Origin: Clostridium sp. AM34-11AC
Lineage (GTDB): Bacteria > Bacillota > Clostridia > Lachnospirales > Lachnospiraceae
Length of the DNA: 43,802 nucleotides
Assembly: GCF_003435375.1 (NCBI RefSeq)
Contig: NZ_QWGL01000027.1
Span: 1 to 43,802, forward strand
Direction of reading: 5' to 3'
A model generated the notes under the pieces. It had not been told where the DNA came from. It did no database searches and worked only from the letters and a program-made list of their open reading frames with translations. Positions 1 to 43,802 of the stretch are shown here, one piece after another. A program made the position numbers and the translations under genes. Each line of letters starts with the position of its first letter. The first letter of the stretch is position 1.

Positions 1-13
1 TTTTTAGCCACAA

Positions 14-844
14 GTGTTACAAAAAAGCTTGACCACAACAGCGCTGCCGTTCTATGACAGGGTGGTACAGCACGCCATAAACAACGTGTTAGAGCCTATA
101 TTTGATAAGCGGTTTATATCGCAGTCTTACGCCTGCCGGAAAGGTAAAGGTATGCACGCTGCGTCTGATACGCTAAAAGAGTGGCTGTATGAGTGGAACA
201 AATACCACCCAGACCAGCCGCTTTATGCTATCAAGGCAGATATACACCACTATTTCCAGAGCATAGACCATGCGGTATTAAAAACTGAAATACGTAAGGT
301 TATAAAAGACGCTGGGGTACTGGCATTGCTGGACAGGATAATAGACCACAACGGCAATATGCCGGACGGCGTAGGGATACCAGTAGGAAACCTTACCAGT
401 CAGTTATTTGCAAATATCTATCTGGACGCATTAGACCAGTTTATTAAGCATGAGCTGGGCGTAGAGGCGTACATACGATATATGGACGACTTTGTAATAT
501 TAAGCCCAGACAAGGAACAGCTGCGCAACTGGCTTGCACGGATAGAGCAATTCTTACGGGAAGAGCTTAAGTTAGAGTTTAACCCGAAAACTACCATGCT
601 GGCAGCAAAGAACGGTATAGACTTTGTAGGCTACAAACACAGGGCAACGCACAGGAAAGTACGAAAGGACAGCATAAAGCGCATAAAGCGTACTATCAAG
701 AAGTGCGAGAGCGGGAAAATCACAAAAGAGCAGTTACAAAAGAGTATACAGAGCTGGACGGGACACGCAGGACACGCCGACAGTTATAACCTACGAAAGA
801 AAATAGAAACGCTGGCAGAGGCAGCCATAGAAAAGGCTGCTTAA
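14..844 (+). CDS. Reverse transcriptase, probably DGR type (5' part missing or broken)
   Basis: The product of 276 residues carries reverse transcriptase palm motifs: DRVVQHAI near residue 15, a first catalytic-Asp region (KADIHHYFQSIDH), VGNLTSQ at 124-130 and the YMDD box at 156-159. The GxxxSQ form of motif 4 is typical of diversity-generating retroelements, where the enzyme copies a template repeat with adenine mutagenesis into a variable repeat of a target gene, often a phage tail protein. Such enzymes usually have about 60-70 residues before the DRVVQ motif. Here a TAG at 5-7 in the same frame leaves only a GTG at 14, so the 5' part is missing, frameshifted or in another frame beyond the window. 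No Avd gene, template or variable repeat is visible. A group II-like or other unclassified RT is possible. Confidence 0.75.
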   Translation: MLQKSLTTTALPFYDRVVQHAINNVLEPIFDKRFISQSYACRKGKGMHAASDTLKEWLYEWNKYHPDQPLYAIKADIHHYFQSIDHAVLKTEIRKVIKDAGVLALLDRIIDHNGNMPDGVGIPVGNLTSQLFANIYLDALDQFIKHELGVEAYIRYMDDFVILSPDKEQLRNWLARIEQFLREELKLEFNPKTTMLAAKNGIDFVGYKHRATHRKVRKDSIKRIKRTIKKCESGKITKEQLQKSIQSWTGHAGHADSYNLRKKIETLAEAAIEKAA

Positions 845-868
845 GCGGCAGAATGCAGGAGCGAGTAC

Positions 869-1048
869 ATGAGTAGCAATTTACTAAGGGTAGTACAAGA
901 ACAACAGGAAACCATAGAAAAGCAAAGCAGGCTTATTGCTGATTTAATAGCCACTCTGGAAAGCTGGGAGCAGACAGCAGGCTACGACGGCGCAGAGCTG
1001 AAAGAGCGGGCAAAAGATTTGCAATTAAGAGAAAGGCAGGATTTATGA
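869..1048 (+). CDS. Small coiled-coil phage protein upstream of holin
   Basis: A 59-residue ORF starts at ATG 869 after GCAGGAGCG, a plausible SD. Its TGA overlaps the holin ATG (ATGA at 1045-1048), which suggests translational coupling. The protein is rich in E, Q, K and R with regularly spaced L and I (RVVQEQQETIEKQSRLIADL), so a coiled coil is likely, and it has no membrane segment. Short proteins of this kind often precede phage holins (compare XhlA-like lysis accessories), but no family was assigned. Confidence 0.65.
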   Translation: MSSNLLRVVQEQQETIEKQSRLIADLIATLESWEQTAGYDGAELKERAKDLQLRERQDL

Positions 1049-1533
1049 ACATGACTATTACAGAATTTATTGAGGCGGCGGCACATAACAAAATTATCCA
1101 GCTGGTAGTATTGGCGATTGTGTGCGACACGGTTTTTGGCGTGCTGCGTGCAATCAAAGAGAAGAAATTTAACAGCTGCGCAGGCATTGACGGGGCTATC
1201 AGAAAAGTAGGTATGCTTATTTCTCTGGTATTCATGCTGGCAATCGACGTACTGATTAAGATTAACTTAATCGGATTTATACCGGAGCAGGCACGTACAT
1301 ATTTAGGGCTTGATACCGTGGGCGTGGCTGAATTTTTTGCATTGCTTTACATTGCCTATGAGGTAGTGAGTATTTTTAAGAATATGGCATTATGCGGGCT
1401 GCCCGTAAAAAAGGTATGGGAAAAGGTGCGGGAGTTTCTGGCGAAGTATACGGACGAACTGCCGGACACAGACGAACTGGACGGGGACAGCACCACAGGC
1501 AACGTAGAGGAACACAGGACACAGGAAAGATAA
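1045..1533 (+). CDS. Phage holin, toxin-secretion/lysis type
   Basis: The product is 162 residues. Hydrophobic segments lie near residues 17-34 (IIQLVVLAIVCDTVFGVL), about 52-70 (VGMLISLVFMLAIDVLI) and about 92-112 (VAEFFALLYIAYEVVSIF), followed by an acidic hydrophilic tail. A dimetal-like AIVCDTVFGVLRAIKEKKF region followed by a GI..AIRK segment is characteristic of the Firmicutes holin family (Holin_4_1). Holins open the membrane so that the endolysin reaches the wall. The next gene is that endolysin, and the stop is followed by a hairpin that may lower read-through. Confidence 0.88.
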   Translation: MNMTITEFIEAAAHNKIIQLVVLAIVCDTVFGVLRAIKEKKFNSCAGIDGAIRKVGMLISLVFMLAIDVLIKINLIGFIPEQARTYLGLDTVGVAEFFALLYIAYEVVSIFKNMALCGLPVKKVWEKVREFLAKYTDELPDTDELDGDSTTGNVEEHRTQER

Positions 1534-1559
1534 GAATAATAAGGACATAGCAGCAAAGA

Positions 1560-1590
1560 GCGCTTGCGGGACACCGCAGGCGCTTATTTT
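1560..1590 (+). terminator. Hairpin between holin and endolysin
   Basis: A 10-bp stem (GCGCTTGCGG with CCGCAGGCGC, one G-T pair) with a 4-nt loop is followed by TTATTTT. It resembles an attenuating rho-independent terminator. Confidence 0.55.
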
Positions 1591-1611
1591 GTATGCGGAA
1601 AGGCAGGAAAT

Positions 1612-3021
1612 ATGAACATTAACAGAAAGATAAGTAAGTACAATTTCAATAAGGGCAGCGTTTCCAGAATTAAGTATATTGTTATCCATTATGTAGGCGC
1701 ACTGGGCGGCGCAGAGGACAACTGCCGATATTATGGCGGCGGCAATAGAAATGCGTCGGCGCATTACTTTGTAGGATTTAACGGCGAGGTATGGCAGTGC
1801 GTAGAGGACGCTAATATAGCGTGGCATTGCGGAGCGTCGAGCTATAAGCACGCAGAGTGCCGAAACGCTAATAGTATCGGTATTGAAATGTGCGTAAGGA
1901 AGAAAAACACAAAGAGCATGGGCGCAACAGATAAAGACTGGTATTTTGAGGACGCAACAGTAGAGGCAGCGGCAGAGCTTACCCGTTACCTTATGAATAA
2001 ATACGGCGTGCCTGCATCTCATGTAATCAGACATTACGACGTAACGGGCAAGATTTGCCCTAACCCGTATGTATATAACACCAGCGCCCACACATGGGAC
2101 GAGTTTAAGCGTAAAATCAGCGGACAGGCAGAAACACCGCAGGGCGGCAATGAAAAAACAATCTGGAATTTTCTTACAGGAAAGGGCTTAAATGCTTATG
2201 CCGTGGCTGGTATTATGGGTAATCTGTATGCTGAAAGCGGGCTTATGCCGAACAACTTACAGAACGCCTATAACAATAAGCTGGGTAAGACGGACGCAGA
2301 ATATACAGCAGCGGTGGATAATGGCAGCTATGGCAATTTTGTAAAAGACAGTGCAGGCTATGGGCTGGCGCAGTGGACGTATTGGAGCAGAAAGCAGGCG
2401 TTGTTTAATCATGCAAAACAGGCGGGCGTATCCATTGCAGACCTTAATATGCAGCTGGGCTTTTTATGGGAAGAATTGCAGGGATACACAGCAGTAATGG
2501 ACGCACTGAAAAAGGCGGGCAGCGTGCGTGCTGCATCTGATGCCGTTCTTACTGGATATGAAAAGCCAGCAGACCAGAGCGAAACAGCAAAGAAAAAGCG
2601 TGCAGAGTACGGCGAGGGATACTATAAAAAGTATGCAGCAGGAAACGGTACAAAGTATTACAGAGTGCGCAAGAGCTGGACGGACGCAGCAAGCCAGCTG
2701 GGGGCGTTTACGTCGCTGGAAAATGCAAAGAGCGCTTGCAAGGCGGGCTATACTGTATATGATGATAACGGCAAGGCGGTATATACCGCAGCAGGGCAGC
2801 AGGCAAGCGCAGGCGTTCCGTTTAGCGTACAGGTAGATATTTTAGACCTTAATATCAGAACAGGAGCAGGCACGAATTATGCAAAGACGGGAGAAACCAC
2901 AGGAAAGGGAGTATTTACCATTGTGGAAGTGAAAGCCGGACAGGGCGCAAGCGTTGGCTGGGGACGCTTGAAGAGTGGCGCAGGCTGGATTAGCTTAGAT
3001 TATGCCACAAGATTAGCTTAA
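1612..3021 (+). CDS. Phage endolysin: amidase + lysozyme-like + SH3 domains
   Basis: I place the start at ATG 1612 (MNINRKISK) after GGAAAGGCAGGAA. An upstream in-frame start at 1564 would cover the preceding hairpin. The product is 469 residues. The first ~170 residues look like an N-acetylmuramoyl-L-alanine amidase of the Amidase_2 fold: IVIHYVG with the zinc His, then HYFVG, WHCG and a late HYDVTGKICP. Residues ~180-315 (TIWNFLTGKGLNAYAVAGIMGNLYAES) match the phage tail lysozyme-type domain, with a glutamate in the expected place. Residues ~340-385 form a short SPOR-like stretch, and the C-terminus (LNIRTGAGTNYAKTG) is a bacterial SH3 wall-binding domain. It should cut peptidoglycan at two bonds during lysis or host exit. 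Confidence 0.9.
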   Translation: MNINRKISKYNFNKGSVSRIKYIVIHYVGALGGAEDNCRYYGGGNRNASAHYFVGFNGEVWQCVEDANIAWHCGASSYKHAECRNANSIGIEMCVRKKNTKSMGATDKDWYFEDATVEAAAELTRYLMNKYGVPASHVIRHYDVTGKICPNPYVYNTSAHTWDEFKRKISGQAETPQGGNEKTIWNFLTGKGLNAYAVAGIMGNLYAESGLMPNNLQNAYNNKLGKTDAEYTAAVDNGSYGNFVKDSAGYGLAQWTYWSRKQALFNHAKQAGVSIADLNMQLGFLWEELQGYTAVMDALKKAGSVRAASDAVLTGYEKPADQSETAKKKRAEYGEGYYKKYAAGNGTKYYRVRKSWTDAASQLGAFTSLENAKSACKAGYTVYDDNGKAVYTAAGQQASAGVPFSVQVDILDLNIRTGAGTNYAKTGETTGKGVFTIVEVKAGQGASVGWGRLKSGAGWISLDYATRLA

Positions 3022-3033
3022 GTTTTCGAGGGT

Positions 3034-3066
3034 GGGCGGTTCACTGTCTGCCCTCAATTTTTTGCA
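3034..3066 (+). terminator. Terminator after endolysin
   Basis: A GGGCGG/CTGCCC stem with a short loop is followed by TCAATTTTTT, closing the lysis operon. Confidence 0.65.
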
Positions 3067-3094
3067 ATTTTATAGCATTTTCCGCATAAAAGAA

Positions 3095-3123
3095 TTGACA
3101 ATATACCAAAGTTGGTATATAAT
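3095..3123 (+). promoter_or_regulatory. Consensus promoter with palindromic operator in the spacer
   Basis: TTGACA (3095-3100) and TATAAT (3118-3123) are both perfect consensus hexamers with a 17-bp spacer. The spacer holds an 8-bp inverted repeat, ATATACCA-aagt-TGGTATAT (3101-3120), which overlaps the -10. A repressor bound there would block polymerase. The Cro-like protein at 3487 is the obvious candidate, but that link is inference. It drives the small genes from 3188 onward. Confidence 0.85.
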
Positions 3124-3187
3124 AAAATCATGGAAAGGAGATAAGAACAAATAAGAGGCAAAGCCACTGGAAAGGAGAAACGGCACA

Positions 3188-3307
3188 ATGGGTAAGAAAA
3201 AGAAACAAAAGAAAAAGCCTATCGAATGGCGAGACCTGACAATCAACGCATTGATAGACTTAATCATAGGCATAATACTTATCATAATCGGTAAGCACAT
3301 AGGTTAG
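3188..3307 (+). CDS. 39-residue lysine-rich single-pass membrane peptide
   Basis: An ORF starting at ATG 3188 follows GGAAAGGAGAAA, an excellent SD. The N-terminus is extremely basic (KKKKQKKK), followed by WRDLTINALI and a hydrophobic segment LIIGIILIIIG, ending KHIG. It would sit in the membrane with the Lys tail inside. The size, promoter strength and tight operator recall type I toxin-like or phage superinfection peptides, but no family is recognised and function is unknown. The TAG lies inside the following hairpin. Confidence 0.6.
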   Translation: MGKKKKQKKKPIEWRDLTINALIDLIIGIILIIIGKHIG

Positions 3308-3357
3308 GGCGAAAGCCCTAACCGACAGGCGGGCGATAAGCCCGCCGCCTATAAAAA
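3302..3357 (+). terminator. Two tandem strong hairpins after the membrane peptide
   Basis: GGTTAGGGC-gaaa-GCCCTAACC (3302-3323, GNRA loop) is followed by GGCGGGC-gataa-GCCCGCC (3328-3346), then an A-rich run. Neither has a good T-tail, so they may stabilise the mRNA 3' end or attenuate rather than terminate fully. Confidence 0.55.
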
Positions 3358-3390
3358 AATATAACACAAACCCACAGCCGAGTAAAGAGT

Positions 3391-3483
3391 ATGCTTTTGA
3401 AATTAGGAGTATTTTTAGTAGTAGTAGGACTGGTAAAGCTGATTATTGCTTTCATTTTGAGAGCAAAGGAAAAAGAGAGGTAA
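3391..3483 (+). CDS. 30-residue hydrophobic peptide
   Basis: ATG 3391 to TAA 3483. Residues 5-24 are almost wholly hydrophobic (LGVFLVVVGLVKLIIAFILR), followed by a charged tail (AKEKER). A single membrane helix is predicted. The SD (GTAAAGAG) is weak. It ends 3 bp before the Xre gene, so it is likely co-transcribed with it. Function is unknown. Confidence 0.45.
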   Translation: MLLKLGVFLVVVGLVKLIIAFILRAKEKER

Positions 3484-3486
3484 GGC

Positions 3487-3684
3487 ATGAATTTAGGCGA
3501 GAACATAAGGAAAGCACGAAAAGCGGCGGGCGTTTCACAGTCAGAACTTGCGGAACGCCTGCAAGTCCACCAGAAAGATATAAGCAGGTGGGAGAACGGG
3601 GCGCACGCACCGACAATAGAAATGTTTGCGAAAATATGCAGAGAGCTTAACGCCTCTGCTGATGAAATTTTAGAATTGAAGTAA
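3487..3684 (+). CDS. Cro/CI-type (Xre) DNA-binding protein
   Basis: The 65-residue product is essentially one HTH_3 domain: LGENIRKARKAAGVSQSELAERL with the recognition helix around VHQKDISRWENGAHAP. The SD AGAGAGG lies 6 bp upstream. It lacks the C-terminal cleavage or dimerisation domain of CI-like repressors, so it is Cro-like. Lying downstream of the palindromic promoter at 3095, it is a good candidate autoregulator. Confidence 0.85.
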   Translation: MNLGENIRKARKAAGVSQSELAERLQVHQKDISRWENGAHAPTIEMFAKICRELNASADEILELK

Positions 3685-3705
3685 ATACGAAAGCGAGGGC
3701 TTACT

Positions 3706-4390
3706 ATGACAAAGAAAAAGGTAATTTTAGCGGCAGCGGCTGCATTATTTGCAGTAAGCGGTTTAACGGCGCTGCCGTCTGGAAATATAACAGGTGGGGT
3801 GGGCTGCATTGCGGTTGCGGCAGTATGCGCCTATTTTGGACTGAAAAAGAAAAGCGCAGGAAAAAAGAACGAAAACAGAACGCCTGCGCCTGCCGCTGCA
3901 TCTGGTGGCAGAGTTTTAGATACAATCAGAACGAAAGTAGTAGGCGTGACGTTCAATAATGAGGACGGAGAAAACAGGCAGGATATTTTAAGCAGAATGT
4001 CCGGCAGCGAAGATATTACAGTAGAAAAGTATACATACAACGGAGAGCCTGCCGCATACGTAAAGTGGGGCGATAAGGTAATAGGCAATCTATCGGCAGA
4101 GCTGGCGGGGGACTTAGCGAGAAAGTACCCGAAAGCCCGCTACACCGCAGAAATACTGGAAATTTCTGGGGGGGGGGGTACAGACGTTCGGGTGCAATAT
4201 AGAGCTTGACGTAATCGAGGACGCAACGCCCAGCGTAAGCCAGCATACGGGAGAAACTACAGTATATGTAGACCGTAGCAACAAAAAATACCATAGTAAG
4301 CCTAACTGTTCGGGAATGAAAAACCCAAAGAGCATACCGCTAAGCCAAGCAAAGAAGAAATACACCGCTTGTAAAAAGTGTTGTAAATAG
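3706..4390 (+). pseudogene. HIRAN-domain membrane protein, frame switched at a G11 tract
   Basis: As written, the frame from ATG 3706 stops at 4209 (167 residues). Removing one G from the eleven at 4168-4178 would continue to TAG 4388-4390 and give 227 residues. Visible parts: an N-terminal hydrophobic stretch (residues 8-45, two short membrane segments), then TKVVGVTFNN...NRQDIL...GDKVIGNLSAELA, the pattern of a HIRAN domain. Past the tract the new frame restores the domain's end (TFGCNIELDVIE) and adds a Cys module (KKYHSKPNCSGMKNP ... YTACKKCCK), a common zinc-ribbon-like tail in Firmicutes. HIRAN domains bind DNA ends or damaged DNA in other proteins. This may be a sequencing slip, a decayed gene or an OFF phase. 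Confidence 0.72.
4168..4178 (+). repeat. Homopolymer tract of 11 G
   Basis: Eleven consecutive G inside the HIRAN gene. Ten or thirteen would put the two halves in frame, while eleven truncates. Tracts of this length are classic slipped-strand (phase variation) sites and also classic base-calling errors. Confidence 0.9.
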
Positions 4391-4400
4391 GTAAAGGCAT

Positions 4401-4434
4401 AAGCCGCAGACTTGTAAAAGAGTTTGCGGCTTTT
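4401..4434 (+). terminator. Terminator after the HIRAN gene
   Basis: A 12-bp stem AAGCCGCAGACT / AGTTTGCGGCTT (one G-T pair) with an 8-nt loop is followed by TTTT. It separates the HIRAN gene from the transposase. Confidence 0.75.
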
Positions 4435-4479
4435 CGTCGTATATGGGGAAAAAACAGGAACGAAAGAGAGGTAGCAGAA

Positions 4480-5541
4480 ATGGCGAATAAGAAAGGCAGC
4501 CGACAGCTGACATGGACAGACCGTATAAGTATTGAGGCATTGAAAAAAGCAGGGCATAGCGTGATAGAGATAGCAGAACAGCTGGGCGTACACCGCAGCA
4601 CTATATACAATGAGCTTAAGCGAGGGGAATATATGCACAGAAATAGCGACTATACAGAAACATTAAGTTATAGCCCAAACAAGGCACAAATGAAAGCAGA
4701 GGAAAATTTAAAGGCAAGGGGTACACAGCTTAAAATAGGAAACGATATTGCATACGCAAATTATATAGAGGATAAAATAGTAAATGAAGATTACAGCCCA
4801 GCTGCGGTACTGGGAGAATTGAAAGCACAGGGGAAAGAGGGGGACTTTTCCGTAACAGTATGCGTAACGACCTTATACAGCTACATTGATAAGGGTATTT
4901 TCCTTAAGCTGTCTAATAAGAATTTGCCAGTAAAGAAGAATAAGAAGAGAAATTATAAGAAAGTACAGAGACAACAGAAAAGGGCGGCAGCAGGAGAGAG
5001 TATAGACAAACGCCCGAAAGAGATAGATACACGGGAAGAGTTTGGCAACTGGGAAATGGACAGCGTTTTAGGTAAGCGGGGAAAGTCAAAAAATACGTTG
5101 CTGGTACTGACAGAGCGGAAAACCAGAAACGAGATTATATTTAAACTGCCAGACCATACAGACGAGGCAGTAGTAGCGGCACTGGATAGATTAGAAAGAA
5201 AATGGGGCGCTGATATGTTTAAGCGGGTATTTAAGACAATCACAGTAGACAACGGTAGCGAGTTTGCAGATGCAGAGGGCTTACAGCGTTCTATTATCAA
5301 CGAGGGAGAAAAACGGACAAAGGTATATTACTGCCACCCTTATAGTAGCTGGGAACGTGGCACGAATGAGGTAACAAATAAGATGATACGCCGGAAGATA
5401 CCGAAAGGCACAAATTTTGACGACAGGACAGAGGAAGAGGTAGAGAGTATAGAGAACTGGATAAACGGATACCCACGCAAAATACATGGCTATCATTCAG
5501 CAGGGGAACTATTCGAGGAAGAGGTAAAACAGCTTGCATAA
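4480..5541 (+). CDS. IS30-family DDE transposase
   Basis: The product is 353 residues, normal for IS30. The N-terminal HTH (RISIEALKKAGHSVIEIAEQLGV ... YNELKRG) is followed by an rve catalytic core with the first Asp in NWEMDSVLG, the second in ITVDNGSEF and the Glu in SSWERGTNEVTNKMIRR. All three acidic residues are intact. The SD AGAGAGG precedes ATG 4480. Clear terminal inverted repeats tightly flanking the gene were not found, so it may not be a free IS. Lying last in the prophage, beside host sequence, it could be the enzyme that moves the phage. Alternative: an IS that inserted in the prophage. Confidence 0.9.
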   Translation: MANKKGSRQLTWTDRISIEALKKAGHSVIEIAEQLGVHRSTIYNELKRGEYMHRNSDYTETLSYSPNKAQMKAEENLKARGTQLKIGNDIAYANYIEDKIVNEDYSPAAVLGELKAQGKEGDFSVTVCVTTLYSYIDKGIFLKLSNKNLPVKKNKKRNYKKVQRQQKRAAAGESIDKRPKEIDTREEFGNWEMDSVLGKRGKSKNTLLVLTERKTRNEIIFKLPDHTDEAVVAALDRLERKWGADMFKRVFKTITVDNGSEFADAEGLQRSIINEGEKRTKVYYCHPYSSWERGTNEVTNKMIRRKIPKGTNFDDRTEEEVESIENWINGYPRKIHGYHSAGELFEEEVKQLA

Positions 5542-5668
5542 GAACGAGAATAGGGGGCGTGAGAGGCTGGCAGGAGTGGCAGCCTTACTATTGCGCTGCC
5601 TAAAAGTGAAAATATACAATAAAACAGGCTGCGTATTGTGCAAAATGGCAAAACGATAAAAACATGAA

Positions 5669-5698
5669 AAAAATGTCGAATTTAATGTTGACATTTTT
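5669..5698. repeat. Inverted repeat near the prophage right end
   Basis: AAAAATGTC (5669-5677) and GACATTTTT (5690-5698) form a 9-bp inverted repeat with a 12-bp gap in AT-rich DNA, 27 bp before the rplU -35 box. It may be the transposase-binding terminus of the element or a remaining operator. The rest of 5542-5668 shows nothing clear apart from a short GGCTGGCAG/CTGCC hairpin. Confidence 0.45.
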
Positions 5699-5724
5699 AA
5701 AATATCGAAATTGCGAAAAAATGC

Positions 5725-5753
5725 TTGACAATGCAAGCACAGTTTGTTATAGT
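5725..5753 (+). promoter_or_regulatory. rplU operon promoter
   Basis: TTGACA (5725-5730), a 17-bp spacer and TATAGT (5748-5753) form a near-consensus housekeeping promoter. It lies directly upstream of the L21 leader. Confidence 0.85.
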
Positions 5754-5757
5754 TTTA

Positions 5758-5838
5758 TAGTGTGCCGCACAGTGAGGTTTTCAAGGATTCCATGATGGAA
5801 GACACCATAACTGGCGAGTAATGATAATAGGAGGTGCA
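5758..5838 (+). ncRNA. L21 leader RNA
   Basis: The 5' UTR of rplU has the layout of the Firmicutes L21 leader: GTGCCGCACAGTGAGGTTTTC, a TTCCATGATGGAA hairpin, then ACTGGCGAG before the SD AGGAGG. It is thought to let L21 repress its own operon. Confidence 0.75.
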
Positions 5839-5840
5839 AT

Positions 5841-6149
5841 ATGTACGCGATTATTGCAACTGGCGGTAAGCAGTATAGAGTAGCCGAGGGCGACAGCATC
5901 AAGATCGAGAGAATTGACGCAGAGGTTGGTTCTGCAGTAACTTTTGATCAGGTTCTTGCTGTTAACAACGGAGAGCTTACAATCGGATGCCCGACCGTTG
6001 AGGGTGCAACAGTATCTGCAACAGTAGAGAAAGTTGGCAAGGGCAAAAAAGTTATCGTTTACAAGTATAAGCGCAAATCTGGCTACCATAAGAAAAATGG
6101 TCACAGACAGCTTTATACTCAGGTTAAGATTGAAAAGATCAATGCTTAA
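5841..6149 (+). CDS. rplU: 50S ribosomal protein L21
   Basis: The product of 102 residues is full length for bacterial L21. The N-terminus [18 protein letters not shown] and the C-terminal [23 protein letters not shown] signature are both clear. L21 binds 23S rRNA in the large subunit. SD AGGAGG lies 8 bp before ATG. It is first in the operon with prp and rpmA and is controlled by the preceding leader and promoter. Confidence 0.98.
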
Positions 6150-6157
6150 TTAAGATT

Positions 6158-6487
6158 ATGATTCAGGTAAATATCCTGCGTGACAGGAACGAAGTAGTAA
6201 AGGGAATCGATATCAATGGTCATGCTGGCTATGCAGAATACGGACAGGACGTGATTTGTGCTGCTGTTTCCGCACTGGTTCTCAACATGGCAAACTCCGT
6301 TGAAACATTTACGGACGATCACTTTGAAGGAAGTGTGGGGGAAGATGGTGGAAGCTTTTCTTTTTCCTTCCCGGACAAAATAAGTTCTGAGTCGCAGCTC
6401 CTCATGAAATCCCTGATTCTCGGACTCGAAAATATCCGGGATGAATATGGAGCAGAATATATCAAATTTCGATTCAGGGAGGTGTAA
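6158..6487 (+). CDS. prp: Ribosomal-processing cysteine protease Prp
   Basis: The 109-residue protein has the Prp signature [18 protein letters not shown], with catalytic His22 and Cys34. Prp removes the N-terminal extension of L27 in Firmicutes. Its substrate follows 4 bp downstream and carries exactly that extension, so pathway and operon agree. The start 9 bp after rplU has a weak SD, suggesting coupling to rplU translation. Confidence 0.95.
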
Positions 6488-6491
6488 CGAT

Positions 6492-6782
6492 ATGTTTAAG
6501 ATGAACCTTCAGTTATTTGCTCATAAGAAAGGTGTTGGTTCCACAAAGAACGGACGTGATTCTGAGTCCAAACGCCTTGGAGCTAAGAGAGCAGACGGAC
6601 AGTTCGTATTAGCTGGCAACATCCTTTACAGACAGCGCGGAACAAAGATTCACCCGGGTCTCAACGTAGGCATCGGCGGTGATGATACTTTATTCGCTAA
6701 AGTTGACGGTGTTGTTAAGTTTGAGAGAAAGGGCAGAGACAAAAAGCAGGTTTCTGTATATCCTCAGGCAATCAACGAATAA
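6492..6782 (+). CDS. rpmA: 50S ribosomal protein L27 (precursor with Prp site)
   Basis: The start is ATG 6492 after GGAGGTG. The protein of 96 residues opens [14 protein letters not shown], and Prp is expected to cut between LQLF and AHKKG. The conserved L27 core follows ([28 protein letters not shown]). An in-frame start at 6441 inside prp was rejected. L27 reaches the peptidyl-transferase centre, where its freed N-terminus matters. Confidence 0.98.
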
Positions 6783-6790
6783 TAACGATG

Positions 6791-6822
6791 AGCTCCATAC
6801 TGGATGGTATGGAGCTTTTTTA
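6791..6822 (+). terminator. Terminator after rpmA
   Basis: A perfect 10-bp stem AGCTCCATAC / GTATGGAGCT with a 6-nt loop is followed by a T-run. It separates ribosomal genes from obgE. Confidence 0.9.
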
Positions 6823-6915
6823 AGATTTATGTGTAACAGTGAGACTTTGGATTCATGAAAAGAATAAGAAGCGGCACTGTTATATTTTTTAATTTTATTG
6901 AGAGGACGGTTTTCC

Positions 6916-8199
6916 ATGTTTACAGACAGTGCAAAAGTATATATCAGATCAGGAAACGGCGGAAACGGGCATGTGAGCTTCCGGCGTGAACTGTATGTTC
7001 CGAATGGAGGACCTGACGGCGGTGACGGCGGAAGAGGCGGAGACATCATCTTTGAAGTGGATGATGGACTGAACACGCTTGTGGATTTCCGTCATGTAAG
7101 GAAGTATGCGGCCGAAAATGGCGAAGAGGGCGGAAAACGCCGCTGCCATGGCGCTGACGGAAAGGACCTGATCGTCAGGGTCCCGGAAGGTACTGTCGTT
7201 AAGGACCTGGAAACCGGTAAGGTTATCACAGACATGTCCGGTGAAAACCGCCGGGAAGTGATCTTAAAGGGCGGTAAAGGCGGTCTTGGGAATATGCATT
7301 TTGCGACAGCAACCATGCAGGTTCCGAAATATGCCCAGCCGGGACAGCCGGGGCAGGAGCTCTGGGTACAGTTAGAGCTGAAGGTGATCGCAGATGTGGG
7401 ACTCGTAGGGTTTCCGAATGTCGGAAAATCCACTCTGTTATCCCGTGTTTCCAACGCAAGACCGAAAATCGCGAATTATCATTTCACGACTTTGAACCCG
7501 CATCTCGGCGTAGTTAATTTAGGCGATGGCAACAGTTTTGTAATGGCGGATATCCCTGGCCTTATAGAGGGTGCGTCTGAGGGAGCCGGCCTTGGGCATG
7601 AGTTTCTTCGCCATATCGAGCGCACGAAAGTCCTGCTTCATGTGGTGGACGCAGCTTCCGTTGAGGGACGTGACCCGATCGAGGATGTCCATGCGATCAT
7701 GGACGAGCTTTCCGCTTATAATCCAGAACTCTTAAAACTGCCGCAGGCTATCGCAGCCAATAAGCTGGATGCAGTTTATGATGAGGGGGCGGATCCGCTC
7801 GCAGACTTAAAGAAAGAGTTCGAGCCGATGGGAATCCCGGTATTTGGAATTTCTGCTGTCAGCGGCGAAGGTGTAAATGATCTTCTCTACTATCTCTATG
7901 ATGTGATCAGGAAGACAGACCGTACGCCGAAGATCTTTGAGAAAGAATTCGAGATCGAGTATGTGGGTGACCGTTCTCTTCCTTATACTGTTGAGAAGGA
8001 TGAAGAGGGCATCTATGTGGTTGAGGGGCCGAGAATCGAGAAGATGCTTGGTTACACGAACCTTGATTCTGAGAAGGGCTTTGATTTCTTCCAGAAATTC
8101 TTAAAGCAGTCCGGAATCCTTGCCGATCTTGAAAAGGCGGGAATTCAGGAAGGCGATACGGTCCGCATGTACGGACTCGTATTTGACTACTATAAATAA
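6916..8199 (+). CDS. obgE: Obg-family GTPase (ribosome assembly / stress)
   Basis: Start ATG 6916 gives 427 residues, normal for the Clostridia form. The glycine-rich Obg fold comes first (GNGGNGHVSFRRE, GGDGGRGGD). The G domain has G1 GFPNVGKS, switch DIPGLIEGASEGAGLG and G4 ANKLD, and a C-terminal OCT domain ends the protein (VEGPRIEKMLGYTNL). It binds GTP and the 50S subunit in late assembly and links to the stringent response. Downstream yhbY also works on 50S assembly. Confidence 0.97.
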   Translation: MFTDSAKVYIRSGNGGNGHVSFRRELYVPNGGPDGGDGGRGGDIIFEVDDGLNTLVDFRHVRKYAAENGEEGGKRRCHGADGKDLIVRVPEGTVVKDLETGKVITDMSGENRREVILKGGKGGLGNMHFATATMQVPKYAQPGQPGQELWVQLELKVIADVGLVGFPNVGKSTLLSRVSNARPKIANYHFTTLNPHLGVVNLGDGNSFVMADIPGLIEGASEGAGLGHEFLRHIERTKVLLHVVDAASVEGRDPIEDVHAIMDELSAYNPELLKLPQAIAANKLDAVYDEGADPLADLKKEFEPMGIPVFGISAVSGEGVNDLLYYLYDVIRKTDRTPKIFEKEFEIEYVGDRSLPYTVEKDEEGIYVVEGPRIEKMLGYTNLDSEKGFDFFQKFLKQSGILADLEKAGIQEGDTVRMYGLVFDYYK

Positions 8200-8273
8200 T
8201 GCATCGGATCTTCTCCGGGCGTCCGTATGAATGCCCGGAGACCATGCTTTTCCATATATGAAAAGGAGTTACT

Positions 8274-8567
8274 ATGACCAGCAAACAGCGTTCCTATTTA
8301 AAGGGACTTGCAATGACCATGGATGCCGTTTTACAGATCGGCAAGTCCAGCCTCACACCGGAGATTACCAAATCCGTCGAGGAAGCGTTAAACGCAAGAG
8401 AATTGATTAAGATCCATGTACTGAAGAACTGTGCGGATGACGGAAAAGACCTTGCGCAGATCCTTGCAGAGCGCACTCATTCCGAGGTTGTACAGGTCAT
8501 CGGAAAGATGATCGTTCTGTATAAGCCGGCGAAGGAAGAGAAGGACAGAAAGATCATTCTTCCGTAA
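8274..8567 (+). CDS. yhbY: YhbY-type RNA-binding protein (CRM domain)
   Basis: The 97-residue protein is a single CRS1/YhbY domain: SKQRSYLKGLAMTMDAVLQIGKSSLTPE and the conserved KNCADDGKDLAQILAERTHSEVVQVIGKMIVLYK. It associates with pre-50S particles. SD AAAAGGAG precedes ATG 8274. The conserved position between obgE and nadD supports the call. Confidence 0.94.
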   Translation: MTSKQRSYLKGLAMTMDAVLQIGKSSLTPEITKSVEEALNARELIKIHVLKNCADDGKDLAQILAERTHSEVVQVIGKMIVLYKPAKEEKDRKIILP

Positions 8568-8637
8568 ACAGTGTGACGATCGCGGCAATCCGGGACTGTT
8601 TGACGTCCGGATTGTGCGCGGGCAAAGGGGGGATACG

Positions 8638-9249
8638 ATGAGACGCATCGGTATTCTTGGGGGAACATTTGATCCGGTCCACAACGGTCACCTGCTTCTT
8701 GGGGAACAGGCGTATCGGGAGTATGGACTGGATGAGATCTGGTTTATGCCGTCCCATGTTCCGCCGCACAAAAAAGATCATTTTATCACGGATGGGGCGG
8801 CGCGCATCAGGATGCTGGAGCTTGCCACGGAATCAATCCCGTATTTTACTGTCTCTGATTTTGAGATGGGACGGGAAGGGAACACCTACACGGCGCAGAC
8901 TCTGGCGCTCTTAAAAGAGGCATATCCGGATATAGAGGTCTATTTTATCATAGGGGCAGATTCCCTGTACCAGCTGGAATCCTGGTATCATCCGGAACAG
9001 GTGATGGCGCAGGCTGTGCTTCTGGTATCCGGAAGAACCTACGAGGACGGTGGTGTGCCGCTTGAGGATAAGGTTGCTTACTTCAATGAGAAGTACAACG
9101 CGGATATCCGGATCCTTCATAATCCAAAGATTGACGTGGCGTCCGCGGATATCCGGAAAAAGGCGGCAGAAGGCAGGGATCTTTCAAAAGACATGCCGGC
9201 GGCTGTGGCGGAGTATATCAGAGAGACAGGCCTGTATCTGACAAAATAG
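8638..9249 (+). CDS. nadD: Nicotinate-nucleotide adenylyltransferase
   Basis: The start at ATG 8638 (MRRIGILGGTFDPVHNGH) follows AAAGGGGGG. The protein is 203 residues. GGTFDPVHNGHL is the nucleotidyltransferase T/HxGH motif, VPPHKKDH lines the nicotinate site, and the late SADIRK is the SxDIR motif. It makes NaAD from NaMN and ATP, the committed step to NAD. It is conserved beside yqeK. Confidence 0.96.
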   Translation: MRRIGILGGTFDPVHNGHLLLGEQAYREYGLDEIWFMPSHVPPHKKDHFITDGAARIRMLELATESIPYFTVSDFEMGREGNTYTAQTLALLKEAYPDIEVYFIIGADSLYQLESWYHPEQVMAQAVLLVSGRTYEDGGVPLEDKVAYFNEKYNADIRILHNPKIDVASADIRKKAAEGRDLSKDMPAAVAEYIRETGLYLTK

Positions 9250-9373
9250 TCTGCCGGATATTCCGGTATCAGGACGGTGCATCAGACGCGGGAAAAGAAC
9301 ATGCGGAAACAGATGACCCGCATCTCACAGCAAAAATGCCGGGGCATTCTTGAATTCAGAAAGAAGATTCATT

Positions 9374-10102
9374 ATGGATAGTCGTGTACCTGAAATCAGA
9401 AAACATTTAAAGAAAAAACTCGATGCGTACCGCTATGAGCATACGCTTGGCGTGGAATTTACCTGCCAGGCACTTGCGATGCGATATGGGTACGATCTTG
9501 ATAAAGCCGATCTTGCGGGACTCCTGCATGACTCGGCAAAGCGTTTTGAGGATCCGGTCATGCTTCAAAAATGTCTGGACCGCAATATTCCGGTGACTGC
9601 TGAGGAGGAGAGGGATCCGTCCCTGCTTCACGCAAAACTCGGGGCATGGATGGCGGAACATAAATACGAGGTGGATGATCCGGAGATCTTAAGCGCGATC
9701 ACCTGCCATACGACGGGAAAGCCGGGCATGAGCCTGCTCGACAAGATCCTCTATGTGGCAGATTACATTGAACCGAGACGATCCAAGGCGGCCAATCTTA
9801 CGGCTATGCGGAAGCTTGCGTTCATCAATCTTGACGAGGCGTGCCTCGAGATTATGGAGAGCATTCTTGTATATTTAAAAAGTACGGGCTGCCAGATCGA
9901 TCCGATGACAGAGGCGGCGTGTGAGGATATGCGCCGTGTCGTTTCGGAAAGGAAGAAAGAGACAGCCGGAGAGGCATCAGCCGTGACCGGAATAACCCAT
10001 CAGGACAAGGAGGAACAATCAGTTGAATCAGTCAAAAGAAATGGTAAAACTTGCAGTCGAGGCTTTGGAAGAGAAAAAAGGCGAAGACGTAAAAATTATT
10101 GA
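9374..10102 (+). CDS. yqeK: YqeK HD-domain Ap4A hydrolase with basic C-terminal tail
   Basis: ATG 9374 gives 242 residues. The HD core shows YRYEHTLGVEFT, LLHDSAK, HAKLGAWMAE, ITCHTTGKPGMSLLDKILYVADYIEP. YqeK proteins cleave diadenosine tetraphosphate symmetrically. The usual length is about 190-200. Here the last ~45 residues are a low-complexity tail ending KRNGKTCSRGFGREKRRRRKNY, encoded across the start of rsfS (80-bp overlap). That tail may be a by-product of a lost stop codon. The catalytic part looks intact. Confidence 0.92.
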   Translation: MDSRVPEIRKHLKKKLDAYRYEHTLGVEFTCQALAMRYGYDLDKADLAGLLHDSAKRFEDPVMLQKCLDRNIPVTAEEERDPSLLHAKLGAWMAEHKYEVDDPEILSAITCHTTGKPGMSLLDKILYVADYIEPRRSKAANLTAMRKLAFINLDEACLEIMESILVYLKSTGCQIDPMTEAACEDMRRVVSERKKETAGEASAVTGITHQDKEEQSVESVKRNGKTCSRGFGREKRRRRKNY

Positions 10103-10376
10103 CATTGAGGGCGTTTCCGTGATCGCGGATTACTTCGTTCTCGCAAGCGCTTCCAATGCAAACCAGACACAGGCTTTAGTTGACAATGTAGAAGAAAAGC
10201 TTTTCAAAGCCGGTTATGAGTGTCATCAGAAAGAGGGAAGCATGAGCTCCACATGGGTCCTTATGGATTACGGCGATGTGATCGTACACGTATTCTCCAA
10301 GGAAGACCGCCTGTTTTATGATCTGGAGAGGATCTGGAGAGACGGAAAGATCGTGGAGTCTGTGGACGAGCTGTAG
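10023..10376 (+). CDS. rsfS: Ribosome silencing factor RsfS (target gene of the transposon)
   Basis: The protein of 117 residues starts at TTG 10023 after AAGGAGG. DIEGVSVIADYFVLASASNANQTQALVDNVEEKL and GSMSSTWVLMDYGDVIVHVF are the RsfS/YbeB/Iojap signatures. It binds L14 and blocks subunit joining in starvation. The gene is intact to its TAG at 10374-10376. The transposon target duplication starts 2 bp later, so its coding 3' end is the likely sequence recognised by a TniQ protein. Confidence 0.96.
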   Translation: MNQSKEMVKLAVEALEEKKGEDVKIIDIEGVSVIADYFVLASASNANQTQALVDNVEEKLFKAGYECHQKEGSMSSTWVLMDYGDVIVHVFSKEDRLFYDLERIWRDGKIVESVDEL

Positions 10377-10378
10377 GA

Positions 10379-10383
10379 AAAAT
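10379..10383. repeat. Target site duplication AAAAT (left copy)
   Basis: AAAAT here and at 41361-41365 flank the transposon ends exactly. A 5-bp duplication is the hallmark of Tn7-type insertion. Confidence 0.9.
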
Positions 10384-10610
10384 TGTTTAATTCCTTTTAT
10401 TTCCGAAACATTCCTTTTATACCCGAAACAAGGGATGCGGAAACGTAATAATTTTCCTTTTATATCCAAAACAAGCGGTGTAAAACAGGGATTTGAGTTT
10501 TCCTTTTATATCGCAAACAAAGAATAAAAATCAAAAAACCAGTTTTCCTTTTATATCCGAAACAAGAGGGTATAAGGGCGAGAACTGGTTTTCCTTTTAT
10601 TTCCGAAACA
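10384..10610 (+). repeat. Transposon left end (LE1): six TnsB-site-like repeats
   Basis: Six copies of TTCCTTTTATwTCCGAAACA lie at 10391-10410 (within the 27-bp terminus), 10411-10430, 10454-10473, 10500-10519, 10545-10564 and 10591-10610, all in one orientation. Two are adjacent at the tip and the rest are spaced by 25-27 bp. The arrangement is that expected for TnsB binding sites, and the assignment to TnsB is inference. Confidence 0.88.
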
Positions 10611-10634
10611 TCCGATTATCTGAAAAATACCCTC

Positions 10635-10663
10635 TTGCAATTTGAAATACTTGATGATATAGT
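10635..10663 (+). promoter_or_regulatory. Promoter just inside LE1
   Basis: TTGCAA, a 17-bp spacer and TATAGT point into the transposon. The same promoter recurs inside the second left end (41604-41632). A weaker related promoter (TTGGAA, 18 bp, TATAGT at 10804-10809) follows and may serve the gene at 10901. Confidence 0.7.
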
Positions 10664-10667
10664 GGCG

Positions 10668-10762
10668 GCAACGGTTTGGCGAATGCTGAAACCGGAATTA
10701 TGACAAAGCGCTTTATGATTTCAGGCAGGAACGTCGGAGTGAAAATTTGACTCAAAACGTTA
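10668..10762 (+). ncRNA. Candidate conserved RNA or regulatory block inside LE
   Basis: The stretch after the promoter is nearly identical to 41637-41749 apart from a ~16-bp insertion there, yet neither copy keeps an open frame. It contains a CGGTTT/AAACCG hairpin, the palindrome AAAGCGCTTT and an outer AACGT/ACGTT pair. It could be a small RNA, a leader or a protein-binding region. Conservation is seen; function is inference. Confidence 0.4.
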
Positions 10763-10900
10763 TCCGCAGAAATCGCTAATTGGAAATTCGAATTCGATGA
10801 TGATATAGTTGCAACGAAAAAATAACACGGATACCGGGTTCGGGATTTTATCGCAGCGGTCGGTGAAATACCCGTGTGATAAAATTAAGGAGTGGATGAG

Positions 10901-11257
10901 ATGCATTTGGATCAGTCGGCATTGGGAATCCTGCGTAAAGCAGAAGATAAGAACGGTCGGAAATACATGGATTGGCGGATACCGTATATGGATCAGCCAG
11001 GTCTGATCATGGTCTATAAATCCGACAGCCGGTATGAAAAGTATATGATTTACTTTTTCACAAGTCCGGCAAGCGATTGTCCGGGCAAATATCTGCACAC
11101 AACCTACGGAAGTATCCAGGTGGAAGATGGTTCATTGACAATCAGAACAAAGAACAGCGTCTATGAATTTGAACTGGATGCGTCATGTGTTTCAAAGGCG
11201 GATATGGTTTTGCTGTTACATACGGTAAACGAATATTTTCGTGATAACAGCATGTAA
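10901..11257 (+). CDS. Hypothetical cargo protein
   Basis: I chose ATG 10901 (MHLDQSALGIL) because AAGGAG sits 8 bp upstream. A GTG at 10892 overlaps that SD. The product of 118 residues is soluble and mixed, with a beta-rich centre (GLIMVYKSDSRYEKYMIYFFTSP) and DGSLTIRTKNSVYEFELD. No signal peptide, membrane segment or family was recognised. It is the first cargo gene and lies 100 bp ahead of the PARG-like gene. Confidence 0.65.
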   Translation: MHLDQSALGILRKAEDKNGRKYMDWRIPYMDQPGLIMVYKSDSRYEKYMIYFFTSPASDCPGKYLHTTYGSIQVEDGSLTIRTKNSVYEFELDASCVSKADMVLLLHTVNEYFRDNSM

Positions 11258-11357
11258 GGCGGACGAGGCCAGGCACTGGGCTACGGGAGTGATTCCGCGG
11301 CCGTTTTCATAGCGTTGGGATCTGAAATTAACAAAGAGAAAAAGGAATGATAAACGT

Positions 11358-12194
11358 ATGAGCAGTTTTGAAAATGTAGAAATTTTTGAAGATACTAAAA
11401 GACTGTGTGAAACAAACGGAAAGATTAAGGACGCTCTTGCGCGGTCTGTGAAAAACCAGAAGCTGATTCTGGAAGGAACGGAGCTGTCTGCTGTGGATAA
11501 GGCACGCTTTGAAGATGAAGCGAAGATCATCGTATCCACAAAGCGGACTTTCGAGGCGGCTGCAGGTTATGCAGGCCAGAAAGTAGCGGTACATAACTTT
11601 GCCTCTGCGACCAATCCGGGCGGTGGCGTGACAAGGGGATCCAGCGCGCAGGAAGAGTGTCTGTGCAGATGCTCCGGGCTGTATTTCTGCCTGAGCGTAC
11701 CGGAAATGATGAAGAGCTTCTATTATCCGCATCGGAATGCGAAAAATCCGATCAACAATGCAGATATCATCTATACGCCAGATGCGACCGTATTCAAGAC
11801 AGATACTAGCCGCCCGAAGCTGATGGATGAGAAGGACTGGTATGATGTGGATGTGATCACCTGCGCAGCGCCGAACCTGCGGAAGAGGCCGAGCAACCAG
11901 TTCAACCAGGATAACGGTGACCGGTCGGTAAAAGTCAGCGACAAGGAGCTTCTGGAAATCCATAAGAAGAGACTGACAAGGATTCTGGATGTTGCCGCAT
12001 TGAATGGCGCTGAAGTGGTAATTCTTGGTGCTTTCGGATGCGGTGCGTTTCAGAATAAGCCGGAAGTGGTGGCAAGAGCAGCAAAAGAAGTAATTGCGGA
12101 TTATCTGCACACATTTAAAACCATTGAATTTGCCGTATACTGTTCCCCGCGGGATGATACAAATTTCAAGGTGTTTAAGCGAGTGATGGGTTAA
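11358..12194 (+). CDS. Microbial PARG-like macrodomain protein (TIGR02452/DUF2263 type)
   Basis: The 278-residue protein has the PARG signature: NPGGGVTRGSSAQEE with GGG at 88-90 and the two catalytic-type glutamates at 99-100, then YTPDATVFK and VITCAAPNLR, and a C-terminal LGAFGCGAFQNKP loop typical of the macro fold. These enzymes remove ADP-ribose from proteins or nucleic acids, or bind its derivatives. SD AAAGGAATG precedes the ATG. It is followed after 24 bp by an unknown gene and then kptA, an NAD-using enzyme whose by-product is an ADP-ribose phosphate, so a shared pathway is likely. The residue assignment is by eye. Confidence 0.85.
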   Translation: MSSFENVEIFEDTKRLCETNGKIKDALARSVKNQKLILEGTELSAVDKARFEDEAKIIVSTKRTFEAAAGYAGQKVAVHNFASATNPGGGVTRGSSAQEECLCRCSGLYFCLSVPEMMKSFYYPHRNAKNPINNADIIYTPDATVFKTDTSRPKLMDEKDWYDVDVITCAAPNLRKRPSNQFNQDNGDRSVKVSDKELLEIHKKRLTRILDVAALNGAEVVILGAFGCGAFQNKPEVVARAAKEVIADYLHTFKTIEFAVYCSPRDDTNFKVFKRVMG

Positions 12195-12218
12195 ATACGA
12201 ATGTGAGGAGGTAACGGG

Positions 12219-12812
12219 ATGAAGAAAATCAAAAAAGGCGGAAAAGAGAATGAGGCAGCTTCCTTCTATACTGCGGATGAGTTCTTTTTACGGAAAGGAT
12301 ACCAGATCCCGGATCTGGTGACTGAAGTCAGAAAAGAAGCATACGTTTCGGGATTCAACCGTGGCCAGGAGCAGGCGTATTATGGATTCTGGAATAAAGA
12401 CTGCCAGAAATTATTCAAGGAAGATGAAGAGACGCGGAAGGTTGAGGAACATGAACATTGCTGGACAGCGCATGACGAGTGGCAGGAACATGTCGCCAGA
12501 ACGGCGTTTAATCTTGCGGCATCTGCTTACAAGGAGTATATGGGCGGAAAGAGCAGCGTGGACGATGCGATGAATGCCATTGTTGCCGTACTGCGCACGG
12601 AGTTCGTGAATACAAGGGTAAAACAGGTTGCGGAAAACGCCGGAAAGATAATCCCGGTACCGCCGGAAGAAAAATGGCTGAGCGATGATGAGGATGAAGG
12701 CGAAGGCGTGAGCATGCTGACCATGACACGTGAGATTCTGAAAGAGGGAAGAAAAGAGGGCTATGATATCGGCTATATGAAAGGATATATGGCGGCACAG
12801 TCAAAAGAGTAG
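12219..12812 (+). CDS. Hypothetical protein in the PARG-KptA operon
   Basis: The 197-residue protein begins at ATG 12219 after GAGGAGG. The N-terminus is basic ([11 protein letters not shown]), the middle is charged and aromatic ([22 protein letters not shown]), and a later acidic patch (SDDEDEGEG) precedes a helical end ([14 protein letters not shown]). It has no membrane segment. I do not recognise the family. Gaps of 24 and 28 bp place it inside one operon with the PARG-like gene and kptA. Confidence 0.75.
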
Positions 12813-12840
12813 GCATTACAGTGGAAGGGCAGGTGAGAAT

Positions 12841-13377
12841 ATGGGACATCAGGACAATGCCGGAAAATTCATAGCGTTTATTTTGCGGCACCACCCGGAA
12901 GCCATTGGTATGAAACTGGATGAACACGGATGGGCGCGTACGGAAGATCTGATTGCCGGGATAGCGAAGAGCAGACCATTTGACATGCAGATGCTGGAAG
13001 AAATTGTACGGACTGATTCCAAGCAGCGGTATTCCTTCAATGAGGATAAAACGCTGATCCGGGCAAACCAGGGGCATTCCATTCCAGTGGATGTGGAACT
13101 GGAGCAAAAGACCCCGCCGGATGTTTTATGGCATGGAACGGGAGAGAAGTATGTGGAATCAATCAATCGGATTGGATTGATTCCGAAATCCAGGCTGTAT
13201 GTGCATCTGTCAAAAGATTATGAGATTGCCAAAACAGTGGGGAACCGACATGGAAAGCCGGTTGTATACCGGGTAAATGCAAAGCAAATGGCAGAAGATG
13301 GCTATCCGTTCTATTTATCGGTAAATGGGGTATGGCTGACCAAAGAAGTGCCTGTACAGTATTTAAGCACTTTATAA
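12841..13377 (+). CDS. kptA: RNA 2'-phosphotransferase, Tpt1/KptA family
   Basis: The 178-residue, full-length protein has the family landmarks: [16 protein letters not shown] with catalytic-type Arg16-His17, [45 protein letters not shown] and [15 protein letters not shown]. KptA moves an internal RNA 2'-phosphate to NAD, giving ADP-ribose 1'',2''-cyclic phosphate and nicotinamide. Relatives can also ADP-ribosylate 5'-phosphate ends. Bacteria mostly lack the matching tRNA-splicing route, so a repair or conflict role is often suspected. Placement after a PARG-like gene fits product turnover. SD GGGCAGGTGAG. Confidence 0.94.
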
Positions 13378-13399
13378 AAACGTTCTGCAGTAAAGAATA

Positions 13400-13450
13400 T
13401 AAAACAGAGATGCGAGGTTCTCTCGATGGAACCTCGACCTCCCTGTTTTA
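13400..13450. terminator. Bidirectional terminator between convergent genes
   Basis: Outer TAAAACAG/CTGTTTTA and inner GAGGTTC/GAACCTC stems lie between kptA (plus) and the S51-like gene (minus). A/T runs on both sides suit both directions. Confidence 0.75.
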
Positions 13451-13529
13451 TTACTCCGTTTTTCTCTAAAGTTCTTACTCCGTCAATGTCTTATTTTCAG
13501 GAGCAATTCCATAAACTGGAATTTTCAAA

Positions 13530-14132
13530 TTAGTCTTTGCAAACAACCTTTGAACCTTCACCATCAATTACAATTCCCTGACGGTTGTTAATTGGGCATA
13601 GATTCAAATCCGAAAATTCAGTCATTATTTTCTCAGTAACTTTCTTAAATGGTGCTGTAAGATAATGCGGAAGAACATAGAAATCAAGCAAATCAAGCCC
13701 TGCATCATCTTCTTGTGAGTAGTCCTCCGGTTTTTCATCCATTTGTTCAATATATTGGATAGTTGGAGCGCATATAATCGCACCCGCCGATTCACCAATC
13801 ATCAGTTTTCCCTTTGCCAATTCCTTCTTCAATAGCTCATCCGTTCCCGTTTTACGGAGCTGGTCCATAAGGAAGAACGAATTTCCACCAGTAAAATATA
13901 TCACATCCGCATCTTCAAAAACGGACTGTATCGTTAAATAAGCCTCCGTTGAAATATCAATTTCAGTTACGGCTGCTCCCAGTTTATTGAATAGCTTTCG
14001 AGCCGAGCCGACATAACCGGTATAGCCTTCACGCAGCGAAGCTGTTGGAATAAATGCGACTTTCTTGTTATCAATTTCTTCTTTTATCAAACTTCCTACA
14101 CTTGAAAAGTGCGAACATAAAAACAGTTTCAT
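13530..14132 (-). CDS. Peptidase S51-like protein (class I GATase fold)
   Basis: The start is the ATG ending at 14132 (MKLFLCSHFSS), with GGAGG 6 bp upstream. The product is 200 residues. VIYFTGGNSFFLMDQLR and LMIGESAGAIICAPTIQY give the nucleophile elbow GESAGA with the catalytic Ser, and FYVLPHYL supplies the His of the dipeptidase E-like triad. Such proteins hydrolyse Asp-dipeptides or related substrates, and the cellular role here is unknown. It shares the leftward group with the methyltransferase (37 bp gap). Confidence 0.88.
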   Translation of the reverse strand: MKLFLCSHFSSVGSLIKEEIDNKKVAFIPTASLREGYTGYVGSARKLFNKLGAAVTEIDISTEAYLTIQSVFEDADVIYFTGGNSFFLMDQLRKTGTDELLKKELAKGKLMIGESAGAIICAPTIQYIEQMDEKPEDYSQEDDAGLDLLDFYVLPHYLTAPFKKVTEKIMTEFSDLNLCPINNRQGIVIDGEGSKVVCKD

Positions 14133-14169
14133 CCATATCCTCCATTTATACCTTATAGGTGTTTTAGTT

Positions 14170-14931
14170 CTATCTATCCACTTTTTTGTTCGCCGATACA
14201 ATCAGCATCATGGGACGGCGCATTTCATCCTGCATCCCCGGAATATCCATCATGTATTCCGGCGGCTGCGGCTCCACAATATGATTTATTATAAAACCAT
14301 TTGAAAGCAGTGTATTTAGATATGTGGTCAGTGTTCTATGAAATTTTGTAACCTTTTCTCCCAAAAACACAGCTGTTCGTTTGCCCTCATAATAATAATT
14401 ATCCACCGGAAAATGCAGTATTTCTCCTTTTTTGTTATAATACCAGTCTTGTGTTCCATAGGCAGTAAAAACAGGATGTTCAACCGTAAAAACTAGCTTA
14501 CCACCAGACTTCAGTATTCTATATATCTTTTTTACTAAAATCTCATAATCTGCTACATAGTGAAACGCAAGTGAACTTAATATTACATCAAAACTCTCCT
14601 CTGGGAATTCCACATCTTCTATAGCACAGCATTTATATTCAACCTGTGGAAAATGTGTTTTTTCTTTGGCTACCTCGAGCATTTTATGAGAAATATCAAC
14701 ACCTACAACAGAAGACGCTCCGTGTTCCATCGCATAAATACAGTGCCATCCATAGCCGCATCCTAAATCAAGCACACGCTTATCTTTAAAATCCGGCAGC
14801 AGCTTTCTCAATGTTTCCCATTCTCCTGCACCGGCTAGTCCCTGCTGTGAGCGACTCATTTGACTGTATTTTTGAAAAAATATATCATCATCATATTTGT
14901 TTTCTTTTCCATATTCTACATAATTCAACAT
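14170..14931 (-). CDS. SAM-dependent methyltransferase, class I
   Basis: The 253-residue protein has motif I VLDLGCGYGWHCIYA, motif II around VVGVDIS, then YKCCAIEDVEFPEESFDVILSSLAFHYV and a late YRILKSGGKLVFTVEHP. All are typical of Methyltransf_11/25 proteins acting on small molecules. It has no membrane segment. SD AGGTGAAAGATG overlaps the start. The substrate cannot be told. Gene order S51-methyltransferase suggests a transferred metabolic or resistance pair. Confidence 0.92.
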   Translation of the reverse strand: MLNYVEYGKENKYDDDIFFQKYSQMSRSQQGLAGAGEWETLRKLLPDFKDKRVLDLGCGYGWHCIYAMEHGASSVVGVDISHKMLEVAKEKTHFPQVEYKCCAIEDVEFPEESFDVILSSLAFHYVADYEILVKKIYRILKSGGKLVFTVEHPVFTAYGTQDWYYNKKGEILHFPVDNYYYEGKRTAVFLGEKVTKFHRTLTTYLNTLLSNGFIINHIVEPQPPEYMMDIPGMQDEMRRPMMLIVSANKKVDR

Positions 14932-15032
14932 CTTTCACCTCGCTGTAAACTTCAAAGTTTCTGTTCCTTACAAATTTCGATTTATCGTGATACAAAATAT
15001 TCAGCTTTTTTCACCCATTCTTTTTTTATTTC

Positions 15033-15515
15033 TCACATGGTTGCCTGGGTACTAAGATGTGGATGTACTTCACCTTCAAAAGAACAGCTGATATCGAAAA
15101 TATTTTCCCAGCTTTTCTGTTTTTCCTCTTCAGAATACACTGCTGAATCGTCAATAGGGAAAATAATGTCGCCATCATTTAGGACGCAGTGCCAGTAATC
15201 AAAATCAGAAAGTAAAACCAGATTGTCCGGGACTTCAATAGTCAGTAAAACAATAGGTGTACCTTTTTCTCCCCAATTACGCCCATGCACACGCATATCC
15301 AGTCGTTTCCGCATGCCTTCCCACTGGTACCAGGCCCACACGGGGAATATAACACCTTCTGGTGGTTCACCTATACGCTTTTTCATTTGCTCTGCCATCC
15401 ACAGATAAGAATCTTCAAACCAATCCGTCGCAATGAAATTTTTGTCTGCTCTGAGCACTCCGGTTTGTTCCATTTTTTCATATGTACATTGATGCTGTAT
15501 GGACCACAAAAGCAT
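15033..15515 (-). CDS. DUF3841-like protein
   Basis: ATG at 15513-15515 (MLLWSIQHQCTYEKMEQTGVLRAD) is preceded by GTGAGGTGTACT. A GTG 12 bp earlier lies within the SD. The 160-residue protein shows IQHQ..Y..M...GVL, WFEDSYLWMAEQMKKRIG and FPVWAWYQWEG, the DUF3841 pattern. The fold resembles ADP-ribosyltransferase-like or NAD-binding small domains in some descriptions, but no activity is established. It is separate from the methyltransferase by 101 bp. Confidence 0.8.
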   Translation of the reverse strand: MLLWSIQHQCTYEKMEQTGVLRADKNFIATDWFEDSYLWMAEQMKKRIGEPPEGVIFPVWAWYQWEGMRKRLDMRVHGRNWGEKGTPIVLLTIEVPDNLVLLSDFDYWHCVLNDGDIIFPIDDSAVYSEEEKQKSWENIFDISCSFEGEVHPHLSTQATM

Positions 15516-15607
15516 AGTACACCTCACTTAAATCTTCTGAGTTATTTATTATTCTACCATAAAAAATAGAGCCAGTGTAAAAAATCACGCCAACCCTATC
15601 CGGACAT

Positions 15608-16057
15608 TCATTCTTCAGTTTCAGAAAATCCAAATATCAGAGAAAATTCCACCTCATTACTGCCGGACCACCTGTTGACGCTGATATGATCCGCCGCAGC
15701 CATGGCCATCCGCATCCGTTTCTGGGTGGCCGTGATATCAAAACCGCACCGGCCGGTAAAAGTTGCGGTAATATCATGAAAATGGTCCTGCCGGATAGTC
15801 AATTTGGCACCGGTCAATTCTGCAAATCCCTTCAGGATCGGCAGAAGAGCCGCATCAAACCATGCTCTGAAATCCCGTACCGCATCATCAGCGCGTTCCC
15901 GGCGTACTTTTTCAATAGCCTCTATAGCGGCCGCAGCTTCTTCTTGTGAGAGGTTTTCTGCCATGTCGGCTAAATTACCGGCTTGATCCGTACCGGTATA
16001 ATCAAATTCGAGTACATTATCGTTTTCATTGTTTTCCAAAAGTTCATTCTGTTCCAT
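15608..16057 (-). CDS. Hypothetical protein under Xre control
   Basis: I chose ATG 16055-16057 (MEQNELLENNEND) with GGAGAA upstream. A longer frame to 16165 would run through the operator. The product is 149 residues. It has an acidic N-terminus, a helical middle (LSQEEAAAAIEAIEKVRRERADDAVRDFRAWF) and a beta-rich end (GRCGFDITATQKRMR ... EVEFSLIFGFSE). No family is recognised. The palindrome at 16085 sits 28 bp upstream, so the repressor at 16190 probably regulates it. Confidence 0.72.
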   Translation of the reverse strand: MEQNELLENNENDNVLEFDYTGTDQAGNLADMAENLSQEEAAAAIEAIEKVRRERADDAVRDFRAWFDAALLPILKGFAELTGAKLTIRQDHFHDITATFTGRCGFDITATQKRMRMAMAAADHISVNRWSGSNEVEFSLIFGFSETEE

Positions 16058-16084
16058 AAAGCATATTCTCCATAGATTTATATA

Positions 16085-16100
16085 TTGTTCTTTAGAACAA
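16085..16100. promoter_or_regulatory. Palindromic operator TTGTTCTTTAGAACAA
   Basis: A near-perfect dyad upstream of the gene ending at 15608. Related copies lie upstream of the Xre gene (16510-16606), so one repressor likely controls both. Confidence 0.72.
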
Positions 16101-16189
16101 ATATAGCATATAAAAGATGGGAAAGAAATTATTTTCGTTCGACGTGTTTCGACAAAAAACGACAAAAATGGAGGATCACAGAGATCCTC

Positions 16190-16504
16190 CTATTCGAGAT
16201 AAGCCTTGAGAGCTTTCATCAATCTTTTCTGTTCATCCGGTGGAAGAGTATGGATTGCTTCCGGTAGACCATTCGCCAATCCATCCACGGAATGAGTGAC
16301 AACATCAACCAGGAGGGTATCCGCGGAGACATCCAAAGCATTTGCTATGGCGACGAACGTATCTAATCTTACAGTTTTCATACCGCGTTCAATGACACTT
16401 ATATGTGTTGAACTGAGATCGACAATGGCAGCCAGATTTTCCTGTGTCAAGCCTTTTGCTTCCCTTGCGGTCTTAATACGCAATCCTACTGCTTTTAAAT
16501 CCAT
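16190..16504 (-). CDS. Xre-family transcriptional regulator
   Basis: The 104-residue protein has an N-terminal HTH_3 domain (VGLRIKTAREAKGLTQENLAAIVDLSSTHISVIERGMKT) and a short helical tail (LPPDEQKRLMKALKAYLE). SD AAAGGAG precedes the start. Operators related to TTGTTCTTTAGAACAA lie on both sides, which implies autorepression and control of 15608. It could be the regulator of this cargo block. Confidence 0.92.
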   Translation of the reverse strand: MDLKAVGLRIKTAREAKGLTQENLAAIVDLSSTHISVIERGMKTVRLDTFVAIANALDVSADTLLVDVVTHSVDGLANGLPEAIHTLPPDEQKRLMKALKAYLE

Positions 16505-16509
16505 CGTAC

Positions 16510-16606
16510 ATCTCCTTTAGCACAAAAAATTGGTCTAAAGATATTATATCTGTTGGGCAGGATGCAATACAGAATCTACGAAACTATATATTGGTCTAAA
16601 GAACAA
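16510..16606. promoter_or_regulatory. Cluster of Xre operator-like sites
   Basis: TTGGTCTAAAGAACAA (16591-16606), TTGGTCTAAAGATATT (16530-16545) and a half-match over the SD (CTTTAGCACAA, 16515-16525) repeat the motif at 16085. They cover the expected Xre promoter and the 3' end of the secreted fragment. Confidence 0.65.
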
Positions 16607-16881
16607 TATAAGGAAAGATTATGAATGATTATTATCTTGCATGCGTCTGATTCATGTTGCAAATCCTGTGCTAATTCCGTGGTGCGTACATAAATATCAC
16701 CGCTACAGTTCGCGCCGGTGTCGCTGTACAGATGGTTATCCGTGCAAATTCCGTAGTCTTTACTATACGCATAGGATGTCAATGATGCAAATTGACTGAT
16801 ATCAATGGTACCAGTTGCGAGCAATACAGCAAGCAGCCCGGCAACCGGACGCTTCCAGTTCCCTTTTTTATGTTTTTGCAT
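16576..16881 (-). pseudogene. Truncated secreted protein
   Basis: The 101-residue frame starts with a good signal peptide: KHKKGNWKRPVAGLLAVLLATGTI..SQFASLTSYAYS. SD GGAAGGAG precedes it. The mature part is only ~65 residues, loses homologous character after TTELAQDL, and ends in the Xre operator DNA. The N-terminus resembles long Lachnospiraceae surface proteins, so I read it as the 5' stub of a larger gene. A genuine small secreted protein is possible. Confidence 0.55.
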
Positions 16882-16967
16882 AGATTCTCCTTCCTTACTT
16901 TTTTTATAGGCTAATTATGGAGAAAAATGATGCAAATTTGGTTTTGATGTGATTTTGTTATACATAC

Positions 16968-17001
16968 AAAAAAGACTTCCTCTAATTTCTTAGAGAAAGT
17001 C
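16968..17001 (-). terminator. Terminator of the transglutaminase-like gene
   Basis: GACTTCCTCTAA/TTAGAGAAAGTC stem (one mismatch) followed on the minus strand by TTTTTT. Confidence 0.75.
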
Positions 17002-17020
17002 CTTGTGTTGGAGAAACGAT

Positions 17021-18427
17021 TTATTCGTATTTAATGTATTCACCGAAATTGAAATTGTAAGACTGTCTTGTTCCGAGTTTTGAAGTTTCTCTCCAATCAT
17101 TAACGAGGTCGATAGCTCCGTTTTCAGCCATATGCGGAACGCCGTCTGCCTGTACAATCCAACATGCGTGTACTGTGTCCCCGACAACGGCGCATTTTAA
17201 ACCAAGCAGCGTTGCAAGCAGATGTCCTGTATCAGCAAAATCAATACATACGCCCTTTTTGTTGATAAGCACCTGATAAAATTTATCGTACGTATGCAGA
17301 CTTGGATTGTTTTTTACTTCATCGTCGTATTTTGATCCGATTAACAATTCTGAAATCTTTGCGAGTCTCTCTGGTTCTGTAGCATGTTCGAAATCAAAAC
17401 TATTTAACCAGTTCCTCAACACAGCAATAACTTCATCGGCCTGTTTTTTCTCTTCGTCTGTCATGGAATTTACACGATTGAATGGATCTGTTTGACCGGT
17501 CAGCTGTGCGATGTAATAACCATAGTTTGTGATAAACTGATTGTGTCCTGCGAGTCCGTGATGATTAATTTCCGAATATTTTTCAAGCCAGTCTTTAGTT
17601 GCTTCAATATTCAGTGCATACAGATCCACGACCCTTTTAAGTGGATAATTACTATCATACGCTACATCACGCACCTTGCCGCCTTCATAGGTCAAGCCAA
17701 GTTCTTCTGCAGTGGCAGTTTTAATTTTGCCGTTTTCATCCAGTACGCGGTACAGGTAATCGATTGTCACTCCGTCAGGAGTTGTCCATTTATCGAATGT
17801 CCAGTACGACTGCGCATTCGGATAAAGTTTCATCTGGTAACCTGCAGATGTCGGATCTCCGATATCTCCCGCTGCTTTTGTATCTGTTTTTCCGTGATAA
17901 TACAGAATATATTCGTTACCACCGTTCCAGTTGCGCCAGTACATATTGTCGCCAACTTTCAAATCGGTTGTTGGAAATGCGACACCAGTTCCAACTGGGT
18001 TTACTCTTGTAGTATTCTCCGGTTTATCGACATCTCTCATATAGCTGACAAGGCTCGACTGTTTGACGTTGGATTTTGCGGAAGACTGGGTTTTTCCTGT
18101 TGAACCGGTACTTTTTACAGTCCCCTGCGTCTTTACCACGCCGTTCTCTACCCACTGTCCGTCTGCATTTACGGTATAGCCGTCCGGGGTTGTGGTGTTG
18201 GTTAAGAGGTAACCGTCTGCACCGAAATAATAACTCTCGGAAATGCCGTCCCCATTACCATCCAGCCATTTCCATTCATTCTTCGGATAGCTGCCGTTTT
18301 CATCCCACCAGTATCCGTTTGCATCCTGTTTCCATTGCCCGGCCAATGCGGTTGTTGCAGAACCTGCTACCATGGCCGTTGCCAGTGACAGAGCTACCGC
18401 TTTTTTGTAAATTTGCTTTTTACCCAT
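17021..18427 (-). CDS. Secreted transglutaminase-like protein with cell-wall-binding repeats
   Basis: The 468-residue protein has a signal peptide (KKAVALSLATAMVAGSATTALA), then choline/cell-wall-binding-type repeats (GQWKQDANGYWWDENGSYPKNEWKWLD, YYFGADGYLL, VNADGQWVENG) to about residue 90, a Ser/Lys linker, and a C-terminal transglutaminase/protease-like domain. The likely triad is Cys394 (GVCIDFA), His420 (DTVHACW) and Asp440. It would act on the cell surface, crosslinking or cutting peptides. It has its own promoter (18475-18503) and terminator. The gene is intact, unlike its truncated neighbour. Confidence 0.88.
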   Translation of the reverse strand: MGKKQIYKKAVALSLATAMVAGSATTALAGQWKQDANGYWWDENGSYPKNEWKWLDGNGDGISESYYFGADGYLLTNTTTPDGYTVNADGQWVENGVVKTQGTVKSTGSTGKTQSSAKSNVKQSSLVSYMRDVDKPENTTRVNPVGTGVAFPTTDLKVGDNMYWRNWNGGNEYILYYHGKTDTKAAGDIGDPTSAGYQMKLYPNAQSYWTFDKWTTPDGVTIDYLYRVLDENGKIKTATAEELGLTYEGGKVRDVAYDSNYPLKRVVDLYALNIEATKDWLEKYSEINHHGLAGHNQFITNYGYYIAQLTGQTDPFNRVNSMTDEEKKQADEVIAVLRNWLNSFDFEHATEPERLAKISELLIGSKYDDEVKNNPSLHTYDKFYQVLINKKGVCIDFADTGHLLATLLGLKCAVVGDTVHACWIVQADGVPHMAENGAIDLVNDWRETSKLGTRQSYNFNFGEYIKYE

Positions 18428-18474
18428 AATGTTCCTCCTTTGTTCGTTAGCCCTTTTTCTTGCGCTATAGACTT

Positions 18475-18503
18475 ATTATAGTTCCTTGGGTGATTTCTGA
18501 CAA
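18475..18503 (-). promoter_or_regulatory. Promoter of the transglutaminase-like gene
   Basis: On the minus strand TTGTCA (18498-18503), a 17-bp spacer and a perfect TATAAT (18475-18480) lie 48 bp before the start. Confidence 0.75.
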
Positions 18504-18589
18504 TGCTTTTGTATTCTGCCGATATCCAAAAGAACTATTTTAATTCTGTTTTCAAGAAAAATTCAGCTGTACTATGAATAGTATATCGT

Positions 18590-18609
18590 ATTGTGGATAT
18601 ATACACAAT
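18590..18609. promoter_or_regulatory. Palindrome upstream of small HTH gene
   Basis: ATTGTG-gatata-TACACAAT-like dyad (TTGTG...CACAA) 51 bp before the HTH start, possibly its operator. The rest of 18504-18660 shows nothing else clear. Confidence 0.45.
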
Positions 18610-18660
18610 ATTGATCTGAAAGAAAATCAGCTATGATTGTTCGCAGGAGGAGGACTTGTC

Positions 18661-18858
18661 ATGGTTGATTACAGCCCGCTGTGGGACACAATGCGCAAAC
18701 GCGGAATAACGCAATATATGATTCTGCAGGATAAGGTCCTCGATAATCATACGCTTGATCGTCTGAAAAAGAACATGAACATCACGTTGATTACATTGGA
18801 GCGTATCTGCACCTATCTGGATTGCACACCGAATGACGTGATTCGGTTTACAAAATAG
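18661..18858 (+). CDS. Small Cro/CI-type HTH protein (HTH_26 type)
   Basis: The 65-residue protein starts at ATG 18661, 8 bp after AGGAGGAGG. SPLWDTMRKRGITQYMILQDKVLDNHTLDRLKKN..ITLITLERICTYLDCTPNDVIRF is the compact HTH_26 pattern common in Firmicutes mobile elements. It is divergent from the transglutaminase gene and upstream of the HEPN gene, with a terminator between. Confidence 0.85.
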   Translation: MVDYSPLWDTMRKRGITQYMILQDKVLDNHTLDRLKKNMNITLITLERICTYLDCTPNDVIRFTK

Positions 18859-18891
18859 AACAGTAGTATATTTGATCGGAAATTATAAATA

Positions 18892-18932
18892 AAATCCCAT
18901 GTCAGTGCCGCGCGGCGGTTGACTTGGGATTT
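18892..18932 (+). terminator. Terminator after small HTH gene
   Basis: Long stem AAATCCCA.GTCA / TGAC.TGGGATTT with a GC-rich inner hairpin (GCCGCGCGGC), then TTTGTT. Confidence 0.7.
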
Positions 18933-18996
18933 GTTCGTATAGAGATTTTTTATGTACACCTTATAAATACCTCATTGAATGGAGTAGAGCAATTAT

Positions 18997-19950
18997 ATGG
19001 AAAATACATTAAAAAAGAGACCTTGTACGGAAGTAAAATATCATGGTCTTTACGATGGCAAAAGCCTGCTTCCGTACGCCATTGAAAGGAACTGGGAACT
19101 GAAGAGGTCCAAAATAAATTATGACATAGAAATCTTAACCAAGCTGAATCAGAAATCAATAACGATAAAGCTGTCAGATTCGGTACCTTTTGAAAGGGTA
19201 CATGCGATACTCTGCAAAATTCTGAGGTATGAATGTCTTTTTGATGGCCGTTTTTTCAAAATGAATAAATATGAAGTAGACGGTATTGATATCACGGCTG
19301 AGATGAGAGAAAACATGCTGTCATATTATGAAGGTAAACGGGCATATACAATATTCAGTCAACCAGTGAATGATATGGCCTATAAAAGAGGTTTTTGTGC
19401 ATGGGAGAGGTACGATAAAAAGGCATTACAAATGGATCAGATGTTTTATTATATCGGGTTCGGTGATGGCTTGACAGCCGATTTGAGGTTGGCATTATTC
19501 TCAGAGATATTTGAGCCGTTATCAGAGTATCTTGCATCATTGCAAAAAATCCAAATTAATTGTTCACAGCCGCCAAAACAGAGGAATACAAAATGCCCAC
19601 AATGTGGCTGCAAGTATAAAATTTCCATACCGAGTATTCCCTCCTTCAAGGATAAGATAGATTCGGTGATACAAGGATACGGAAGAACAGCGTTTAATGG
19701 CGATAATATTCCTGAAATTCTAAAAAGGACTGTCAACACAAGAAATAAAATGCTTCATGTTGATGCGAAAAAAGAAGATGCAATGACGGGCGGCCAGTGT
19801 GGATTTTACATCAGAAAATATGTAGAATTGTATCGGGTAGTGGTGCTGTCAGAATTAAAACTGTGGAATGCAGATCTGGAAAATGAACTTGCAGAGGCCA
19901 TAAACGGTTACAATGCTGATTTCAAAAAATTAAGAATAAAAAAGAAATGA
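18997..19950 (+). CDS. HEPN-motif protein (ApeA-like), candidate RNase/defence gene
   Basis: The 317-residue soluble protein has a Cys knuckle CPQCGCK at residues 200-206 and, in its C-terminal helical part, TRNKMLH, where Arg249-x4-His254 is the HEPN ribonuclease motif. A beta-rich N-terminal half (VKYHGLYDGKSLLPYA, ITIKLSDSVPFERVH) followed by a C-terminal HEPN resembles ApeA-type abortive-infection proteins. HEPN proteins of this kind cut RNA upon phage infection. No partner gene is adjacent. SD is weak (TGGAGTAGAG). The family assignment is tentative, while the motif itself is clear. Confidence 0.62.
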   Translation: MENTLKKRPCTEVKYHGLYDGKSLLPYAIERNWELKRSKINYDIEILTKLNQKSITIKLSDSVPFERVHAILCKILRYECLFDGRFFKMNKYEVDGIDITAEMRENMLSYYEGKRAYTIFSQPVNDMAYKRGFCAWERYDKKALQMDQMFYYIGFGDGLTADLRLALFSEIFEPLSEYLASLQKIQINCSQPPKQRNTKCPQCGCKYKISIPSIPSFKDKIDSVIQGYGRTAFNGDNIPEILKRTVNTRNKMLHVDAKKEDAMTGGQCGFYIRKYVELYRVVVLSELKLWNADLENELAEAINGYNADFKKLRIKKK

Positions 19951-19989
19951 AAGAAGCGACAGCAGTATACTACAGGAACAATGATAAGA

Positions 19990-20015
19990 AAGCGCAGGTG
20001 CGAGTGCCTGCGCTT
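19990..20015. terminator. Terminator between convergent genes
   Basis: Perfect 9-bp stem AAGCGCAGG/CCTGCGCTT with an 8-nt loop, then TATTCGTT. It serves the HEPN gene and possibly the opposite strand. Confidence 0.75.
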
Positions 20016-20040
20016 ATTCGTTATGTATGTTTCTTTTATA

Positions 20041-20232
20041 TTACTGTAAATCCTGTATGTAGCTCATGAGATCATCATACTGTGACGAGGACATTTCGCC
20101 ATTATCATACAGTTCCTGAATGTGCTCCGCCAGAGCATCGATGTCATAATCCTCTGTGTCTCCATTCACAATATCCACAATCTGATCTTTCAGATCCTTG
20201 TATTCCTTGCAGAATATATGGCTGTCGTACAT
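20041..20232 (-). CDS. Small acidic hypothetical protein
   Basis: The 63-residue acidic protein starts after AAGGAGG (MYDSHIFCKEYKDL). It is helical with many D and E (DGDTEDYDIDALAEHIQELYDNGEM-like character), suggesting an inhibitor or adaptor. It follows the 287-residue gene by 18 bp in one operon. Family not recognised. Confidence 0.65.
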   Translation of the reverse strand: MYDSHIFCKEYKDLKDQIVDIVNGDTEDYDIDALAEHIQELYDNGEMSSSQYDDLMSYIQDLQ

Positions 20233-20250
20233 TGTGTCGCCTCCTTCTTT

Positions 20251-21114
20251 TTATTCGATATACATACGCGGTTTATCGGAAAAGAGCATTTTAACAAATG
20301 CTTCCTGCGGATTTCCCACATAGTAGACCGGGTGAGCCTGACAGATATCCAGCATTTTCTTTATAATTGGGAAATTTGGATCCGTGGGATCGCATCGGAA
20401 GTTTTTGTCTTGCATGATGACACGATATTCCATCTCATATGCAAGCATAACCGTGAAGGGTGTAAACTTGCCGGGTTGGAAATTTTTCAGTGTCTCGAAC
20501 CGTTCCTTCCGTTCCTCTTCATTGGCCACGCACATTCCGAGATAGCAGTGATCGAAGTATCTGCAGGTTTCACAGACAAGCTGGTCGATCTGCTGATCAA
20601 TAAGCTGTTCGTCGGTAGGAACCTCATACGATTCAATCTTTTCAATATTGTCAGGATTCCGCAGTCCGTAATCAATCAGTTTACCATCGCTCTTACGCAT
20701 GTAACGGTAAATATCCGCTTCGAACCAGAGGCAGTCGCCGGGATTAAATAATTCAAAACCGGTTCTGTCCATCCAGACATGATCTTCCTTGCCGACAAAA
20801 CCGATACCGTCACCATACATGCCGTTTACCATGATACGTTTGAAAAGTACTTTGTTTTTCTGCTGATCGAACCGTAAAATCTGGCCTTTAAAGTCAGCGG
20901 ATGAGCCTGAAACGTGATAGTAGCACAACTCGAAAAATTGCCGGACCTTGTCGCAGGAACGTTTCTGTACCTCCAGATATTCATCGTAGGACTTGAAATC
21001 GCCATTCTCCACATCCTGCATGCTGTCCGGAGAGAAGTCTATCCGACCGTTCTGATATCTTTCGAGAGTGTCTTTCCCATAACATTCCTTTCGTAATTCA
21101 TCCCATTTGTTCAT
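20251..21114 (-). CDS. Hypothetical protein with Cys cluster
   Basis: The 287-residue soluble protein starts after GGGAGGAATG. Its centre is beta-rich (GQILRFDQQKNKVLFKRIMVNGMYGDGIGF..KEDHVWMD), followed by a helical stretch with VCETCRYFDHCYLGMC, a possible metal-binding Cys cluster. It is related by position to the Rep-like genes upstream (117 bp) and may belong to the replicon. No family was recognised. Confidence 0.7.
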   Translation of the reverse strand: MNKWDELRKECYGKDTLERYQNGRIDFSPDSMQDVENGDFKSYDEYLEVQKRSCDKVRQFFELCYYHVSGSSADFKGQILRFDQQKNKVLFKRIMVNGMYGDGIGFVGKEDHVWMDRTGFELFNPGDCLWFEADIYRYMRKSDGKLIDYGLRNPDNIEKIESYEVPTDEQLIDQQIDQLVCETCRYFDHCYLGMCVANEEERKERFETLKNFQPGKFTPFTVMLAYEMEYRVIMQDKNFRCDPTDPNFPIIKKMLDICQAHPVYYVGNPQEAFVKMLFSDKPRMYIE

Positions 21115-21233
21115 AAATCATTCCTCCCAAATTGATAAGTGCTGCATGGCAGCCTGACATACCAATCTTTGGGTTAAGCCCATTATAATACATTTTGTGC
21201 CTGTGATAAAGAATAATAATGTTAATCCAAAAA

Positions 21234-22085
21234 TCAGTAATCACGATAGTAATTCCAGTAGTGCTTTCGAGCACAATCTTCCTGTATTTTCTCCCAGTCG
21301 CGTAACTCCTTGTCACTCAAAAAATGCAGACCTCCATTTGGGGAGTTTAAAAGTTTTTCCTGCTCTTCATTTTCATTATCCAGCACATTATCATCTTGTG
21401 CGATCGATTTGTGAGTAAAAGTGAAGTTGATTTTCTGAACGCTGCGATTGAACGATATCTCACCAAACTGAATTTGGAGACTTGTATTCGATGAGATGGC
21501 GGCAATGGCCGGTCGGAGCTTATCCTTTTTGAGCAGCTTATACGGATAATCCGGGTTTCCAGTTAACAGCATTGCCAGCCGTGATACGGAAACAATGACG
21601 GTGGTTTTATATTGTAAACAGAAAAGGTACAGCAGTACGGACGGAAGCGTATGAAGATGAAACAAATTTCCGATATTTACGAAATAAAACTTCTGCTCCA
21701 GGCAATCATTCCAATAATGAATGAACTTATGTGAAAAATGGACAGTACACAGATTCTTGCGAATATCCGAATCGACGGAATCTATACAGACCATATCGTA
21801 ATAACCGCCGAATGAGAGTGGTTGATCAGTAATCCGTTCCAAATGGGAAATAATGCGTCGGGCATGATGCGCGCGGTTATTGCTGCAGAGTGCATTGGAA
21901 TCATGCCCGAACATGAAGCACAAATCTGAGAGAGGTACGGTTACTTTATCTTCACAATTTCCATCAAAGTAGTACATGAGAAACAGCAGAGTTTTCAGGC
22001 TGATTGCTGAAAGCGGCTTATTGTCCTTGAAGATTCCGTCGGATAGGACACTTTCCGGAACTTCCAAACGTAAATTGGAATGCAT
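21234..22085 (-). CDS. Plasmid Rep-like initiator, copy 1 (Rep_3-type winged helix)
   Basis: Start ATG 22083-22085 (MHSNLRLEVPESVL) after AGGAGG. The product is 283 residues. It aligns by eye along its length with the neighbour at 22164: LSxLCFxxGxxxx, a middle with LPSVLLYLFCLQYKT, and SRLAMLLTGNPDYPYKLLKKDKLRPAI before a beta hairpin. The LY.F..RYQ and tandem winged-helix layout is that of Rep_3-like initiators that bind iterons. A dense iteron array lies 2.2 kb away. A role in replication is inference; a transcription regulator is the alternative. Confidence 0.7.
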   Translation of the reverse strand: MHSNLRLEVPESVLSDGIFKDNKPLSAISLKTLLFLMYYFDGNCEDKVTVPLSDLCFMFGHDSNALCSNNRAHHARRIISHLERITDQPLSFGGYYDMVCIDSVDSDIRKNLCTVHFSHKFIHYWNDCLEQKFYFVNIGNLFHLHTLPSVLLYLFCLQYKTTVIVSVSRLAMLLTGNPDYPYKLLKKDKLRPAIAAISSNTSLQIQFGEISFNRSVQKINFTFTHKSIAQDDNVLDNENEEQEKLLNSPNGGLHFLSDKELRDWEKIQEDCARKHYWNYYRDY

Positions 22086-22163
22086 AATTACCTCCTGTAT
22101 GCGAGAGTGATTCGTGTGCAGCATGATGCGGAATAAAACGCAATATTGAAATCCGCATCATTC

Positions 22164-23027
22164 TCATAATTCATCACGCGGTACATATTTCTGAGTGGCC
22201 ATATCGTAAACATACTGTGCCTTCCAGTCCGTATTATATATGTTACGATTACGCCTATTGTACTGGTTACCCAGACAATGTTTCAGTTCATCTTCTGACG
22301 GAGCGGATGAAACAACGAATTTCAAGCTGCAGACTTTATGGCCGTAAAAATTTTCGTCTATGACCACCTTCAAATCAGTTAACTGGTTGATTTCCAAAAT
22401 GGCAGGTATAAGGCGATCACGTTTCAGGTATTTGTACTCGTAATCTGGAGTTCCGGTTAAAAGGCTGGTTAATTCTTCAATTCCGTAATTGAAAACGTGC
22501 ATGTTTTGATAACGGCAGAAGAAGGCATACAGCAGAACCGCGGAAGAGGTTGAAAGTCGATTCATGTACTTAAGCCGAACCACGGTAAAGTCCTTTGCCA
22601 GTGCCTGTCCGAAATATCTTGCAAGATCCGTGTTAAAGCGAACCTTGATAAGATCTTTGGAGTATGATATACCGACCGTCTGTATCCATACAAACGAGAG
22701 ATACATGTCATATTTCTTGTCGTGGATGGTCAGCTCCTGCGTCATCAGTCCTTTAATGACAGCTCCGACCTTCCTTTTCATGTGAGAAAAATTGCAGTTT
22801 TTGTCTTTGGAGTATCCCAGTGCAAAACACAGCTCGGAAAGTGAAAGCTCTACACAATCGATTTGCCCGGGAGTTTTCTGCAGGTTTTTCCATATCAAAT
22901 ACATTAAACTCTTGTATTGCAGGGGAGATAAGACTTTGCTTGTCATGGTCATAATGCCGTATTTGGCGATGTCATTCATTTCGAACAGTTTAAAATCATG
23001 TGATGCTGATTGGATGTAATGATTCAT
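22164..23027 (-). CDS. Plasmid Rep-like initiator, copy 2
   Basis: The 287-residue protein starts after GGAGGAATTCG. SPLQYKSLMYLIWKNLQ..., LSLSELCFALGYSKD, KVRFNTDLARYFGQ, SSAVLLYAFFCRYQN and LLTGTPDYEYKYLKRDRLIPAILEINQ parallel the downstream copy (LLTGNPDYPYKLLKKDKLRPAI). The two are paralogues in tandem. It lies nearer the iterons and is the likelier initiator, while the second copy may have another role such as control. Similarity to Rep_3 is judged by pattern only. Confidence 0.72.
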   Translation of the reverse strand: MNHYIQSASHDFKLFEMNDIAKYGIMTMTSKVLSPLQYKSLMYLIWKNLQKTPGQIDCVELSLSELCFALGYSKDKNCNFSHMKRKVGAVIKGLMTQELTIHDKKYDMYLSFVWIQTVGISYSKDLIKVRFNTDLARYFGQALAKDFTVVRLKYMNRLSTSSAVLLYAFFCRYQNMHVFNYGIEELTSLLTGTPDYEYKYLKRDRLIPAILEINQLTDLKVVIDENFYGHKVCSLKFVVSSAPSEDELKHCLGNQYNRRNRNIYNTDWKAQYVYDMATQKYVPRDEL

Positions 23028-23099
23028 TCGAATTCCTCCGTTTCACGGGCAGCATCAGCTGCCTGATTGCTGGTCTAATTATGGAGACTAAACGGAGAA

Positions 23100-23358
23100 T
23101 TATGGTTTCGGCGGAAATTCAGATACGTATTTTTGCTCACCATACAATTCATCGGCGTTAATTTTCATTTTCAGAGTGAGAAAATCGTTGTGTTCATGGC
23201 AAATTCCTAAGTATGACGGAGATCCACTAAAGAAAAATGTGGATGAATTTATAAAATCCACATCATTTCTGAGAGGGATTTTGACTGTGAGCTGATGCTC
23301 TGACTGAAAAAAGAACCAATTTTTTCCTATGCAGGTAACATTAACCAATACACTTCCC
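23100..23358 (-). CDS. Possible small protein overlapping the first long repeat
   Basis: From ATG near 23358 (MGSVLVNVTCIGKNWFFF) the frame runs 85 residues to a stop at 23100, ending LTLKMKINADELYGEQKYVSEF. A weak SD (AAGAGGACTGG) precedes it. It is hydrophobic and polar mixed, and no family is recognised. The start lies inside the repeat at 23341. It may be a real small gene whose 5' region has been duplicated, or chance. Confidence 0.3.
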
Positions 23359-23830
23359 ATCACCAGTCCTCTTTTCCATAAGATGGAAGACAGCGTATGC
23401 GAATCGGTTACTGATAACCAGTACAGTTTCACATTTCAATACCTACATTGTTCCTATGGGAGCATTTTGCAGTACACTGATCTCTTTCCCGGAATGGTAC
23501 GTGACTTCTGCAATGAGTTCATTGATAACCGACACATTCCCCAACACCAGTTACCACCTCTCCACAAGATGGGAAGCAGCGTATGCCATTCGGTATCTGA
23601 TAACCAGTCAATTTCCGTATTCCAATACCCGGATCTGTACCCTGAGGAATATTTTTACGGTGTGCGTATGTTTTCTACGAAAGAATATACGCAATCTCTG
23701 CCGATACAGTTATTGCTAACCAATATATTTCCCAACACCAGTTACCACCTCTCCATAAGATGGGAGGCAGCGTATGCGACTCGGTTATTGATAACCGGTA
23801 CAGTTTTGTATTCCAATATCCGTATCTGTG
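23341..23830. repeat. Three degenerate ~105-bp repeats, period ~190 bp
   Basis: Units at 23341-23444, 23525-23633 and 23715-23830 share CCAACACCAGTTACCACC, a CATAAGATGGGAGGCAGCGTATGC-like core and a GGTTAnTGATAACC hairpin. CAGCGTATGC recurs at 23391, 23577 and 23768. No frame is kept across all three. The spacers between units are unrelated. They lie between the Rep genes and the iterons, so they may be part of the origin or decayed leader copies. Confidence 0.8.
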
Positions 23831-24140
23831 TATGTAGCGAATGATAATACATCCACTTTATAGTCGGTACCGTTACTGGTTCATTTAACAGTAGCTTGGT
23901 CGGTCTGTTCTACTCATGAGGAATCGGTTCCGTAAACTTACCGCAGTGGAGTCAATTCACGGTCTGTTCCACGATATAGTTTTTTATAACGAGATTACTT
24001 TTCTTTTTTTTCTTTTTTATGCCCGAAAAATTTTCCATGGGAAATTTTGAGATGTTTAAAAACAACTGTTTACGGCGCAGCCGCCCGTTGCCCATCCGCA
24101 AGCGTAGAGGGCGTTTCCGGGGTATCTTTACATGCACTAA

Positions 24141-24272
24141 GGTGAGGAAAAATACGTATATGGTGAGGAAAAATACGTATGAATATAGTACTTTTTTCCA
24201 CCTTAGTACTTTTCTACACCTCAGTACTTTTCTACACCATCTCTTACAGGAAAGGTGAGCAAAAATACGTAT
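24141..24272. repeat. Second repeat family beside the iterons
   Basis: Three direct copies of GGTGAGGAAAAATACGTAT-type sequence (24141-24159, 24162-24180, 24254-24272) flank three inverted, spaced copies of AGTACTTTTCTACACC (24187-24202, 24205-24220, 24223-24238). The latter are 18 bp apart. A 23831-24140 stretch before them is AT-rich with a long T-run and little else. Confidence 0.8.
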
Positions 24273-24285
24273 TTTTATTGATTGG

Positions 24286-24683
24286 CTATCAGCTTACGTG
24301 ATAATTTCTTCAGGTATTATCACGTAAGTGATATCTGAAAGCAACATATATTATCACGTATACTGATATCCAGCGGTTACTTTGTTATCACGTATATTGA
24401 TATCTTGTCAGCCTGCAATTATCACGAAACTGATATTCATCGTCTCAGATCCATATGTTATCACGAAAGGTGATATATTCTTGCCAATACATTATCACAT
24501 ATATTGATAACTTTCCGCTGAAACAAAGTTATCATGAAAGCTGATATCCAGTAATCATCCGGTTATCACGTATACTGATATCCACGGGCCAACCGTGATT
24601 ATCACGGAAGCTGATAGCTTCTATGTCGTAGTTATCATGAAGCTGATATTGCTGTACCATAAGCTATCACGAAAACTGATAAC
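24286..24683. repeat. Iteron array: putative replication origin
   Basis: Eleven direct copies of TTATCACGTATACTGATATC (starts 24317, 24351, 24385, 24419, 24458, 24492, 24529, 24563, 24599, 24632, 24664) and one inverted copy at 24286-24305 are seen. Spacing is 32-39 bp, mostly 34, close to a whole number of helical turns. Each unit is itself a dyad, TATCA...TGATA. Iterons of this type bind Rep initiators at plasmid origins, and two Rep-like genes lie upstream. An alternative is a centromere-like partition site. Confidence 0.8.
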
Positions 24684-24691
24684 ATCCGGGT

Positions 24692-24725
24692 AAAAAACGA
24701 CCTCCCGCCGAAAAATGGCAGGAGG
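24692..24725 (-). terminator. Terminator of the gene at 24740
   Basis: CCTCC.GCC/GGC.GGAGG stem with a T-rich run on the minus strand. It also insulates the iterons from transcription. Confidence 0.8.
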
Positions 24726-24739
24726 CTGTTAGGTTCGTG

Positions 24740-25069
24740 CTACTGAGAAAGATCGTCATACATGGCCAGCGCGATCAGCAACAGCGTTCGCCGTCGATTG
24801 AAATTATCAATCCGCTTGAAAAACTGCCGTCCGGTTCGCGTATGGTATTCCATTCGAAGACGCTTACAAAGTTCTGAAAAACAGTCGAGTAAATCAACCA
24901 GGTCCAAGACGCTCAAAATTCTGTCCTCATTCGGTGGAGCCGGATCAGAGACAAGGAATTGCCAGCACTCATGTATCTGCATCAGGATCTTTTCCAACTG
25001 GCTATGCAGCAGTGGAAGAGCAGTATGTAGGCGCTGCAGATTAACAGGATCATAGAAGTCGTGCATCAT
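24740..25069 (-). CDS. Hypothetical helical protein near the origin
   Basis: ATG 25067-25069 (MMHDFYDPVNLQRLH) is preceded by GAGGAGG. The product of 109 residues is almost fully helical and Leu-rich (LQRLHTALPLLHSQLEKILMQIHECWQFL; SVLDLVDLLDCFSELCKRLR) with a basic end (FNRRRTLLLIALAMYDDLSQ). A four-helix bundle seems likely. No family was recognised. Position beside the iterons suggests a replicon accessory role. Confidence 0.7.
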   Translation of the reverse strand: MMHDFYDPVNLQRLHTALPLLHSQLEKILMQIHECWQFLVSDPAPPNEDRILSVLDLVDLLDCFSELCKRLRMEYHTRTGRQFFKRIDNFNRRRTLLLIALAMYDDLSQ

Positions 25070-25211
25070 GATAAATCCTCCTCTTGTAAAAGCAGGCACG
25101 AAGCATTCACTCCAAATGCCTATGATTTGTACAGAAATTATGGAAATGGGTAACGTAAGGAAACATGAAAAAATAGAATGGAAAAGATCGCAAAAGATCG
25201 CGGGAAATGGA

Positions 25212-25240
25212 TTGACACCCGACGATCGGGATATTATACT
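25212..25240 (+). promoter_or_regulatory. Promoter with palindromic spacer upstream of 25366
   Basis: TTGACA (25212-25217), a 17-bp spacer and TATACT (25235-25240). The spacer holds CCCGA-cga-TCGGG (25218-25230), an operator-like dyad. The 125-nt leader to 25365 shows no other clear element. Confidence 0.8.
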
Positions 25241-25365
25241 TAAAATATAAAGAAAATATTGTTACGGACACCAATAGGTGCAGTTCCTGTTTAGAGGCCA
25301 TAGAATTGGCGGCAGGGGCTGTGCCTTTTTGCGTCTTTTAGGAAAAAAGAGAGGAGAAGGTGCAG

Positions 25366-26361
25366 ATGGGAACGTTTGTGAATTTTACCGGGGATATGAG
25401 TGTGCCGGAAGAAGAGATGGAGCTTTTTAACCGGTATATGCAGAAAATCCTGGACATTGGCGGAATCATGGATCTGTCGCGTGTGGAGTTGGATTTTGAT
25501 GAGATTTTCCTGCTGGAACCGGTTGATCTGTCAGATGGGGAGAAGCACAGCTTTTGCTTTAATTATTTTGAGGATTGTGTGCTGGAGACGGCTAATTATG
25601 ATCCGGCGGTCTGCAAATTGGAGACAGGCAAAATCGGCAGAGGAGAATTTGGACGTGTCATGCTTGCGGCATATACCCTGTATCAGTGTATCTTACCCGA
25701 TTGCGGTGATCTGGAAGTGAACGGAGAGAAAGTTGAAAGTGATTTTTCTGTTGGATGGCTCAATCACATTTTGGGGACAGGTTATACCAAATTCGGTTCC
25801 GCAGAGGCGATGCCGCCGGTGACCACCTGCAAGTTTCTGAAACGTGACGGGGCAATGGAATTTTCAAACAGCCCAGCGGAGCTGGCATTCTGGCCAAGAC
25901 GTTACCTGACCGATGATGAGCGCCTTTATTGGTGGACAGAAGGTTCCGATGAGGTAAAGCTGTCTGATGAAATGGATGCCTGGCTGAAAGAGATGGCAGT
26001 AAAACATAAAGCCATATCAGAGGATATTCGCTACCGGAGAAACCCGTCAAAGGCACCGGACTTAAAGACTGTACTGGCTAAGATTGATGAGTACTATGAG
26101 CACGTGTACGCATTCTGTTCCATGTATGATGAGTTCATGGAGAATCGGCGGAAGGCTGACTATAGGGCTGCGGTTATCTTACTGTATCAGCTGCAGAAAG
26201 ATGAGGCAAACCGGGCATCCGGCAGAATCATCAAGCAGCGCGGTATGTTTTGGGATCTTGGAAATCAGAATCTCATCCGCAATGATGGGCGGATGACGGT
26301 TAAGAGATTTCTGGCAGTGATGACCAACACAAAACTGCGAATGAAATATTTCCGGTTCTGA
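25366..26361 (+). CDS. Hypothetical cargo protein
   Basis: Start ATG 25366 (MGTFVNFTGDMSVPEEEMELF) after GAGGAGAAGG. The product of 331 residues is soluble and acidic in the first half, helical and basic in the second (EYYEHVYAFCSMYDEFMENRRKADYRAAVILLYQLQK ... RIIKQRGMFWDLGNQNLIR). No family was recognised. It sits in one transcript with the HTH gene at 26400 and before the tns operon, and depends on the preceding promoter. Confidence 0.72.
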   Translation: MGTFVNFTGDMSVPEEEMELFNRYMQKILDIGGIMDLSRVELDFDEIFLLEPVDLSDGEKHSFCFNYFEDCVLETANYDPAVCKLETGKIGRGEFGRVMLAAYTLYQCILPDCGDLEVNGEKVESDFSVGWLNHILGTGYTKFGSAEAMPPVTTCKFLKRDGAMEFSNSPAELAFWPRRYLTDDERLYWWTEGSDEVKLSDEMDAWLKEMAVKHKAISEDIRYRRNPSKAPDLKTVLAKIDEYYEHVYAFCSMYDEFMENRRKADYRAAVILLYQLQKDEANRASGRIIKQRGMFWDLGNQNLIRNDGRMTVKRFLAVMTNTKLRMKYFRF

Positions 26362-26399
26362 CGGAAAAGTATGAAAGGTCAAGAAAGGACGGAAGGAAT

Positions 26400-26603
26400 A
26401 TGGAAAAGAAAATGGATATTGAAAGACGAGTGTACAGCGCAGAGGAGATTCAGGAAATTCTCGGAATAAAAAGGTCAGCAACATATAATTATTTGACAAA
26501 GGTTTACACGGACGGCGGGCCCTTTCTGGTGCATAAAATCGGTACCATGTACCGTGTGCCAAAGGAAGATTTTGATGCCTGGCTGTGTGGCGAAAAGAAA
26601 TAA
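26400..26603 (+). CDS. Excisionase-like helix-turn-helix protein
   Basis: The 67-residue protein starts 38 bp after the previous gene with SD GGACGGAAGG. VYSAEEIQEILGIKRSATYNYL and the later MYRVPKEDFDAWL match the HTH_17/MerR-like excisionase domain, usually used for DNA bending or target choice. In a Tn7-like element without a tyrosine recombinase its role is open: it may regulate the tns operon or the replicon. Confidence 0.85.
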   Translation: MEKKMDIERRVYSAEEIQEILGIKRSATYNYLTKVYTDGGPFLVHKIGTMYRVPKEDFDAWLCGEKK

Positions 26604-26707
26604 GAAATTTGAAAAGTCCCTTGAAAAAGCTGCGGATTATGCAGAAAAGTCGTTTGAAAAAGTTGTATGCGATGATTAAGAGAAGAAAAATGATATCGAA
26701 AAAGCAC

Positions 26708-26737
26708 GCTGCCGGAGCAGATTACTGTTCCGGCAGC
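26708..26737 (-). terminator. Terminator of the Xre gene at 26745
   Basis: Perfect GCTGCCGGA/TCCGGCAGC stem with a 12-nt loop and TGCTTTTT on the minus strand. Confidence 0.8.
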
Positions 26738-26744
26738 GGGGACT

Positions 26745-27116
26745 CTACTGTTGATGCCGATGAGATTGAAGGAAATCCATGGTTTTTCGCACAAACTCTT
26801 TTTCCTGCCGCGTCAGACTGAGATAAGCCTCAATCCCGTTACGGTCCATCGGCTGTAAGCGGGACTCCGGGATAATCATGCTTTGTGGAGTCGGTTCGTC
26901 ATCCACACCGCAGATATACGGAAGGCTTACGTTGAAAATATAGGAAGCGGCGATAAGGGCCGTGTCACTTGGCGTACGCTTGCGGAGTTCCCACTGCTGC
27001 CAGGCACCGCGGCCTGCGCCGATGGCATCACCGGCCTGTGTTTGGGACCAGCCTTTTTCCTCCCGAAGTTTTTTGAGCCGTTTAGGGATCAGTTCATCAT
27101 TGCGTTTTAATTTCAT
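26745..27116 (-). CDS. Xre-family regulator upstream of tnsA
   Basis: The 123-residue protein has an N-terminal HTH_3 (IPKRLKKLREEKGWSQTQAGDAIGAGRGAWQQWELRKRTP) and a dimerisation-like tail (LSLTRQEKEFVRKTMDFLQSHRHQQ). It is transcribed away from the tns operon with a dyad over its own promoter (27169). It is the likely regulator of the region between it and tnsA, including the CACAGTC sites. Confidence 0.9.
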   Translation of the reverse strand: MKLKRNDELIPKRLKKLREEKGWSQTQAGDAIGAGRGAWQQWELRKRTPSDTALIAASYIFNVSLPYICGVDDEPTPQSMIIPESRLQPMDRNGIEAYLSLTRQEKEFVRKTMDFLQSHRHQQ

Positions 27117-27168
27117 CGTATGTGTACCTCGAAGATTTTTTATCGTCAGTAATAAGAAAAGTATAACA

Positions 27169-27191
27169 CAGTTCCGGATTCCGGGAAACTG
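27169..27191. promoter_or_regulatory. Dyad overlapping the Xre promoter
   Basis: CAGTT-...-AACTG with a CCGGAATCCGG core, adjacent to a TATACT-like -10 on the minus strand. Likely the Xre operator. Confidence 0.6.
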
Positions 27192-27303
27192 AATTTATGA
27201 AGGAAAATCATATATCAAAATGACTGCGAAAAGCTAAAATTACACAGTCAGTACGATTGAATATGATGAATTTAGATATCCGCAACCCAAAAGCACAGTC
27301 TAG

Positions 27304-27361
27304 CACAGTCACAGTGTGTGATTTTGCGAAAAATATGATGAAACACACAGTCATAGTGTGT
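27304..27361. promoter_or_regulatory. Repeated CACAGTC operators before tnsA
   Basis: CACAGTCACAGTGTGT (27304-27319) and CACAGTCATAGTGTGT (27346-27361) are the best copies, 42 bp apart (four helical turns). Looser CACAGTC or GACTG copies lie at about 27225, 27244, 27295, 27401 and 27521. The region 27192-27639 otherwise holds only the tnsA leader with SD GAGGAGGTGAG. Confidence 0.6.
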
Positions 27362-27639
27362 ATCAACGTTAAAAACAACATTTTCAAAACAAAATGACTG
27401 CATATATGCGAGATGGTACATACATGTTGTTTAAAAAAATGAACTCTGTCTATCCGCAAAGAAAAATAAACAAAAGGGCAGTCATTATGATCATGCAATT
27501 CGTGGAAACTCAAAAAAGGCACAGTCGGTATGAGCGGATTTTTTTAAAGAAACGGAATTTTAATGTTCCATATGCTTTCCGGCGGAAAGGACACGGATCA
27601 GTATATTCCATAATTGAAACGGAGCGAGGAGGTGAGAAA

Positions 27640-28329
27640 TTGAAACGGAAGAGTGATAAAACGAAATTGGCCGAGGGCAGATGCTTGGGAGGCGGAGATC
27701 AGTACATCGGATTTATTAAGGCGAATGAAATCGGCAGTATCGGAACATCATCGGCAGTGTATGACCCCATTGCAGGCCGGACAGTGGATACGTTATCCAT
27801 GGGTGAAAAGGAATTTTTCTGGATCATGCGGTACCGGGATGACGTGGAACTGATTCAGGAACAGATGATGCTTTCTTCCGATACGGTTCGGAAAATCTGT
27901 GAAGAGCATGGATTCCGTATTCCGCGGAATCGCTTATCCACGGATTTTCTCATTACATTCCGTGACGGCAGTAGGGTCGCATACAGCGTTAAATCGGGTT
28001 CGGATGATTTTACCCCGGATTCGCCGAAGTACGGAAAGATTCTGATCCGGCAATATGTCGAGCTGGAATATTGGAAACGGTACGGCGTGGATTTTAAGAT
28101 TGTCTTACGGGAAAATCTGAATAAAACCTTGGCGGCCAACATTGAACATTGTATGGCGTACTATGATTCAGCTCATGTGACGGGAACGGAAACCATGCTG
28201 AAATACCTGGTCGCGCATAAAGCTGTATCAATCCCCATGGATGGGGAAATCGTACGGTTTGCAAGTCTGGTAAGAGGTAACGAGGACCAGATTAGAGAAG
28301 CATTCAGGAGGTATCATGATGGTAGATAA
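27640..28329 (+). CDS. tnsA: TnsA transposase subunit (restriction-endonuclease-like)
   Basis: I place the start at TTG 27640 (MKRKSDKTKLAEGRCLG), 8 bp after AGGAGGTGAG. The frame stays open to 27394 but that part is unlike TnsA. The product is 229 residues. The core shows Glu58 in SMGEKEFFW, Asp102 in RLSTDFLI and Lys118 in AYSVKSG, matching the PD-(D/E)XK endonuclease pattern of Tn7 TnsA. It cuts the transposon 5' ends, allowing cut-and-paste. A 14-bp overlap with tnsB implies coupled translation. Confidence 0.9.
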   Translation: MKRKSDKTKLAEGRCLGGGDQYIGFIKANEIGSIGTSSAVYDPIAGRTVDTLSMGEKEFFWIMRYRDDVELIQEQMMLSSDTVRKICEEHGFRIPRNRLSTDFLITFRDGSRVAYSVKSGSDDFTPDSPKYGKILIRQYVELEYWKRYGVDFKIVLRENLNKTLAANIEHCMAYYDSAHVTGTETMLKYLVAHKAVSIPMDGEIVRFASLVRGNEDQIREAFRRYHDGR

Positions 28330-30508
28330 CGGGCAGTTGCAGATGCAGGTGGGTGACGTGGTACAGATGCCTGACGGTTTATATCGGGTTTTGGTCATGA
28401 CTCCTAATTGCGGAATTTTTATCCAAATAGAAACAACCAGATTGAACATCCTGCGTTTTTCCATGGATTTCGTAAAGTATCAGATATCCATAGGCGGTAT
28501 AAAAAGATCTGATTGGAAAGATGAAGAGCTTTTGGTGAAAGATCTGACGGATGAGGAAAAGGAAGAACTGAACCGGAAAGCAGTTGCGATAGAGCGTATG
28601 CTGCAGAGCTTATACCCGGAATGGGAACGAATCCAGTCGAAGGAAACAAAGCCGGAAATAAAGGAATTGATGCAGGAGCTCGGGCGCAGCAAGGCGGTTA
28701 CCCATCGAAAAATACGCAACTATCTTCAATCCGGAAGAAATCCTTATTCGCTTGTGGATGGAAGAAAGGGAGAAAAAAACAGGAAGAATGAGTACAAGGT
28801 AGGAGACCCTGTCCGTGGACATGGTGATAAGACAGTTGCCAACGATGAGCATTTGGAGGAGGTTTTCCAGGACGGCTATCAGTATTTTCTGAAAGGAAAA
28901 GAGGCTGGAGTGTCGCTTAAATCGGCATACAGATATCTGGTCGGAAAGCATTACATGACACAGGAATACAATAATGGAATTCTGGTTCAGAAAATGGCTT
29001 CGCTTGAGGAAATTCCGACATATAAGCGTTTCTGGACATACTGCAATAAACAGAATGACAGGAACGGCATTACACCGTTAAAGATGAGCGCCAAGGAGCG
29101 GAGAAACAACGCAAGGCTCCTGCGCGGCAACAGCCAATCCGGCTGCTTGGGACCGGGACATATCGTTGAGGTGGACGAAGTGGAGATCGACATGATTAAC
29201 GTGTCCTCACGGGACAGCAGGCAGGTGGTCGGGCGCGCAGTCATGTACCTCGCAATCGACGTTTATTCCTGCTGTATTGTAGGCTGCTGGGTCGATTACG
29301 CAAACAATAGCTTTGTTGGAATCACAAATTTACTTATGGCGCTGTTTTTTGACGGCCGTGAGCAGTATGCAAAATACGGTCTGACCGCACCGTCAGAGGT
29401 TTGTCCGATGGGATTCATTCCGCAGGAGTTGCGCACGGACCACGGTGCCGAATACACATCAGAAGATATGAGGCGTGTCGGCCGGGAAATCGGAATGAAC
29501 ATTGTTCTGGCGCCTCCGGCCACGGGTTCCATGAAAGGCATCGTTGAGCAGTCGTTCCATCAGTTCCAGGAGCTCGTGCGCAGCGCAGCTGGTGGAACGG
29601 GAGTCATTATGAAAACGCATGACTCGAAGCACTATGAAACGGCCTGCACCGACCTGGACGATATTCGTCGCATGGCGTATCGCTTTGTCGTTTATTTTAA
29701 CCAGCACAAACGGGACGGATACCCTCTGACGAAGGAAATGATTCAGGCAGATGTTCCGCCAATCCCGGCTTCCATCTGGCAGTACGGATGTGAGTATCTG
29801 ATGACACCTCGGTGGCTGACGGAGAGTACGAAAAAGACTGCATTTTTCGCACTTCTGAAAACGGACAGGAAGTTCCAGATCTCCAGGCGGGGCGTTACAT
29901 ACCGCGGGCTCTTTTATGAAAACGGAGAACAGTGGCTTCTGGAGAAAATGTGGAAGACAGGAAAGAAAAAAGAAGCATTACCGGGTGTGCGCTACGACCC
30001 GCGGAGCATCAATAACGTGTATTTAATGGAAGATGGTGCACTGCATGTCATCGCCCTGAACGAGATCCGGGAGGAACAGAGAACATTCAGAGACATGAGC
30101 TGGAAAGAATATGATGAGCTCTGGAAACGGAGAAAGGATACCAGCCGTAGCCTGGAGGCATATGATCTGGAACAGCAGGTCGCTGTCCAGCGTGACATGG
30201 CGGATGTCATCACAACGGCGAAAAAGCTGCAGAATGCCGGGAAAAACAGAAAGAAAAATATTCGGGAGGCCAGAAAACAGGAACAGGAAAACGGACAACT
30301 CCAGAATACGCTTGCGGAGCGCCTTACGGTAGGCGGAGAGGATGTCGTGACCGGACTGCCGGATGCGAATATCCTTCAAAAGAAGCCGGAAACGGAAAAA
30401 GAGAACGTTACGGAAAAGGTGAAAGATAAGGCACCTAAAGCAGCCGAAAAGGTACTTGAAGTGCTCCCGGACGATTTTAGCGGGATGACAAAATATTTTG
30501 GTGTGTAG
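28316..30508 (+). CDS. tnsB: TnsB transposase (DDE family)
   Basis: The 730-residue protein starts with an SD AGGAGG inside tnsA. Helix-turn-helix regions fill the first 270 residues (QELGRSKAVTHRKIRNYLQ). The integrase core has Asp287 in IVEVDEVEID, Asp375 in LRTDHGAEY and Glu411 in GIVEQSFH, a D-D35-E triad. The C-terminal ~200 residues are charged and end near PDDFSGMTKYFGV, likely contacting TnsC. It recognises the end repeats and joins 3' ends to the target. Size and motifs equal Tn7 TnsB. Confidence 0.95.
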   Translation: MMVDNGQLQMQVGDVVQMPDGLYRVLVMTPNCGIFIQIETTRLNILRFSMDFVKYQISIGGIKRSDWKDEELLVKDLTDEEKEELNRKAVAIERMLQSLYPEWERIQSKETKPEIKELMQELGRSKAVTHRKIRNYLQSGRNPYSLVDGRKGEKNRKNEYKVGDPVRGHGDKTVANDEHLEEVFQDGYQYFLKGKEAGVSLKSAYRYLVGKHYMTQEYNNGILVQKMASLEEIPTYKRFWTYCNKQNDRNGITPLKMSAKERRNNARLLRGNSQSGCLGPGHIVEVDEVEIDMINVSSRDSRQVVGRAVMYLAIDVYSCCIVGCWVDYANNSFVGITNLLMALFFDGREQYAKYGLTAPSEVCPMGFIPQELRTDHGAEYTSEDMRRVGREIGMNIVLAPPATGSMKGIVEQSFHQFQELVRSAAGGTGVIMKTHDSKHYETACTDLDDIRRMAYRFVVYFNQHKRDGYPLTKEMIQADVPPIPASIWQYGCEYLMTPRWLTESTKKTAFFALLKTDRKFQISRRGVTYRGLFYENGEQWLLEKMWKTGKKKEALPGVRYDPRSINNVYLMEDGALHVIALNEIREEQRTFRDMSWKEYDELWKRRKDTSRSLEAYDLEQQVAVQRDMADVITTAKKLQNAGKNRKKNIREARKQEQENGQLQNTLAERLTVGGEDVVTGLPDANILQKKPETEKENVTEKVKDKAPKAAEKVLEVLPDDFSGMTKYFGV

Positions 30509-30532
30509 AATGCAGAAAGGACGGAAAAAATC

Positions 30533-32167
30533 ATGAAATTTGTTAAGAACATGAATCTTGATTATGTGGAACCGGCCGGCGGAAAAAATCTGTATGACGG
30601 CGTGGATCTGTCAGTGGAAGATTGTGTGGAGGCACGCTACTGGAAGCAGAACGGACATCTTGGAAATCCGGACATTTGTTCATTGCCGCGTGCAGCGGAT
30701 ATCACTGAACTGCTCAAACAGAACAATATCCCCATTTCCGGATATGACCCGGCAAAGGTGAAAATGGCCTCGCTGTCTGAGCGGAAACGTCAACTGATCA
30801 GTCTGAAAAAGATCCGTTATCCGATTCCGTTCCATTCGCTTATTGAATACCACTTGTCCACGGCTTTGATTTCGTCATACGCCAGCAGACGGAACGGAAT
30901 AACGGCTATGGCCAGACCGATCAAAGTTGCGGGCGAGGAGATGGAGACCAATATTATTTCATATGCGAATGATATTTCTGCCAACGTACTGGGCTTCTCC
31001 ATTGTCGGAACATCCGGAGTAGGCAAATCGACCGCTTTTGACCTGACATGCGCGAAGTATCCGCGGGTCATCCGCCACACCTTCCCGGATGGATTTTACA
31101 CGCAGATTCCGATTATTCGTTTGACGGCATTTTCGAATTCCAACTTAACGGCATTGTTCTTATCATTCGCCAAGCAGCTTGACCGGCTGCTGGATACCGG
31201 GGAAGATCATTTGAATGTGATTTCGGGTAAGGCGAATTTAGGAAAGATTGTTTCCATCATCTGTGGGTGGATTGAACTGTATCATATTGGCGCGATTGCG
31301 ATTGACGAGATCCAGTTTTTGGATTTTTCACAGAGCAGCGCGAAAAGTTTTGAGAATTTCCTGACAATCACGGCTCAGACTGGCGTTGCAATCGTGGCAA
31401 TCGGAACCCCGGAAGCATGCCGGTTATGGGGAGGCATGCTGCGGATCCAGAGACGCATGGCAAGCACAATTATCCGGGCAGATTCTTACTGCAAAGACAA
31501 GAAGTTCATGAGCGAGATTATCGAGAGAATCTGGAAATACCAGTGGCTGGACGAACCGGCACCCCTGACGGAGGGAATTGAAAATAGCATGTATGAGGAA
31601 AGCTGCGGAAGCATCGATCTTCTGACAACGTTATGGATGATGATGCAGTTTGAGGTATTAAGCAATGAGGAGCAGCCGACTATTGATGAAGTGTTTGTTC
31701 ATAAGGTTGCCGAGAAACACATCAAGGAAATGCGGGGGCTGTTAAAGGAATCCCTGATTGAGAATGAAGAGCGATTTCTGGAACTTCGTGAAAATATGCT
31801 GATGGATATTCAGCAGTCAGCCCTGGCGGATGAGGAAAGAAAAGTCGTGGAAGCATTCCGCCGGGAAGCGAAGGAAAATATTGATAATCATTATGACCGC
31901 GACATGATTCTTTCTCAGATGATGGGATCCATTTCAGATTGTTATCCGGAATATTCGGAGCTTCAGATTCGGAAAGCCTTTGCAAAAGCGGAGCAGGAAG
32001 ACAGTTTCAAAAAGGCAGCCAAGGGAGAACGTGTTCAGAAGGTTCTTGCCGTATTAAAAAAGGTCGGAAAAGGAAAAAAGCGGACGACGGGAGTAAAACA
32101 GACAGAGACGGATGAAGGAAAAATGAAAGGAATTGAGCGTGAACTGATGAACTGCATCGCGAAGTGA
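30533..32167 (+). CDS. tnsC: TnsC AAA+ regulator
   Basis: The 544-residue protein has Walker A GTSGVGKST at residues 159-167 and Walker B AIAIDEIQFLD with Asp258-Glu259, followed by a sensor GVAIVAIGTPEACRL. It is an AAA+ ATPase that links target-bound TniQ to TnsAB and enforces target immunity. An extended C-terminal helical region (residues ~380-540) is likely for TnsAB contact. 24 bp after tnsB in the same operon, it overlaps the upstream frame of tniQ. Confidence 0.93.
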   Translation: MKFVKNMNLDYVEPAGGKNLYDGVDLSVEDCVEARYWKQNGHLGNPDICSLPRAADITELLKQNNIPISGYDPAKVKMASLSERKRQLISLKKIRYPIPFHSLIEYHLSTALISSYASRRNGITAMARPIKVAGEEMETNIISYANDISANVLGFSIVGTSGVGKSTAFDLTCAKYPRVIRHTFPDGFYTQIPIIRLTAFSNSNLTALFLSFAKQLDRLLDTGEDHLNVISGKANLGKIVSIICGWIELYHIGAIAIDEIQFLDFSQSSAKSFENFLTITAQTGVAIVAIGTPEACRLWGGMLRIQRRMASTIIRADSYCKDKKFMSEIIERIWKYQWLDEPAPLTEGIENSMYEESCGSIDLLTTLWMMMQFEVLSNEEQPTIDEVFVHKVAEKHIKEMRGLLKESLIENEERFLELRENMLMDIQQSALADEERKVVEAFRREAKENIDNHYDRDMILSQMMGSISDCYPEYSELQIRKAFAKAEQEDSFKKAAKGERVQKVLAVLKKVGKGKKRTTGVKQTETDEGKMKGIERELMNCIAK

Positions 32168-32181
32168 AAGGAGCCTGTACC

Positions 32182-34251
32182 ATGATCATGCCCGTATGTA
32201 TGAGACCTATGCCTGATGAATTACTGTATGGGTGGCTGTCAAGGCTGTCACTGGAAAACAGATATTCTTCACTCACGGAATTTGGAAAACGGTTCCTCAC
32301 CGAAAGAACCGCACTTCAGCCGCCGGAAAGGATATCTTGGTATCCACGGGTGGATTTCATCCGGGATTTGGACCGGGTCTGTGAGGAATACAAGGAGATT
32401 GGTTGCTTCCCAACAGCGGATGAAATGCTTCGGAAGATGACTCCGCTGTATACCGTTTTCCCGTTTCTTACATACGGGAACCAGTCCTGGTGGACACAGT
32501 TCATCCTGAGAGAACCAGGCACTGCCCTGACCGGGACGGGAAACCGGGGCAACATGATCTCTGAGTTCCTGTCGTGCCCAGAATGCAGGCGGCAGGATCA
32601 TGAAAAGTATGGTTTTTCTTATCTGCGCACTTGGCACCATCTGCCGGGCGTGCGGGTGTGCGCTGTTCACAAGGTTCCGCTGCAGATCCTGGAATACAAA
32701 AAGCAGAAGGTTCTGGACCTGGATGAGGACGGAATCATCCTGTCGGAAAAAGAATTGGTCGGGGATTTAGAAACGGAATGGGGGATCAGTTCCTTTGCAA
32801 AAAAATTATATGAGAAACCTCTGTTTTTTGATCTTCGTGGGTTGCAGGCTTTACTTTCAGAACGTATGGAAGAATTGGACATCAGGAAGAAAATTGCGGA
32901 AGCCGTGAAATCAGCCGGATTTCTTCCTTACCTGAACGCCGAATGCGAAAAAAGGGTACAGAAAATGCTGATGGAACCGCGGAACGGAATGGATGAAATC
33001 ATGGCATTCTCGGCATTCCTGTTTGGCGAATATTCCGTTCTGGAAGAAAAAGCACAGCGCTTTCTGGGCGAACTGGAGGAGCCGTTTGCGGACGTAATCC
33101 ACGGACGGTTCCAATTACTGTCCGGATTCGGCAGACTTGTGCATCTGAAATGCGTAACCTGCGGAAAGGGATTCCATATCCACCCGTATTCACTCGGTCT
33201 GGGCTGCGGATGTCCTTTTTGCGAAACAAGGATGTCATTGCAGCAGCGAATCAACCGGAGACTTTCTTTTCTCGGAGACGGAAATTACGAACTGGCGGAG
33301 GATGTCAACGAAGAAGCCATGGGAGAGCGGGTCAGCATCCTCCATAAAACCTGCGGAAACGTCCGGAAGACCCGCCTCATGGAAACACTCTGGATGCAGA
33401 AGAAATGCGACTGCGAGACAAAAGTAAGTTTTTCGGATGCGGCGGAACGTGTTCGCGCTGCATCCACAGATTTTACACTGATTCGGTATATCGGAGGGAA
33501 AAAGGACCACATCGTCCGGTTAAAACATAAAGTTTGCGGTCAGACCTTTGATTGGGAGCTCGGGCGCTTTCAGAAAAGACCGACCTGCATGGTATGTGAA
33601 AGACGCCGTGCTCCAAGAGAATCAGTAGAAGACTTCATAAAAAGGATGAGTGATCTGGTCGGCGATGAATACGAGCTGGCAAGCGGGTTCACGGATTTGA
33701 GGAGTCGGATTCTGGTCAGACACCGGGCGTGCGGAACCGTTACCGAGATGATTCCAAATGATTTTCTCCGCGGCAGAAGATGCAACTTATGCCACAAAGT
33801 AATCAGACGGGCGGAACTGGAAGCGGAACTGGAATCATGTACCGGAGGGTACTACCGGATCACGGGAATGAAAAACGTCAGATACGCTATCGAGGGTGAA
33901 AACGGAGAGAGATTCTTTCGGGATCCAGGATACATCATGCAGGAATTGTCCAGACCGACAGAATCAAAGCTTTTTACGCACCGAGTGGCAAAACCGAAGC
34001 CTGCACCAAGAAAAGAAGCGTTGATTTATTTATCCGCAAAAGAAATCTGCCGACAGAAGGGATTCTGGAGCCCCAGGGACTCGGCTGACATACTGCTGCT
34101 GAAGCAGGTACAGGATCTTATGCGCTGGTTGGTTCGAAACAGTTATTTAGAGCGGATAGGCTACGGTAAATATGTCCTGTCAGAAAAGAAGCTTTCGGGA
34201 GAGCACAGCGATGAAAATCAAACTGCCGATGACGGGACTGTACAGGAGTAA
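32182..34251 (+). CDS. tniQ: TniQ/TnsD-type target selector 1, zinc-ribbon rich
   Basis: ATG 32182 (MIMPVCMRPMPDELLYGWLSRLS) follows AAAGGAG; the product is 689 residues. The TniQ domain is clear: ELLYGWLSRL, FPFLTYG and a zinc CCCH unit CPECRRQD...YLRTWHHLPGVRVCAVH. Behind it are at least four zinc-ribbon-like modules (KCVTCGKGFHIHPY...CPFC; HKTCGN...CDC; HKVCGQTFDW...CMVC; HRACGT...CNLC). Such arrays, like TnsD zinc regions, could read DNA sequence. It is the likely partner of TnsC for a fixed chromosomal site, here rsfS, although the second TniQ could be that instead. Confidence 0.9.
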   Translation: MIMPVCMRPMPDELLYGWLSRLSLENRYSSLTEFGKRFLTERTALQPPERISWYPRVDFIRDLDRVCEEYKEIGCFPTADEMLRKMTPLYTVFPFLTYGNQSWWTQFILREPGTALTGTGNRGNMISEFLSCPECRRQDHEKYGFSYLRTWHHLPGVRVCAVHKVPLQILEYKKQKVLDLDEDGIILSEKELVGDLETEWGISSFAKKLYEKPLFFDLRGLQALLSERMEELDIRKKIAEAVKSAGFLPYLNAECEKRVQKMLMEPRNGMDEIMAFSAFLFGEYSVLEEKAQRFLGELEEPFADVIHGRFQLLSGFGRLVHLKCVTCGKGFHIHPYSLGLGCGCPFCETRMSLQQRINRRLSFLGDGNYELAEDVNEEAMGERVSILHKTCGNVRKTRLMETLWMQKKCDCETKVSFSDAAERVRAASTDFTLIRYIGGKKDHIVRLKHKVCGQTFDWELGRFQKRPTCMVCERRRAPRESVEDFIKRMSDLVGDEYELASGFTDLRSRILVRHRACGTVTEMIPNDFLRGRRCNLCHKVIRRAELEAELESCTGGYYRITGMKNVRYAIEGENGERFFRDPGYIMQELSRPTESKLFTHRVAKPKPAPRKEALIYLSAKEICRQKGFWSPRDSADILLLKQVQDLMRWLVRNSYLERIGYGKYVLSEKKLSGEHSDENQTADDGTVQE

Positions 34252-34319
34252 GACCCAATGGTATGATAATGGTAGACTCCTTGGGGATTGGAATAGAATT
34301 ATACAAAAAGGAGAAAAAA

Positions 34320-35120
34320 ATGGGAAGAATTTACGTTACTGGAGATATTCACTCGGAGCCGGATCGGTTTAATACGGAAAATTTTCCGGAACAGAAAGAA
34401 ATGACCCGGGATGATTATGTTATTATCTGCGGTGATTTTGGGCTGGTATGGTCGGAGGATCGGGAAAGTAAGAGAGAGACCTGGTGGCTCGACTGGCTGG
34501 AAAACAAAACATACACCACCCTTTTCGTGGACGGGAATCATGAAAACTTTACCAGACTCAACTCACTTCCAATAGAAGAGTGGCACGGTGGCCGCGTTCA
34601 TAAAATTCGGGAACACGTCATCCATTTGATGCGGGGTGAGATGTTCGATTTGGATGGGAAAATGATCTTTACTTTTGGCGGCGCACGTTCTCATGACATT
34701 GATGGTTTTGCCACAAACAGTGCTTTAAAGAAAGATTATACGGCGGGAATTTTGCAGCCGGATGATCCGCTGATTTACGAAAAATTAAAAATATTGCGAA
34801 CAACAAATTGCTGTGCCAGAATCGAAGAGGTGAGCTGGTGGCGGTCAGAAATGCCGACCCGATTGGAAATGCTGCATGGACTGGAAACGTTGAAAGCTCA
34901 CAATTGGAAAACGGATTTTATCTTTTCCCATGACGGACCGTCTTCCAGCCTGGAGATTCTGGGAGGCGGACTTTTGTCTCCAGATCCGCTGAATCAATAT
35001 CTGGAAAAAGTGAAAAAGAAGACTTCATACAATAAATGGTTTTTCGGTCATCATCATGTGGACCGTCAAATCACGGAAAAAGACTCCGTGATTTATGAGC
35101 AGATCACAAGAATCTGCTAA
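34320..35120 (+). CDS. Metallophosphoesterase inside the transposition operon
   Basis: ATG 34320 after AAAAAGGAG gives 266 residues. The calcineurin-like metal sites are complete: GDIHSEP, ICGDFGLVWSEDRE, DGNHENF, FSHDGPSSSL and FFGHHHVDRQ. It should be a cytosolic phosphoesterase acting on nucleotides, DNA or phosphoproteins. It lies 68 bp after tniQ1 and before the terminator and second tniQ. Tn7 has no such subunit. It could be cargo, a regulator or a DNA-end processing factor. Function is inference. Confidence 0.88.
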   Translation: MGRIYVTGDIHSEPDRFNTENFPEQKEMTRDDYVIICGDFGLVWSEDRESKRETWWLDWLENKTYTTLFVDGNHENFTRLNSLPIEEWHGGRVHKIREHVIHLMRGEMFDLDGKMIFTFGGARSHDIDGFATNSALKKDYTAGILQPDDPLIYEKLKILRTTNCCARIEEVSWWRSEMPTRLEMLHGLETLKAHNWKTDFIFSHDGPSSSLEILGGGLLSPDPLNQYLEKVKKKTSYNKWFFGHHHVDRQITEKDSVIYEQITRIC

Positions 35121-35150
35121 ACTCAAAAAGTTAATAATATCTGCTTGGAA

Positions 35151-35186
35151 CCCCGGAGGAATGAGCCTTCCGGGGCTTTCTTTTTG
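35151..35186 (+). terminator. Terminator after the tnsABC-tniQ-phosphoesterase operon
   Basis: CCCCGGA/TCCGGGG stem extended by GG/CC, then CTTTCTTTTT. Confidence 0.85.
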
Positions 35187-35207
35187 CGGTAACAGGGGGC
35201 TTTTCTT

Positions 35208-35249
35208 CCATAATTTATGCAAAGAAGTTATGGAAAGGAAGTGCTATTT
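35208..35249 (+). promoter_or_regulatory. SD-pairing leader hairpin of the second tniQ
   Basis: CTTCCATAA (from ~35210) can pair with TTATGGAA just ahead of AGGAAG, the SD. The same sequence type precedes 38056 and 38939, and relics occur at 37774 and 37870. It is an operator or translation-control hairpin; which one is not known. Confidence 0.55.
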
Positions 35250-37661
35250 ATGCTTATGCCGACATGCCTGAAACCTTATCCCGGTGAACTGCTGTACGGC
35301 TGGATTGTACGGTTATTCAGGGTCAATATGTACGATTCCATTGAGAAATTCTGTGCAGCTTATATCCCGTATGAAGATCGAAAATTTAAAATGGGGAAAC
35401 CGGTTCCCGTTCGTCTGGATTACCGATTCAATCTGGACCATATATGCTCGGAGAACGAAGAATTCGAATGTTTCCCGGATGTCAGGAGCATGATTGCGGA
35501 AATGACACCGCTCACAGCCCTGTTTCCGTTTATGACCAGGGGATATCAGGCGGAATGTATGGAAATTCTGCTCCGGGAACATAGCGGCTGCAAACTGGAT
35601 ATCCCCGTAATGGACAGTGACATCACTGAGTTGCACGTATGCCCGGACTGCGCGCGGGAGGATATTGCCGCATATGAAAGACCGTATCTTCATACCGTCC
35701 ATCATTTGCCTGGCGTTCGGATGTGTCCGAAACATCACCGGGTACTGATGCGTGTACAGATAGAACCGGACGATTGGGAACGCGGACTTGATGACGGGTC
35801 CATGGTTCCGGTGGAGCTTAGAGCAGATGAAACAACGGAACAGCGTATCAGTGAGTTTATGCGGAAATTATATGAGTGCCCGCCGGATCTGGATCTGAAT
35901 GGCTTACAGGCGATGATTCTGGCGCGCATGGGAGAAGGCGGATATCCACTGGAGTCACCGTACGGAAATCTTGCGGATGATCTTTGGACTGCCGGATATG
36001 CCGGTCTGTTCGCCGGTAAAACGGATGTGCGTGTGTTCAAGGTTCTGTCACAGAAGAAAATTGTACCGGAAGACGCGATTGCACTGTTGTTATTCCTGTT
36101 CCATGATTACGAGGATTTTCAGAAGGCGGCATTGAAGGTACAGACGGATGATACGGGAACGCTTGCCGAGCTTTTCCCGGGATACATCGTGCATTCCGTG
36201 GATCACTGGATTGCAGAACTGGAGTGTCGGAAATGCGGGGAGCGGTTCCATATCCATCCTTATGCTCTTTTCCTTGGTGCCGGATGTCCAAAATGTGACC
36301 GGGAAGCGGATCCGGATGAGGTGTTTCAGCGCCAGCTTCATATGATTGGGGACGGTACCTACGAACTGGAGGAACACTTCCCGGGATATGGAAGACCCGT
36401 AAAGATCCGACATAAGACCTGTGGCAAGGAACGTAATGTGAACGCCACGGAGCTGATATGGATGGAGAAACGTTGTTACTGTGAAACATATCTCAGACAG
36501 GAAGAACTGCAGGCAAGGATCGACAGGGCCGCGCATGCGGAAAATACATACACGTTGGTGAAATACCGGGGCGGTAAGGGAATCGGACAGTTCGTGACGC
36601 TCCGGCATGAGGAATGCGGAGGCGAATTCACAGTATCTCTTCGGGAATTTGAACGGGCACCGTTCTGTCGTTGCTGCAGGAGCGGTCAGGCGGTCGTTGA
36701 CCGCTTCGGAGAGAGATTTCATGAACTCATGGGCGATGAGTATGAAATGGTCACTCCCTATCAGGGACTGTCAAAGATGATGACGGTACGCCACCGCACC
36801 TGCGGAACAACAACCGAAGGATATGCCCTCAGCTTTCTGAACGGCAAGCGGTGTGCCCTGTGTACGCCGATCATACCGAAGGAAGACATGAGAGGATATG
36901 TGACGGAGTGTACCGGCGGGGAATATCGTGTGAGCAGCATTGAACGGAACACGATAACGGTATGCGGCCCGGACGGAAAGGAACTGACGAACTCGGTACA
37001 GTTTTTTATACAGGAGCTTTCGCTCGGCGAGAAATCCTCCGTGTTTAATCACGTGGTCAAAAAACCGGAAATTCCCCTGCGGGATGCCGCGGTTTTGTAT
37101 TTCAAGGCGAAGGAAGTCTGCGGAAAATATGGAGTCTGGATACCGGAAGAAACGGACGCCGCCATGGAGTTTGCAAAGATTCAGTATCTGTCACGTCAGC
37201 TGCTTGCCGAAGGGCACCTGTTCCGGAAATGTCCGGGCGTATTCTCCGTGGATCTGGATGTTCCCGATGAGACTGCAATCCGGGAGATTTACCTGGAGCG
37301 TCGCGGGGAACATATCGGGGCTTATTACCATGAATCCGCCGCGTACCATGCCGGTATTCTGGATAAGAAACCGGAAACGGAATACATTCTGTGTAATGAC
37401 GTGAAAACGGATGACTTCAGGAATCAGAAGGTGGGAAATACAAAGTTCAAAACCAGAGCGGCATATGCGGAAATCAATAACCGGAATTACAGGGCAATCG
37501 AGGGGATCAATCTGCTGATGTTTTCCGGCAAGCACCCGGAATATAAAAAACAGGTAGAAGACTGGCTTCTGGAGAACCGCGTGTATGTTGCAGATATGGA
37601 GCCGTATTTCCAGTATTATCCGAATATGATCAAAAAGATTGTCAAGGGACTTTTTAAATAG
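35250..37661 (+). CDS. tniQ: TniQ/TnsD-type target selector 2, larger paralogue
   Basis: ATG 35250 (MLMPTCLKPYPGELLYGWIVRLF) with AAGGAAG gives 803 residues. The same TniQ core (FPFMTRGYQ, CPDCAREDIAAYERPYLHTVHHLPGVRMCPKH) and four zinc modules as the first copy are seen (CRKCGERFHIHPY...CPKC; HKTCGK...CYC; HEECGGEF...CRCC; HRTCGT...CALC). A longer C-terminal part (~120 residues, DFRNQKVGNTKFKTRAAYAEINNRNY ... FSGKHPEYKKQVEDWL) is extra. It has its own leader after the operon terminator, so it may be used under different conditions and at a different target. Confidence 0.9.
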   Translation: MLMPTCLKPYPGELLYGWIVRLFRVNMYDSIEKFCAAYIPYEDRKFKMGKPVPVRLDYRFNLDHICSENEEFECFPDVRSMIAEMTPLTALFPFMTRGYQAECMEILLREHSGCKLDIPVMDSDITELHVCPDCAREDIAAYERPYLHTVHHLPGVRMCPKHHRVLMRVQIEPDDWERGLDDGSMVPVELRADETTEQRISEFMRKLYECPPDLDLNGLQAMILARMGEGGYPLESPYGNLADDLWTAGYAGLFAGKTDVRVFKVLSQKKIVPEDAIALLLFLFHDYEDFQKAALKVQTDDTGTLAELFPGYIVHSVDHWIAELECRKCGERFHIHPYALFLGAGCPKCDREADPDEVFQRQLHMIGDGTYELEEHFPGYGRPVKIRHKTCGKERNVNATELIWMEKRCYCETYLRQEELQARIDRAAHAENTYTLVKYRGGKGIGQFVTLRHEECGGEFTVSLREFERAPFCRCCRSGQAVVDRFGERFHELMGDEYEMVTPYQGLSKMMTVRHRTCGTTTEGYALSFLNGKRCALCTPIIPKEDMRGYVTECTGGEYRVSSIERNTITVCGPDGKELTNSVQFFIQELSLGEKSSVFNHVVKKPEIPLRDAAVLYFKAKEVCGKYGVWIPEETDAAMEFAKIQYLSRQLLAEGHLFRKCPGVFSVDLDVPDETAIREIYLERRGEHIGAYYHESAAYHAGILDKKPETEYILCNDVKTDDFRNQKVGNTKFKTRAAYAEINNRNYRAIEGINLLMFSGKHPEYKKQVEDWLLENRVYVADMEPYFQYYPNMIKKIVKGLFK

Positions 37662-37773
37662 GAAGAACCCTTGAAAATTCCCCTATCTCTACAGGTAACG
37701 AAATAAGTTGGCTAAATGAAAAACAATCGTGTTCCATTTTTTTGTTTCCTGACCAATTCTGCGTAAATTTCTT

Positions 37774-37981
37774 CCATAATTCCTATATCAAACAGGAAAG
37801 GAGAAAGCCTAAGTAGAGAGGCAGTTCACATAAGAAGAAAAGTAAAATTGTAAGGTGTGGCATTAAAACCAATTTCTTCCATAATTTTTCTGTCAAAAAA
37901 TCATATGATGAAATAACCAATAAGATTGGGTATGTCACATCAAACGAGAGCCTGTTCCCTGGTGGGAATGGGTTCTTTTTA
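37774..37981 (+). other. Two orphan leader copies and an orphan terminator
   Basis: TTCTTCCATAATT occurs near 37774 and 37869, without the matching second arm. A GAGCCTGTTCCC/GGGAATGGGTTC hairpin with TTCTTTTT follows at 37949-37978, much like the terminator after 38814. No gene lies between. This looks like what is left of a deleted unit of the tandem TasA-like array. Confidence 0.55.
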
Positions 37982-38005
37982 CGTTTTGCTAATTTATGCA
38001 GTAAT

Positions 38006-38055
38006 TCTTCCATAATTGTTCCGCAAGAAAATTTATGGAAGGAGGTTTTCTTTTT
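38006..38055 (+). promoter_or_regulatory. SD-pairing leader hairpin of first TasA-like gene
   Basis: CTTCCATAA pairs with TTATGGAAG, which is joined to the SD GGAAGGAGG. A strong anti-SD hairpin with a ~15-nt loop containing CCGCAAGAAA. Confidence 0.65.
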
Positions 38056-38814
38056 ATGAGGAAATCAAAGAAGCAGATGGTCATGGCAGCAGCAGCCTGT
38101 GCCATGATGGGAGTAATGGCCATCGGAGGAACCATGGCGTATTTAACTGACAGTGAGACCGCAACCAACACTTTTACCATTGGTCAGGTAAAGATTGATC
38201 TGGAAGAGCCGGAGTATGCAAAACTGACGGAAACCCAGAAGCAGCACCTGGTACCGAACCAGATCGTGGCAAAGGACCCGCAGGTGGAGAATACCGGTGT
38301 CAACGATGCAATCGTATTCTTAAAGGTTGAGATGCCGAAGAAGGCCGTAATTGTGGCAGAGAAAGACGGCACAAGAAAGACCACTGCGGTGACCGAGCTC
38401 TTTACCATGCTGAATACCGATATCGATCCGGCAACTGACGGCAGTACCGCTGGAAAGAACTGGGTAGAGCTTCAGGGCGATGATACCGGTGCTGATACAA
38501 ATGTACATGTTTATGCTTACAAGGAGAAACTGGCAAAGGATGCCAAGACCACGGCACTGTTTGACAGTATCCAGCTGCAGAACGTCATCGAGGGACAGAT
38601 CGATACCAATACCGAAAATATCAAGGTGACCGCTTACGCGATCCAGGCAGCCGAGGTGCTGGAGGGCGAGGATACCGACCTGACCGATACCCTGACCAAA
38701 GAGAATCTGCAGAAGATCTATGATATCTACGGCAAGCAGAACAACGGTCAGACCGTCCCGGAAGCAAATACCAATAACAGCAAGAACCTGGAAGGCAATG
38801 ACCTGTCAGTCTGA
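38056..38814 (+). CDS. TasA/camelysin-like secreted protein (SipW-type signal)
   Basis: ATG 38056 (MRKSKKQMVMAAAACAMMG) lies after GGAAGGAGG, and the frame upstream includes that SD. The product is 252 residues. The SipW-type signal region reads GGTMAYLTDSETATNTFTIGQVKIDLEEP, the shared N-terminus of TasA and camelysin. The mature part is a jelly-roll-like beta protein (NTGVNDAIVFLKVEMP, ENIKVTAYAIQAAEVL). It would be exported and form fibres or coat matrix. No sipW gene is in the window, so the host enzyme must process it. Confidence 0.9.
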   Translation: MRKSKKQMVMAAAACAMMGVMAIGGTMAYLTDSETATNTFTIGQVKIDLEEPEYAKLTETQKQHLVPNQIVAKDPQVENTGVNDAIVFLKVEMPKKAVIVAEKDGTRKTTAVTELFTMLNTDIDPATDGSTAGKNWVELQGDDTGADTNVHVYAYKEKLAKDAKTTALFDSIQLQNVIEGQIDTNTENIKVTAYAIQAAEVLEGEDTDLTDTLTKENLQKIYDIYGKQNNGQTVPEANTNNSKNLEGNDLSV

Positions 38815-38833
38815 TCATATTTTCATAAAACAA

Positions 38834-38864
38834 GAGCCTGTTCCTTATCGGAGCAGGTTCTTTT
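38834..38864 (+). terminator. Terminator after first TasA-like gene
   Basis: GAGCCTGTTCC/GGAGCAGGTTC stem, TTAT(C) loop, TTTT tail. Confidence 0.85.
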
Positions 38865-38885
38865 GCGTTCCACCAATTCTGGGTG

Positions 38886-38938
38886 CAAATTTTCCATAAT
38901 TATACCGACAAAAAAATATGGAAGGAGGTTTTCTTTTT
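38886..38938 (+). promoter_or_regulatory. SD-pairing leader hairpin of second TasA-like gene
   Basis: TTTTCCATAA... pairs with TATGGAA just ahead of GGAGG. The loop contains ACCGACAAAAAA. The leader and first ~20 codons closely copy those of the first gene. Confidence 0.65.
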
Positions 38939-41047
38939 ATGAGGAAATCAAAGAAGCAGCTGCTTCGGACACTGATTGCCTGTGGTCTGGTGGTTTCCGT
39001 GGCAGCAGGCGGCACCGTGGCCTATCTGACCGATGCCGAGACAGCCACCAACACGTTCACGGTCGGCAAGGTCAAGATCGACCTGGAGGAACCCAGCTAT
39101 CCCGGAAATGACAGTGACGAGGTCAAAAACATCATCCCGAACCAGGAGATCGTGAAGGATCCGCAGATTGAAAATACCGGCAATAATGATGCTCTGGTAT
39201 TTATACGGGTGGAGATACCACAGGAAACGTTTACCGACGAGGATGACGGCATAGGAGAGCAGAAGAAGCAGGATCTGTTCCGATTAAAAGGCGTCAGTGA
39301 CCAGTGGGAACTGCTGCGGACGGAAACAGTGGCCGGGGAAGACGGGAAAGCAAAAACATCCTATGTGTACGGTTACAAAAAGACCCTGGGGAAAGACGCA
39401 ACCACGGACAAGCTGTTCCAGAAGGTACAGATGAAAAATGCTGTGGAATCCGATTTGAGCGGAAACGTGGAAGATATCATTGTGACCGCCTGCGCCATTC
39501 AGGCAACCGATATCCCGGATGTGAACCTGACACCTGGCAGTGATGGAAATCTGAGTAAGGATGCTCTGGATCAGGTATACACCATCTTCCTGAACCAGTC
39601 CGGGAACAAGACAAGCCGACCGGCAGATGAAGGTGACCGGAACCAGTCAGGAAAACTCGGTAAGATCAGCTATGAACTGGATGGAGGCACCCTGGCAGCC
39701 GGAACACTGACGGAGTATGGAAGCGCTGATTATGGATACACGCCGCCAGCTCCAGCGAAGAAAAACTATACTTTTACGGGATGGGAACCGGAGAACATTC
39801 CGGCCGGCAGCACGGGAACCGTAACAATGACTGCGAAGTGGACTGCAGATGTGCTTGGTAGCATTTCGTACAATCTGGATGGCGGCAACATAAGCGGAGA
39901 AAAGGCTTCCTATACAGCGGATGATTACGGATATATTCCTCCAACACCGACAAAAACTGGATATAAGTTCACGGGATGGAGTCCGGCAAAAATACAGACT
40001 GACAGTACAGGAAATGTGACTTTTGCAGCATCATGGGAAGAAGAAACAGCCACCACTCTGGATGGCGAAACATTAAATGCCAGAATGAAAGTATTGGCTG
40101 GAAAGAAAAATGCAGACTGTTATGAGGTAGATACCAAAATTACAGCAATCCAACATTCTATCCAAGAACCTTCAGATGAGATAAAAACAAATCCTACTTC
40201 ATTGGTATCTACAGAAGATTCCGAAGTTCCAGTATATATGTGGTTCGAGGATGGAACAATTAAGTGGTGGTCAGCAGCAAATTCAGTTGTAGCAAATTCA
40301 AATCTAAATTATTTATGTCATTACATGACAAACCTTATCGACATCAGTGGGTTATCAGATTTGGATACTAAAGACGTAACAAGCATGCGATCCACATTCT
40401 CTGCCTGTAACAATCTAACTGATTTAACAGCATTAAAACGTTGGGATACTAGAAATTTGATAGATGTCAGTTGTATATTTTCCCGTTGTACCAGCCTTTC
40501 TGATTTAACCCCACTAGCCAGCTGGAATACAAACAACATTACCAATATGGGAGATATGTTCAAAGAATGCATTAATCTTTTGAACTTAAATCCGTTAACA
40601 AATTGGAATACAAGCAATGTTACCAGTATGAATAACATGTTCTTTCAATGTGCCAGTCTTGCAAGTTTAACACCAATAGCTAACTGGGATACTGATAACC
40701 TCACAACAATGTCTGATATGTTTTATGAGTGTACCAGTCTCGTAAATCTGACGCCATTAACAAATTGGAATACAGAAAAAGTTGTGAATATGAATGGAAT
40801 ATTTAATAGGTGTAGTAGTATCGTTGATTTGAGTCCACTCGCAAGTTGGAATACTGGTAATGTAACAACTATGAGATATATGTTTAGTGGTTGTACGAAG
40901 TTGGCAAATCCTTCCGCCATCAACAATTGGGATATCTCAAGTGTCACTGCGTTTAAATACATGTTCCAGAACTGCCCATCGCACCCGATCTTCACCAAGC
41001 GAGCAGGTACCTGGGATAGCAAGGGCACCTTCACCCCAACAACCTGA
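38939..41047 (+). CDS. SipW-type TasA-like domain fused to InlB- and BspA-type repeats
   Basis: ATG 38939 gives 702 residues. The N-terminus repeats the SipW signal (GGTVAYLTDAETATNTFTVGKVKIDLEEP) and TasA-like domain to ~residue 235. Two InlB B-type repeats follow (GKISYELDGGTL...FTGWEP and GSISYNLDGGNI...FTGWSP). From ~residue 460, eight ~27-residue BspA-like (DUF285) units with the pattern W[ND]T-x2-V-T-x-M-x2-MF-x2-C-x-S-L occur, ending near NCPSHPIF. It is a surface protein that could anchor a binding module in a TasA-type fibre. Fully open reading frame. Confidence 0.9.
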   Translation: MRKSKKQLLRTLIACGLVVSVAAGGTVAYLTDAETATNTFTVGKVKIDLEEPSYPGNDSDEVKNIIPNQEIVKDPQIENTGNNDALVFIRVEIPQETFTDEDDGIGEQKKQDLFRLKGVSDQWELLRTETVAGEDGKAKTSYVYGYKKTLGKDATTDKLFQKVQMKNAVESDLSGNVEDIIVTACAIQATDIPDVNLTPGSDGNLSKDALDQVYTIFLNQSGNKTSRPADEGDRNQSGKLGKISYELDGGTLAAGTLTEYGSADYGYTPPAPAKKNYTFTGWEPENIPAGSTGTVTMTAKWTADVLGSISYNLDGGNISGEKASYTADDYGYIPPTPTKTGYKFTGWSPAKIQTDSTGNVTFAASWEEETATTLDGETLNARMKVLAGKKNADCYEVDTKITAIQHSIQEPSDEIKTNPTSLVSTEDSEVPVYMWFEDGTIKWWSAANSVVANSNLNYLCHYMTNLIDISGLSDLDTKDVTSMRSTFSACNNLTDLTALKRWDTRNLIDVSCIFSRCTSLSDLTPLASWNTNNITNMGDMFKECINLLNLNPLTNWNTSNVTSMNNMFFQCASLASLTPIANWDTDNLTTMSDMFYECTSLVNLTPLTNWNTEKVVNMNGIFNRCSSIVDLSPLASWNTGNVTTMRYMFSGCTKLANPSAINNWDISSVTAFKYMFQNCPSHPIFTKRAGTWDSKGTFTPTT

Positions 41048-41058
41048 TCTAATTCTAC

Positions 41059-41091
41059 AATCCTGCGGTGGTTGGCCGCAGGATTTTTTTT
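41059..41091 (+). terminator. Terminator before the right end
   Basis: Perfect AATCCTGCGG/CCGCAGGATT stem and eight T. Confidence 0.92.
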
Positions 41092-41109
41092 CTTCACTTT
41101 ACCTCCAGG

Positions 41110-41360
41110 TGTTTACGAAATAAAAGGAAAATTCGCACCATTCCTCAATACGCTTGTTTAGGATATAAAAGGAAAAAACTCACCGACATGAAACTTGCTT
41201 GTTTAGGAAATAAAAGGAAAACGCATTCTGCTTGTTTAAGAAATAAAAGGAAAAAACAGGATGCAGGAAAAATCGCTTGTTTGCGATATAAAAGGAAAAA
41301 ACGTACAGAAAAACAAGGGAAAAGAGGGGAGTATGTTTGCGAAATAAAAGGAAAGAAACA
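41110..41360 (-). repeat. Transposon right end (RE): six inverted sites
   Basis: Copies of TGTTTnGrwATAAAAGGAA, the reverse of the left-end site, start at 41110, 41155, 41200, 41233, 41278 and 41334. The last is the 27-bp terminal form ending GAAACA at 41360. Spacing is 25, 25, 13, 25 and 36 bp. With LE1 it makes an inverted pair of ends. Confidence 0.88.
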
Positions 41361-41365
41361 AAAAT
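41361..41365. repeat. Target site duplication AAAAT (right copy)
   Basis: The same AAAAT as 10379-10383 follows the RE tip directly. It also abuts the tip of the second left end, so both elements used the same flank. Confidence 0.9.
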
Positions 41366-41580
41366 TGTTTAATTCCTTTTATTTCGCGAACATTCCCTCT
41401 AATCACGAACAAGGGATAAAATAAGCGTGAAAAATTCCTTTTATATCACGAACAGAAAGGGAAAAACCTGCAAATGGTTTTTCCCTTTTATCGCGAATAA
41501 GAGAGAAAAACTTGAAATCTGTGTTTTCCCATCTATCGCGAACAAGGCTGATAAAGTGTTTTCCTTTTATTTCTCAAACA
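41366..41580 (+). mobile_element. Second, diverged Tn7-like left end (LE2)
   Basis: The 27-bp tip (TGTTTAATTCC...GCGAACA, 41366-41392) is followed by sites at 41393-41411, 41435-41454, 41481-41500, 41526-41544 and 41561-41580. Copies 2, 4 and 5 are degenerate. Orientation equals LE1. Differences from LE1 exclude a recent duplication. Its partner right end is not seen up to 43802, so it is either an element running beyond the window or a relic. Confidence 0.8.
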
Positions 41581-41749
41581 TCTGATTATCTAAAAATACC
41601 CTCTTGCAATTTAAAAAACTTGATGATATAGTGGCGGCAACGGTTTGGCGAATGCTGAAATGAACGGAATACCGGTACCGGAATTATGATAAAGCGCTTT
41701 ATGATTTCAGGCAGGAACGTCTGAGCGAAAATTTCACTGAAAACGTTAC
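41581..41749 (+). promoter_or_regulatory. LE2 copy of the promoter and conserved block
   Basis: Promoter TTGCAA (41604-41609), 17 bp, TATAGT (41627-41632), then the same block as 10668-10762 with ~16 extra bp (41661-41676). Here the central palindrome is the perfect 14-mer ATAAAGCGCTTTAT. Confidence 0.65.
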
Positions 41750-41892
41750 ATATTAAAACTTACTTTTTAAAATCGCTCCATTTTGGATATTTCAAAATTT
41801 GTGAACCAAAGTGGGTTACAAAAATGGAATGGATTGGGTTACAAGAATTCCAAAAACCGTTATCCGCAAAATAGGTTAACATCAGTAGAATG

Positions 41893-42026
41893 CATTTTGG
41901 ATATGTCCCCCAAAAACATCCAAAATGGAAAATGTATATCTTTATACAATCACAGAATTTACTCACTTGTTTGTAGATATAAAACACATGAGGCCAGTCA
42001 CGGAAGTTCCCGTGGCTGACCTCACA
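41893..42026. other. Hairpins in the second element's leader
   Basis: CATTTTGGAT/ATCCAAAATG (41893-41927) is a 10-bp stem, and a strong TGAGG.CAG.CACGG/CCGTG.CTG.CCTCA hairpin with CATTTT follows (41989-42029), terminator-like but with no gene in front. The stretch 41750-41892 repeats CATTTTGGATAT loosely. Confidence 0.5.
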
Positions 42027-42417
42027 TTTTGGTTCAATGAGGGTTCCATCTACCTGTAGCTGTCAGGATTTTGATGTCTTTTGACACAGTACAAAAGACA
42101 TACCGATAATGTTACATATAAATGAGAAATTGAGGGGATAAAAAGAAGCTTAAAATTCCTCTGCACCGAAAAATCGCAGTTGGGAACCATGATCCATATC
42201 CATACTTATAATAGGTTGATGCAAGGCATAGAGTAATGGTGAAATATCGAAGGAAATCTTGCGACGCTGTTTCAAGTGTGGTAAGATAATACTATACATT
42301 ATTAGTTCCAAAAAGTTGATAAGTGGGCATTGCCCCGAGATCGATATGATCAGGGGATGCCTACAGAAGGGCTTTCCCTGTTTATATAAAATATCACAGA
42401 GAAAGTGAGGAAGATGC
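42027..42417. other. Intergenic stretch before the nuclease-like gene
   Basis: The only clear structure is TGTCTTTT/AAAAGACA (42075-42100), an 8-bp inverted repeat with a 10-nt gap. The SD for the next gene is GTGAGGAAG. No convincing small gene was found. Confidence 0.4.
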
Positions 42418-43290
42418 ATGGATTTTGAAAAGAAACATCAGGAAGATCTGCAAAGACTCAGAGGTTTCCGCTTATTGGATGATGACTTCATGACGAAAGT
42501 ATTTGAAGATATCCAGTGTGCGGAACTGTTGCTTCGGATCATCCTGAACGATGAAGGCATCCACGTTCTGGAAGTACACAGTCAGCGTGGCATCAAGAAC
42601 TTACAGGGCCGGTCCGTAAGACTGGACATTCTTGCTATCGATAGTCATGGCCGTGTATTTAATGTAGAGGTTCAGCGGAGTGACAAAGGTGCTGGCGCGA
42701 AGAGGGCCCGATACAACAGCGCATTGATTGATGCGAATGTCACCGAACCAGGTGATTTGTATGAGGCTCTGAATGAGACTTTCGTAATCTTCATTACAGA
42801 AAATGATGTTATGAAAGCAGATCTCCCAATCTATCATATTGATAGGGTTGTAAAGGAAACTGGGAAATTGTTTAAGGATGAGGCGCATATCATATATGTG
42901 AATTCCCAGATTAAGGATGAAACGAAACTTGGGCGATTAATGCATGATTTCAGTTGCACAAACGCAAAGGATATGCATAACAAGGTCCTTGCAGACCGCG
43001 TCCGGTATTTTAAGGAAGATGAGAGAGGAGTGGCGATTATGTGTCGTGAAATGGAAATTATGAGAAATCTGGCACATGAGGAAGGTGTTGAAATAGGCAT
43101 CAAAAAAGGTAGAATGCTGCAGTTGATTAAGCAGGTTTGCGCCAAGATGCAGAAGTTTTCTTCAGCAGAGGAAATTGCAAATGATCTTGTTGAGCAGGAC
43201 GTGCCGTTGATCCAGAAAATTATGGATGTAGCCCCGAACTTTGGTCCGGATTACAACGTTGATGCTATTTATAAGGCATTAAACTTGTAG
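42418..43290 (+). CDS. PD-(D/E)XK nuclease-family transposase-like protein (PDDEXK_2)
   Basis: The 290-residue protein has the family's N-terminal block LRGFRLLDDDFMTKVFEDIQCAELLLRIIL and the nuclease core KNLQGRSVRLDILAIDSHGRVFNVEVQRSD, where D (RLDIL) and EVQ fit the D-ExQ-type active site. The later regions (YVNSQIKDETKLGRLMHDFSC, the coiled GVEIGIKKGRMLQLIKQV) are also typical. Members of this Rpn-like group are abundant in Firmicutes genomes and cut DNA in RecA-independent recombination. It lies in the second element as cargo or passenger. Start ATG 42418. Confidence 0.88.
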   Translation: MDFEKKHQEDLQRLRGFRLLDDDFMTKVFEDIQCAELLLRIILNDEGIHVLEVHSQRGIKNLQGRSVRLDILAIDSHGRVFNVEVQRSDKGAGAKRARYNSALIDANVTEPGDLYEALNETFVIFITENDVMKADLPIYHIDRVVKETGKLFKDEAHIIYVNSQIKDETKLGRLMHDFSCTNAKDMHNKVLADRVRYFKEDERGVAIMCREMEIMRNLAHEEGVEIGIKKGRMLQLIKQVCAKMQKFSSAEEIANDLVEQDVPLIQKIMDVAPNFGPDYNVDAIYKALNL

Positions 43291-43343
43291 AGCTGCCGAA
43301 ACTCTCCTTGTGGAGAAACATTACAGCAAAAGATATTTCCCCA

Positions 43344-43372
43344 AGAGCTTCCCTGAGAGGAGGCTCTTTTTT
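43344..43372 (+). terminator. Terminator after the nuclease-like gene
   Basis: AGAGCTTCC/GGAGGCTCT stem with a 6-nt loop and TTTTT. The stretch 43373-43611 that follows is AT-rich with repeated TTTTGGA words and no gene. Confidence 0.8.
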
Positions 43373-43611
43373 GATGCCAGCACCAACTTTTGCGACACAT
43401 ACCCTGCTGGCTGTCAAAAATTTTACAGCCAAAATGGGGCGATATTGGAAAAATTCATTTTGGAAAATTGGAGAAAATTTGAGGTAAGATTTGACGGCCT
43501 ATTTTGGATTTTGGAAAAAATTTAGGAAATGTACAAAATAGCGGCAAATCCGCATGGATAAAGGATTTGCGATAATTTTCTATTTTGGAAATAAAAAAGT
43601 AGTTTTGTTTT

Positions 43612-43767
43612 GGGAGAGATCGCTCAGGCGATGCCGAAGGGGAACGCAGAAGCTCCCAGGCAAAAGGACCGGTTTCGGACGACGCTCCGAAAAGGCCGGG
43701 CGGCAGCGCCCGACCACCGAAGGTGCAACCTCCCAAAGCGGAGGGAATCTCTCAGGTAACTCAACGG
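43612..43767 (+). ncRNA. Tandem glycine riboswitch
   Basis: Two aptamer-like halves are readable: the first with GGGAGAGATCGC, GCCGAAGGGGAACGC and CTCCCAGGCAAAAGGACCGG (43612-43672); the second with CACCGAAGGTGCAACC and GGAATCTCTCAGGTAACTC (43690-43763). These are the glycine riboswitch signatures (GCCGAAGG, CAGGCAAAAGGAC). It controls a gene outside the window, usually a glycine cleavage or transport gene. Confidence 0.85.
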
Positions 43768-43802
43768 GGGCACAAAACCGTAAAGGGCGGTTTTGTGCCC
43801 TT
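43768..43802 (+). terminator. Riboswitch expression-platform terminator
   Basis: GGGCACAAAACCG/CGGTTTTGTGCCC, a 13-bp perfect stem with a 7-nt loop, then TT at the window edge. It is the OFF switch of the riboswitch. Confidence 0.88.

Follow-up and report, generated by a model that had tools for sequence, protein, structure and literature searches.

A Tn7-like transposon inserted at a fixed distance behind rsfS in gut Lachnospiraceae

The window, i.e. the whole 43,802-nt stretch of DNA that was analysed, contains a Tn7-like element of 30,977 bp (10384-41360) directly downstream of rsfS. Very probably this is a complete-looking cut-and-paste transposon that homes to a fixed point behind rsfS, one of its TnsD-like proteins reading a block of the gene. 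A Tn7-like transposon with exact ends at this place had been proposed in the preliminary description, and is confirmed here by TnsA, TnsB, TnsC, two TniQ proteins and both ends. The boundaries proposed there (10379-41365) were found again, but they include both copies of the target-site duplication, which lie outside the element proper.

The tips of the element are 27 bp long and of the TGT...ACA type: the left one reads TGTTTAATTCCTTTTATTTCCGAAACA (10384-10410) and the complement of the right one TGTTTCTTTCCTTTTATTTCGCAAACA (41334-41360), 23 of the 27 positions being identical when counted by eye. They are flanked by the 5-bp duplication AAAAT, whose left (10379-10383) and right (41361-41365) copies can be read directly from the sequence. 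The left, rsfS-proximal end (10384-10610, forward strand) consists of the tip and six TnsB-type sites in direct orientation, starting at 10391, 10411, 10454, 10500, 10545 and 10591 (spacing 20, 43, 46, 45 and 46), and the right, rsfS-distal end (41110-41360, reverse strand) carries six inverted sites starting at 41110, 41155, 41200, 41233, 41278 and 41334 (spacing 56, 45, 33, 45 and 45, counted from the tip). A site pattern derived from the ends matched 15 times in the window with at most two mismatches, against a chance level of 0.03 (mean over 100 dinucleotide shuffles); the matches are the six sites of each end and three more (41373, 41435, 41561) in a second left end described below. The tips, the duplication and the six sites per end, all noted earlier, were borne out by these results. 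The repeated sites are predicted TnsB binding sites, and their unequal spacing next to the tips (20 bp on the left, 56 bp on the right) would give the element polarity. Tn7 likewise has multi-site TGT...ACA ends and a 5-bp duplication, features that mark the present element as Tn7-like, although it differs from Tn7 in having six sites per end.

The transposition genes are on the forward strand. The TnsA endonuclease (27394-28329) was recognized by Pfam (1.1e-07) and by its similarity to Tn7 TnsA (1f1z, E 3.4e-9); its ORF was taken as listed, likeness to relatives being strongest from about residue 77. It is followed by the DDE transposase TnsB (28316-30508), which matches Tn7 TnsB (7pik, E 3.9e-37) over residues 11-653, and by the AAA+ regulator TnsC (30533-32167), which matches Tn7 TnsC (8glu, E 8.8e-18). 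The DDE residues of TnsB and the E/D/K residues of TnsA, which we take to be the catalytic positions, are retained in alignments to the Tn7 proteins. This set of TnsA, TnsB and TnsC is that of a Tn7-like element; NCBIfam assigned no name to the tns proteins. Pfam TniQ was matched in two further proteins, which can be classed as TniQ/TnsD selectors. TniQ1 (32164-34251; Pfam TniQ 6.1e-10) is a TniQ/TnsD-like protein of 695 aa that did not match TnsD chains by sequence at E values up to 1. TniQ2 (35217-37661), a TnsD-like protein of 814 aa, has a TnsD-like N-terminal half, a Cys/His-rich middle and an AbiEi-like C-terminal part, and a structure model suggests a TnsD fold. A gene for a calcineurin-like phosphoesterase (34263-35120) is located between the two tniQ genes. 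TniQ2-like proteins are not uncommon in public data, where one 94%-identity cluster comprises 407 sequences on 59 contigs.

Family matches in the cargo region (10892-27116) identified a PARG-type macrodomain, Tpt1/KptA, a peptidase S51, a methyltransferase, a transglutaminase-like choline-binding protein, two Rep3-type initiators, HTH proteins and an Apea-like HEPN that scored below the Pfam cut-off. Two SipW-dependent/camelysin-like cargo genes, also recognized by family matches, lie at 38035-41047 (forward strand), the second bearing DUF285 and List_Bact repeats. The element has no CRISPR-like array, direct repeats of at least 22 nt within 120 bp being limited to the two ends and one pair. 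No Cas family was matched in its main ORFs except for one weak Cas13-ApeA HEPN-type match (9.9e-4), and PADLOC returned only weak HEPN-type matches on the element proteins. CRISPR-associated transposons with TnsD homing (I-B, I-D and the parE-targeting I-F3; PMC11406308) share TniQ/TnsD-directed attachment sites with the element, but the cas genes and CRISPR array that define them are, in the main ORFs and repeats scanned, missing here.

The target gene rsfS (10023-10376, forward strand; Pfam RsfS 5.5e-34) is intact and closes an obgE-yhbY-nadD-yqeK-rsfS cluster, whose members were named by translation and by matches to relatives. It contains a conserved 3' coding block, FYDLERIWRDGK (10314-10349, forward strand), as putative recognition region. 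At least 8 of the 11 residues of this block were present in all 36 rsfS genes compared, namely that of the window and those of 35 fetched loci (without L032, a Bacteroidaceae locus), and its 17-mer ATCTGGAGAGACGGAAA occurred exactly in 10 and with at most two mismatches in 25 of the 36. Counted from where the block's Gly-Lys codons end, the tip is 34 bp away in the window and 35 bp away in each of two other hosts, G001 and G224 (see below); the corresponding distances from the rsfS stop are 7, 11 and 8 bp. The insertion distance is thus fixed relative to the conserved rsfS codons and not to the stop. The position of 2 bp past the stop, as originally described, holds for the left AAAAT copy; the tip of the element lies 7 bp past it, i.e. 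2 bp plus the duplication. This geometry is like that of Tn7, in which TnsD binding covers the final 36 bp of glmS and insertion takes place approximately 25 bp downstream (PMC2918618). From the sequences we infer that one of the TniQ proteins binds the rsfS block.

A TnsB scan of public genomes led to four loci, in B. catenula (80% identity), a Lachnospiraceae MAG (44%), Coprococcus catus (32%) and a Bacteroidaceae MAG (29%). In B. catenula (G001) rsfS and the tns genes are on one contig, with the left end directly behind rsfS, and TniQ2 and the right end are on another. The two contigs were joined via a split phosphoesterase gene and a TGTTT duplication present on both sides; the gene is split at a reverse-transcriptase gene, by translation of the group II intron kind. 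TniQ1 and TniQ2 of this element are 81% and 91% identical to those of the window. In the third host (G224) a left-end relic, broken by an insert of approximately 2 kb, is located behind rsfS. G001 and G224 are of different genera, each genus draw lacking the other, and the window NadD is only 52-55% identical to theirs, thus the three hosts are likely to represent three genera. Recurrent insertion beside one conserved gene, as is characteristic of Tn7-like elements, was therefore found in three hosts, one of which has a relic, and homing to the 3' side of rsfS, as suggested in the preliminary description, is supported by the fixed distance to the conserved codons. Elements with the same tniQ genes at unrelated loci, named there as evidence against homing, did not turn up in the genomes searched: the sole other element found with close tniQ genes, that of B. 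catenula, is also behind rsfS. As for the expected conservation between insertions, the end repeats are conserved and the 5-bp sequences are not (AAAAT and TGTTT), as is usual for target duplications.

Relic left-end DNA was matched in 3 of 397 family genomes (G001, G224 and G347) with two candidates scored per genome, which is no proof of absence elsewhere; the G347 match, 81% over 58 bp and next to a tRNA gene, was taken as chance. By the same scoring, TnsB was matched at E ≤ 1e-20 in 15 of the 397, mostly by distant kinds. When at most one mismatch was allowed, the tip pattern occurred in 35 of these genomes, no more than a reversed-pattern control; exact agreement was limited to the rsfS locus of G001, and the G224 relic is among the places with one mismatch. 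Of the 35 fetched rsfS loci, only those of G001 and G224 have a tip no more than 150 nt away from the codon block. Left-end DNA was present in one of eight genomes of the genus of G224, namely G224 itself, and TniQ2 in one of 24 genomes of the genus of G001 and one of 330 in an order-wide draw, in both cases G001. No relative of TniQ2 was found in the viral contigs searched. Among plasmids TnsB matched 3410 records, none of which reached 60% identity; the best ten of the 3410 were Tn7-type copies at 24-25%. As for the more distant elements, in G003 there is repeat-like sequence past tnsC with no clear tip, and the element of G207 is decayed, with stops in tnsB and no end within the 2 kb searched.

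The DNA beyond the right AAAAT is not native rsfS-downstream DNA. What the preliminary description overlooked is a second, decayed left end (41366-41748, forward strand), recognized by end similarity as a relic left at this insertion point by an earlier member of the family. It is 383 bp long, 75% identical to the left end of the window element, 96% identical to that of B. catenula and, over 134 bp, 100% identical to the G224 relic. Left-end similarity stops at 41748, and neither a body nor a right end follows within the window. Since this second left end abuts the right AAAAT without body or right end, the element most probably went in at that same base, separating rsfS from an earlier, decayed copy. 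In B. catenula the right end likewise adjoins a relic left end.

A second site is indicated by the 44% TnsB relative (G002), which resembles the window element in having tnsABC, two TniQs and a similar end architecture, but whose TniQs are only 36-38% identical. Its left end is directly behind rnfB; its right end is on another contig, both ends have a TGATG duplication, and the right TGATG is followed by a terminator of the kind that trails rnfB in relatives. The gene was found in 19 of 25 genomes of the G002 genus, and the DNA behind it was readable in 18 (the G720 contig stops). An end lies behind rnfB in five of these (G002, G739, G740, G735 and G737) and the bare terminator in four; in the other nine neither that terminator nor a tip was found by the pattern used. 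The distance from the AEKCP codons to the tip was 43, 43, 44 and 43 bp in four genomes, in which the distance from the stop was 15, 18, 19 and 12 bp; in G737, where the tip supplies the rnfB stop, the codon-to-tip distance was 43 bp (by eye, variant codon). The fixed-distance rule also holds at rnfB. Except for G002 these ends are stubs, the rnfB terminator following after 69-234 bp, with no tns gene in the fetched DNA (294-515 bp for three of the four); by their end sequences alone they would belong to the G002 lineage. No DNA motif common to the rsfS and rnfB blocks was seen by eye. As this distant relative uses rnfB, the claim for rsfS is bounded to the present lineage.

A shared site would say nothing about targeting if a single ancient insertion had been inherited by descent. 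At four-fold sites, the window and B. catenula differ by 18% in TniQ2, 29% in tnsA and 33-39% in tnsB, tnsC and tniQ1, in contrast to 53-70% in the host genes rsfS (only 23 sites), nadD and yhbY (53%, 32 sites); one cargo gene differs by 40%. The hosts at the rsfS site do come from one family draw, and the phosphoesterase (50%, 58 sites) is nearly as diverged as yhbY, as descent would have it. However, the lower divergence of tns and tniQ genes, the differing duplications and the stacked insertions in two genomes indicate that the elements of the window and B. catenula are separate arrivals, and none of the six fetched hosts whose rsfS is most similar to that of the window (82-90%) has a tip behind the gene; descent is very improbable. 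The conservation of TniQ2 was rejected as proof of rsfS reading: its silent sites are also less diverged, which points to exchange and not to constraint.

The tns operon of the element reads away from rsfS. In the homing mechanism that we favour, one TnsD-like protein would bind the conserved 3' coding block and recruit TnsC, which would place TnsAB approximately 35 bp downstream; rsfS would stay intact and the site reusable, so that stacked and decaying copies could arise. If instead the DNA at the insertion point (AT-rich intergenic sequence, terminator or replication features) were recognized, one could account for points that look AT-rich by eye and, in four genomes, lie between the rnfB stop and the terminator. 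Yet at both genes the local sequence varies while the codon distance is constant to 1 bp, and left-end DNA elsewhere amounts to one weak match in 397 genomes, which makes this reading quite improbable. Attraction by an older left end already present, suggested by the relics adjoining the window and B. catenula copies, is the least credible: there can have been no relic to guide the first insertions to the point, and the G224 relic, together with four empty beside five occupied rnfB sites, shows that bare gene ends are used. As for which selector reads rsfS, TniQ2 is on balance the likelier, being longer and having the extra AbiEi-like part, a weak argument. There is nevertheless a real chance that TniQ1 or both read rsfS, TniQ2 alone serving at most another route; both proteins are present in the window, in B. 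catenula and in the rnfB element, and per-domain identities favour neither. Under the homing mechanism, the remaining TniQ would probably serve a second route, to another site or mobile plasmids. Tn7 divides target selection between chromosome and plasmid; unlike Tn7, an element with two chromosome-homing selectors, one each for the 3' coding ends of rsfS and rnfB, whose lineages switch sites, can also be envisaged, but seems doubtful.

Like Tn7, the rsfS element has TnsA, TnsB and TnsC homologues with a TnsD-like selector and is inserted at a constant interval downstream of a conserved block in the 3' part of a gene. It is not Tn7 proper, which inserts at glmS, and it also differs in its two large TnsD-like proteins and the AbiEi-like part of TniQ2. 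Two TniQ/TnsD genes with tnsABC are known from dual tniQ-tnsD loci (Faure et al. 2023, PMC10293859), as there described usually with one TniQ above 400 aa and the other substantially smaller, whereas both are large here (695 and 814 aa). Table 1 of PMC11406308 gives glmS, yhiN, comM, parE and tRNA genes as Tn7-like attachment sites, and neither PMC10293859 nor PMC8649781 mentions rsfS in its main text. In full-text open-licence literature, supplements aside, we found no Tn7-type element at rsfS (ribosome silencing factor, iojap) or rnfB, in agreement with the initial remark that rsfS was not a known target; as a Tn7-like attachment site, rsfS was not found in print and is well supported by the present data. 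Two natural attachment sites, rsfS and rnfB, are thus indicated in gut Lachnospiraceae, and the constant distance allows the recognised codons to be predicted. With an rsfS block conserved across the family genes examined, the TniQ pair offers a case in which to study how a TnsD-type protein changes its target, and the element might serve for site-specific integration in gut commensals.

Genes for a PARG-type macrodomain protein and a Tpt1/KptA protein lie near each other at 11358-13377; both are enzymes of ADP-ribose chemistry, and the two possibly form a single system. Further into the element, two adjacent genes (21234-23027) encode Rep3-type plasmid replication initiators, the first of which scores only near the Pfam cut-off, and this pair is a trace of plasmid DNA within the cargo. 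Just inside the right end, SipW-dependent/camelysin-like surface proteins are encoded at 38035-41047, the second of which is retained in the related element of B. catenula (72% over 655 aa).

Outside the transposon, the segment 14-5541, which lies upstream of obgE and the ribosomal-protein genes, encodes a reverse transcriptase and a phage-type lysozyme/amidase, together with a transposase that, judging from its make-up, we take to be IS30-like. At the rnfB locus of genome G737 (L149), where an end stub lies behind this gene, the stop codon of rnfB is supplied by the transposon tip TGTTAA.

In the B. catenula locus (L098, 8448-9143) part of the first cargo gene of the element is fused to an ABC-transporter gene in one chimeric frame, which is probably a deletion scar adjoining the relic. 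Past the relic left end of the window there is a repeat of about 100 bp (41755-41855). The same repeat flanks, on both sides, the 2-kb insertion splitting the relic of the third host, G224 (at about 358100 and 355980 of its contig C1); one of these copies matches that of the window at 90% over 101 bp, the other at 83% over 76 bp. The repeat probably represents another mobile element entering these relics.
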